Shown here: one piece after another, positions 1 to 64,000 of the stretch | Position numbering within the stretch: the first letter of the stretch is position 1 | Layout: each line of letters begins with the position of its first letter | Assembly: GCF_009389715.1 (NCBI RefSeq) | Contig: NC_052407.1 | Location: 8,404,475-8,468,474 of the forward strand | Reading direction: 5' to 3' | DNA length: 64,000 nucleotides | Source: Phoenix dactylifera | Lineage: Eukaryota; Streptophyta; Magnoliopsida; Arecales; Arecaceae | Program-made: the position numbers and the translations under genes | The notes under the pieces: generated by a model | The model's database searches: none | The model's input: the letters and a program-made list of their open reading frames with translations, nothing else | Told to the model about the DNA's origin: nothing

Positions 1-350
1 AGCTACATCAAAAGAAAGAAGATATAAATCTTAAAATAATAAATAAGAATTTTGTGGCAGCACTCCAAATAAAGAGAGTTATCTCGTAATTTTGGGTTTT
101 TAGGCACTCACCCCTTTCTCATAAACATCTTGACACAGAAAGCTCCAATAGGAGTCTGAGCCGTGTCTCGATCCCAATATGGCTAATCATCCTCTTGGAT
201 CAGCTATTTATCTATATTAATGCAGAAGAAAGCCAATTTTTTTTTTTTAGTTTTGTCTAATTCTAATTCCTCATAGGGAGAAATTTACTTTTTTATCTTG
301 GTGATAGAAGGTTCTTGAATTGGGGCTTATATTTTCTTTGTAGCAACTAT
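1..350. other. AT-rich stretch, nothing recognised
   Basis: No exon-like open frame, RNA gene or repeat with clear ends is visible. It contains a T-run near 240. Confidence 0.4.
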
Positions 351-830
351 TTACTCATCCCGAGCGGCCGAAGTGAAGAGAAGGAGTCATGACCCGACCA
401 AATCTAAATCCTCGACCTAGAAGATATGGAGCCAGTTCCATATTGGGGATATCCAAGGGCTTCTTCGAGAAAAGTAGAATCACAAAAACCTTTTTTTTTT
501 TTGGTAAAACCTTTTTTTTTTTTTTGGTCAAGTTAGTTGTCTGCTTTACGACTGGATCCATCGTACCAATGACCGTCATTGACTTTGATTCCCTTTAGCA
601 GGGTTTAAAGTGTCGTGCTTGTGCTTCTTCCGAGAAAGCTAGTTAGCCAGACTCATTCAATAACCCTGTTTGTTGAGCTAGTTGACTTTAAAGTAGTTAA
701 CTTAAAGACTGAAAATTTTCGAACAGTTTGAGCTACGGCTTCCGCTAGCGCGTGATACTGACTTGAAGCTACTCCCATTTTGATGGAGTTGTACTGGCTC
801 TGGCACAGATTCAGATACTAGAGAAAGCTC
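351..830. other. possible organelle-derived insert
   Basis: This segment is richer in GC and less T-biased than its flanks. It has a texture I associate with plant organelle intergenic DNA. Short frames exist on both strands but none resembles a known protein. Two T-runs interrupt it at about 489-500 and 512-525. The organelle origin is an impression from composition only; I could not match a specific organelle gene. Confidence 0.22.
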
Positions 831-2607
831 ACATATTAATCATAATCTTTAGAGAAAAGAAAGTGATTTTATAGTTCCAGTAAAAGACAGCAATGGAGGG
901 TGTAGTGGAGAGAGCCAAGATCAAATATGACAGTTGGAGGGGAGTGAAATGCTTACATGCAACTAGAACAACCCACCCTTTATCGCTCAAGTCATTGGCC
1001 TCCTTTTCCGAGCTATGCCATCCCAGTTTTGAAATTTTAATCTCCTTTTCCGAGCTATTAAATAAACTATCCCATTTTAATGTAATACATGGCCATGATG
1101 TGGCATTCTTGGAAACAAGTTTTAATTGGAAAACAAACTATTAAAAATTTTCGGTCAATTTAAAATTCTAAAATTAATTTTTAATAGAATATAGCATGCT
1201 ATTTTTTAAAAAAATTTGGGATTTTTTCTGAATTTGGGAAGGGGATGAACTTTCACTCTACTATCCTTTAATAGGTGTAGGGATAATACTGATGTAATTA
1301 TGTATGAGAACTTAATATGCTAGTTTTGGCTTATTCCAAGAAACATCTTTTCCTTCCATGCATGATATCAAAATATCATGCAAATGAGCTCAAATTTGTA
1401 TCTAAAAGATTGTCAAATTTGTGAAGTCCTTCATATGTATCTAGGAACATTCAGTTCATTAATATGGAGCTGACAATTCAACAATCAACTATCCCCATCA
1501 TTAGCTCTAATTTTTCCACCATTACCGACCTTCCTAGCAAAATAAAAATATGTGCTACCTTTTGCATCTTTTTATTTGTGTTTTGAAATTAAAGACAATA
1601 TTTTTGCACAAATAGCATTTTTTTACTGCAAGTACTTGCTTGTGACAACTTCTGTCACAATCTCTATCCTAGATGATTGTTGAGAATCTGTAGGTAAATA
1701 TCATGTAGGCATCTCATGTTGGATTTTGAAACTAATCAGTTGCAGATGCCTTAGCTGATATAGGAAAATCTCTCATGAACTATTTCATATAGCAAAATCA
1801 TGAGTAGCCCAATATCCTCTCTAATCTTAAAAATCCTTGTTACATGAACATTTGTTGTATCTATTTTGGGAGATTTCAGGATCAAGCGCTATCATTACAT
1901 CAAAACCGACCAGTGATAGAGAATGCCGCAACTTTATTTTTTTAAACCGCACCAAGAAACAGCGCTTGAGTCGACTCTGCCATGCACAACGAGCTGACCC
2001 GCCATGGGTTCAGAGACCCACCCAGGGTATAACCCCATCTACTAACCGGTGCATCTATGCTGGCAAGGGATAGGTTTTGTTGCCATCTGCTCCGCCACAC
2101 GACCTGCGGACCCACCGCTCCACCGCTGACTTGCAGCATGGCCGACGGGAGATGAATTAGAAAACATTACTATCATATCCTTCAAAGACCTCATCATGAG
2201 TCACTGACTATGTAGGACTCCATAAATTATGCTAAAGATGAAGATGTGACTCATGTAGGCCATTGGGTTTAGATATCTCTTACCCAAGTCACCAAACGGT
2301 GAAGGTTTTTTTGATCATTTCAACTAGGAAAATGCTACAGTCATGCATGCAGTCACCACTCAGTGCAGTAGTTTTAAATGGGAAGATAGTGGCTAAATGG
2401 CAATTGGACACTGGCAGATTTCACCTACCCTCTCTCTGTGTGCTGCATCAAATAGCCAACCGGTACAGTTTTAGCTGGACTTTGATAAAACAAGAAAAAG
2501 TGAAGGGAAAAAAAGAGAAGATTGGCAAGCACTCAGCTTCTTCTTCCTTTGTTTTTGTTGGTGGAAATTGGAAAGCACAAGAGATGATAAAGTAATAGAG
2601 TGAGGTG
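831..2607. other. intergenic DNA upstream of the SINE
   Basis: Mostly AT-rich with only short chance frames. An island at about 1960-2160 is clearly richer in GC and has frames on both strands without recognisable domains; it may be a fragment of an inserted element. I see no terminal repeats or target duplication around it. Confidence 0.35.
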
Positions 2608-2621
2608 AAGGAGCACTGAGC

Positions 2622-3017
2622 TCACTACTTTGGCCACCAAGGTGGTAGTCTAGTGGTACTGGGCAGCAATTCTAACCACAAGGTCCCAAGTTCGAATCGC
2701 TGCGGCGACGATTAAATTGTGGATCGGAGCTCACTACTTTGGCCACTGCTTGGACTTGTGGTGTGGGACCGCTCTTGAACCGCTAGTAGCCGGAGTGGTG
2801 CCGGGTGTGACGTACTCACACGTGGGACTCGAGCCAGAGCTCAGAGAAGTAGCTGAGCCGGGCCCACGGGTGGGGAGGGTATGAGTAAAACCAGTTGGGG
2901 TGCCCAACACACGGCCATTTCTGCCCGCATCGAACATTCTCCTGGCGGGGCGGGGGCCCAGTGGGGGCTGCTACGCGGGATGAGCTTGTCCCTTCCTCTC
3001 CCCTACCCCTTTTCTTT

Positions 3018-3081
<64 letters not shown>

Positions 3082-3107
3082 AGAAAGAAAGAAAGAAAGA
3101 AAAAAAA
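2622..3107 (+). mobile_element. tRNA-derived SINE with A-tail and target-site duplication
   Basis: The sequence shows a tRNA-like head: an A-box-like TAGTCTAGTGG at 2646-2656 and a B-box-like GTTCGAATC at 2690-2698, the two parts of an internal RNA polymerase III promoter. A GC-rich body follows to about 3020, then an uninterrupted run of 59 A (3021-3079) and a GAAA-rich tail. A 14-bp direct repeat, AAGGAGCACTGAGC, flanks the element at 2608-2621 and 3108-3121, as expected from target-primed reverse transcription. One oddity is a 20-bp sequence occurring twice on the left side (2618-2637 and 2727-2746), bracketing the tRNA-like head. It encodes no protein, and the frames through the poly(A) are artefacts. 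The long, pure A-tail suggests a fairly recent insertion. Confidence 0.85.
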
Positions 3108-3179
3108 AAGGAGCACTGAGCAACTTCCTGGTAATTCTGGACAAGTGGAGGGCTGTTATTTTCGTTGTCTGGGTTACGC

Positions 3180-3340
3180 TTTCTTAATACCCACTAACTT
3201 GAGACACGCTCGCTCTCTCCCTCTCTCGCTTTCTCTCTTTCTCGCTCGCCCCCTTCCTGAGGGTAAGGGAGAGGAAGCTAATTGAGTTAGGGTATGGAAG
3301 CTGCTTGTTGCTTCAGTTCCTAAGAGCTTGTTTAGAGGTA
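3180..3340 (+). promoter_or_regulatory. CT-rich leader, probable 5' UTR start of the GRAS gene
   Basis: A dense CTCTCT tract at 3207-3250 is followed by a GAGG-rich stretch and a possible GGTATG donor at about 3338. Pyrimidine patches like this are common at plant transcription starts. It lies 2.3 kb upstream of the GRAS coding remnant on the same strand. Linking the two is inference, based on the long leader introns known in PAT1-type GRAS genes. Confidence 0.4.
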
Positions 3341-5429
3341 TGTGAAGCTTTGCTTTGCTTTGCTTTGGAAGCCTCAGTTAAAATTCTCCTCTAAATCCTC
3401 TGTTTGATGATTATATGGATGCTTCCTCTCTTCATACGATTTTATTCCTTAATTTGTCCGTTTAGGAATTAGAGTAGAATCTTCTCGTTGATGGGTTTTC
3501 ACAAGAAATTTGCAACTCTCTCGCGCGCGCGCGTTAAAGGAGTTGGGGAGTTGCCGTAGATTTCATATATTTAGATGTTTCTTTTTCTTTTATAATTAAG
3601 TTATTTATTTTGCAGAAAAGGATATATAACCTTTTCACAAATCACAAGTGATGATTAGGTTCCTAAACCCAGAAAGTGGTCTTAGGCTGGGATGAAGAAG
3701 GGTTATTTACTGTCTACTGGTTATTCCTTGAAAAATCTTCTAAAATGATTGGTTGGTTACCAATGTTTCTGAGGAAGGTAGAAACATATGTACCAGTTGA
3801 TGCCTTTTATTTTCTATTTTCCATCTATTATGAAAGATTGATGGTGAGTTCAGGAGTACATGTTGAGCTTATTCTAAGAATTGTTGCTGCTTTTTAGAAT
3901 TCTGCGTTTTAATGGAATAGAATTGTGTATAATTGTAGAATCTCCCCGGATCAGCGCATATACAAGTTTTTTTTTTCCCTTTTGGAAAAAAAGCCTCTTG
4001 ATATTGATGCTGGTATCTCTTTTTTTCCACATATTCCATCAAATTGCATGGGACATCATCCTCTAGGGTCTGCGAAACTGCAATGGTAGCGTATGATATG
4101 TTAGACTCAAGCAGCGCTGGATCAGATTTTAAAACAATCGAACAATTTGCAATGTTTGACATGCAAATTAAGGATGGGTGTATTTGCTTCATTCATCTGA
4201 ATCAGTTCTATGGTAGGTTTAGGGCCGATATAAAGTTTACTTGCATTACTCAGTTTAGAAGCATTTTTCTTTGCTGTCAATTAATATAGTGCACATGATG
4301 TAAGGAACTTTTATAGTTGTAATTTTCATAATAATAGCAATATTAACAAGAATAACTAACATCTAGCAGTTAGTGTTTATAACATACTGCTTAATTTTTA
4401 GTTGTAAACAATAATATCATAATTAACATATTGATATTATAAACATTTGTCAAAGGACCAACAAATGTGGTCACATAATTAATATATAGGCTGTGTATGC
4501 AACTGTTCAATGCTAATCCTGTTGCATATGTGCGCAAAGTGCGAGGCGAACCACCTTTTCAGTTCATATGCGGCCTAATTGCGTATACTAACTGTGAGTT
4601 ATGTGGTGCGGTCAAGGGACTGCGTATGCATATGCAGCCATATATGCCAGCCTCATGCACCGCATTTAAAATGTTGTCCACCTATTGAGTGGAAGAAAAA
4701 AAAACGAAGAAAAGTATATCAGTTGCACTTTCGTGCCATAAAAAGGCTACTAAGGAGAACTTCATGTAGCTGTCTAGAGGATTGTTTGAGTGTTCTGCTG
4801 CACCTTTAGGTGGGGCTGGACTTATTCTAATACATATTCTCATACGTGTTTGGTAGGGCATATCCCTTAAAGGAAAAGTGTGGGTTTGGCATTGTTAATT
4901 TGACCCCATGTTATGTCTTACTGGTTGATGCTTCTTTCTTTAATGGATTCATCAAAATGTTCCACAGATTAACATTAATAAGAACTGAAAATATTTTTGC
5001 ATAGGCATATACATTAACAACTAAATACATTTCTTCCATTGTTGAATCCTATTATTTGGAGTTCAAAGTTTTCTTCCTGGCATAAACCATCACCAGTACA
5101 AAATATCTTAGCAAGATTTGGTTTCTGTCAAGGCACCACTTTTAATTCAAAAGTTTTATTGGGGCTTTGACAGCTTCTAAGGTAACTGCAAGAACTCTAT
5201 GTAACTACAAACATTTCTATTCTTCATCCGAACTATGATTGGTGCCTTGATCAACTAGAAAGACTCTTTTCAGCTGAAAAATGCTTAGTCTCTATGGTTT
5301 TAATTTTTTTCTAAACACATTATCTTTGCAACATATTAGATCAGTGAATCAAATCTTAAAAAGGCCTTTGCTTTCATTGCTCGCTGAATTAATAAATATT
5401 TTGTTATCCTTTTATTTTGGGTCCTCAGA
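3341..5429 (+). other. putative 5' UTR intron of the GRAS gene
   Basis: The stretch is T-rich on the plus strand and has no conserved coding frame. It ends in a good acceptor: a T-rich run, then GGGTCCTCAG at about 5420-5429. The left border is the weaker GGTATG site near 3338. It includes a (CG)n run at 3521-3533. I see no insertion with clear termini inside it. Confidence 0.35.
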
Positions 5430-5610
5430 ATAGTAGAAACTCCACAGTAACTCATATACCCGCAAGAGTTGCCCGTTCAGATGAGCTCCTCATTTATTAC
5501 CATAGGATGTTCTGTTCCAAATGATCGCTCATTGTTCTAGATAGTGGTACCACTTGTTTGTATCGGCATGCCAGCTCCTCATAAAAAGCCATTCAGTCAA
5601 TCATATATCC

Positions 5611-7215
5611 ATGCAAGCTTCTAAGAAATGCGGAAGTTCACAAGAGTCTCAAGAATTGGACCTTCAGCACAATTTGACGCCTAGAAGAGAGGAGGAAGTT
5701 CAGCTCAGGCCACAGAACTACCAGTCTTTTGACCACCTTTGCTCTGATAATCGATCCCTATCTCAAAGTTGCCCCCTTCAAGCACCTCATATGCAATATG
5801 CACACTTGAGTCCTCCTTGCCAACAGCTTGTTGTGCACTTCGCGACTCTCCATCAAGTCTCAGTTTCTCCCCTTCTTTTGGGAGCCCTGTTTCACAGCAA
5901 GATTATCAGTCAGACAACATCAATGGATCTCCATTAAATGTTTCATGTTCAACTGAAGACCCCATGATCTGAAACACAAGCTAAGGGAATTAGAGGCTGC
6001 GATGCTTGGGCCTGACTTAGATACCATTGGCAGCTCCGAATGTAGCTTCAGGAGCTACTGATGACCAAACCAGAGATTGGAAACAAATGATGGGCATTCC
6101 TGAAGGAGACCTGAAGGAAACACTCATTGCTTGTGCACGAGCTGTGGCAGAGAATGATGCTCAGGTAGTGGATTGGCTAATAGCTGAGTTAAGGCAGATG
6201 GTTTCTGTTTCTGGAGAACCCATCCAAAGGTTAGGAGCTTACATGCTGGAAGGCCTTACTGCTAGGCTGGCTTCTTCAGGCAGTTCTATCTACAAAGCTT
6301 TGAAGTGTAAAGAACCTACAAGCTCTGACCTCCTCTCTTACATGCACATTCTCTATGATGTGTGCCCTTACTTCAAGTTTGCGTACTTGTCTGCAAACGG
6401 TGCCATTGCCGAAGCTGTGAAGAATGAAGATAGGGTTCACCTTATTGATTTCCAGATTGCACAGGGCAGCCAATGGATGTCTCTGCTACAGGCCTTTGCT
6501 GCAAGACCTGGTGGGCCTCCATGTGTGAGAATCACTGGCATCGATGACTCCATGTCGGCATATGCCCGAGGTGGGGGACTACACATTGTGGGGCAGAGGT
6601 TGCTTCGCCTCGCTGAATCATGTAGTGTGCCATTCGAATCCATGCTGCTGATGTGTCTTGTTGCGATTTAGAGGTCAAGGATCTAGGCATTCAGCCTGGT
6701 GAAGCCCTGGCTGTAAACTTTCCTTTCCAACTGCATCATGTGCCAGATGAGAGTGTTGCACCGAAATCACCGAGACCGGATTTTGAGAATGGTCAAGGGC
6801 TTGTCTCCCCAGTGGTTACTCTTGTAGAGCAGGAATCTAATACAAATACTGCTCCTTTATTCCAACGGTTTTGTGAGACTCTAAATTACTATACTGCAAT
6901 ATTTGAATCAATAGATGTGACTCTTCCCAGGGAGAGCAAAGAGAGGATCAACGTGGAACAACACTGCTTGGCAAGAGACTAGTGAACATAATTGCCTGTG
7001 AGGGTGCAGAAAGGGTCGAACGACATGAGCTTTTGGGAAATGGAAATCACCGGTTTACAATGGCTGGATTTAGTCCTCTCCCATTGAGTCGTTTGTGAAT
7101 GCCACTATCAAGTCACTTCTGGCAAAGTACTGCGGAGAATTATACACTTGAAGAGAGAGATGGTGTCCTTTATCTTGGATGGAAGAATAAGCTTTTGTCG
7201 GTCTCCAGTGCATGA
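5611..7215 (+). pseudogene. GRAS-family transcription regulator, PAT1/SCL21 type, frameshifted
   Basis: In pieces, the translation matches PAT1-branch GRAS proteins, nuclear and cytoplasmic regulators linked in Arabidopsis to phytochrome A signalling. The N-terminal piece starts MQASKKCGSS. The first leucine-rich region includes RQMVSVSGEPIQRLGAYMLE. The VHIID motif reads VHLIDFQ (about 6434-6455). Then come LAVNF, VTLVEQESNTNT, NVEQHCLARD, the PFYRE-region RVERHELLG, and the SAW-end LYLGWKN. These pieces lie in different frames. Breaks occur near 5815, 5965, 6020, 6640, 6780, 6815 and 6975, mostly single-base indels. One break at 6640 turns PFEF into PFES and leads to a stop at 6669. The longest intact piece (6027-6671) has 214 codons; the family norm is about 550. 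It is not obviously a processed copy, because a leader-like region and acceptor lie upstream. Assembly errors are possible but less likely than true decay. Confidence 0.85.
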
Positions 7216-7569
7216 GATGAACTTCAGGTTTGACATGCTGATGATTTGTGCATAACTTTTTCTATGGCTGTTGTCTTTTAATCCGTTAACATGGTAAGTC
7301 GTATATTTTGAATGTGTTGCATCTTATAGAAGGCTAATAGCTCTTTGTGACTTGCACTCAGCAAAACAAAAGAAAGGTGACTTGTAAGCTCCAGAAAAAC
7401 TTATGCTCCAACATTTAAGTTTGCAGTCCTACTGTAACCCTTTTATATTGAAATGATAAGAGAAAAACTTGAGCTTCAATAACTCTGTTAATTAATCTGT
7501 TTGCCAAACATAAGATTATGTACACTGCATTATGTTTCCTGTGTGTTTTTGCCTTTTTTTTTTTATAAG

Positions 7570-8027
7570 CAAGGAGTTGCCTATGTTGGTGAATGTGCTT
7601 TGAATACAGAGCAAGGTTCGCTGTTACCGGTCGGTACCGAGCGTACCGTACTCGTACCGATAGATACCGGTATCGTACCACCAATATCGGTAGGGGTCGG
7701 TACCGAGCGTACCGTACCGTACCGACACTCGGTACGCTATACTAGTGCGGCACCGGTACGGGGTTCGGTACCGGTACGGCGAACCTTGATACAGAGTATG
7801 TTTTGAAGAACATAAAGGAAAACTAGGAAAAATTGAGCAGGAGATGAGATGAGAAAATCATCACTCAAGTACGAGCTGATGCAAAACTGATCGAGATGGT
7901 GTAGGCATTCCTTGAAGATATGAGAACCTGTCTTGAAGGTCTGAAAGAAGGGGGGAGACCTTATCTAACAAGGAAGTTGGGTGAGGAATTCAAAAAGTTT
8001 TGCACAAACAACAGCATTCCTTGTTAA
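7570..8027 (+). pseudogene. coding-like remnant interrupted by a hAT MITE
   Basis: If the MITE at 7612-7788 and one target copy are removed, a frame reads from AYVGECALNTE into YVLKNIKEN. It continues, with two or three stops, through ITQVRADAKLIEM to LEGLKEGGRPYLTRKLGEEF and ends near 8027. The composition (Glu, Lys, Leu rich) would suit a coiled-coil or helical protein. I do not recognise the family. The stops and the insertion make it non-functional as it stands. It could also be chance. Confidence 0.3.
7612..7788 (+). mobile_element. hAT-type MITE rich in GTACCG
   Basis: The element is 177 bp long. Its ends are inverted: CAAGGTTCGC at the left and GCGAACCTTG at the right. An 8-bp direct repeat, ATACAGAG, flanks it exactly (7604-7611 and 7789-7796), the target length typical of hAT transposons. 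The interior is a dense array of GTACC/GGTACCG words that are self-complementary, so a strong hairpin is expected. It has no coding capacity and would need a transposase from elsewhere. Degenerate GTACC-rich stretches near 19620-19680 and 44610-44770 may be relatives. Confidence 0.88.
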
Positions 8028-10639
8028 TAGGAACTATTACAAAATGAAGGTCTATAAAGCTGACCCTTAGTGGTTGGAATAGGATGTGGATAATCAGTTG
8101 TTTATGTGTGTGTTCATGTGCCTGTGAGAGTTCATGTTTAATATGATATTTTGATTATTTTAGCCGGTCTTGCATACATGTTAAACCTTCGGATTTTTCT
8201 TGCGAGTCTTAGTTACGGATGTGTTTGATTGGTGTAGACAAGGAATGATTCATGAAAAGAAAATCTGAAAACAAAAAATGAAGGATTTCCATCATTTCAC
8301 AAGCTTATGGACGATGTTCATTTTGTTATGTAAAAGAATTGCCCCAGTGAATCAGGATTTTGGGAGCTCAGCTTGTAGCTCAGTTACTAGTTTTTAAGCA
8401 GGAAGCAAGAATCAAGGTAGTACTTGATTATATTCCACCCATGCATGAAACTCTTTTGGCTAATAATAACAAATTCTCAGCTGTCACAGGTCTCTTATAT
8501 GTACTGTGGTCTGTGGAATATAGGCAATGTTACAAAATCCGAGGCCGAAAAGGGGTAGGAGTGCAAATGGACTGAGCCGGAACCAATTTATTTAATTCTA
8601 AGCTGAACACAAGTAGCTCAAGATGCATCTGGCAAGAACCTGAGGTCTCCCAAGACTATCATGTGTCTAATTTAAGTTCTGCAACTCTATCTCAATCTTA
8701 CACTTGAAATGAATTGTTTCTTAAAAATAATGTTAACATTTATAAAAAAGTATAGAGAGAATTTTTCTACTAATAATTTAAAATAGTATTAATTTATGTT
8801 ATTATTTATTTATCTTTTAAATCAATAATACTACTTTAAACAATACTAACTCGATAGCGCCACGCGGCACCACCATGGTTATTCCTCTTATTTCCTTGTG
8901 GTCGTAGAAAACCTGCTTTAGCTAGTTGCTACAGCATTTAATATGGATGTTTTAACAATTGGCGTGCTCAATAAGCAGCGTTAACATTTCTTGGATTAAA
9001 CAAGCCAAGTATTGTATGATTGAAATTGAATAAAAAGCCTGCCGGAGATTGAAAGTTTTGTCCTGCAATACACTTACGAGTCCAATTAGGTTGTTAGTGA
9101 GAGACATGGGGAGCAGATCCAACATCATTGAGAGTGCATTGGAGATTAAGCAAATTTATATAAAGTATTCATTAGAAGTTCTATGTCGATAATAGTGGAA
9201 TACCACCTCTCATCCTATGTGGATAATGAATAACTGCAAAGATGTGAGGTGGTATTTCACTATTATCTGTTTGTCTGCCACTTCCTTTGCTTCATTGTAG
9301 CCCTCTCTCACTCTTATTTGTGGCTACAACTCTCCGATCTTGTCCTGCCCTTTCCCCAAACTCTCCACCTCTCTCCTGACCCTCCTTCAAACTCTAACCT
9401 CGTGGATCAACGAGATCTCTCCCCTTCTTACCCCACCCACTGTGGCAATCTTGCCTATCAATCCTTGACATAAGCTCGGGAGTGATTGATCATCCAAGGA
9501 TGGTGAAAAATCTCGTGCTATTAAACCATTCTTAAGAGAGCATTGAAAAGATTAGAAACCTAGAATCTTTCTCAACAAAGTTTACAGCTGAAAAAGTCTT
9601 TACTATTTGATTTACAGTCGATCGTAAAGCTTCAACTCATGTAGCTTGCTAGAGATTTTGGAGTTGAAGCAAGAGAAGTCGGAGGTGCTATGCAAGTGAT
9701 TCTATCACGTTAACGCTCGAGACCATGGAGGCGAACTTGGTATTAGAGAATCTGACAACAAAATCTCGAAGCCGGAAGTCGATGATGGATTTGGATAAAG
9801 CAATTAAATTACCGAGAAGAGCTCCAAGTTTTTTTATTAGTAGTATTTTTTTTAAAAAATAAATATTAAGATATTTTAGTCATTTTAGTCACCCCGTTAA
9901 TGATGTCAGGAGCCAGTTAGATGACTCGGGCCATATTGACATAAAATGTTTCACTCAAATTTTTGAATTTTAGAAATCAATATATTTCTTGCCTAAACTT
10001 GAAGGATGACGCCATACTTCTCTTAAAAAAGTCTTGGAAGATCTAAAAAGAAAACATTTATATAAATTGCATGGCTTAAATTGGAATTGATGGAAATGAT
10101 GATGGGTGTGACTTCCAAAATTGGAAGAAAATTGCTATAGAATCAGGAGATCATCTAAGAACAAGAAGTTGGCCAATTTATCCCTTTTATTTGGAGAAAT
10201 AGCCCAATCCAAAATCAAGGCGGTGATGGAATCAAAATCTCTTGCATCAAGAGACTTACGAACTCAACCAATGGATATCCTCCAAAGCGAGTCTGTCCTT
10301 CACGAATTGATTGTAATACAATTGATCTAACTGTGATGGATAAAGGGAAATAAAAAGATTTAGCAATCTATGTTGCACATATGAAGCAACCTAGTATCAC
10401 AAATAGAATGTAGTAGGCAAGTTGTGAATGATGATTATAACTAGACATATCAGAGCCTCAGCACATAATAGTGGACACTGAAATTTCTCGAATGAGAAGT
10501 CACTAATTAAATAACATCAACAAGATAAAAACTATTACACCATAGTTTCCATAACAACAAACAAAAAACAAACTGTATCATAATGGGTATATTTGGTTAA
10601 CCTAGATTTATAGACCAGAAGGGACCAGATACTGACAAC
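8028..10639. other. intergenic region between convergent GRAS and FRIGIDA-like genes
   Basis: Mostly AT-rich without convincing exons. There is a CT-rich patch at 9290-9460 and a very AT-rich stretch at 8720-8850. The 3' ends of both flanking genes must lie here, but I cannot place poly(A) signals with confidence. Confidence 0.35.
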
Positions 10640-11181
10640 CTACTGCGGGTAAAGTGATGAACCATAAGATGGAGGCAGACCCGAAGCAGGGTAACCAGTA
10701 TAGTTTACTGGCCTATCATACAACCCACCAGAACCAACAACAGAATCTGATGGATAGAGATATGATCTAGGAGGACTTCGAAGTCCACCTTAGGCCAATT
10801 GGAGCTCCAGATACATTTTGACCAGCATGGTTTGTAGAGAGAACCAGTCCCAGCAAGGCTATAAGATCCACCAAGACCCATATATGGCGCCCGGTCAGCC
10901 AATCCAAGCTGAGGTTGATTTTGAATTGCTGGCAGCAGAGTATGCACAGCAACAGCGGGTTTTGAAGTGCTAAATTGCCGAGGACGTTTATTAGGTTGCT
11001 GCTGAGTCTTCGAATTTGATGCAGGCTGCCGCCTTGCGCTTCCTGTCTGCTTTCAGTTTCTCCAATTTGGCAATCTGTTTCTCCAGATTTTCACACGGAT
11101 ACACAGCCTCCAGCTTATACTCCTCAACAGCTTTGAGCACCGATTTCAAAGCACCAAGTTCTTTCGAGATTGCCTCATTCT
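10640..11181 (-). other. FRIGIDA-like exon 3 with several frameshifts
   Basis: The acceptor is CAG at 11184-11182. The frame starts NEAISKELGALKSVLKAVEE, includes the coiled-coil ENLEKQIAKLEKLKADRKRK, and breaks near 11025. A second frame gives ASNSKTQQQPNKRPRQFST and GLADRAPYMGLGGSYSLAG. Breaks near 10835 and 10790 follow. The last frame carries YLYPSDSVVGSGGLYDRP and ends at TAG (10642-10640). NKRPR could be a nuclear-localisation patch. Confidence 0.75.
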
Positions 11182-14100
11182 GCTCAGGATAATACAAGGT
11201 GCTAGTTGGAGTACAAGGTTGCTCATCCTAACCTTGGGGAGACAACAGGATGAAGCATACCTGTGATTGATTCGAATTGTTTCCCTTCTTCCGTATTTCT
11301 TGAGCGGCCTTTTTGGATTCCATTACATAGGCTTTCAGAAGGGGTACTGGTGGACATTTCTCCACCAAATTGAAAAGCATAAACAAATTTTACTGAGTCA
11401 AGTTGCTTTCCCCTACTGTTCAGTTTCTGAATAAGATCTGCCACAAGCAAAAAATTGCTTGTTTGCATCATCATTTCATCCAACAGTAGAAGAGTGAAAG
11501 AGTTAACCTATCAATGGCTAAAGAAAACATCCTACTTGATATATTGAGAGGTGGAATATGCATACAAAGAATATCATGAGAAGATGTCAGTCACAAGAGC
11601 CCAGCTTTAAGTGATCTTGAATGACAAATCCTTTTTGTTTTTTGATAATAAAATGATTAGTCTAATTCAGTTAAAATAAAGGGCACTGAGCTAGAAACAC
11701 AGTGAGCACCAGAATAATAGAACAGGAACATTGTTCCAGAATAACCAGTCTCCAAACATGGCACTTTGGCATCAGGTATCGTCATCAGCCAGCGGTTTAA
11801 GAAAAGAAACTGAAACAAAGCTTATAATCAGAGTTGCAGCTAAACGGCTTTTGCACAAAAGAGCTGTTGCTAGGTAGAAAGATCTACCCCTCAATTACGG
11901 CCCACAAAAGAAACTTTCAAGAGAGGAGAACATATTCCTACACTAGTATTGCAAATAAAATTGAAATACAAAAATAGATCTGAATGGCATTAACTATAAT
12001 AAAAAAGCAGGCCACCAAAAGTTTCATTCTGGTAGATGTTTAAGCAGATAGATTAACACCAATTAAACTTGTTTTTATAAAGTGAAGATGACAACTCTAG
12101 CAAGCATGTTCCCCTAAAACCAGAATCCAGGGAATCTTTGTGCAAAGAAAATAAAATCAGAGGATGTAATTTACAGAAACGAGGTCATACTCCTAACATA
12201 TGAGATAAATGATGCATATCAAAACAAAAGACACTCAGTAGACTTATCAAATAAAAGCATATATATCAAAACCATGCAAGAGAACACATGGAAGCCAATA
12301 GCAACCATCAACACTTGCAACTACACATCATGGACAACCCAAGAAGGTAGCTGGCTTGAGTCAGATGTTAGAGGATTCAACAAGGAAGCCATTCTGCAAT
12401 ATCATAATAAGAAACAAAAGCATCACTGATATGAACCCAGAGATGAAGATGATCATCAACCACCAACATTTTCCAGATAACTAGGCATTCATGATAATCA
12501 AAATACAGGGAGAATAAGATAAAGCTATGAAGATAAGAATATACAACTTGAAACAAAAGGTAAGAGTTTGGTGACTCTTCTCCAATGGAGCTGAGATCAG
12601 AATGAGCGTATACAGAGATGAGTATGACTTCGGTATCAGCCCAATGTTGCTAGGTAAACGGTTAACAGCAAGAAAGTATTTGTCAGCTCAATCAGAAGGC
12701 CACCAGCATAACATTTGCTCCCAACACATTGCAAAGATCTTCACCACGGAAGATTTTTGGCATCACAGAGGAACCAAAATGACAAAGAACATCGAAGAAT
12801 TCATACTGCAGGAGAGTCCCAACAGGTAAAGAGAACTAAACCAGATACTTCCCAGAAATAAGATGTGACACTTGAATATGTTATGAGTTGGCATCAGTAT
12901 GCAGGATCGTATAGGAATAGCATAACTTACAACAACCAGGAAGTTTTCCACCAAGAAAATATACTAATTCATAGCTTCCAGCCATCAAAATGCATGACTA
13001 AGAAACAGTTCACATAATTCACGTAATTGGCAGTCACAGGTTTTCAAATGAATAGATGTCTTGAGACCTAGCAGTACAAAGGGATAAATCATGAGACTGT
13101 AAGATGTGGAAGAGGCCACGTTAGTGGAAATGAACTACAAAGGCACTCAAGAAGTGGGGCAGGATGAAATAATCTGCAGATATAACCACCTCACATAAAC
13201 TATCGGGCTCCTATGGAACCATCATACACAAAAGACCTCCCTCCAATGTGATTTTACTGCTAGAAAATTACCAAAAACAATCAATCTCTGATGGCCAATC
13301 TGTAATCTATCACCCACAACAATATATCAAATGACAGGATACAACTGAAAATGCAACCACAAAAATAGTCATGAAATTTGTGATGAGATATGAGAACGCA
13401 AATCATGGGAAGGTAATTGGTAAAGCAATGAAAGTGCAAACTAAAAAATTTGCAAAACATGGCCAGTCCTGAAAGGAAGAACCTATTCTACTGCTACAGC
13501 TGGTGAGGTATGACATCCTAGACAGACTAAACTCTTAAGGAAGCTACAAATATAATAAGCATGTCCAGTCAAGTTGGACAAGCCTGAGGCACAAAGACCA
13601 TTTCCCATCATAGACAACAACAGCATGATGCATTAAGTAACTATAGTATAAAGAATGAGTTAAGTATTTAGATTCATCAACTTTCTCCCAATTGAACATT
13701 ACTTTTTATCTATGTAAAGTCTTATCAAAAACTCTTTATAGAACTGGTCTCTCTCTCTCTCCCCTCCCTCCCCCCCTCTGCCCGCATGTGTGGTTGTGTG
13801 CATGCACAAGGTAATGGTTGTGGATTGGCCACAAGAGAACACAACCATGAATAAGGGCTTCATCATTTATATTAAAAAAAAATCTTGACAGCTAAATATT
13901 CATTAACAGCATCATTAGACTTTATATGGTAGATTGGACAGTCATACAGCATTTCTGAATGACGCCAGCAATTTTTCAGATGATGGTAGCAACATGGATA
14001 ACCATGACAGCCAATCATAGCCATATGGATAACTGTGATCAGATGAATAGCTTAGTTCTGTAAAGAAAAGAAATCCAAGGCATTGAAAAGTGGAGAAACA

Positions 14101-17100
14101 AGAGAATGAATAAAGAGAAAGTCAGGGGCATGGATGAAAATAATAAGAAACAGAATGCTTACTGGATCAGAATTACCAAATTTGCTGGTGATATGGGTGA
14201 TTTTGTGAATTGGTACAAAACATATAAACTCGCAATACAGTTCTATAGGACTCAAAGTTTAGAAATTAAACATTATCATATTCCAATAATTCTGTGAGTG
14301 ATGGATAACTAAAAATTTAAGTAACATGAATTTAAGTGGTCTGAGTGAACAAGATTCTTCACCTAATAGTCATAAGATTTTTGGATTGTGGAAAATAAGT
14401 TGAGTAGTCTCTATTAGATAATACAGGTAAAAAAAAGAGGGAGTTTCTGAAACATCTCAGTCAAATATATTTAGAAATTAAATTTATATAAATACTATAT
14501 AAAATTGAATAGCGTCTGAACTTATATTCCAATCATGTATTATTTTCTCTTATTAATGATCTAAGAGTTCTAAATTTTTTGTTTTAATTTTGTAAATCTT
14601 AAATCTATTTATACAAATAATAGTTACTATATTTTAAAATATATATTCTAATTCTAGTCTTATCGAATCAAGTTCATTGGTAGCTAGCAAATTTTGAAAG
14701 TCAAATTATAAGCCTGTATTTGCATCACAAGAACCAAAAAACCAAGTAACAAGGATCTGAATTATTCCACTCGACCCAAATTATTTGGGTCTTCGATGGG
14801 GCATTCTTATCTACTATAAATTTAACCAAAAGAAAGAAAGAAAAGGAGAACTGACCAATTGAAAGAATGCCCTAAAATCCCTTGATCATCCCCACCACCA
14901 AAATGCTCTCTCTCTCACACACACATGCGCGTGCACACACACACACACACATATATGCATATAGAAAGCATCCCCACCTAAAAATTGGGGATGCCCCTCT
15001 CCATCTCCTTATTACACTAACATTGCCATAATTTAAAAAACCACTTCAGAAAGAGTACTAGAGACCTCATACCATTTTCCTTTGCCTGCTTAGTATAGCA
15101 GTTAATTTTGTTTCTAATTATTGATATGCTTTTTTAATATTTATAGGTAAATGCTAAACCAATTCCTTTTAAATATCTTCCTGTTTCTTTACTTTATATT
15201 CTTTCACTCTTTTAACATTTAACATACATTGCACCACGTAATGAAGGGAGGAAGATTTTAAATCATGTGATTTTTCTAAGACATTAACATCAGAGACAAA
15301 ATCCCAACAACTCCTTGCATCTCATCCTTACCACGTACATGAGGAGAATATTGGATGATCTTAGTAAATTGCAACAGGTTGTGCCTGCTTACTAGTAAAA
15401 TCAAAATGGTAATTACAAAATAGTATCAAGAAATGGAAAGAATAAATCTGAACCAGTACAAATACCAAAATGAAAAATAGAAAGAGAAACTATAAAACAA
15501 TGAATGGTATACTATTAAGGCCATGTGGATGGTAATCACCAGACAAAAACCTCATACACAATCATATATTATATACATGTACAAATATGAATACATACAT
15601 ACATACATATATATATAAGCATATCTGGGAAGAAACAGATGAAAGTAGGCATCCAAAAGGAAAGAACTAAGTGTAAAGAAAGATATAGGCAAAAGAAGGT
15701 TCTGGCTGCATCATTCCACTTTAGTGACCAGACTTATTGGGATCCTAGAAGTGATCATTCTTATTTTCTACAGGTTCTTAATAAAAAAATATACGTAGTT
15801 AATTAAAAGAAGTGAGCAGTTTGGGTTTCAGTAATAGCAATTGCAAGAAGGATTTGGATGGGGGCAAAGATGAGATCCAACAGCCCTCAAATATCACACC
15901 ATTTCACATGTGAAGCAGCAAATGAGAGCAGTACATGCAGGAAAGAAAAGGGGGAGGGTGCAATAAAATTGCCCCCATCCTGACCCCCACTAGAAAGAAA
16001 AAAAGGAAGAAACCCCTTGGTCCTCCTGAGTCATCTCCCTCCTATGCCGGACAAACAAGCATCTCTCTCCCTCCCCCTCCCCCCTCTCTTCTCCCGGGCA
16101 CTCGGCAGAAGTCTTTTCTTTCATCATAAAACACCCCCACCTGATTAAACCTTAACACAGAAAGATAATGCGTCTCTCATCTCTTACCTTATTAGGCAGA
16201 CCATACTAAAAAATCTTTCATTTGAAAGAATATGTCCTTTCTTTCTCCCTTTTTAATAACTCTTAGTTTCGTTTTATTACTTTGTTAGTTTTCATGTAAA
16301 AGTAAATCTTAATTTTTTTTAAATATCTTCATTTTTCCTGATCATAGATCCTATTGTTTTCTCTGTACTAGACATGCATTGCACCATGTAAGAAAGAAAA
16401 TTTTTCTCTCTCATTAACTGGCCAGTTTCGATGAATAACCTCAGAGATTCAAAGTCCCAACAGCTCCTCAGTTATTCTTCCCCTATCTGTGCCAAGGGAG
16501 AATGCAGACAATCACAAAATCTTGCAACCAATGATGCCCGATTACTAGTAAAACCACCAAGTTAGCAGGAAATAATGCTAAGCAATGGAAAAAATTGAAC
16601 AAAAGAAACAAATGTAGACACAGAGCAAAATGAATTATAAAAGAGGAACTCTAAGATGAGATTCAATAAATAGAAGATTTGCAGCACTCCCACCACCCCC
16701 CGCCTTAAAAAGAAAAAAAGGAAAAATGGAAAGAACAAAAAAAATATGTCAGACCACAGATTGGAATAAGAACTTCATAGTTTATTTTTATGCAGACGGT
16801 TAAAAATCTATACTTTAATATGTCCAAGCTGATTATCCATGAGTAAAAGCAACAGTAGGGTTTCTTTGATAGACTGAATTGCCATATGGGATATGATTTA
16901 GTGGTTTTAAATGATTGAAGCCATATGGATGGTGGCCACATTTGATCATAACCAAACGGACGTAATGTCACCAGATAAGCCTAGTTGTTACTGCAAATAT
17001 ATACAGATGCATACACAGACATGTATGTACATACACAGATAAATATAAGTGCATATGTGTATGTGCGCATATATGTGTGTGTGTGAGTGTAAAAGGCAGC

Positions 17101-20100
17101 CATGCATAAGGACAGAGAATAGAGAGCACCCGCAAGGAAAGAGAACAAGGAATAAAAATGAATACAGACCCAAAAAAAATCTAGTTGGATGGCCACTTTA
17201 TTGACTGATTTTATTTATTACAAGTGACCATTCTTATCCTCTATAAATGTGAGGGGAAAAAAAGGGGTAACCAACAGGAATGCCCCTAAAAAAAAGCATC
17301 TCTCTCCATACATGCAATAGAAATTTCGCAACCCCCCCCCCCAAAAAAAAAGAAGAAAAATCCAAATAATGGTCACTTGGCAAAAAAGCCTTGTTTTACC
17401 TAAACAAGTGTCCAACTCTTACAATTCCTATCATATATGTACCTAAAATTAAAAATGTGTGTGGATACTTATCAAACTTTTTTGGTTGCAATTTACAGAA
17501 ACTGGTAGAGTTGGAATCTTCCAACAATGAATTTGACACACTGTAATCATGTTAAAAGTGAGGTTTCGTTCTTTCTAGAGCTTGGTCCAGATACATGTAC
17601 TAAACTAACTTTGCAAAATTTATTTTCCTTAAAAATTCTTAAACTTACTGTAAATCTTGAATAAAAGACGTGCAACAGAGAACCTTAACAGATAATATCT
17701 TTCAATGTTTTTTTTCTAGAAAACTTCAATATAATATACATTATTTTATTTAAATTTATTTTTGAATGTATCACCATAAGTTCATTTTCCCCTCTTGCCA
17801 AGTCAAATGCTTGGACATGTATCCAAGTCTGATGCTGAAGTCTGTGTCCATGTAACATGTATCCAAACCAAAAAAAACAAACCTAAATTACGAAAGGAAG
17901 GAACAGAAATGTTGTGCCTTTATCCATCTATTTCCTTGTTAGACTAACCTACTGGAAAATCAGTCTAGGGGCCTGTTTGGGTACTTAAGATTTATAATCT
18001 ACAATAAAATTCATGATAGGGTCTAGGTTTTGATCCTAAAGGATCATACATGAAATTTTCTTAAGATTAAAATAGTGCATGAATGATCCGATCCTGTGTT
18101 TGGATAGAGGACAAATAAAGTAGCATTCCCTCTCCCCCCCTCCCTCCCCCCTCTTTCTCTCCCCCTTCCAGGGTTTACATTGAGTTAAGCTAAGAATCAC
18201 TAATAATAAGCAATGACTCAAATTAATGCAACAAATTAATTCAAATTAATGTCTTGATGGGAGCAACAAATCAGCCACCTAATTATCAAACTTCTATTGA
18301 ACAATAAAACATATTCACCAAAATGGGAGCACAGGAGACCAATGCACTAACCATCCACCATTTAGAAAAATTCCCCCAAACACGTAAAAGAAAGCCATGA
18401 CTAGACCCTCAAAACAATCATCAAAAGGACGCAAAAGCCAACAAACAAATTGGTCCAAGCACCTTTAAGTCAACATAGAAGAAAGCCCCAACCAAACACT
18501 TGGAATAATCCTCACCAAGCAAACAAAATCAACCGACAAACCAGCAATAAAAAACACAATAGGAAGCAACATACAAATGATCAAGCACAAAACCAATTGA
18601 AACACTCAACCATTTAATAATGGAGCATTGAAGCAATGTCAACCATAACACGAGTAGCCAAGCAAAGCGCCAGCTACTCAACCATCAAGCCACACTTCAT
18701 CACATCTTCAAAACACCTCAACAAGACCACCAAAGGTCAAGCACAAGACCATTCTAAGCACTTAGTAGGAGCATCAGAACAATGGCAGCTACTATAGGAG
18801 CACCTAGGCAAAGCACCAACCACTCAACCATGCAGCTACATTTCATAAAACACCTGCAAGAACACCTCAACAAACCAATGTAACAGCTAAAACACTAGAG
18901 AATGCATCTAGATTGAACTCTTAAACAGTTAAACCATTCATGTTGCTTATCGACCTCTCCGCTTACCAATGCAAGCAAGATTCAAGATCAAGAGGAGAAA
19001 AGGGAGAGGAGGTGTACAGGCCTTGGTTGGTGGCCAACCAATGCAGGGGGTTGAGGGGGCAGAGGACAAGGGATTGAATAGCGACCAATGAGTGAGATGG
19101 AGAGAGGGAGGTAAGAGGGGGGTAACGACAAGATATAGAGAGATAAAGAGGGAGGGAGAGCTTACTTTCTGGATGCCAAGATCAGAGGTTGGAGTAACCA
19201 GCTGAAGGTAGAAGGTGATGGCTGGAGACAGAAATCTAAGGTTTGAGGCGGCAACAACAGGTATTATTGTAGGTGCTAACCACCGGGTACGACGCGAGAG
19301 AGAGAGAGAGAGGGGGGGGGGGCTAAGAAGTAGAGCTTGATGACTATAGGACAAAAATAATGTCCTCTTGACCATTTTATTTTTATCCTATAGGATAAGC
19401 TTATTCTCGTATGTTAGCTATCCCCAAGATTTAGCACCCAAACATTTACTCCTAGCCTGTGCTGAATGTTACTCTCAAAATTATTAAATCTTGTAGGATT
19501 GGCCCAGATCCTGATTTATCCAAATAGGCCCTAAGATTTGGATGCAGCCATTTGAGTGCAATTGAAGGCAATTGAACGCAAAATGCAAACAACACTTGAT
19601 GTAGGTGAAGGTTTAAAACACCAGTACCACAACCCATATTGGTACATTAGGACTGTACTGTACCGAAACAGTACTATGTCAACTCTTGGAGCAGTCTTTC
19701 ATATACATACATACATGCATATATGCATGCTTACGTATATCTACATACATATGCCTACATACAATATATATGTACATGATATAATATGCACATACATAGG
19801 ACCTAAATAGATAAAAGATATGTGTGTTGAAAGTACATACATGGTTCAAAAAGAGTGAAGATGATGTCTCAGATTAAACAAACTATCAAATGGGCAAATA
19901 AGAATGCACAATGAAGGCACCTAATCTGATAGAAATTCTCTTGTTAACATATTATGATTATCAGACACAACATAATACTGGCATAAACTGAAATGTCAAA
20001 TTAAAGACACAAACAGCCAGTAGAAGCATTTCATGTATCCAGGTTAATATAACCAAATCTAAACTCCAAGACCAAATATATAAGGAGTTAAAATAGTTAG

Positions 20101-20917
20101 CAAGGGATATCCAAAAAGGAAAATCATTTATGCACTTACCAGGTATGCGCTCTGTGAACCCGAGGCTCTTACACAGATGTACAGTCTGCTTCCTTCGACA
20201 GGCTATGACAAGGAGATCCAAAATCTCATCAACCTCAAATTCTGAGACCAAACTGTATGACACAATGAGCTGCAGCAAACCCATAGCCTCTAAGCCATTC
20301 TCTCCCCCGCTATCAGCCATCTTCCCCTTCCATTCCATCGCCAGTTTCTTCGCCTGCACCCTAACCGCAGGCTTGATCTCCGGAGCGATCACCTGAACAC
20401 GCTCCAAAAGATTGACACAAGCCTTCCTAATCATCTGCGTCTCCCCATCCTTCTCGCCTTTGGATTTCGGAGGGTAAAAGCCCTCCATGGCATCCAAAAC
20501 CAGCTTGGCCGGATCGGAGGCCGCTCGGATGGCCGGGGTTAGCTCGTTCCGGACGGCACTGAAATCCTTCCGTCTCTCGCTGAGGAACGACCTCAGACCC
20601 CGAGAGTCCATCGCGACGCACAGGGATTTGAGCTCCGGCCGCGGAGTGGCCTCGGGCTCCTCCGCCGCCGCTGGAGTCGTCTTCGCCTCCGGCGGGGAGG
20701 AAGCGGCTCCGGCGGCTCTTGGGGGCTCCTTGGCCTGGAGATCCTTGAAGCGTTCCTGGAGGGACTTCTCGATGGCGGAGATGTGGTCGTCGAGGTCCTT
20801 CCACTCGACGGTGAAAGAGGCGAAGGAGTAGGATCTGAGGGCCTCCAAGGCCTTTCGGAGGCTCTCCTTCTTCTCCGGGATCGACTTGATAGCCGCCTCG
20901 ATCTCGGCGGTGGCCAT
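10640..20917 (-). CDS. FRIGIDA-like protein gene, three exons, exons 2-3 frameshifted
   Basis: The protein belongs to the FRIGIDA-like family (FRIGIDA superfamily domain), nuclear proteins related to the scaffold that activates FLC in Arabidopsis; other members have less defined roles. Exon 1 (20917-20140) starts MATAEIEAAIKSIPEKKESL and codes 259 intact residues. It has an N-terminal helical or coiled-coil part, an Ala/Pro/Glu-rich linker near residues 65-95, then the conserved region with LKSLCVAMDSRGLRSFL and VLDAMEGFYPP. It ends at a strong donor (GTAAGT). Intron 1 is 8.7 kb. Exon 2 (11437-11261) continues with LIQKLNSRGKQLDSVKFVYAF, and exon 3 (11181-10640) with NEAISKELGALKSV and a Tyr/Pro/Gly-rich tail ending GLPPSYGSSLYPQ and TAG. 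I chose the inner Met because family members start there; an upstream in-frame extension is 5' UTR. Frame breaks sit near 11369, 11025, 10835 and 10790. Confidence 0.85.
11261..11437 (-). other. FRIGIDA-like exon 2 with one frameshift
   Basis: The acceptor is a T-rich tract ending GTGGCAG just before 11437; the donor GTATGC follows 11261. Joining to exon 1 completes a codon as Asp. The frame reads to FVYAFQ, where an A-run (11367-11369 on the plus strand) is one base too long. In the next frame the expected PPVPLLKAYVMESKKAAQEI continues to the donor. Confidence 0.75.
14800..17290. repeat. diverged tandem duplication inside the FRIGIDA-like intron
   Basis: Matching landmarks recur in the same order. 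The phrase around CATTCTTATC..CTATAAAT is at 14808, 15757 and 17229. The block GCATTGCACCA..GTAA with the following CCCAACA.CTCCT is at 15230-15420 and 16376-16600. A CCATRTGGATGGTRR block is at about 15520 and 16920. This gives two to three copies of a roughly 1.1-1.4 kb unit with many differences, so the duplication is old. Confidence 0.55.
14906..14959. repeat. CT/CA microsatellite
   Basis: A run of CT dinucleotides passes into CA dinucleotides, with a short GCGCGTG interruption, then ATAT. It lies in the FRIGIDA-like intron. Confidence 0.9.
17968..19531. mobile_element. possible non-autonomous TIR transposon in the intron
   Basis: The left end reads GGGGCCTGTTTGGGTAC and the right end, inverted, GGGCCTATTTGGATAAA. 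Such GGGCC-start termini are common in plant Tourist/Harbinger and hAT MITEs. The interior includes a CA-rich, AAGCAC-rich stretch (18300-18900) and a GA-rich stretch. A clean 3-bp or 8-bp target duplication is not visible, and the right side holds a second similar motif at about 19440. Borders are therefore uncertain. Confidence 0.35.
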
Positions 20918-21300
20918 GGCCAGAGAAACCCTAGAGAAGACGAGGAGGAGTAACCCTAGAGCAAGACCTCTTCCTCTACGAAACCCTAACCCTAAACCTA
21001 ACCCCGACCAAAAGACAAAGAGAAGTGGAGGTACAACAGAGGACAAATCCAAGAAACAGAAGAACAGCAGGCCGGACGCCGAGATGGCGATATCGAGCCT
21101 GGCGATGGCGAGCGAGAAAGAAGACGAGGGATGGATTGCTTTTCTAAGAGGAGGCGGGTTACGTCTTCCGTTGGATCTCGGACGTGCGGCGGATAGATGG
21201 TCTGATAAGGTATCTTACGGTGGTAGTACCCATTGGTTATTGCCACGCCTACAGTCCAGTCATGCGCCTACTTGCAAGAAAAAACCCTCCATAACTGCCG
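20918..21300 (-). promoter_or_regulatory. FRIGIDA-like 5' UTR and promoter with telo-box cluster
   Basis: Upstream of the ATG the plus strand carries AAACCCTAACCCTAAACCTA (20981-21000) and a further AAACCCTAG at 20927-20935. These telo-box-type elements occur near plant transcription starts and bind telomere-repeat-binding factors. A CCAAT-like motif on the minus strand lies at about 21228-21236. Because the telo-box lies inside an open extension of the coding frame, it is probably in the 5' UTR. The TATA position is not clear. Confidence 0.5.
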
Positions 21301-22167
21301 TATAGTGTGAAGAAAGAATTGGTTCGCTTCACGGAACCTGGAGTGAAAATAACAACACTCCCATGGTCTTCATGAAAACGTTTCCACTATCCTTCTCTCT
21401 ATAAATGCTTAGTTTCTATTTCTTATTTGAAAATGCTAGAGATCATTTATTTTCGCTTCCATCTCCAAGGATTATATTTAATTTTGCACCATCACCTATT
21501 ATAAAGAAGAGAGAGAGGAGAGAGAAAATTCATGAGATACTGTTATATTTAGTTTTGCATTAATTTGGCACCATCACCGATCAATGGTGCCATATTCTTA
21601 GGTTGACCTCCATGGTATCTTCAACTAAGAAACAAACTTTCTTACATATAGGCTGCATGCCTGCATTCTTTGATTTCCTACTCGCAGATTCAGTTTGTAT
21701 ATCCTCCAGAAAAAGAGCTATCACTCAAATTTGAAGATCTTTTTTCTTTCTTGTTTTCCTGGAGGTTTATATCTTGTCCAGTAGCATCATTTTTGCAATT
21801 ATTTGTGCCTTTTGCTGCTCAAAATCATTTTCATTTTCTTAAGCTTTATGCATTGTTTAATATGTGAAACTGTCACTTATAAACTTGATTTTCGCTGCTA
21901 TATAGTTATTTGAGCAAGATCCCAAATTGCTATGGCCTTTAATAAGACAAAAAGCATATACTGCGCACTCATGCATGTCATTCTATGTCTATATGCGCAA
22001 ATTTTATGCATGCACATTTGGTGCATTGGTGGATGGTAATCAAAACTCCATCCAAAAGTTGCAAGAAAATCCTCCTTATCACTTTGGAAGAACTTTGATG
22101 CATTATTTTCTGGTGTTTGTTAACTTGTTGCTATCTCGTTGATCTCTATGTTTTATTGGTTAGGTTA
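21301..22167. other. intergenic DNA
   Basis: AT-rich without recognised exons. A small inverted pair, GGCACCAT and ATGGTGCC, lies near 21570-21595, and GCACCATCACC also occurs near 21487; they may mark a small degenerate element. Confidence 0.35.
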
Positions 22168-22607
22168 TGTCGAATATATAAGGATCCGTGCAGACGTGTG
22201 TTTAGTCTCACATCGGTTTTTCGCTGGATAAATTTTGGATACTTATATCGGACCAAGAAGTTCAAATAATGCCTTACGGCTAGCTATTTTGAATGTGGTC
22301 GTGGGTTGTTACAAATGGTATCATAGCGGATCCGAATGATAACCTATATGGACTCGGGCAACACGGATCTATTGGGGCTGACCACGGACCGATCGTGGTG
22401 TTTGTGATTAGATTTAAATAGATTTGAACTCTTTATCTGATAAGGACGTCAGGACTTAAATGGAAAAAATATGTAAGATTCCATGCAGGCATGTATTTAA
22501 TCTCTTATTAGTTATTTGCTGGATAGATCTTAAGTACTTATATAATATAAAGGAACCAAATAACATCTTCTAGATAGTCATTTTGAGTGAGTTACTGGGT
22601 TGTTACA
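22168..22607 (+). mobile_element. TRIM-like mini LTR retrotransposon
   Basis: Two direct repeats of about 146 and 136 bp (22168-22313 and 22472-22607) align by eye along their length, including GCAGRCRTGTRTTTARTCTC, TTYGCTGGATARAT and the shared end GGGTTGTTACA. Both start TGT and end ACA. Directly after the first copy comes TGGTATCATAGCGG (22316-22329), close to the initiator-methionine tRNA primer site TGGTATCAGAGC. A purine-rich tract, GGAAAAAATA, precedes the second copy. The interior is only about 158 bp with no coding capacity, so it depends on proteins made elsewhere. The repeats differ clearly, so the insertion is old; no target duplication remains visible. Confidence 0.75.
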
Positions 22608-23860
22608 GAATAAGAAGTTATTTTGAAAAATATAATGCTGAACATGCCAACCTATTCAGATGAGCTTCAATTTCGTCAAATCAGTTCTGTTGATACTCTG
22701 TTACGGTATTTGAAAGTACACAAGCGAAAGAACTGTTTTGAGCCATTTCGGAAGCATGATGACGGTAGCTAAAGCAAATGTGAGGATACATTGAGTTGAA
22801 TTGGATTCCTAGCCAGTAGTCGATGTTGAAGCCATGCAAGTTCTGAACCAGAAGCAGTGATTTTACGAACTGATGTGACCAACACGTGCCAGCAGAAGTG
22901 CTTGAAACAAGTGCACGGGTCAAAATCCCAGTGCATTCTGGACCTGGTAGGCAAACGCAACAGAGTTCTAGAATATTCTATGAACATTGTGCTTAGAGGA
23001 GTTAATGATTGCCCAGGTTGGTGTCGTGTGGATGGAGGTGCAAGAGTTGGAGTTCTACACATGTTCAAATGTTTGATTTGTCAAAAGGTGAACACAAGAA
23101 ATGAGAAAATCTAGAAAAAATTAATCAGGCTAAATTTCTATTCATTTTTACAATACATAGAATACACTATTATAATATTTTGTTAGATCTGCTGCAACTT
23201 CTTAAGCTATGCTTTGTCTATTATTAAAAAAAAGTATTTATGGTGTTTCATGTTATTATGTTGCTTAGTGTTGACAAATCGATAACTAAACGGTCTCTAT
23301 TGGCATAACGATTTTCTAAATGATTTTAGGTAATACAATAATTGCAATGTTTGATATGGATAAAATTTGCAAATTTAGTGAATTGGCATCGCTTTTGAAG
23401 GCCTTAGAAAATGCTCACAAGCTACGATCCAAGTGCTGCTGTCATGGGTAGTGGCTGACACAATATGTGTTGTAAAATAATATGGTGACAGAAAATCTAG
23501 ATTTAGGTTGAATTTGGATAAGAAAAAAGCTTATAATTATAATTACCTATCTGACAAACCTAAAGATGAATGCTCTTCTTTTATAACTTTTCTAGAGCCT
23601 TTGGTAGTATAGCCGAAACAATGAGTCTCCGCCCCTATAGGAATGGAGCAATAGAGGTATTGAAAATCTAACATAAGGTCGCAACGAGACGAGCCATGTA
23701 TTATTATAATAGTTGTCAAGTGGAAGTGCAATGATTATGCAGGTGAGGCATCCTAACAAACTGAGAGATTTAAATTTTATTTCTACATGACCTGATCAGT
23801 TTGATCAAGCACTCGCTATCTACTTTCATTATTCAACTATTTGACAATACAAAAAAGAAT
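22608..23860. other. intergenic DNA, no supported gene
   Basis: Several frames of 70-100 codons overlap on both strands at 22681-23114, but none has a recognisable domain and they shadow each other. The GC level is slightly raised there. Nothing else with defined ends is visible. Confidence 0.3.
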
Positions 23861-23864
23861 TTTT

Positions 23865-25195
23865 GCATGTGTACCCTCCAAAAAATATAAAATTATATGG
23901 ATATCCTTGTAAAATTGCTATTTTCATATATACCCTCATAAATTACTTATTAATTAAAAATAAAATAAAATATTAAAATTATGCTATTGTCCTTGTCTTC
24001 TTCTCTTGCTATCGAGATCACGATCTATTTGCATGCCTATTCATTAAGGATATTTTAGTCATTTTAATTTGAAATTGTTAATTTTTTAACGTCATTAACT
24101 AGCATGGGTACATATGCAAAAATAAAAATAAAAAAAAGATAGAATAGCAAAATCAGTGTTTACGAGAGTATACATGCAAATATCAATTTTTTGAAAGGGT
24201 ATTCATGCAAAATCCGATATTTAGGAGGATATTCATACAAAAAACCCTTACTTATTTTGCATGTATACACTTCTTTTACTTTTTTTTAATATATGTATCC
24301 ATACCATCTAATGTATTTAAAAAAATAACCAATTTAAAATTAAAATGACTAAAATATCCTTATGGGTAGACGTGCAAAAAGAACACTTTATTTAGATACA
24401 TATGTAAATAGCAATTTTATGAGTGTATTCATACAATTATCCATATATAAAAGGATATACATGTAAAAAAATATAATAAAAAATGATCAAAATCTAGTAA
24501 AAATAATTCATTAATAAAAAAAGATAACAAAGAAGATTAAATCATATTAATATCAACTCTTATAGAATAAATCATGTTGCTTTTATGAAATTTTTGCCTC
24601 AAAAACAAGCAACAACTCAATATTTATAGATCACTAAAAATTATTTTATTAATCTCAGCATCTATAATTAATTTAAATTCAATATGCTATAATATTTTTA
24701 AAAATAATAAAAATATGTAGATATTATAGATTCAACAATGGTAATTATATCAAAAATCAAATAAAGAATGACATTACCAAAATGATTATCTAATATTTCA
24801 ACTCGACCGACTCAAGATCTAAAAAAAAAAAAATAACCATGTGACTTGATCTTTTTTAACTTGTTAATCTAACTGAATCATAAAAGACTTAGCAAATTTC
24901 AGCCAAATTTTATTTTTTTAATATTTTTTTGAATATATATCTTTTTAAATATAATAAATTATATGAATACCTTCATAAAGTTATTATTTTTGTGTATACC
25001 TTTATAACTTTTTTTTGCATAACTACCCAAAAGGGTATTTCAGTCATTTTAATATTAAATTGTTTATTTTTTAACGATGTTAAATGGTACGAGTACATAT
25101 AAAAAAAAGGAACATACATGCAAATAGTAATTTTATAAGAAAATTCATATAATTTCGTATATTTAGGAGGGTATACATATAAAAAATTCAAAAAA
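23865..25195. repeat. cluster of AT-rich MITE-like elements
   Basis: A phrase meaning roughly TTTGCATGTATACCCTCC plus TATAAAATTATATGAATATC recurs in both orientations. One element runs from about 23865 to 24245 with inverted ends. A second runs about 24250-24480. A third runs about 24905-25195, with the end TTAGGAGGGTATACAT at 25160-25180. The motif GTCATTTTAAT..TTAACG recurs inside the copies. The third element is cut by the outer border of the large inverted repeat, and its partial mirror copy is at 59455-59535. Confidence 0.55.
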
Positions 25196-25514
25196 AAACC
25201 AAAAGCAGTTGGTTTTATGAGAACAAAAGTTTTTAAAAGTAAATAAATTAGAAAAATCAGAAAAACATGATGCTAAAAATTAAAATTGCATGGCAAATAT
25301 TAGAAAAATATCATAATAAAATTTAGAAGAGTAAACAAATTAGGAAATTTAGAGAAATCAACTATGGGTAGATAAGTAACGATTTTAATTTTAATATTAC
25401 ATAAATTAGATTAATATTGACAAAAGTACCAAAAAGCCTATAAAGAAATAAAAAAATATAATTAGTTTTAATATTATTCTTCATAATTTATATAAATGTT
25501 ATAAAAAGAAGAAT

Positions 25515-25835
25515 ATGGAGGCGATTGTTTCGTTCCTAATTTTGGTGGGAGATGAATGCTCGCGGGAAGCATATTTTGTTTCGTGGACGCTGCCACGTGC
25601 CATGAAGTTAGCGAAAATCTCAAATCTAAGCCGTCTAGAAGAGCATCCAGACTCCTCAACCAACCAGGACACGGAAACCATCGGACTTCCAACGTTCATA
25701 CAAAAGCGTGCCCGATCTCACCGTCGATGGGTACTAGATCAACTTAATCTCAACCGTTCCTCTGCCTCGTCTCCCACTATAAATATCAGAGGATGTCGTG
25801 AGTATTTGCAGCGCGCCCTTCCGGGCGGGATGGAG
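25515..25835 (+). promoter_or_regulatory. left promoter-like module (inward, +)
   Basis: A G-box, CACGTG, lies at 25594-25599 within GCCACGTGCC. A TATA box, TATAAATA, lies at 25778-25785, about 180 bp downstream. Region GC is higher than in the flanks, and a short GC-rich hairpin, GCCCTTCCGGGC, falls at about 25815-25826, where the transcript would begin. A T-rich leader follows. The frame of 146 codons through this region is probably accidental: it spans promoter motifs and is open on both strands. The design recalls strong constitutive plant promoters with a leader intron, such as polyubiquitin genes; that likeness is inference. Confidence 0.6.
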
Positions 25836-26635
25836 CGTTCGGTTTTTCTCCTGGTTCTTTTTTTTTTCTTCTGGTTCTTAGGTGTGTCGTTCTTCTCCTT
25901 CCCCGTTAGATTTTGCGGTTCTTTAGATGTTTTGGAAGATTTTACGGTTCTTTAGCCATTGTTTTTGGGATCTTAGGTTTCTCTTGCTTGTATTTGGATT
26001 TTTGTTTGGGTACGTGGCTTTCGATTTCTTGAATTGGAGATTCTTGAAAACTAGTTCTTATTGAATTGGGGTTTCTCGTAAACGATTTATAGTATTTTTT
26101 GGTTGATAATTTGATTTAGGTCTTCGATCAAAAATTTGATCTACGGTTTTAGAATAGAGAATTATTGATTTATGGGATTCTTTGGTTGATAGTTTGATTT
26201 AGGTTTTCTGCCAACAATTTGATTTATGGTTTCAAGAATGCTTTGTTCTTATTCGAGGATCTGTGATACTTTAATTTACTGATTTGGGATTTTTTGAATG
26301 GTATAGGTCTTCGGTCAACAATTTGATATAGGCTTTTCAGTATTGAGAATGATTGATTTAAAGGATTCTTGGTTGATAATTTGATTTAGTCCTTCGGCGA
26401 ACAAATTGATTTAGGGTTTCCAGATTCAGGCATGCTTGTTCTTATTTGAGGATCTGTGACATTTAATTTACTGATTTTGGATTTCTTGAGAGGAATTTAG
26501 AGCGTCCCTTGGTTGCTAGTTTGTTATAGGTTTCAAATTTTGCTCTTTGGTACATGTTCTAGGGTTCCTATAAGCTTGGACCATATGGTTTTATTTGTGG
26601 TCTATTGCCTCTGTTCTGGATTTGGGCCTCTATGA
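25836..26635 (+). repeat. T-rich leader with internal tandem repeats
   Basis: The phrase TTGGTTGATA.TTTGATTTAG and the phrase GAGGATCTGTGA..TTTAATTTACTGATTT recur with a spacing near 190 bp (for example at 26258 and 26450). Texture is that of a plant 5' UTR intron. An almost exact inverted copy lies at 58010-58790. Confidence 0.55.
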
Positions 26636-29600
26636 GCAGGGGTTTTGAGGGATCTTCTATTAGTGATTTAGGTTTCCAAGAATTTGTCATGATCTGTTTT
26701 TTTTGATGATCTGCAGCCTTTGATCTAGTGTTTTCTTTCAGAATTTGCAATATTCTGTGATTGATTAATCGCTTTCAGGTTGATTTAGAACATCTTGTTT
26801 TTGGTTGAAGTGCAATGTCGGTTGCATAGTGGTAACTGGTTGGTGTTATTATATCGTTTCGGTATACTGACGAGTTATGGTTTTGTGGAGCACCAGAGAA
26901 GTTTTGTTGCCACAACCTTAGGAGTTCTTGATTTTCACATCTATGGTCCTGGTTTTTTTATTATATGATTTTTGTACGGATGTTCTGATGTTTGGGTTTT
27001 TTCTGTGTTCCTGATATTGGGCAGTTTTCTTGTTCTGGGACCATCAAGAATTCCTGATGGATGCCATATCTAATTCTTCATTAGCAGGTGTTTATAATCT
27101 GTTGAATTGGCAAGCTGCTTTTTAATGATTATTTTGTTGTTACTGCACTTGTATGTCGGGTTGAGGAGGGCTACTTCTTTGTTCAAGGGGTTATACCTTA
27201 ATTTATATGGAATTGGAAAGTTGGAAAATCAAGCTGCTTCAATATGTCATAATTGGCTCCAAGTATTATTATGGGGAGTTCGATTGGTTAAATCTTCCTT
27301 TATGCCTTTAGTTGCTTGATTTTGTAGTTCATCTGTTCAATGGTCTTTTTTGCAGTTTTGTTCTTTTTTAGCTGATCTGTCTATGTTGACATGCTCCTCA
27401 TTTCTTGACTGTATCTCAAGATATCCATTCTCATAATTTGCAAGTCTTGGTAAACAAGGCAAACAATTTCTTGTGCATGTTGGAAGAGTTTGTCAAAATT
27501 CAATTTGTTTCATTTCTCTTAGAGATTGAGATACAATAAGTATGCCAAATTTAGTCTGATGGCCAGTTGGTCTTTGTGCTGTGGATTGCTGAGGTTTGGA
27601 AATATCAAATTTTCAGTTATTGGGGAAGAGCTCTGTTTCTTACCCGAAATTATATTAATTTTATCCTTTTATGAATTCTCCTTTTGTAACTTTTTTTTTG
27701 GCTTATCAGGGCCGCACCTATATGGAGTTTCTAATTAGAACTTGAGATGTCCTTAGTTTGGATATGACTCTGTTTACTGCTGTATGGCTTGAAAATGTTT
27801 GATGCACAAAGAGACATTTTCTTTTTGTTGTTTATATTGTATCTGCTATACTTGGTTTAAAGGGTTCTTCACTGAGGTCAAAATAAAAATGGTTCTGTTT
27901 ACTGCTGTATGGCTTGAAAATGTTTGATGCACAAAGAGACATTTTCTCTTTGTTTTTTATATTGTATCTGCTATACTTGGTTTAAAGGGTTCTTCACTGA
28001 GGTCAAAATAAAAATGGTTCTAAATTCCTTGATGTCCTTTTGATTTCATGATAGTTCTAGAGATTCTTGCTGATGTTCTTATAAGAGGGGAAACTACGGA
28101 GTAGGTGGTTCTATTTTGTCCTGATATTTCCTTGGGTTAGTAATTTTGGCTTTCTTGTTTGCTTTGATTAGTTTTTGTGCTACATTTCTTGGTGATTGTT
28201 TTTATTTGGTTCGTCAATATCTTGATTTAATTATTGACTAAGGTAGTATAATTTTTCAGAACAAAGATATGGCTGGAGTTAAGATACGATTATGTCCCCC
28301 ATATTATATTTTCAGCCTAGCAAAACTCAATGCTGGTGGGGGTCTTTTTCTTCTTCCTAGGGATTTAGTGGAGTCACGCATTCTCACTGTTTTGCCGATC
28401 TTTATTCTGGTTGAATGCTTATCATAGGCAATCTGTCCATGATCTTGTCAAATTTGGAGCATTTTGGGCTTTTCATTTGGTCAATATGTTTTGTTTATTC
28501 ATTTATAGTTCACATATTCCAGTTATTGTTTTAGGCTTTACTGCTTGGTGATTCTTTTGTTTGTCTAACAGTATCGCGGTTTCATCTTTGACTAATGTGG
28601 CATCATATACCAAAATACAATATTGCAGGGTTGTAGTTGAAAGAAGGTTGTTTACAGAGGAGGGTGTTTCTAATCTCATATGGATTGTGTCTATTAATTT
28701 TTTTCCCTAGTGGTTGTTGCGGCATTGCAAGATTCTCTAATTCATGGGGATCTGGAAGTACATTTGACTTGATGATTTTCTTGGTATCACTCTTGCTAGT
28801 TGTGTACTCTTAAGTTTTGTCACGTTAAGTTCTATGCTTGACAACTCATTTCTCGTGCAGTGAGGTTTATGTCTTTCCTATATCATTGAATTCCTTACCA
28901 TGGACTTATTGGCAGGGACCTGCCCACCACCTAGGTTCTTAACAATTAATTCTTTTTACCGGGTTTCCTGACATTGAATTTTGTTTCAATTACCAACTCA
29001 ACCAGTTGGGATATGGCTGTTCAGTAAATGGACTTGTGGTTTACATTATCTTTTTGGTCCCTCAATGCTTGTCTTTGTTATATAATCTTTATTTTTCCTA
29101 AAATTATTAACTAAATAATGATATTAATCAGCATTTTGTTGCTTTATGTTTAGCAATGGAATGATGTTTGCTGCTCAGGATCTCCCCCTCCCCCCTTCTT
29201 TTTTTAAAAAAAACACACTCATGTGGTGCCATGAGCCAAAATAATGAATATATAGGTGCTAGTGTCAAGATTTCGTCTTCAATGCAGGGGTTTCCTATAG
29301 TTGATACTGATGTACATAAAGTGGTACATTTTCTTGAGTCCCACCAGCAGGCCAGAATATTATCATTGCTTTTATTGCAGTTTCGCAGGAGGCTTTGCTG
29401 AAGAGGTTTTCTTTTTTCAGGAGTACCAGGTTTTGCTCAAGAGGATTCTTTCCTTAAGAATGTTTGTTATCGTGTATGTTGCGGTTATTGTGTTCCAGCC
29501 TTTATTGTCTAATGATGCAGTAATTTATGTTTAGTTTACGCATTGGGTTACAGATGGAGCAGATTTTTAGAAATTATGGATTTGGTTGATTGCAATGAGT

Positions 29601-30165
29601 TTCATTCTCTTATATGATGGACAACTGCTCCTCTTCTTCTGTTTCTTTAATCAAGATTGTGATCCAGTCACACTCCTTGGTGGTACAGCTACGTGGATGG
29701 ATAGGCTCGAGATATGTTTGCAGCGAGCTTCATTTCCTTTTCTTGTATATGAGGTCCTCTTTTCCTTCTGTCTCTTTCATCAGGATGCTGATCCAGTCGT
29801 CAGTTTTCCATAGTCATAATGCTACTGTGCATGGATTGGCTTCATGCATGGTTTTGACGAGTGAGGTTTTTCATCCTATAGCGAAGGTATGGAAGACGAT
29901 ATGGCTTTGCTGGCTGGATTTGCTTCGTATATGGTTTTCATGGGCGACATTTTTCATCCTGCTGCAAAGATATGAAATGATATATTTCCCAGGTTGCTCA
30001 CTCAGGGCGTGGAGTGATCACTGTTTCTTCAGTCCCAGTCCTGCCTGAGCTTGTAGTGGTGGAGACATATTTTGTAGTGGGTAGTTCTCAAGATCTTGGA
30101 CTTGTCAAATTTTCATGGATCTCATTTATGGTTGTCAGCTTTTTGGGTTCTTAAAGAATTGATTT
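26636..30165 (+). repeat. left-arm unit A1 (about 3.5 kb)
   Basis: It begins at GGTTTTGAGGGATCTTCT (26640), which recurs at 30170. The unit carries an extra 125-bp tandem duplication (27770-27894 and 27895-28019) and a single copy of the CCCTAGTGGTTGTTGCGGC block. It shares these single-copy traits with the central unit A2 rather than with units B1 and B2. Short frames inside are not conserved between units. Confidence 0.75.
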
Positions 30166-33100
30166 TGGGTTTTGAGGGATCTTCTGTTATTGATTTAGGT
30201 TTCCAAGAATTTGTCATGATTTGCTTTTGTTTGATGATCTGCAGCCTTTGATATAGTGTTTTCTTTCAGAATTTGGAATATTCTGTGATTGATTAATAGC
30301 TTTCAGGTTGATTTAGAACATCTTGTTTTTGGTTGAAGCGCAATGTCTGTTGCATAGTGCTAACTTGTTGGTGTTATTATATCATTTTGGTATACTGATG
30401 AGTTATTGTTTTGGGGAGCACCAGAGAAGTAGTGTTTCCACAACCTTAGAATTCCTGATGGATGTCATATCTAATTCTTCATTAACAGGTGTTTACAATC
30501 TGTTGAATTGGCAAGCTGGTTTATAATGATTATTTTGTTGTTACTGCAGTTGTATGTCGGATTGAGGAGGGCTATTTCTTTGTCCAAGGGGTTATACCTT
30601 AATTTATATGGAATTGGAAAGCTGGAAAATCAAGTTGCTTTTATATAGTTTGAGGCAATACGTCATAATTGGATCCAGGTATTATTATAGGGAGTTCAAT
30701 TGGTTAAATCTTCCTTTATGCCTTTAGTTGCTTGATTTTGTAGTTCATCTGCTTGATGGTATTTTTTGCAGTTTTGTTCTTTATTAGCTGATCTGTCTAT
30801 GTTGACATGCTCCTCATTTCTTGACTGTATCTCAAGATATCCATTCTCATAATTTGCAAGTCTTGGCAAACCATTTCTTGTGCATGTTGAAAGACTTTGT
30901 CAACATTCATTTTATTTCATTTCTCTTAGAGATTGAGATACAATAAGTATGGTAAAGAAAGCAGGTTCCAGTTTAGTCTGATGGCCAGTTGGTCTTTGTG
31001 CTGTGGGATTGCTGAGGTTTGGAATTATCAAATTTTCAGTTATTGGGGAAGAACTCTGTTTCTTACCCTAAGGGCCTAAACTATATTAATTTTGTCCTTT
31101 TTGTAGTTTTTTTTTGGATTATCAGGGCCGCACCTATACGGAGTTTCTAATCAGAACTTGAGATGTCTTTGGATATGACTCTGTTTGCTGCTATATGGCT
31201 TGAAAATGTTTGATGCACAAAGAGACATTTTCTCTTTGTTTTCTCCTACCTCCCTCCCTCCCTCTCTCTCTCACAGTTTTTTATATTGTATCTGCTATAC
31301 TTGGTTTAAAAGGTTCTTCACTGAGGTTAAAATAAAAATGGTTCTAAATTCCTTGATGTCCTTTTGATTTCATGATAGTTCTAGAGATTCTTGCAGATGT
31401 TCTTATGAGAGGGGAAACTACTGAGTAGGTGGTTCCATTTTGTCCTGATATTTCCTTGGGCTAGTAATTTTGTTGTCTGCTTTGATTATTCTTTTGGGCT
31501 ACATTTCTTGGTGATTGTTTTTATTTGGTTCATCAATATCTTGATTTAATTATTGACTAAGGTAGTATCATATTTCAGAACAAAGATATGGCAGGAGTTA
31601 AGATATGATTGTATGAGGGGAAATATGACTTTAATGGATTTTGTCCCCCATATTATTTTTTCAGCCTTGCAAAACTCGATGCTGGTGTGGGTCTTTTTCT
31701 TCTTCCTAGGGATTTAGTGGAGTCTTGCATTCTCACTGTTTTGCCAATCTTTATTCTGGTTGAATGCTTATCATAGGCAATCTGTCCATGATCTTGTCGG
31801 AATTGGAGCATTTTGGGTGGTTCATTTGGTCAATATGTTTTGTTTATTCATTATAGTTCACATGTTCCAGTTATTGTTTTAGGCTTTACTGCTTGGCGAT
31901 TCTTTTGTTTGTCTAACAGTATCGCGGTTTCATCTTTGACTAATGTGACATCATATACCAAAATACAATATTGCAGGGTTGTAGTTGAAAGAAGGTTGTT
32001 TACAGAGGAGGTGTTTCTATCTCATATGGATTGTGCCTATTAATTTTTTTCCCTAGTGGTTGTTGCGGCATTGCAGGATTCTCTAATTCATGGGGATCTG
32101 GAAGTACATTTGACTTGATGATTTTTTGTGTCTATTAATTTTTTTCCCTAGTGGTTGTTGTGGCATTGCAGGATTCTCTGATTCATGGGGATCTGGAGGT
32201 ACATTTGACTTGATGATTTTCTAAGTATCACTCTTACTAGTTTGTGTACTTTTAAGTTTTGTCCTGTTAAGTTCTAGGCTTGGCCGCTCATTTCTCGTGC
32301 AGTGAGGTCTATTTATTTCCTATATCATTGAATTCCCTATCACGGACTTATTGGCAGGGACTTGCCCACTCCCTAGGTTCTTAAAAAATAATTCTTTTTT
32401 GCGAGTTTTCTGACAATGAATTCGGTTTCAATTACCAACTCAACCAGTTGGAATATGGCTGTTCAGTAAATGGACTTGTGGTTTACATTATCTTTTTGGT
32501 GCCTCAATGTTTGTCTTGTTATATATTCTTTATTTTTCCTAAAATTGTTAACTAAATAATTGATAATAATCAGCATTTTGTTGCTTTATGTTTAGCAATG
32601 GAATGATGTTTGCTTCTCAGGATCTCCCACTCCCCCCTTCTTTTTTAAAGAATAACACGCTGATGTGGTGCCTTGAGCGAAAGTAACGATATATAGGTGC
32701 TAGTGTCAAGATTTCGTCTTCAATGCAGGGGTTTCCTATCTTTGATACTGATGTACATAAAGCACCACATTTTCTTGAGTCCCACTAGCAGGCAAGAATA
32801 TTATCGTTGCTTTAATTGCAGTTTTGCAGGAGGCTTTGCTGAAGAGGTTTTTCTTTTTTCGGGAGTCCCATGTTTTGCTCGAGAGGATTCTTTCTTTTAA
32901 GAATGTTTGTTATCGTGTATGTTGCGGTTATTGTGTTCCAGCTTTTTATATCGAATGATGCGGTAATTTTTGTTTAGTTTACATTGGGTCACAGCAGGTG
33001 GGGATTTTTAGAAATTCTGGATTTGGTTGATTGTAATGAGTTTCATTCTCTTATATGATGGACAACTGCTCCTCTTCTTCTGTTTCTTTAATCAAGATTG

Positions 33101-35263
33101 TGATCCAGTCCAACTCCTTGGTGGTACTGCTACGTGGATTGGTAGGATTGAGGTATGGTTGCAGCGAGCTTCATTTCCTTTTCTTGTGTATGAGGTTCTC
33201 TTTTCCTTCTGTCTCTTTCATCAGTATGCTGATCCAGTCATCAGTTTTCCATAGTGATAATGCTACTGTGCATGGGTTGGCTTCATGCATGGTTTTGATG
33301 AGTGAGGTTTTTCATCCTATAGAGAAGGTATGAAAGAGGATATGGCTTTGGTGGATGGATTGGCTTCGTATATGGTTTTCAGTCGTCCTGCTTTGGGAAA
33401 TGTTATATTTCCCAGGTTGGTACTCAGGGCATGTAGTGATTACTGTTTCTTCAATTCCAGTCCTGCCTGAGCTTGTAGTGGTGGAGATATATTTTGTAGT
33501 GGGTAGTTCTCAAGAACTTGGGACTTTGTCAAATTTTCATGGATCTCATTTATGGCTGTTGGCTTTTTGGGTTCTTAAAGAATTGCTTTTGGCATTCAAT
33601 TTGGTTTATGACTTAAAGAATTGCTTTTCTGGCACTGTGCTTTCAGAGCATCTTGGGAGTCATCAACTTCTTGTCTTGCTTTTGTTGGACCGTATTTGAA
33701 GTATCTTTAGATTATATTCTCTCTCATTTTTTTAAACTTTCACTTCTTAGTTATCTTAGTGATGGGGAGCAAAATGGATCGGGCCAAATTTGAACCCCAA
33801 CACTTAGCTATATGGGCAATGTAAATGTCAGTTTCTAGGGATCTGGACATCGGTATAGTTTTTCTGTTAGTGCTTTCAGATTATATTGTACCAGAACAAT
33901 AACTGCCACTTATGAGCGTCATCGAAGTTGATGGATACAAGTGTTTGGTAAGTAGCACTTTAATTAGCAAGTTGCACATCTCGATTCATCATCTCTCATT
34001 TTCCTTTCTTTCCTTTTTGGCTCATGTTATGTTTCATGTTTCAGCTAAGGGTGTTTCTTATCTTTGTTGATGTGGATCAATCAAAATACTTTATCAGTTT
34101 TTATGGCGGGCAGAATTTAATATCCTTGTTCTGGTCGAATTTCATAGAGGTTTTGCTCTAGCAGATTCTTTTCATTGAGGGGAGCTTTTGCTACTGGATG
34201 TTGGTATTATTTGTCTGCTGGGCTCTATCATCTCAATGCTTCAGTGATCTAAATGATTTGGTGAGATATGTCATCTTTTGATCAGGGAATGGATGTGGAT
34301 CCTTATGCACACCTTGGGCTACAATCTAAAGAGTATTGTTAGGAATTTCATTTTTCTGGAAATTCTGGATTTGGATATTTGCAAGGAGCTTCGTATGTCT
34401 TCCCCTAGAGTCAAGGTTCTTCTTTAGATTTTTTGAAGTTACCTGTCACCAATATTTCATCATCAATTCCATTTTTTTCATCATGTACTATGGTTAATAT
34501 ATCCATTTTTTTTGCTAAGTCATCCTCTTCAATTAGTGCCCTGAATCAATTGGGAAATTTCTGCAGCTTCAATATTGACTGAAGCAGTCATATGAAGTAA
34601 TTGGCTCATGATATAATTCTGATGAAGGGGGGGTTTTACCTTAAAGTTTATTATGCATATTTTGTTAAATGACATTTATTTAGTAGTCTTCTTACCAAAG
34701 CTGATTATTGTTTCTTGTTTCTTTGCAGCCTCTTGAGAGCGTGTCATGGTAATCCAGTTTGACTTATGTAGAATCTACAAATTCCTTTTTCTTAACTATC
34801 TGAATAGGTATCTTGGTTATTGACACCTTGGGCTACAATCTGAAGAGTCTTGTTAGGAATTTCATTTTTCTGGAAATTCTGGATTTGGATATTTGCAAAG
34901 AGCTCCATCTGTCTTCCCTTGGAGTCAAGGTTCTCCTTTCTTTTTTAGATTTTTTGAAGTTACTTGTCACTAAGATTTCCTCATCAATTCCATTATTTTC
35001 ATCATGTACTATGGCTAATATATCCATGTTTTTTTGCTAAGTGATCCTCTTCAATCAATGCCCTGAATCAATCAGCAAATTTCTGCAGCTTCAATATTGA
35101 CTGAAGCAGTCATATGAAGTGGTTGGCTCAAGATAATTTTCTGATGAAGGGGGGTTTTTACCTTAAAGTTTATTATGCACATTTTGTTAAATGACATTTA
35201 TTTAGCAGTCTTCTTACCAAAGCTGATTATTTTTTATTTAGCAGTCCTCAACATTTATTATTC
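30166..35263 (+). repeat. left-arm unit B1
   Basis: The first 0.7 kb repeats the start of unit A1. The part 30894-35263 is repeated as unit B2, offset about 4.37-4.38 kb, almost without change. It differs from A units by a CCTCCCTCCCTCTCTCTCTC block (31250-31275), a 94-bp local duplication (about 32035-32225), and an extra 1.7 kb at its end. That end holds a 0.51-kb internal duplication (starts at 34309 and 34823, CACCTTGGGCTACAATCT). Confidence 0.8.
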
Positions 35264-38200
35264 ACTTTGTCAACATTCATTTTATTTCATTTCTCTTAGA
35301 GATTGAGATACAATAAGTATGGTAAAGAAAGCAGGTTCCAATTTAGTCTGATGGCCAGTTGGTCTTTGTGCTGTGGATTGTTGAGGTTTGGAATTATCAA
35401 ATTTTCAGTTATTGGGGAAGAGCTCTGTTTCTTACCCTAAATTATATTAATTTTATCCTTTTATGAATTGCCCTTTTTGTAGTTTTTTTTTGGATTATCA
35501 GGGCCACACCTATACGGAGTTTCTAATCAGAACTTGAGATGTCTTTGGATATGACTCTGTTTGCTGCTGTATGGCTTGAAAATGTTTGATGCACAAAGAG
35601 ACATTTTCTTTGTTTTCTCCTACATCCCTCCCTCCCTCTCTCTCTCACAGTTTTTTATATTGTATCTGCTATACTTGGTTTAAAGGGTTCTTCACTGAGG
35701 TTAAAATAAAAATGGTTCTAAATTCCTTGATGTCCTTTTGATTTCATGATAGTTCTAGAGGTTCTTGCAGATGTTCTTATAAGAGGGGAAACTACTGAGT
35801 AGGTGGTTCTATTTTGTCCTGATATTTCCTTGGGCTAGTAATTTTGTTGTCTGCTTTGATTATTCTTTTGGGCTACATTTCTTGGTGATTGTTTTTATTT
35901 GGTTCATCAATATCTTGATTTAATTATTGACTAAGGTAGTATCATATTTCAGAACAAAGATATGGCAGGAGTTAAGATATGATTGTATGAGGGGAAATAT
36001 GACTTTAATGGATTTTGTCCCCCATATTATTTTTTCAGCCTTGCAAAACTCTATGCTGGTGCGGGTCTTTTTCTTCTTCCTAGGGATTTAGTGGAGTCTT
36101 GCATTCTCACTGTTTTGCCAATCTTTATTCTGGTTGAATGCTTATCATAGGCAATCTGTCCATGATCTTGTCGGAATTGGAACATTTTGGGTGGTTCATT
36201 TGGTCAATATGTTTTGTTTATTCATTTATTGCATGTTCCAGTTATTGTTTTAGGCTTTACTGCTTGGCGATTCTTTTGTTTGTCTAACAGTATCGCGGTT
36301 TCATCTTTGACTAATGTGGCATCATATACCAAAATACAATGTTGCAGGGTTGTAGTTGAAAGAAGGTTGTTTACTGAGGAGGTGTTTCTAATCTCATATG
36401 GATTGTGCCTATTAATTTTTTTCCCTAGTGGTTGTTGCGGCATTGCAGGATTCTCTAATTCATGGGGATCTGGAAGTACATTTGACTTGATGATGATTTT
36501 TTGTGTCTATTAATTTTTTTCCCTAGTGGTTGTTGTGGCATTGCAGGATTCTCTAATTCATGGGGATCTGGAGGTACATTTGACTTGATGATTTTCTAAG
36601 TATCACTCTTACGAGTTTGTGTACTTTTAAGTTTTGTCCTGTTAAGTTCTAGGCTTGGCAGCTCATTTCTCGTGCAGTGAGGTCTATTTATTTCCTATAT
36701 CATTGAATTCCCTATCACGGACTTATTGGCAGGGACTTGCCCACTACCTAGGTTCTTAAAAATTAATTCTTTTTTGCGAGTTTTCTGACATTGAATTCCG
36801 TTTCAATTACCAACTCAACCAGTTGGGATATGGCTGTTCAGTAAATGGACTTGTGGTTTACATTATCTTTTTGGTGCCTCAATGTTTGTCTTGTTATATA
36901 TTCTTTATTTTTCCTAAAATTGTTAACTAAATAATGATATTAATCGGCATTTTGTTGCTTTATGTTTAGCAATGGAATGATGTTTGCTTCTCAGGATCTC
37001 CCACTCCCCCCTTCTTTTTTAAAGAATAACACGCTGATGTGGTGCCTTGAGCGAAAGTAACGATATATAGGTGCTAGTGTCAAGATTTCATCTTCAATGC
37101 AGGGGTTTCCTATCTTTGATACTGATGTACATAAAGCACCACATTTTCTTGAGTCCCACTAGCAGGCAAGAATATTATCGTTGCTTTAATTGCAGTTTTG
37201 CAGGAGGCTTTGCTGAAGAGGTTTTTCTTTTTTCGGGAGTCCCAGGTTTTGCTCGAGAGGATTCTTTCTTTTAAGAATGTTTGTTATCGTGTATGTTGCG
37301 GTTATTGTGTTCCAGCTTTTTATATCGAATGATGCGGTAATTTTTGTTTAGTTTACACATTGGGTCACAGCAGGTGGGGATTTTTAGAAATTCTGGATTT
37401 GGTTGATTGTAATGAGTTTCATTCTCTTATATGATGGACAACTGCTCCTCTTCTTCTGTTTCTTTAATCAAGATTGTGATCCAGTCCAACTCCTTGGTGG
37501 TACTGCTACGTGGATTGGTAGGATTGAGGTATGGTTGCAGCGAGCTTCATTTCCTTTTCTTGTGTATGAGGTTCTCTTTTCCTTCTGTCTCTTTCATCAG
37601 TATGCTGATCCAGTCATCAGTTTTCCATTGTGATAATGCTACTGTGCATGGGTTGGCTTCATGCATGGTTTTGATGAGTGAGGTTTTTCATCCTATAGAG
37701 AAGGTATGAAAGAGGATATGGCTTTGGTGGATGGATTGGCTTCGTATATGGTTTTCAGTCGTCCTGCTTTGGGAAATGTTATATTTCCCAGGTTGGTACT
37801 CAGGGCATGTAGTGATTACTGTTTCTTCAATTCCAGTCCTGCCTGAGCTTGTAGTGGTGGAGATATATTTTGTAGTGGGTAGTTCTCAAGAACTTGGGAC
37901 TTTGTCAAATTTTCATGGATCTCATTTATGGCTGTTGGCTTTTTGGGTTCTTAAAGAATTGCTTTTGGCATTCAATTTGGTTTATGATTTAAAGAATTGC
38001 TTTTCTGGCACTGTGCTTTCAGAGCATCTTGGGAGTCATCAACTTCTTGTCTTGCTTTTGTTTGACCGTATTTGAAGTATCTTTAGATTATATTCTCTCT
38101 CATTTTTTGAGCTTTCACTTCTTAGTTATCTTAGTGATGGGGAGCAAAATGGATCGGGCCAAATTTGAACCCCAACACTTAGCTATATGGGCAATGTAAA

Positions 38201-39640
38201 TGTCAGTTTCTAGGGATCTGGACATCGGTATAGTTTTTCTGTTAGTGCTTTCAGATTATATTGTACCAGAACAATAACTGCCACTTATGAGCGTCATCAA
38301 AGTTGATGGATACAAGTGTTTGGTAAGTAGCACTTTAATTAGCATGTTTCACATCTCGATTCATCATCTCTCATTTTCCTTTCTTTCCTTTTTGGCGCAT
38401 GTTATGTTTCATGTTTCAGCTAAGGGTGTTTCTTATCTTTGTTGATGTGGATCAATCAAAATATATCAGTTTTTATGGCGGGCAGAATTTAATATCCTTG
38501 TTCTGGTCGAATTTCATAGAGGTTTTGCTCTAGCAGATTCTTTTCATTGAGGGGAGCTTTTGCTACTGGATGTTGGTATTATTTGTCTGCTGGGCTCTAT
38601 CATCTCAATGCTTCAGTGATCTAAATGATTTGGTGAGATATGTCATCTTTTGATCAGGGAATAGATGTGGATCCTTATGCACACCTTGGGCTACAATCTA
38701 AAGAGTATTGTTAGGAATTTCATTTTTCTGGAAATTCTGGATTTGGATTTTTGCAAAGAGCTTCGTATGTCTTCCCCTCGAGTCTAGGTTCTATTTTCTT
38801 CTTTAGATTTTTTGAAGTTACCAGTCACCAAGATTTCACCATCAATTCCATTATTTTCATCATGTACTATGGTTAATATATCCATTTTTTTTGCTAAGTG
38901 ATCCTCTTCAATCAGTGCCCTGAATCAATCGGCAAATTTCTGCAGCTTCAATATTGGCTGAAGCAGTCATATGAAGTAATTGGCTCATGATATAATTCTG
39001 GTGAGGGGGGGGGGGGGGTTTACCTTAAAGTTTATTATGCATATTTCGTTAAATGACATTTATTTAGTAGTCTTCTTACCAAAGCTGATTATTGTTTCTT
39101 GTTTCTTGGCTGCCTCTTGAGAGCGTGTCATGGTAATCCAGTTTGACTTATGTAGAATCTTCAAATTCCTTTTTCTTAACTATCTGAATAGGTATCTTGG
39201 TTATTGACACCTTGGGCTACAATCTAAAGAGTCTTGTTAGGAATTTCATTTTTCTGGAAATTCTAGATTTGGATATTTGCAAAGAGCTCCATCTGTCTTC
39301 CCTTGGAGTCAAGGTTCTCCTTTCTTTTTTAGATTTTTTGAAGTTACCTGTCACTAAGATTTCCTCATCAATTCCATTATTTTCATCATGTACTATGGCT
39401 AATATATCCATGTTTTTTTGCTTAGTGATCCTCTTCAATCAGTGCCCTGAATCAATCAGCAAATTTCTGCAGCTTCGATATTGACTGAAGCAGTCATATG
39501 ATGTGGTTGGCTCAAGATAATTTTCTGATGAAGGGGGGTTTTACCTTTAAGTTTATTATGCACATTTTGTTAAATGACATTTATTTAGTAGTCTTCTTAC
39601 CAAAGCTGATTATTGTTTCTTGTTTTTTTGCAGCCTCTTG
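35264..39640 (+). repeat. left-arm unit B2, near-identical tandem copy of B1
   Basis: Corresponding frames of 67, 92 and 114 codons at 37071, 37431 and 37731 differ from those at 32697, 33055 and 33355 by only one or a few residues, and the offset is constant near 4,376. Near-identity without selection on a protein points to a recent tandem duplication. A 15-G run sits at about 39004-39018. Confidence 0.85.
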
Positions 39641-40880
39641 AGAGCGTGTCATGGTAATCCAGTTTGATTTATGTAGAATCTACAAATTTCTTTTCTTAAC
39701 TATCTGAATAGGTATCTTGGTTATTGATTTGGATAGATTTTGAAGAACTCGGACCTGATTAAATTTTAATAGATTTGTTTCATAACCGAGGCTGATTTGT
39801 CGTTGCCCGGTCCACTTGACCAGCCCATCAATAAGATTGCCCTTTGCCAACAATAAAGAAAAGAAAAAAAAAAGAAAGGAAAGTCAGGTGCGTGCCTTGC
39901 ACGTGCCTAGCTACAGTAGACTCCTTCGACTACTCCAGTTGGGAGTCAAAGTCTAGAGGGCTGGAGGCTGGGAAACCCTAGCCCTCCACCTCAGTTTAAG
40001 GCATCCCATCCCCTTGAGGTTCTACCATCCAACATTGTTGGCCTCGTGCGCCTTCTTTTTCTCCTTTTTCATCTTGATTGCCGGTGTTTAGGTTCACCGT
40101 TGACTATTCCCTTTCTCCTCCTTTTGATATTTAAATATGGATTTAGTGCCTCTGAACCAGCATTTATTTAGTTGTTTCATGAATGATGGTTTTGGATTTT
40201 TGATTTTGTTTTAAGATTATAATTGTTGGCTTCGTATTTTCAAGGGTTGTACCCCTCAGTAGTATAGTCGTATTATGTTTCGGATTTGGGGCTTGACAGA
40301 TTTTAACATTTTAGTTTTGGAAAATACTTGATCAATGCCTATTATAGGATTTATGACTTTCTTTTTGTTAATTAGCCTTCTGAATAGGTATCTTGTTTGT
40401 TAATTTGGGTAGATTGTAAACTTTGAATTTGTAACTGAGGTGATCTTGTTCTGATTCTGTCCTCCCTGTCCCCACCCCATTTGAAGTTTGTTCACGGAAT
40501 ATACTTTTGGTTCATGCTATTGAATATAATGTAGTTTGTGCAAGAATTCTAGCATGCACACTGTTTGCTTTTGTGATAGGTAGGGGCTAGTATGTTACTA
40601 CAAAAATGTTTATTTGGTGTTTCATTCTGAGGTTGGTTATTTTGGTCCCTCCTTCATTATTTTTCTTGTATTCTTTCATTGACGTTCTTTTGGTTATCAT
40701 TTCATTAACACACGTACATTAGCTGCCTTGCCATGACATTGAAGGCTGTGAACTGTTAAAAGATTTAGATTTTTAGGTTTTGGGATTCATATGTTGTTTG
40801 ATGTTTTTTTGGAATTATGCTTTTGAAAAAATTATATCAAGATAATTTCTTCTCAATTATGGTTGGTATCCAGTTCACAA
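39641..40880 (+). repeat. single-copy segment of the left arm with a GC-rich patch
   Basis: It is mirrored at about 52850-51700. At 39880-40070 it is richer in GC and contains GGGAAACCCTAGCCCTCC, followed by CT-rich sequence, which could be a second transcription start. No exon is supported. Confidence 0.5.
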
Positions 40881-43800
40881 AGGCTAGAGTTTGATGCTTT
40901 TCACATAGGCCCTATCAAGATAGACCATGATATCGTCCATTGTTATGGTATTCTAGTCATTGAGAAGAAATTATCAAGATAGACCATGATATCGTCCATT
41001 GTTATGATATCGTCCATTGTTATAGTATTCTAGTCATCTTGAAGGTACATCACTATTACTTAGTCTCAACTCATTCTCGTGGCTTTCTATTCTTTGTCAC
41101 ATTGCTGCAAAACCTTTGATCTTGAACTTTTCGAACAAAGACCTATGTGAGAAGTTTTCAACTATCTTTATCGCTGGGGGTTGGCTAGGTTGTATCTCCC
41201 TTTACTTTAGCATGAAACACTCTATTGGATCGATACATCGAATTTGACAAATCAGCTTGATTGTTGTTCTTATGGAAGGTCGTTGTCCCGTAATTACTGT
41301 TATGATTTTTCGTTTGTTGTTTGCTTGTGGTCCTACAACTTAGACACATTTAATATTCATCCATTGTTCTATACTTTGCTACATATTTTGTTCTTCTTCT
41401 GTGCTTTTCTTTCTCTTTTCTCATTTCTTTTAAATGGATGGTTGCTGTTGTATTTTAATGTGACGAGAGTTTTGGTCCTGCTTGCATGGCGGTTTGGGTT
41501 GTATCTTTTGCACGAAAGAGTAATTGATCTTCTTTTGCAACATCAACTGTTGGATCGCACCTGGCTCTCAAAACACTTTGAATTATATCCAGTTATCGCT
41601 ATATATATCTCAAAGTGACCATTGCTCGATCTGATTGTGAATTTGTGCAAAGGTGAGTCCTTTCGCATAATTTTCTTGCTGTCATAGTGATCCATGTCAT
41701 CTGTCTTATTTTCTTGTGGTTTTCCAGCTCAGACTTAATTTAAGTCAATGTTTTCTATTGTCATGTTTTTCTTTTTTCAGGCGAAAAAATTTGCATTGGA
41801 CTATTGGTGATGTATTTTAATGGGAGTAAAGTTTTGGTCATGCATGTATGGTGGTTCTTTTATTCCTGTCACAGTGGTTATCTATTTCCTGTCTGCTCAT
41901 GTTTTTCCAGCTTAGACATGTTCGTTGTTCATCTTTGATGTTAGATTGTGATGTTTCTATACAAAATATTGAGGTTTCATCTTGTGCGGTGATTTTGGGG
42001 CCTATACAATTTATCATTCACTAAATCTCGACTGCTAGACATGCCCAATTAGTTCAACTTATTGGCATGATAGTGGATTGGAGCACCCTGTGGCGGGTAT
42101 AAGAGAATTAAGCATATATTAACAAAGGATACTTTCCATTAACCATTGCACTATAGTCTTGTAGGGCATCTTTCTTTGCCCAGTATACTACTACAAGCTG
42201 GAAGATGCTGTTGATTACTTGCCCCAAATGGAAATGCTATACAAATCATATGCTAATCAAAACTCTTAAATTTAGAGCTCAGAGCAAAGACATGACAATA
42301 ACTCATATTATGTGGATGCAAAACACACTGAGGCTCAGCAGCCTCATCTCCTTAAATAAAAAAAAATGCCTAATGATACTCTGGCAATTTTGATGCTCGA
42401 TGTCTCCATGCAGTGGTGCATCGAGCAGCTTTGAATCTCGATATAGTGCCATCGAGCAGCTCTGAATCTCGATAGAGGGTTCTTTCTGGTTCATTATTGT
42501 TGTTATAATCATTTAGGTTGTTGTTACGGTTGGAGTTGGCAATGAAAGTTGCATTACTTGATTGGAGATATTGGACGCAGGAAGTTAGATGGGACAGCTC
42601 CAATATTGCAGGAATGTGTTTCGTACGGAATGCATTGGGCAGGGCTGAATATGTCCTTGTTGCTCCGGCTGTAGGTCATTTGCGATTAATATTGAGTCAT
42701 TAGGTAGAATTTTGGTTGTGGGTGTGCATTATGGTTCTTTTATGGCTGTCATGGCATGCTATGTCATCCTAAGACATTCAATATTAAGTTATCATGCTAT
42801 ACTCATCCTTTCTTCTCTCTTTTAAGAAAAAAATACACGCACTTGTGAATATTTTTTTTTTCTTTTTTGTGGAATTTAACATCGATACATCTTTATTTTT
42901 TGGGGGAAAAACACATGGACTGGATGGTGATGTATTTCAATGTGAGAAGAGTTTTGGTCATTCATGCAAGGTGGTACTTTGATTGATGTCATGGTAATCT
43001 CTTTCTTGTTTACTTGCAGTTTTCAGAGCTATAGTTCTATATTTCTTTTTTTTTTATTTTTTCAGAATCTTTATTTTCTTATTTATTTTTCTCTTTTTGG
43101 GAGAAAAAACACATGCATTGGACTGTTGGTGATATATTTTAATGCGTGCGGAGTTTTGGTTGTTCTTGGTGATTCCTTGATTGCTGCTATGGTGTTCCCT
43201 TTCTTGTTGCCTTGTGGTTCTCCAGCTTAGACACGTTTATTATGAAGCCATTGTTCTATGCTCCGTTTCCCGTTCAGAAAAATCATATGCATTGGACTGT
43301 TGATGATGCATTTTCTTCTTCTTTTGTACTTATCTTTTTCTCTCTTTGCGAATGGATGATCGGTGTTGTATTTTGATGCAACTAAAGTTTTAGTCATGTT
43401 TGCATGGTGACTCTTTTATTGCTATCATGGTAATCCATGTTTTGTGTCCTGTTTGCTTGTGGTTTTTCCTTTTGACTCAATATTTAAATCGTTGTCCTAC
43501 AGTCATCTTTTCTTTTTTGTAGAAGAAAAACATGCATTGGACTATTGGTGATGTATTTTGATGGGAGTAGAGTTTTGGTCGTATGCATGTGGTGGTTCTT
43601 TTATTCCTGTCGTAATGGTCCATGTTATTTGTTTCCTGTTTGCTTGTGGTTTTCCATCTTAAAGACACATTCTATGTTAATCATTGATGCTAGATTGTGA
43701 TGTTCCCATGCAAAATACTGAGGTTTCATTTTGTGTAGTGATTTTGTGGCCTACGCAATTATCATTCACTAAATCTTGACTGTCAGATTACACACAACTA

Positions 43801-44933
43801 AGTTGCCCAACTAATTCAACTTATTGGCATGGTAGAGGATTGTGGCACCCCACAAACGCTTATTGGTGAATGCCCATGTCCTCTGATGTTTGGGTTTGCG
43901 TCTTCCTGTGTTTTGCCATATGCAGAGTTATGTTGTGTGTCCTATTAATTTGATCATCTGGCTTGTATGTTTATGGTATATGAAAGATGAATCCAGTGAG
44001 TGGGCAAGCAATCATTTATGGTATATGAAGCTATTGTTCTGTGATCCTTTTTCCGTTCAAAAAAATCATATGCGTTGGACTGTTGGTGATGTATTTTCTT
44101 CTTCTTTTGTACTTATCTTTTTCTCTCTTTGTGAATGGATGGTTAGTGTTGTATTTTGATGCAACTAGAGTTTTAGTCATGCTTGCATGGTGGCTCTTTT
44201 ATCGCTATCATGGTAATCCATGTTTTGTGTCCTGTTTGCTTGTGGTTTTCCCGTTTGACTCAATATTTAAATCGTTGTCCTAAGGCAATCGTAGACTAAA
44301 ATCCTATGAAGACAACATTAAACGTATTATCATTCTGTTTTGTTATAGGGCCTAAGCGGTTCAATAATATTAAATGTGAAGAGAGCGATTGATCTAGTGA
44401 AGTTGCATCTAACTGAAAGTTTGAGGCCTTGAATTATCCCTTGGCGAGTAGGAATGTAATGTTTGTGGTCTCGTTTGGAAGCAATCTTTGATGATCAAGG
44501 AATGTAATGCTTTTTTTTTTTTCTGAACGACTATTTTGTTTATGTGGATTTTCTAGCTCTCTTGGAAGTTCACTTAAGCCACCTAAGTGTCTAGATCAAA
44601 GTTTGCCTTACTGGTCAGTACTGTACCATATCGGATTTATTGTACCATATTGGTATCGAATCAGTATGTTGTTCTCGTACTGTATCAACATTTGGTACGT
44701 GTTGCCGTTTCATACTGTATCATATACTAATATTATAATAGGATGGCATCAGTATGTGTTGTTCTCGTACTAAATGGATGGTTGCTGCTGTATTTTAATG
44801 GGACGAGAGTTTTAGTCATGCTTGCGTGGGGGTTTGGGTTGTATCTTTTGCATGAAAGGGTGCTTGATCTACTTTTTGCGACGTCAACTGTTGGATCGCG
44901 CCCGTCTCTCAAAGCACTTTGAACTCTATCATA
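40881..44933 (+). repeat. degenerate minisatellite region near the centre of the palindrome
   Basis: A unit of about 200-270 bp recurs: CATGCATTGGACTGTTGGTG then ATGTATTTTAATG, AGAGTTTTGGTCATGCATG, GGTTCTTTTATTCCTGTCAT, and TTTGCTTGTGGTTTTCCAGC. Copies start near 41790, 42910, 43115, 43290, 43530 and 44065, with clear divergence. Inverted copies lie at 48440-51000. GTACC-like words at 44610-44770 suggest an old insertion. Confidence 0.65.
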
Positions 44934-47900
44934 ATCTGTTGAATTGGCAAGCTGCTTTATAATGATTATTTTGTTGTTACTGCAGTTGTATGTCGGGTTG
45001 AGGAGGGCTACTTCTTTGTTCAAGGGGTTATACCTTAATTTATATGGAATTGGAAAGTTGGAAAATCAAGCTGCTTTTATATAATTTTAGGCAATATGTC
45101 ATAATTGGCTCCAGGTATTATTATAGGGAGTTCGATTGGTTAAATCTTCCTTTATGCCTTTAGTTGCTTGATTTTGTAGTTTATCTGTTCAATGGTCTTT
45201 TTTGCAGTTTTGTTCCTTTTTTTAACTGATCTCTCTATGTTGACATGCTCCTCATTTCTTGACTGTATCTCAAGATATCCATTCTCATAATTTGCAAGTC
45301 TTGGCAAACAAGGCAAACAATTTCTTGTGCATGTTGGAAGAGTTTGTCAAAATTCAATTTGTTTCATTTCTCTTAGAGATTGAGATACAATAAGTATGCC
45401 AAATTTAGTCTGATGGCCAGTTGGTCTTTGTGCTGTGGATTGCTGAGGTTTGGAATTATTTCAGCTATTGGGGAAGAGCTCTGTTTCTTACCCTAAATTA
45501 CATTAATTTTATCCTTTTATGAATTGTCCTTTTTGTAGCTTTTTTTTTGGATTATCAGGGCCGCACCTATACGGAGTTTCTAATCAGAAGATGTCCTTAG
45601 TTTGGATATGACTCTGTGAAGATGCTCTTATCAGGGCAGCTACCGAGACACCAGAGGTCTCAACAGTGTAATAGATCGAGAGAGAATCCTGACGGGCCGA
45701 TGTTCCTTTGGATTTTGTGAACCTATGCTTGTTGCTAACTTGCTATCCTCCCACACTGACCAACAGTACCACAACCCACGCCAAAAAAAAAAGAAAAAGA
45801 AAAAGAAAAAGAAAAAGAAAAGACTTTCTTTTGCTTTTCCTCTCTCTCTCTCTCTTCGGGTCCATTCGGGTCGGGTCGGGTCCGTTTGGTAAACCCAGAC
45901 CCGACCCAGAAAATGATTCGGGTCCAATTTTCGGACCCGACCCGGACCCGCGGGTCCTAAAATTCTGGTCGGGTCGGGTCTACGCGGGTCGGGTCGGGTC
46001 GGATCACGGGTCGACCCGACCCATTTGCAGCCTTAGGTAGTATCATATTTCAGAACAAAGATATGGCTGGAGTTAAGATACGATTGTATGAGGGGAAATA
46101 TAACCTTACATGGATTATGTCCCCCATATTATATTTTCAGCCTTGCAAAACTCAATGCTGGTGGGGGTCTTTTTCTTCTTCCTAGGGATTTGGTGGAGTC
46201 TCGCATTCTCACTATTTTGCCAATCTTTATTCTGGTTGAATGCTTATCATAGGCAATCTGTCCATGATCTTGTCGAATTTGGAGAATTTTGGGCATTTCA
46301 TTTGGTCAATATGTTTTGTTTATTCATTTATAGTTCACATATTCCAATTATTGTTTTAGGCTTTACTGCTTGGTGATTCTTTTGTTTGTCTAACAGTATT
46401 GCGGTTTCATCTTTGACTAATGTGGCATCATATACCAAAATACAATATTGCAGGGTTGTAGTTGAAAGAAGGTCGTTTACAGAGGAGGGTGTTTCTAATC
46501 TCATATGGATTGTGTCTATTAATTTTTTTCCCTTGTGGTTGTTGCGGCATTGCAAGATTCTCTAATTCATGGGGATCTGGAAGTACATTTGACTTGATGA
46601 TTTTCTAGGTATCACTCTTGCTAGTTGTGTACTTTGAAGTTTTGTTATGTTAAGTTCTATGCTTGTTAGCTCATTTCTCATGCAGTGAGTTTTATTTCTC
46701 TCCTATATCATTGAATTCCTTATCATGGATTTATTGGCAGGGACCTGCCCACTACCTAGGTTCTTAACAATTAATTCTTTTACCGAGTTTCCTGACATTG
46801 AATTCTGTTTCAATTACCAACTCAACCAGTTGGGATATGGCTGTTCGGTAAATGGACTTGTGGTTTACATTATCTTTTTGGTCCCTCAATGCTTGTCTTG
46901 TTATATAATCTTTATTTTTCCTAAAATTATTAACTAAATAATGATATTAATCAGCATTTTGTTGCTATATGTTTAGCAATGGAATGATGTTTGCTGCTCA
47001 GGATCTCCCCCTCCCCCCTTCTTTTTTAAAAAATAACACACTGATGTGGTGCCATGAGCCAAAATAACGAATATATAGGTGCTAGTGTCAAGATTTCGTC
47101 TTCAATGCAGGGGTTTCCTATCTTCGATACTGATGTACATAAAGTGGTACATTTTCTTGAGTCCCGCCAGCAGGCAAGAATATTATCATTGCTTTTATTG
47201 CAGTTTCGCAGGAGGCTTCGCTGAAGAGGTTTTCTTTTTTCAGGAGTACCGGGTTTTGCTCAAGAGGATTCTTTTCTTAAGAATGTTTGCTATCGTGTAT
47301 GTTGCGGTTATTGTGTTGCAGCCTTTATTGTGTAATGATGCAGTAATTTATGTTTAGGTTATGCATTGGGTCACAGATGGAGGAGATTTTCAGAAATTAT
47401 GGATTTGGTTGATTGCAATGAGTTTCATTCTCTTATATGATGGACAACTGCTCCTCTTCTTCTGTTTCTTTAATCAAGATTGTGATTCAGTCACACTCCT
47501 TGGTGGTACAGCCACGTGGATGGGTAGGCTCGAGATATGTTTGCAGCGAGCTTCATTTTCGTTTCTTGTATATGAGGTCCTCTTTTCCTTCTGTCTCTTT
47601 CATCAGTTTTCCATAGTGATAATGCTACTGTGCATGGGTTGGCTTCATGCATGGTTTTGATGAGTGAGGTTTTACATCCTATAGCGAAGGTATGAAAGAG
47701 GATATGGCCTTGCTGGATGGATTTGCTTCGTATATGGTTTTCATGAGCAACATTTTTCGTCCTGCTGCAAAGATATGCAATGATATATCTCCCAGGATGC
47801 TCACTCAGGGCATGGGGTGATCACTGTTTCTTCAGTTCCAGTCCTGCCTGAGCTTGTAGTGGTGGAGACATATTTTGTAGTGGGTAGTTCTCAAGAACTT

Positions 47901-48272
47901 GGAAAATTTTGATGGATCTCATTTATGGTTGTCAGCTTTTTAGGTTCTTAAAGAATTGCTTTTGGGTTTTGAGGGATCTTCTGTTATTGGTTTAGGTTTC
48001 TAAAAATTTGTCATGATCTGCTTTTGTTTGATGATCTGCAGCCTTTGATCTAGTGTTCTCTTTCAGAATTTGGAATATTCTGTGATTGATTAATAGCTTT
48101 CAGGTTGATTTAGAACATCTTGTTTTTGGTTGAAGCGCAATGTCTGTTGCATAGTCGTAAGTTGTTGGTGTTATTATATCATTTTGGTATACTGACGAGT
48201 TATGGTTTTGTGGAGCACCAGAGAAGTATTGTTGACACAACCTTAGGGAGTTCCTGATTTTCACATCTATGA
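44934..48272 (+). repeat. central unit A2 between the inverted arms
   Basis: The left border follows TTTGAACTCTATC and the right border is at CATCTATGACCCTCTACATG. Inside, the order matches unit A1 from 27090 to 30170 and then 26640-26950. It has the same orientation as the left arm, so it forms the loop of any hairpin. It carries a unique insert at 45617-46033. Confidence 0.75.
45617..46033. mobile_element. unique insert with AAAAAG and GGGTC repeats
   Basis: The repeat unit breaks after TATGACTCTGTG (45617) and resumes near TAGGTAGTATCATATTTCAG (46034), with about 0.4 kb of the unit missing. The insert begins with moderately GC-rich unique sequence. It then has an (AAAAAG)n tract (45783-45831), a CT run, and an array of GGGTC/GACCC words (45858-46022) that pair within themselves. 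Its right end, inverted, reads AAGGCTGCAAATGGGTCGGG, a start I know from dispersed plant repeats. A target duplication is not seen. Confidence 0.5.
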
Positions 48273-49301
48273 CCCTCTACATGACAAAACACAAGCAAAC
48301 ACAGGCCCGGACGTCAGAGGACATGGGCATTCCCCAATAAGCGTTTGAACGGGGTGACACAATCCTCTACCATGCCAATATGTTGAATTAGTCGGGCAAC
48401 CTAGTGAATGATAACACATCACCAACAATCCAATGCATGTTTTTTTCGCCTAAAAAAAGAAAAACATGATGATAGAACATTGACTTAAATTAAGATTAAG
48501 CTGGAAATCCACAAGCAAACAAGACAGATGGCATAGACCACCATGACAGCAAAAAAATTGTGCAAAAGGACTCACCTTCCCTTGCACAAATTCACAATCG
48601 GATCGAGCAATGGTCACTTTGAGAACTACATAGCGATAAATGGATAGAGTTAAAAATGCTTTGAGAGACGGGTGCTATCCAACAGTAAAATAGATCAATC
48701 ATTCTTTCATGCGAAAGATACAACCCAACCCCCCCTCTCCCCCCCCCGGAAGCACGACCAAAACTCTCATCACATTAAAATACAACAGCAACCATCCATT
48801 TAGAACGAGAACAACACGTACCGATACCATCCTATTATAATATCAGTATATGATACAATATGAAATGGCAACAGGTACCAAATGTTGATACAGTACGAGA
48901 ACAACATACTGATTCAATATCAGTATGGTACAATAAATCCGACATAGTACAGTACTGACCAGTACGGCAAATTTTGATCTAGACACTTATGTAACTTAAC
49001 AAAACTTCCAAGAGAACCAGAACATCCACATAAACAAAATAGCCATTCAGAAAAAAAAAAAAAGCATTACATTCCTTGATCATCAAAGATTGCTTCCAAA
49101 CGAGATCACAAATATTACATTCCTACTCGCCAAGAGATAACTTAGTTAAGGCCTCAAACTTTCAGTTAGACTTCATTAGATCAATCGCTCTCTTCATATT
49201 TTATATTATTGAACCGTTTAGCCCCTATAACAAAACAGAATGATAATACGTTTAATGTTGTCTTCATAGGATTTTAGTCTACCATGGGCTTAGGACAACG
49301 A

Positions 49302-49709
49302 GACCTCAAACTATGTAAGCAGTCTCGCGGAAAAGGCTTGGCTTTGTTAGTAGTGCCCGCCCATTCTGTCTCGCCCGCCTTTCCGGTCCGTCCTTCATAG
49401 GGCGCACGACATGTCTACTCAACTGATACCACTAGCCTTGCATTGTGTGGACTTCCCTTCCCCAATCCAGAACTAGTCGACCTTTCATCACAAATTCTTT
49501 CATGAGCTGGTCCTCGCCTTTTAAAGCCGGGATAAGGGCCTTGCTCGACTGGAAGGACAGGATTGGTTTCAAACCGGAGGAAAGAATGAAGTTCAGTGGA
49601 ATTTCCTTGCCTTGTAATGAGCAAGAGTCGACTGACCTTGCTATCTACGAGACAAGATAGCTGGGTTGGGTGGGATGTGAAGAAATGGAAACCCGATCCA
49701 GCAGTGATC
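49302..49709. other. foreign insert in the right arm, possibly mitochondrial
   Basis: Mirror homology to the left arm stops after TTAGGACAACGA and resumes at ATTACCATGATAGCG, about 400 bp later; only about 60 bp of the arm is lost. The insert is richer in GC, without the A/T bias of the arm, and open in several frames (for example 49445-49660). Its texture resembles plant mitochondrial DNA. I recognise no gene, so the source is a guess. Confidence 0.45.
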
Positions 49710-52700
49710 GATGGATTACCATGATAGCGATGAATAAAACTCTAGTTGCATCGAAATACAACACTAACCATCCATTCACAAAGAGAGAAAAAGATAAGTA
49801 CAAAAGAAGAAGAAAATACATCACCAACAGTCCAATGCATATGATTTTTTTGAATGGAAAAAGGATCACAGAACAATGGCTTCATATACCATAAATGATT
49901 GCTTGCCCACTCAATGGATTCATCTTTCATATACTATAAACATACAAGCCAGATGATCAAATTAATAGGACACACAACATAACTCTGCATATGGCAAAAC
50001 ACAAGAAGACACAGACCCAAACATCAGAGGACATGGGCATTCACCAATAAGCGTTTGAACGGGGTGCCACAATCCTCTACCATGCCAATAAGTTGAATTA
50101 ATTGGGCAACTTAGTTATGTGTAATCTGACAGTCAAGATTTAGTGAATGATAATTGCATAGGCCACAAAATCACTACACAAAATGAAACCTCAGTATTTT
50201 GCATGGAAACATCACAATCTAGCATCAATGATTAACGTTGAATGTGCCTTTAAGATGAAAAACCACAAGCAAACAAGAAGCAAATAACATGGACCACTAC
50301 GACAGGAATAAAAGAACCACCACATGCATATGACCAAAACTCTACTCCCATCAACATACATCACCAACAGTCCAATGCATGTTTTTCTTCCACAAAAAAG
50401 AAAAGATGACTGTAGGACAATGGTTTAAATATTGAGTCAAATGGAAAAACCACAAGCAAACAGGACACAAAACATGGATTACCATGATAGCAATAAAAGA
50501 GCCACCATGCAAACAGACTAAAACTCAAGCTGCATCAAAATACAACACCAACCATCCATTCACAAAGAGAGAAAAAGATATGTACAAAAGAAGAAGAAAA
50601 TACATCACCAACAGTCCAACGCATATGATTTTTTTGAGCAGAAAAAGGAGCATAGAACAATGGCTTCATAATAAACGTGTCTAAGCTGGAGAACCACAAG
50701 AAAACAAGAAAGGGATCACCATAACAGCAATCAAGGAATCACCAAGAATAACCAAAACTCTGCACGCATTAAAATATATCACCAACAGTCCAATGCATGT
50801 GTTTGTCTCCCAAAAGAGAAAAATAAATAAGAAAATAAAGATTCTGAAAAAGTAAAAAAAATATGAGTATAGAACTATAGCTCTGAAAACTGCAAGTAAA
50901 CAAGAAAGAAATTACCATGACATCAATCAAAGTACCACCTTGCATGCATGACCAAAACTCTTTACTCGCATTAAAATACATCACCATTCAGTACATGTGT
51001 TTTTCCCCCAAAAACTAAAGATGTATCGATGTTAAATTCCACAAAAAAGAAAAAAAAACATATTCACAAGTGTGTATTTTTTTCTTAAAAGAGAGAAGAA
51101 GGGACAAGTATAGCATGATAACTTAATATTGAATGTCATAGGATGACATAGCATGCCATGACAGCAATAAAAGAACCATAATGCACACCCACAAGCAAAA
51201 TTCTACCTAATGACTTAATATTAATCACAAATGACCTACAGCCGGAAAAGCACAGAAGAAGAACAAAATATGTAGCAAAGTATAGAACAATGGATGAATA
51301 TTAAATGTGTCTAAGTTGAAGGACCACAAGCAAACAACAAACAAAAAATCATAATGGTAATTATGGTACAATACCTTCCATAAGAACAACAATCAAACTG
51401 ATTTGTCAAATTCGATGTATCGATCCAATAGACTGCTTCCTGCTAAAGTAAAGGGAGATACAACCCAACCAGCCCCCGACAATAAAGATAGTTGAAAACT
51501 TTTCACATAGGTCTTTGTTTGAAAAGTTCAAGATCAAAGGTTTTGCAGCAATGTGACAAAGAATAGAAAGCCACAAGAATGAGTTGAAACTAAGTAATAG
51601 TGATGTACCTTCAAGATGACTAGCATACCATAACAATGGACAATATCATGGTCTATCTTGATAGAGCCCATGCAAAAAGCATCAAACTCTACCCTTTGTG
51701 AACAGGATACCAACCATAATTGAGAAGAAATTATCTTGATATAATTTTTTCAAAAGCATGCTTCCAAGAAAACATCAAACAACATATGAATCCCAAAACC
51801 TAAAAGTCTATATCTTTTAACAGTTCACAGCCTTCAATGTCATGGAAAGGCAGCTAATGTACAGGTGTTAATGAAATGATAACCAAAATAACCAACCTCA
51901 GAATGAAACACCAAATAAACATTTTTGAAGTAACATACTATCCCCTACCTATCACAAAAGCAAACAGTGTGTATGCTAAAATTCTTGCACAAACTACATT
52001 ATATTCAATAGCATGAACCAAAAGTATATTCTGTGAACAAACTTCGAATGGGCGGGGACAAGCAAGACAGAATCAGAACAAGATCACCTCAGTTATGAAT
52101 TCCAAGTTTACAATCTACCCAAATTAACAAACAAGATACTTATTCAGAAGGCTAATTAAAAAAAAAAAGTCATAAATCCTATAAGAGGCATTGATCAGGT
52201 ATTTTCCAAAACTAAAATGTAAAAATCTGTCGAGCCCTAAATCCGGGACAAAATACAACCATACTATTGGGGGGTACAATCCTTGATAACATGAAGCCAA
52301 CAATTATAATCTTAAATAAAATCAAAAATCCAAAACTATCATTCATGAAATAACTAAATAAATGTTGGTTCAGAGCCACTAAATCCATATTTAAATATCA
52401 AAAGGAGAGAAAGGGAATAGTCAACGGTGAACCAATACACCAGCAATCAAGAGGAAAAAGAAGAAAAAGAAGGCACACGTGGCCAACGATGTTGGATGGT
52501 AGATCCTCAAGGGGGTGGGATGCCTTAAATTGAGGTGGAGGGTTAGGATTTCCTAGCCTCCAGCCTTCTAGACTTTGACTCCCAATCAGAGTAGTCGAAG
52601 GAGTCTACTGTAACTAGGCACGTGCAAGGCATGCACCTGACTTTCCTTTCTCTTTTTTTATTTTCTTTTTTGTGGGCAAAGGGCGATCTTATTGATGGGC

Positions 52701-55700
52701 TGGTCAAGTGGACCAGGCAACCACAAATCAGCCTCAGTTATGAAAGAAATCTATTAAAATTTAATCTGGTCCGAGTTCTTCAAAATCTATCCAAATCAAT
52801 AACCAAGATACCTATTCAGATGGTTAAGAGAAAGGAATTTGTAGATTCTACATAAGTCAAATTGGATTACTATGCCACGCTCTCAAGAGTCTGCAAAGAA
52901 ACAAGAAACAATAATCAGCTTTGGTAAGAAGGCTACTAAATAAATGTCATTTAACAAAATATGCATAATAAACTTTAAGGTAAACCCTCCCTTCATCAGA
53001 ATTATATCTTGAGCCAACCACTTCATACGACTGCTTCAGTCAATATTGAAGCTGCAGAAATTTGCTGATTGATTCAGGGCACTGATTGAAGAGGATCGCT
53101 TAGCAAAAAAACATGGATATATTAACCATAGTACATGATGAAAATAACGGAATTGATGATGAAATCTTAGTGACAGGTAACTTCAAAAAATCTAAAGAAG
53201 AAAGGAGAACCTTGACTCCAAGGGAAGATAGATGAAGCTCAATAAATGTCATTTAACAAAATATGCATAATAAACTTCAAGGTAAAACCCCCCTTCATCA
53301 GAATTATATCATGAGCCAATTACTTCATACGACTACTTCAGTCAATATTGAAGCTGCAGAAATTTGCTGATTGATTCAGGGCACTGATTGAAGAGGATCA
53401 CTTAGCAAAAAAAATGGATATATTAACCATAGTACATGATGAAAATAATGGAATTGATGATGAAATCTTGGTAACAGGTAACTTCAAAAAATCTAAAGAA
53501 GAAAGAAGAACCTTGACTCCAGGGGAAGACAGATGAAACTCTTTGCAAATATCCAAATCCAGAATTTCCAGAAAAATGAAATTCCTAACAATACTCTTTA
53601 GATTGTAGCCCAATGTGTGCATAAGGATCCACATCTATTCCCTGATCAAAAGATGACATATCTCACCAAATCATTTAGATCACTGAAGCATTGAGATGAT
53701 AGAGCCCAGCAGACAAATAATACCAACATCCAGTAGCAAAAGCTCCCCCCAATGAAAAGAATCTGCTACAGCAAAACCTCTATGAAATTCGACCAGAACA
53801 AGGATATTAAACTCTGCCCGCCATAAAAACTGATAAAGTATCTTGATTGATCCACATCAACAAAGATAAGAAACACCCTTAGCTGAAACATGAAACATAA
53901 CATGAGCCAAAAAGGACAAGAAAGGAAAACAAGAGATGATGAATTGAGATGCGCAACATGTTAATTAAAGTGCCACTTACTAAACACTTGTATCCATCAA
54001 CTTCGATGACGCTCATAAGTGGCAGTCTTTGTTCTGGTACAATATAATCTGAAAGCACTAACAGAAAAAACTATACCGATGTCCAGATCCCTAGAAACTG
54101 ACATCTACATTGCCCATATAACTAAGATAACTAAGAAGTGAAAGCTCAAAAAAATGAGAGAGAATATAATCTAAAAGATGCTTCAAATACGGTCAAACAA
54201 AAGCAAGACAAGAAGTCGATGACTCCCAAGATGCTCTGTAAGCACAATCCCAGAAAAGCAATTCTTTAAGTCAATAGCATTTCTTTAAGAACCCAAAAAG
54301 CTGACAACCATGAATGAGATCCATGAAAATTTGACAAAGTCCAAGTTCTTGAGAACTACCCACTACAAAATATATCTCCACCACTACAAGCTCAGGCAGG
54401 ACTGGAATTGAAGAAACACTGAAACAGTAATCACTACATGCCCTGAGTACAACCTGGGAAATATAACATTTCATATCTTCGCAACAGGACGAAAAATGTC
54501 GCTCATGAAAATCATATACGAAGGCAATCCATCCACCAAATCCATATCCTCTTTCATACCTTCTCTATAGGATGAAAAACCTCACTCATCAAAACCATGT
54601 ATGAAGAAAACCCATGCACAGTAGCATATCACTATGGAAAACTGATGACTGGATCAGCATACTGATGAAAGAGACAGAAGGAAAAGAGAACCTCATACAC
54701 AAGAAAAGGAAATCAAGCTCGCTGCAACCATACCTCAATCCTACCAATCCATGTAGCTGTACCAAGGAGTTTGACTGGATCACAATCTTGATTAAAGAAA
54801 CAGAAGAAGAGGAGCAGTTGTCCATCATATAAGAGAATGAAACTCATTACAATCAACCAAATTCAGAATTTCTGAAAATCCCCACCAGCTGTGACCCAAT
54901 GCGTAAACTAAAAGAAAATTACCGGATTGCCCATTCATGAAATAAGGTGCAGGGGTTCTTTGCATCCGTAGAGGAGGCTCATCCATGATTGGGAATCGGA
55001 ATGTCGGTACTTGACTGCATCATTAGACATAAAAAGCTGGAACACAATAACCGCAACATACACGATAACAAACATTCTTAAAAAAAAGAATCCTCTTGAG
55101 CAAAACCTGGGACTCCCGAAAAAGAAAAACCTCTTCAGAAAAGCCTCCTGCGAAACTTCAATTAAAGCAATGATAATATTCTTGCCTGCTAGCGGGACTC
55201 AAGAAAATGTGCCGCTTTATGTACATCAGTATCAAAGATAGGAAACCCCCGCATTGAAGATGAAATCTTGACACTAGCACCTATATATCGTTACTTTGGC
55301 TCAAGGCACCACATCAGTATGTTATTCTTTAAAAAAGAAGGGGGGAGGGGGAGATCCTGAGCAGCAAACATCATTCCACTGCTAAACATAAAGCAACAAA
55401 ATGCTGATAAATATCATTATTTAGTTAATAATTTTAGGAAAAATAAAGATTATATAACAAGACAAGCATTGAGGGACCAAAAAGATAATATAAACCACAA
55501 GTCAATTTACTGAACAGCATATCCCAACTGGTTGAGTTGGAAATTGAAACTGAATTCAATGTCAGAAAACTCGCAAAAAAGAATTAATTTTTAAGAACCT
55601 AGGTAGTGGGCAAGTCCCTGCCAATAAGTCCGTGATAGAAAATACAATGATATAGGAAATAAATAGACCTCACTGCACGAGAAATGAGCTGCCAGGCCTA

Positions 55701-58700
55701 GAACTTAACAGGACAAAACTTAAAAGTACACAAACTAGTAAGAGTGATACTTAGAAAATCATCAAGTCAAATATACCTCCAGATCCCCATGAATTAGAGA
55801 ATCATGCAATGTCACAACAACCAATAGGGAAAAAAATTAATAGACACAAAAAATCATCAAGTCAAATGTACTTCCAGATCCCATGAATTAGAGAAGCCTG
55901 CAATGCCGCAACAACCACTAGGGAAAAAAATTAATAGACACAATCCATATGAGATTAGAAACAAACCCCTCTGTAAACAACTTTCTTTCAACTACAACCC
56001 TGCAATATTGTATTTTGGTATATGATGCCACATTAGTCAAAGATGAAACCGCGATACTGTTAGACAAACAAAAGAATCATCAAGCAGTAAAGCCTAAAAC
56101 AATAACTGGAACATGTGAACTATAAATGAATAAACAAAACATATTGACCAAACGAACCACCCAAAATGCTCCAATTCCGACAAGATCATGGACAGATTGC
56201 TTATGATAAGCATTCAACCAGAATAAAGATTGGCAAAACAGTGAGAATGCGAGACTCCACTAAATCCCTAGGAAGAAGAAAAAGACCCCCACCAGCATAG
56301 AGTTTTGCAAGGATGAAAAAATAATATGGGGTACATAATCATTAAAATCATATTTCCCCTCATACAATCATATCTTAACTCCTGCCATATCTTTGTTCTG
56401 AAATATGATACTACCTTAGTCAATAATTAAATCAAGATAGTGATGAACCAAATAAAAATAATCACCAAGAAATGTAGCCCAAAAGAATAATAAAAGCAGA
56501 CAAGAAAGCCAAAATTACTAGCCCAAGAAAAATATCAGGACAAAATAGAACCACCTACTCGGTAGTTTCCCCTCTTATAAGAACATCTGCAAGAATCTCT
56601 AGAACTATCATGAAATCAAAAGGACATCAAAAGAACTATCTTAGTGAAGAACCCTTTAAACTAAGTATAGCAGATACAATATAAAAAACTGTGAGAGAGA
56701 GAGAGGGAGGGAGGAAGGTAGGAGAAAACAAAGAGAAAATGTCTCTTTGTGCATCAAACATTTTCAAGCCATACAGCAGCAAACAGAGTCATGTCCAAAC
56801 TAAGGACATCTCAAGTTCTGATTAGAAACTCCGTATAGGTGCGGCCCTGATAATCCAAAAAAAAAGCTACAAAAAGGACAATTCATAAAAGGATAAAATT
56901 AATGTAATTTAGGATAAGAAACAGAGCTCTTCCCCAATAACTGAAAATTTTATAATTCCAAACCTCAGCAATCCACAGCACAAAGACCTACTGGCCATCA
57001 GACTAAATTTGGCATACTTATTGTATCTCAATCTCTAAGAGAAATGAAAGAAATCGAATTTTGACAAACTCTTCCAACATGCACAAGAAATTGTCTGCCT
57101 TGTTTGCCAAGACTTGCAAATTATGAGAATGGATATCTTGAGATACAGTCAAGAAATGAGGAGCATCTCAACATAGAGAGATCAGTTAAAAAACAGAACA
57201 AAACTGCAAAAGAGACCATTGAACAGATGAACTACAAAATCAAGCAACTAAAGGCATAAAGGAAGATTTAACCAATCGGACTCCCTATAATAATACCTGG
57301 AGCCAATTATGACATATTGCCTAAAACTATCTAAAAGCAGCTTGATTTTCCAACTTTCCAATTCCATATAAATTAAGGTATAAGCCCTTGAACAAAGAAG
57401 TAGCCCTCCTCAACCCGACATACAACTGCAGTAACAACAAAATAATCATTATAAAGCAGCTTGCCAATTCGACAGATTATAAACACCTGTTATTGAAGAA
57501 TTAGATATGACATCCATCAGGAATTCTTGATGGTCCCAGACCAAGAAAACTGCTCAATATCAGGAACACAGAAAAAACCCAAACATCAGAACATCCGTAC
57601 AAAAATCATATACTAAAAAAAACCAGGATCATAGATGTGAAAATCAAGAACTCCTAAGGTTGTGGCAACAATACTTCTCTGGTGCTCCACAAAACCATAA
57701 ATTGTCAGTACACCAAAATGATTTAATAACACCAACAAGTTACCACCATGCAACAGACATTGCGCTTCAACCAAAAACAAGATGTTCTAAATCAACCTGA
57801 AAGCTATTAATCAATCACAGAATATTGCAAATTCTGAAAGAAAACACTGGATCAAAGGCTGCAGATCATCAAACAAAAGCAGATCATGACAAATTCTTGG
57901 AAACCTAAATCACTAACAAAAGATCCCAACTGCAGATCATCAAACAAAAGCATATCATGACAAATTCTTGGAAACCTAAATCTCTAACAGAAGATCCCTC
58001 AAAACCCCTGCTCATAGAGGCCCAAATTCCAGAACAGAGGCAATAGACCACAAATAAAAACATATGGTCCAAGCTTATAGGAACCCTAGAACATGTACCA
58101 AAGAGCAAAATTTGAAACCTATAACAAACTAGCAACCAAGGGACGCTCTAAATTCCTTTCAAGAAATCCAAAATCAGTAAATTAAATGTCACAGATCCTC
58201 AAATAAGAACAAGCATGCCTGAATCTGGAAACCCTAAATCAATTTGTTCGCCGAAGGCCTAAATCAAATTATCAACCAAGAATCCTTTAAATCAATCATT
58301 CTCAATACTGAAAACCCTATATCAAATTGTTGACCGAAGACCTATACCATTCAAAAAATCCCAAATCAGTAAATTAAAGTATCACAGATCCTCGAATAAG
58401 AACAAAACATTCTTGAAACCATAAATCAAATTGTTGGCAGAAAACCTAAATCAAACTATCAACCAAAGAATCCCATAAATCAATAATTCTCTATTCTAAA
58501 AACCGTAGATCAAATTTTTGATCGAAGACCTAAATCAAATTATCAACCAAAAAATACTATAAATCGTTTACGAGAAACCCCAATTCAATAAGAACTAGTT
58601 TTCAAGAATCTCCAATTCAAGAAATCGAAAGCCACGTACCCAAACAAAAATCCAAATACAAGCAAGAGAAACCTAAGATCCCAAAAACAATGGCTAAAGA

Positions 58701-58819
58701 ACCGTAAAATCTTGCAAAACATCTAAAGAACCGCAAAATCTAACGGAGAAGGAGAAGAACGACACACCTAAGAACCAGAAGAAAAAAAAAAAGAACCAGG
58801 AGAAAAACCGAACGCTCCA

Positions 58820-59135
58820 TCCCGCCCGGAAGGGCGCGCTGCAAATACTCACGACATCCCCTGATATTTATAGTGGGAGACGAGGCAGAGGAACGGTTGA
58901 GATTAAGTTGATCTAGTACCCATCGACGGTGAGATCGGGCACGCTTTTGTATGAACGTTGGAAGTCCGATGGTTTCCGTGTCCTGGTTGGTTGAGGAGTC
59001 TGGATGCTCTTCTAGACGGCTTAGATTTGAGATTTTCGCTAACTTCATGGCACGTGGCAGCGTCCACGAAACAAAATATGCTTCCCGCGAGCATTCATCT
59101 CCCACCAAAATTAGGAACGAAACAATCGCCTCCAT
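58820..59135 (-). promoter_or_regulatory. right promoter-like module (inward, -)
   Basis: This is the inverted copy of the left module. The TATA box is at 58872-58865 and the G-box at 59051-59056. Over about 315 bp I see one substitution (AGAGG versus AGGGG just after the TATA box) and no indel. It would drive transcription into the right arm towards the centre. Confidence 0.6.
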
Positions 59136-59535
59136 ATTCTTCTTTTTATAACATTTATATAAATTATGAAAAATAATATTAAAACTAATTATATTTTTCT
59201 TATTTCTTTATAGGCTTTTTGGTACTTTTGTCAATATTAATCTAATTTATGTAATATTAAAATTAAAATCGTTATTTATCTACCCATAGTTGATTTCTCT
59301 AAATTTCCTAATTTGTTTACTCTTCTAAATTTTATTGATATTTTTCTAATATTTGCCATGCAATTTTAATTTTTAGCATCATGTTTTTCTAATTTTTCTA
59401 ATTTATTTACTTTTAAAAACTTTTGTTCTCATAAAACCAACAGCCTTTGATTTTTTTAGAATTTTTTATATGTATACCCTCCTAAATATATAAAATTATA
59501 TAATTATCTTTATCAAATTACTTTTTGCATGTATG

Positions 59536-61470
59536 TTAGCAAAACAAAAAGCACATAAAATAGTCAACAACTAGCATAAGCTGCAATTTTTTCCCCCTTT
59601 TTCTAATTGTTCTTGAAACACAATATTAAATAGATATAACATGAAACAAAAATAAAATAAAAATAGTAGATATAAAATATAATTATTTTCGTAAGATATG
59701 GATATTCCAAATTTATAAGGGAACTATTTTATAGCAATCTAAGGTGGAAAGGTTAGGCTGATTCTCTACTTTTATTTAGGAGTTTTTGCCATTCTAAAAT
59801 AATAAAATAAAAATGTTGGGGCATCCTACCTATAGCAATTTTGATGGAAACTTTGGAAGGAAAGAAGTTATTAAATCTTAAAATTCAAGGCCTATACTAG
59901 ACTTTCAATCTTGGAAGAAATTAAAGACCTACGATTAATTTAATAGTCTTTGGTTCTTGTTACGTTTTCCAATGACTTAGATTTTTAAATTTATTATATT
60001 TTTAAAGATTCATGCAAATTCTTAAACTTTCACATTGTATAATCTTATTGAAATATCAAAATAAAGGATTCTTGCCTTTTCTTCTTTCCAATTCTCTAAG
60101 GGCCCATTTGATGCCAAAATTATTTATCCCTAGGTAAGATTTGCTGATGGGGTGCAATCCTTGAGAACATAATATTGATCACTGAAAAAATTATGAATTA
60201 AAGGAACTTTGGAACTATTTATCTTGATTTTTCGAGGATAAGACAAGTCGCCTATTTATCATAATCACTCATCTAAATTTTTAAAAGTAATGCTATGGGG
60301 CTCCTATGTGCATATGAACAATTCTTTTTTATATGTAAAGAGATGATTCATGTAACTTGTGGAATTTGTTGTCAAAAAGGGCAGGTTGGCTGATTGTAGA
60401 GTAGAAGATTAGTAATAGTGACCCTTTATAAACTAATTGTATGCGTATAGTGTGCGTTTTGAAGCATTTTTCTTTTAGAAGTGAAAGCATTAACAACCTC
60501 CCTAGGTCTATGTGAACTCACTTTCAAATTTTAATTCTTCAAACTTCTCAACTGGCAAACAATATCTAGAGATTTGCCATTCTAACATCAACATAGGGAA
60601 TCCAAACAAGACGGTCGGGTGATAAACACAACTATCTATATTATATGTAAAAAAAATAACTATTGAAATCCAGAAATATTCCTTCTTGATTTCATCTATC
60701 ACTTTTGTTACTGAGAATAGCTATTCTATTATTCTTAAAAAATATGCTAATTATTCTATTAACTTTTCTCGCTCATGTTAATTGCCACATGTGCTTTTTC
60801 CTCTATTCAATCAAATCGAGCACTATCACGAAACTCTGAAACAGATTGGGCTCCATCTTTCGGCTAATTTGACTCCCATGTCGATTGGCCTCCTGGATTT
60901 GACTCCTAAATAGTCTCCTCTCTTCCCTCCAACATGCACCGCAAGAGCAAGGATACGAGTTTACTCTAGAATAATAAATAGATCATAAACTACTAACACT
61001 CATTATAATTTACATGCTTGAATAATTTCCTTAAAGAATTTTTCCCACTTTTTCCAATTGTTCTTGAAACACAATATAAAATAGATATAATAGAAAACAA
61101 AAATAGAATAGAAATAATATATATAAAAATATAATTATTTTCTAAAATAAACTTCCAATGTTAAAATTATGATATAATCTTGTTGTATAAAACTATATAT
61201 GTGTATATATATATATAGTAAAAATCATATATTATTATTAAATAATAAGATCAAGATATAACCTATATATAATAAGAAATAGAAAACTATTGCATCTGGG
61301 CGATACTTAAATGCAATATAGAAGGTTATTAATGGTTCTACTTTCACTTTTAAGCAAGATCATAACCAAAAAATATAGTAGAAAATAATAAAATATTAGT
61401 GTAATCTAATGACTCGTGCAGGATATAAGTAGGGTTCCAACCGTAATATACTAGAATTTAGCACATGCTT
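59536..61470. repeat. AT-rich flank with a 110-bp duplication
   Basis: The block around TTCTTGAAACACAATAT, with the following TAGATATAA and AAAATAATTATTTTC, occurs at 59587-59690 and again at 61039-61145. The sequence between has no supported gene. A GGGCCCATTTGATGCC motif at 60102-60117 resembles a MITE end, but I found no partner. Confidence 0.4.
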
Positions 61471-61634
61471 TTCATATGTATACATATACATACATATGTA
61501 CATATGTAGATGCCCACTCCTTAAAAGCATTCCAATGATCAAGTCAAGCGGAGCCATGAAGATGAATGTCAGCCCCCGCCGGAGGAGTTTGCGTTATATA
61601 TAAAGAATATAGTGAGATAATAAAAGAGGCAACA
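61471..61634. repeat. first copy of a duplicated flank (second at 62830-62968)
   Basis: An (ATAC)-rich run is followed by GATGCCCACTCCTTAAAAG, then GGAGCCATGAAGATGAATG and GAGGAGTTTGCG. The second copy reads GATGCCTACTCCTTCAAAG, GGAGCCAAGAAGATAAATG and GAGGAATTTGCA. The two copies bracket the TRIM and the minus-strand LTR. Confidence 0.5.
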
Positions 61635-61756
61635 AGTCGCACAATTTAGCGTAAGCTGTTAGAATGAAAAGCCTGCAAGATAACTTCAACATTTTAATCT
61701 ATTTGAACACCATCACAGGTACAAATGTTTGTCCATGTGATCAACCGCATGGAATG

Positions 61757-62434
61757 TGTTGTGGGATGGGGTTCCCAGTTTAGTCCCACATCAGGTAATC
61801 AGCGGAAAGGTCTGTGCCTTAAATGGGGGGTGCAAACACCTCTTCTCACCGAGGGCCCTTTTGCGGGACAAAACCGTGAGGGTAGGGGGCAACCTCCGCG
61901 GACCCCGCGCCGTCAGGGCTCGGGACTGTCATTGGGCCACGGCCCTGGGCGACCTCCCGCAGACCCGAAGCGGCAATCCCAGAGCGGACAATACCTCGGG
62001 GAGGACGCGGATGCTTTCCCTGCTCGCCCGGTGTGCGGGCTGGTGTCGGGGTTCCGACCCCACATCAGATGGCGCTAGAGGAAGGACCCCGGCCACGCAC
62101 AGACCTTCCCGCTGGGGGGGCTGTGTTGTGGGATGGGGTTCCCAGTTTAGTCCCACATCGGGTAATCAGCGGAAAGGTCTGTGCCTTAAATGGGGGTGCA
62201 AACACCTCTTCTCACCGAGGGCCCTTTTGCGGGACAAAACCGTGAGGGTAGAGGGCAACCTCCGCGGACCCCCGCGCCGTCAGGGCTCGGGACTGTCATT
62301 GGGCCACGGCCCTGGGCTACCTCCCGCAGACCCGAAGCGGCAATCCCAGAGCGGACAATACCTCGGGGAGGACGCGGATGCTTTTCCTGCTCGCCCGGTG
62401 TGCGGGCTGATGTCGGGGTTCCGACCCCACATCA
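61757..62434 (+). mobile_element. complete TRIM element with 311-bp LTRs
   Basis: Two direct repeats of exactly 311 bp (61757-62067 and 62124-62434) start TGTTGTGGGATGGGG and end CCCCACATCA. By eye they differ at about seven sites, two of them a balanced pair of homopolymer indels. The 56-bp interior starts with GATGGCGCTAGAGGAAGG, a primer-site-like sequence, and ends with the purine-rich GCTGGGGGGG. A 5-bp target duplication, GAATG, flanks it (61752-61756 and 62435-62439). There is no coding capacity, so it must use proteins of other retrotransposons. High GC separates it from the AT-rich surroundings. Frames of up to 233 codons through it are artefacts. Confidence 0.9.
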
Positions 62435-62591
62435 GAATGAATCAAAAAACCGCATGATCTCCGCATCATGTGATCGAACATGCAATCTCTATGTTTGACC
62501 GTTGTGATCGAACCCGGATTGAAGAAGAGGAACGGCGACAAGCAAATTAGATTATCATTCAATAAGAAAGGGAATCTTGGTTCCGACACCA

Positions 62592-62758
62592 TGTAAAATA
62601 TCAGAAGAGAGAATATGTGAAAGGATTATGTTTTCTCTGTATCTTGTATCAAATTACACTAATACGTACATCACTATATAGCCGAACAGTTTGACTAATA
62701 AGAAAATACGAATCATATTCAAACTAGTACAATAACCATACAATAAATATGCTTAACA
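62592..62758 (-). mobile_element. minus-strand LTR with primer-binding site
   Basis: On the minus strand the segment starts TGTTAAGCATATTTATTG, includes a TATATAG box, and ends TCTGATATTTTACA. It is followed at once by TGGTGTCGGAACC (62591-62579), near the tRNA-Met primer site of Copia-type elements. The leader would continue to about 62440 and, beyond the TRIM, to about 61640. A second LTR was not found, so this is a truncated element. Confidence 0.65.
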
Positions 62759-62968
62759 ATATTTAAGATATTAATGATTAATTTGTATGGAATAAATTCA
62801 AAACATCTTCCAAACTTCCAGTCTTATTTTGTGTATATATACATATACATACACATACACAAACATACATACACCAACATGGATGCCTACTCCTTCAAAG
62901 GATCAAGGTGGAGCCAAGAAGATAAATGATAACTGCGGCATGAGGAATTTGCAATCAATGAAGGCAAC

Positions 62969-63288
62969 TTCCCTTCCTTTCTTCCTTGCTTCTTTTGTAA
63001 AGTTACAGATTGATTAAAGAAGTCAGGTTTGCATCCTCTGCTCAAAAGTTCATAATGCCAATAAAAATTGGCACTTCGGAAAAGGGTATCCCACGTTTGC
63101 TTGCTTCTCTCTTCTTCCAGGATGCTCTAGTTTGATTTACTGATTTGCATTGGCATTGTAGATACCTTGGGAACAGATCAATCAGAAAATTTATCTCCCC
63201 ACGGAATCACAAGATAACATTGTTGATACATGATAGCTACGAACTAACTAAATCTTTACTATGGTATAGTTAAATGGATGATTTGCAG
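62969..63288. other. intergenic or intronic DNA, nothing recognised
   Basis: Moderately AT-rich; no repeat or gene with support. Confidence 0.3.
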
Positions 63289-63461
63289 AGGAGACAGAAA
63301 GGTTGAATCAGCTGCTTGTAAAACCTCACTACCATTTTAGGTATCTTTGGATGTCGCAGAACTCGACATGGAGTTCTCACATTGAGTATTGTAACAGGCT
63401 CAAGTGGCTCCAAGGAGGTAATCTCCAGGATTCTCAACTTGTTCCAAGAAAATTGGATCGG
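63289..63461 (+). other. possible exon, unidentified
   Basis: An acceptor-like GATTTGCAG precedes 63289 and a GTGAGC donor follows 63461. One frame is open throughout, including NQLLVKPHYHFRYLW and HIEYCNRLKWLQGGN. The reverse strand is also open here. No family is recognised, so this is weak. Confidence 0.15.
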
Positions 63462-63614
63462 GTGAGCATCTAAATGCTTGTTCTACATTTTCTTTATCGC
63501 CACCATCACTCCAGATTTTTCTACCAATTAGAAAGCATGGATCAAAGTTTGACAAACAACATTACTTTAACATGTATTCCAAATTCTTAAAGATTTGAAA
63601 CAAAATGTTTTGTT

Positions 63615-63618
<4 letters not shown>

Positions 63619-63645
<27 letters not shown>

Positions 63646-63654
63646 CACACACAC
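63619..63654. repeat. CT/CA microsatellite
   Basis: About thirteen CT repeats pass into ACACACACA. Confidence 0.9.
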
Positions 63655-63893
63655 ATGTATGAAAGCTTGTTCAATATGATGTCCACGGAGCACAAATAGG
63701 AATGTCAATAGGCTGGAATCTAATTTCCACGAGCCTAGTTTCAGCTCTATAGAAAATAAGCCACAACATCATCTACACGTATCAAAATCACAATCTGATT
63801 AATGAGGCCTTTACAAGCAACATAAAACATGAACTGCTTTCTTTCTTTATATCAAATTAACTACAGATGCTGGTAACTTACAAGAGCACACAT

Positions 63894-63985
63894 TTAGTCC
63901 AGCCTCCTTAGCAAGTACTCCACTTGAACTTTCTTAGTCAGAGGCATAATCCAGTAGTCATAGAGCTCGGCAACTAAACTGGGTT
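63894..63985 (-). CDS. probable last exon of an unidentified gene, partial
   Basis: The minus strand reads, towards the stop, AELYDYWIMPLTKKVQVEY then LLRRLD and TAA (63896-63894). Codon use and the mixed hydrophobic and charged pattern look like a real protein end. An acceptor may be the CCCAG near 63980, or the exon may run on beyond 63985 and out of the window. I do not recognise the family. Confidence 0.35.
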
Positions 63986-64000
63986 TTATTTTATATACTG

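Follow-up and report, generated by a model that had tools for sequence, protein, structure and literature searches.

A convergent duplication of a promoter-bearing, probably non-coding unit in the date palm genome

The 64,000-nucleotide stretch of date palm DNA analysed here (‘the window’; C16:8404475-8468474, in a genome of 773078369 bases and 2391 contigs) contains a large inverted duplication, which we consider is probably, though by no means certainly, best described at the level of its anatomy as the convergent, tail-to-tail duplication of a non-coding unit that bears a promoter and occurs at low copy. One such unit would consist of a promoter module (P), comprising a TATA promoter and a CpG-normal start; a T-rich body of ~8 kb, divided into sections U and E; and, at this locus, a tail (X). 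Within this description the unit may be either an RNA gene or the promoter and giant intron of a lost gene, two possibilities that the DNA cannot tell apart. The locus is a further instance of a known arrangement.

Comparison of the window with itself places arm 1 at 25111-48271 (+) and arm 2 at 59537-48276 (-), a repeat whose length and identity exclude a chance origin; the T-rich strand switches side at ~48 kb. Reading inwards from the outer ends, arm 2 is composed of one P-U-E-X unit, and arm 1 runs in the order P-U1-U2-E1-U3-E2-X-U4, followed by the beginning of a fifth U (Table 1).

The large inverted repeat of the original prediction, whose outer ends each carry a promoter-like module, is borne out, the outermost 1.6 kb of the arms (25111-26716 / 59537-57930) being 97.9% identical over 1612 columns; the details given for its match and its centre are not. 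The near-exact match over kilobases that had been described applies to this outer pair and to a direct repeat (below): the other long inverted pairs are ~86-96% identical and carry indels, with a value of 96% being reached by one 0.7-kb piece only and lower values seen for short pieces of the X repeats. Expressed as difference, the two arms diverge by 4-12% of aligned bases in their interior, and by 2-14% overall. The longest exact inverted match, of 310 bp (25480 / 59170), lies over the promoter; 21-mers found exactly in arm 1 cover 70% of arm 2, and 100-mers 6%. The highest long match of the interior, at 97.1% over 4378 columns, is a direct repeat of 4.36 kb (30894-35238 / 35264-39621), rather than an inverted one. 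Nor is there a separate 3.3-kb middle (~44.9-48.3 kb), as had been proposed: the section is not unique, 46032-48269 being a direct copy of 28238-30473 (92.9%), and the so-called centre is U4, a copy of U1. Inverted arms capable of forming a duplex are present, if imperfect (mostly 86-98%).

Table 1. Features of the inverted duplication (positions in the window).
Feature	Position	Strand	Basis or remark
P of arm 1, with upstream, core-promoter and start regions	25111..26716	+	97.9% inverted match to 57930-59537
CpG-normal zone, promoter and start	25251..26400	+	O/E 1.2-1.3; 0.1-0.5 further in
Core-promoter block, ACTATAAATA at its end (25776-25785)	25710..25785	+	Alignment with C1, C28
188-bp tandem repeat in P of arm 1	26117-26489	+	Tandem-repeat search
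U1, first of the 3.5-kb body-unit copies	26640..30168	+	
U2	30167..33630	+	92.6% to U1
E1, first copy of the body 3' part	33640..35238	+	97.6% to E2
Direct repeat of 30894-35238 (U3 and beginning of E2)	35264..39621	+	97.1%
E2, full 3' part	38015..41245	+	C1/C28 homology stops at ~41245
X tail, degenerate ~200/430-bp tandem repeats	41246..44930	+	Common to arm 2 and C8, not C1/C28
U4 and beginning of a further U copy (47964-48271)	44931..48271	+	92.9% direct match
Arm 1-only insertion, A-rich and GGGTC-rich	45618..46031	+	Gap in U4 versus other U copies
X of arm 2 (read downward from 51246)	48276..51246	-	94.5% inverted, 49718-51246 versus 42664-44191
Arm 2-only composite insertion	49297..49691	.	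Four pieces matching distant C2390 sites, end to end
E of arm 2	51400..54252	-	94.2% to E2
U of arm 2	54265..57927	-	95.0% to U2, 92.8% to U1
P of arm 2, mirror of 25111-26716	57930..59537	-	735/739 aligned bases (99.5%) identical to arm 1 in the promoter alignment

When seven pieces of the locus were searched against the palm genome, with only the best candidates scored so that copy counts are lower bounds, members of the P/U/E/X family were located at no fewer than three further places: C1 (37.83 Mb), C28 and C8. The C1 copy (C1:37834967-37826174; ~8.8 kb) is a collinear P-U-E; that on C28 (C28:800297-779788) is also P-U-E, interrupted by insertions and losses; and that on C8 (C8:29456091-29461471) reads U-E-X, without P. 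A small mosaic fragment lies at C1:38.79 Mb, and the remaining matches in the genome are short interspersed repeats only (e.g. ~41483-41665 and ~40122-40298), together with a piece found 3' of the body (see below). Over the aligned bases of the body, the arms are 82-87% identical to C1, 89-92% to C8 and 73-86% to C28, with C1 and C28 being 87-92% identical to each other; body composition is constant over the arms, C1 and C8 (T 0.39-0.41, A 0.23-0.24). A P-like stretch at C1:16.6 kb was set aside as an isolated fragment, its match being limited to the surroundings of the 188-bp repeat; 3' of this stretch are Ty3-type gag and reverse transcriptase domains, as well as a protease match just below cut-off.

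In an alignment of the P modules of arm 1, arm 2, C1 and C28, the 76 bases at 25710-25785 are ungapped, with 67/76 identical to C1 and 61/76 to C28. The 74 bases preceding this block give 12/31 plus 43 gap columns for C1 and 45/73 for C28; the 76 bases following it, 24/41 plus 35 gaps and 5/16 plus 60 gaps, respectively. The decamer ACTATAAATA has a single occurrence on every one of four strands, namely the two of the window and the sense strands of the C1 and C28 stretches. As a section of the body (25938-26013) is equally conserved, at 63/76 and 66/76, the promoter block is not unique and would represent a footprint relative to its direct neighbours only. The unit has, in sum, a predicted TATA promoter of its own, with a sequence signature in four copies.

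From ~400 bp upstream to ~400 bp downstream of the promoter, the observed/expected (O/E) ratio for CpG is ~1-1.4 in arm 1, arm 2 and C1, and the body of each is mostly at or below 0.5; C28 agrees at the promoter only, its downstream part being mixed. From this contrast between promoter and body we infer that the promoter has probably been unmethylated in the germline and the body CG-methylated. Further upstream of the arms' promoters, CpG is again sparse. Whole bodies have O/E ratios of 0.29-0.39 and the outer flanks of the locus 0.64-0.67; for the neighbouring gene, the ratio on its 9-19-kb side is 0.29.

The frames scanned agree with the original prediction that the arms keep no long reading frame and no conserved protein. 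The longest arm frame (25452-25955; 167 codons) spans the TATA box and is taken for chance, because no frame of 100 codons exists at the corresponding position of the C1 copy. Whole-frame scans listed no Pfam match for the sense strand of 25110-35011 and 38910-48811 (three frames each) or for 49638-59539 in six frames, at a limit of E 10 (filters of the program discard most matches above ~0.1); within arm 1, these scans covered the sense strand on either side of 35012-38909. Scanned singly, the arm frames gave one sub-cut-off match (Longin_2, E 0.26), and a control for the masked scan, consisting of stretches of the window other than the arms, found the adjoining GRAS and Frigida. A protein-coding gene was rejected on finding no Pfam match in the masked arm frames, nor in the four frames scanned for the C1 copy and the sequence downstream of it; the frames scanned show no coding potential, with which tiny exons remain compatible.

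A known RNA family, a conserved plant miRNA or a miRNA/snoRNA host can likewise be set aside, as nothing reached threshold. Rfam returned no match at gathering threshold in the locus (7 sub-threshold matches in an E-value search), with 18 sub-threshold matches in the C1 and C28 stretches, 17 of them within L033:7701-8499; and 4 of 28 plant small-RNA sequences match at 5 mismatches, none better. Among the literature matches listed for date palm long noncoding RNA or long inverted repeats there is no account of the locus.

Small indels number 141 over six pairwise comparisons, and the length of 27 of them is divisible by three. Counted in 20-bp windows, substitutions have a variance of 0.71-1.32 of the binomial in five of six body comparisons; in the sixth, arm 2 versus U1, the ratio is 2.12, as expected with some converted patches. 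Given this even spread, no exon/intron pattern is visible. The bodies of C1 and C28 have diverged by 7.6% (6095 sites, from 22 of the 28 300-base windows of 37834400-37826001, six with little or no C28 homology having been dropped) versus 19.7% for chosen upstream stretches (715 sites), one intervening window of 87.4% identity being excluded from the body and almost entirely from the upstream stretches; the contrast could reflect constraint, conversion or a faster upstream region.

Both C1 and C28 have a coding-looking stretch 3' of the body. A search of the palm genome with this 58-residue stretch returns 10 places—C1 itself, 6 with stops and 3 without, the latter being pieces of 23-34 residues—and on C301, C1315 and C2390 the match is 66% identical and interrupted by stops; no match was found in Pfam or PDB. 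We set it aside as a coding exon, and regard it as a dispersed piece that may derive from a mitochondrial genome (C2390).

It is the relatives, the promoter block, the CpG pattern, the constant body composition, the indel counts, the nearly even substitutions and the near-identity of the arms at P that together favour our description of the locus as a duplicated non-coding unit. Set against these are the comparable conservation within the body, the sparse CpG upstream of the arms' promoters, the coding-looking 3' stretch of C1 and C28, the lack of P in C8, and the lower divergence of the C1-C28 body relative to its upstream region, which is unexplained. If the description is correct, RNA polymerase II would read each arm inwards from its own promoter, yielding two near-identical sense RNAs; the unit would have been germline-active for long enough that CpG was kept at the promoter and lost from the body; and tandem copying and inversion, possibly with conversion at P, would have generated the present layout. 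Double-stranded RNA (dsRNA) would then arise by occasional read-through, not as a designed product.

The alternative that survives best, and which overlaps with the reading as a non-coding unit, is that a protein-coding gene has lost its exons and that its promoter and a giant first intron are what survives, the copies being neutrally decaying remnants; this we judge possible, if on balance unlikely. The body is T-rich and intron-like, as is the side into which the Frigida-like gene next to the locus is expected to extend (AT skew of 0.09-0.25 on that gene's antisense strand), and the nearly even spread of substitutions would also suit an intron. Close to the promoter, arm 1 has 4 occurrences of TTTGATTTA versus 0.13 expected, an enrichment due in part to duplication of the 188-bp repeat; a splice-like AAAG/GTGAGT is found at X; and TGCAGG occurs 15 times versus 5.7 expected in arm 1, but 2 times versus 2.4 in arm 2. 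The coding-looking 3' stretch in C1 would fit too, but is dispersed, with stops at 6 of its 9 other places, and the - strand of C1 beyond the body is without a Pfam match in four frames, three of them covering L034:4000-10000. Furthermore, the donor NGGTRAG is present in 0/9 U sequences, and in 3/6 E sequences, one to three times each. The IME motif TTNGATYTG was also considered and rejected: its exact form is found in neither arm's P and once in C1, and TTTGATTTA resembles it but differs.

The original prediction had proposed a candidate hairpin RNA locus. On such a reading, a transcript running through from one outer promoter would cross the centre, fold back and be cut by DICER-LIKE enzymes, with the resulting siRNAs silencing the arms or the copies on C1, C28 and C8. 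What stands of this is the tail-to-tail anatomy, the outer promoters and the 4523 distinct 21-mers common to both arms, by virtue of which a centre-crossing transcript would in principle be a Dicer-like substrate; the stretches fetched from C1, C28 and C8 contain 184, 124 and 206 of them, respectively. The X arms (42664-44191 / 49718-51246) would pair in a transcript crossing ~8.6 kb. However, both outer promoters transcribe the same sense strand, their RNAs being alike and not complementary, so that dsRNA requires read-through into the opposite arm. For such read-through speaks the small number of AATAAA signals in the arm 1 sense strand (6 in 22.5 kb), and against it their density on the + strand of arm 2 (23 in 11.3 kb); there are 50 on the - strand of arm 1 and just 1 on the sense strand of arm 2. 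As these counts agree with composition, and plant poly(A) signals are loose, the density of AATAAA weakens read-through but does not exclude it.

Two further observations count against a hairpin: the 4-12% by which the arm interiors differ, and the lack of a coding target in the searches with the seven query pieces, the best candidates among homologous targets elsewhere being non-coding copies of the family only. The same is true of arm-specific C>T/G>A changes, which, summed over five rows (one each for E2, U1 and U2 and two for arm 2, with E1, U3 and U4 left out), amount to 14/122 at CG, 12/558 at CHG and 58/2782 at CHH. As CHG is not raised over CHH, we see no trace of methylation like that of silenced inverted repeats; the counts speak of germline history only, and such a trace is not strictly required of a hairpin locus. 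The uninverted C8 copy gives 6/127 (CHG) and 28/663 (CHH); C1 versus the arms, with the root branch included, 21/231 and 96/1182; and C1 and C28, compared with each other and arm 2 and taken together, 7/197 and 16/778, a somewhat higher ratio from small numbers. Depletion of CWG was discarded as a mark of methylation owing to its poor discrimination, with only one of four stretches taken to be transposon or TE-like DNA being depleted (0.54), the others at 0.91-1.04 and the arms at 0.94-0.97. A hairpin/siRNA role is possible, then, but finds no support in the DNA, and as an account of the locus we think it doubtful.

Several known systems invite comparison. Rice Lgc1 consists of tail-to-tail glutelin genes from which the terminator region has been lost; the palm locus resembles it in layout and in requiring read-through for dsRNA, but has ~10 kb of X and U4 between its E ends. 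Arabidopsis PAI is a coding gene. The PAI1-PAI4 locus is, like that of the palm, a natural inverted repeat, but one that excerpts of PMC9263138 describe as always densely methylated, whereas the palm arms have no CHG excess in their C>T counts. For hairpin transgenes, the same excerpts report that inverted-repeat DNA is methylated and that built-in mismatches prevent this; by analogy, the mismatch between the interiors of the palm arms would fit an escape from methylation. Precedents for a hairpin are the soybean I locus, a 27-kb inverted repeat cluster of duplicated CHS1-3-4 genes for which extracts of PMC3804491 report siRNA silencing, and maize Mu killer, for which a read-through hairpin is proposed in extracts of PMC3440606. 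The palm locus shares with the former the inverted clustering of duplicated sequences and with the latter its nature as an inverted duplication. The I locus, however, comprises coding CHS sequence with CHS7/CHS8 as targets, and no coding sequence or target was found for the palm locus; Mu killer derives from a transposon, and its read-through starts in a flanking gene, whereas the palm arms have their own predicted promoters and belong to a family that is not a recognised transposon.

Returning to the non-coding unit, we would venture, as a conjecture with the odds against it, that this is an undescribed palm gene family making ~8-kb, largely unspliced, U-rich non-coding RNAs from the conserved TATA promoter, and that the tail-to-tail array may have drifted just far enough inside to escape inverted-repeat methylation with its promoters still near-identical: an inverted repeat that stays expressed. 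If expressed, the locus would constitute a natural test of how much inverted arms must differ before they cease to provoke silencing in a plant, the uninverted relatives on C1, C28 and C8 serving as controls in the same genome; if not expressed, it would be an example of a promoter-bearing non-coding unit spreading by tandem and inverted duplication.

A large foldback element, or a transposable element of another kind, would account for the long inverted arms and the several dispersed copies, but is very improbable: by eye, there is no target-site duplication or known terminus at 25111/59537, the layouts of the two arms are unequal, the copies on C1, C28 and C8 are few and, in the stretches fetched, not inverted, and the arm frames scanned contain no transposase or reverse transcriptase domain. 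Least probable of all is a false palindrome—long inverted repeats being a known failure of long-read assembly—since the arms have diverged from one another and each has an insertion of its own (45618-46031 and 49297-49691), with the tandem copies, moreover, being present in arm 1 only.

In the inverted duplication, the longest exact inverted match between the two arms (310 bp) spans the promoter; the arm interiors, by contrast, are mostly 86–96% alike. Perfect identity here, set within arms that otherwise differ to this extent, suggests that the promoter may have been recently copied or converted.

Arm 2 also carries a filler insertion, composed of four pieces. Contig C2390 of the same genome has a counterpart of each at 98–100% identity, in four places far apart from one another, and the pieces overlap by 1–3 bases where they join. 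By eye, the insertion stands in place of some tens of bases of X, the tail of the unit. As C2390 is probably the mitochondrial genome, this four-part match looks like the recent repair of a break with several scraps of mtDNA.

Among the relatives elsewhere in the genome, comparison of C1:37826001–37836200 with the C28 copy gives a divergence of 7.6% in the body and 19.7% upstream; homology stops at C1:37826001, except for a 157-column piece beyond. The family's units end, on the 3' side, in a piece of ~260 bp, whose C1 copy sits inside a 130-codon open frame, itself without match in Pfam or PDB, and further copies of this piece occur on C2390, C301 and C1315 at ~75–86% DNA identity.

Features of the duplication, its relatives and its neighbours
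Feature	Position	Strand	Remarks
GRAS-domain gene	window 6021-6982	+	left of locus
Frigida-like gene	window 19961-21214	-	left of locus
Longest exact inverted match	window 25480-25789 / 59170-58861		
3' piece	window 41145-41244		
3' piece	C1:37826004-37826271		
3' piece	C28:779636-779920		
Filler insertion	window 49297-49691		pieces of 121, 80, 106 and 94 bp
Tandem repeat, GC-rich	window 61755-62436		right of locus; 367 bp, two copies 97% alike
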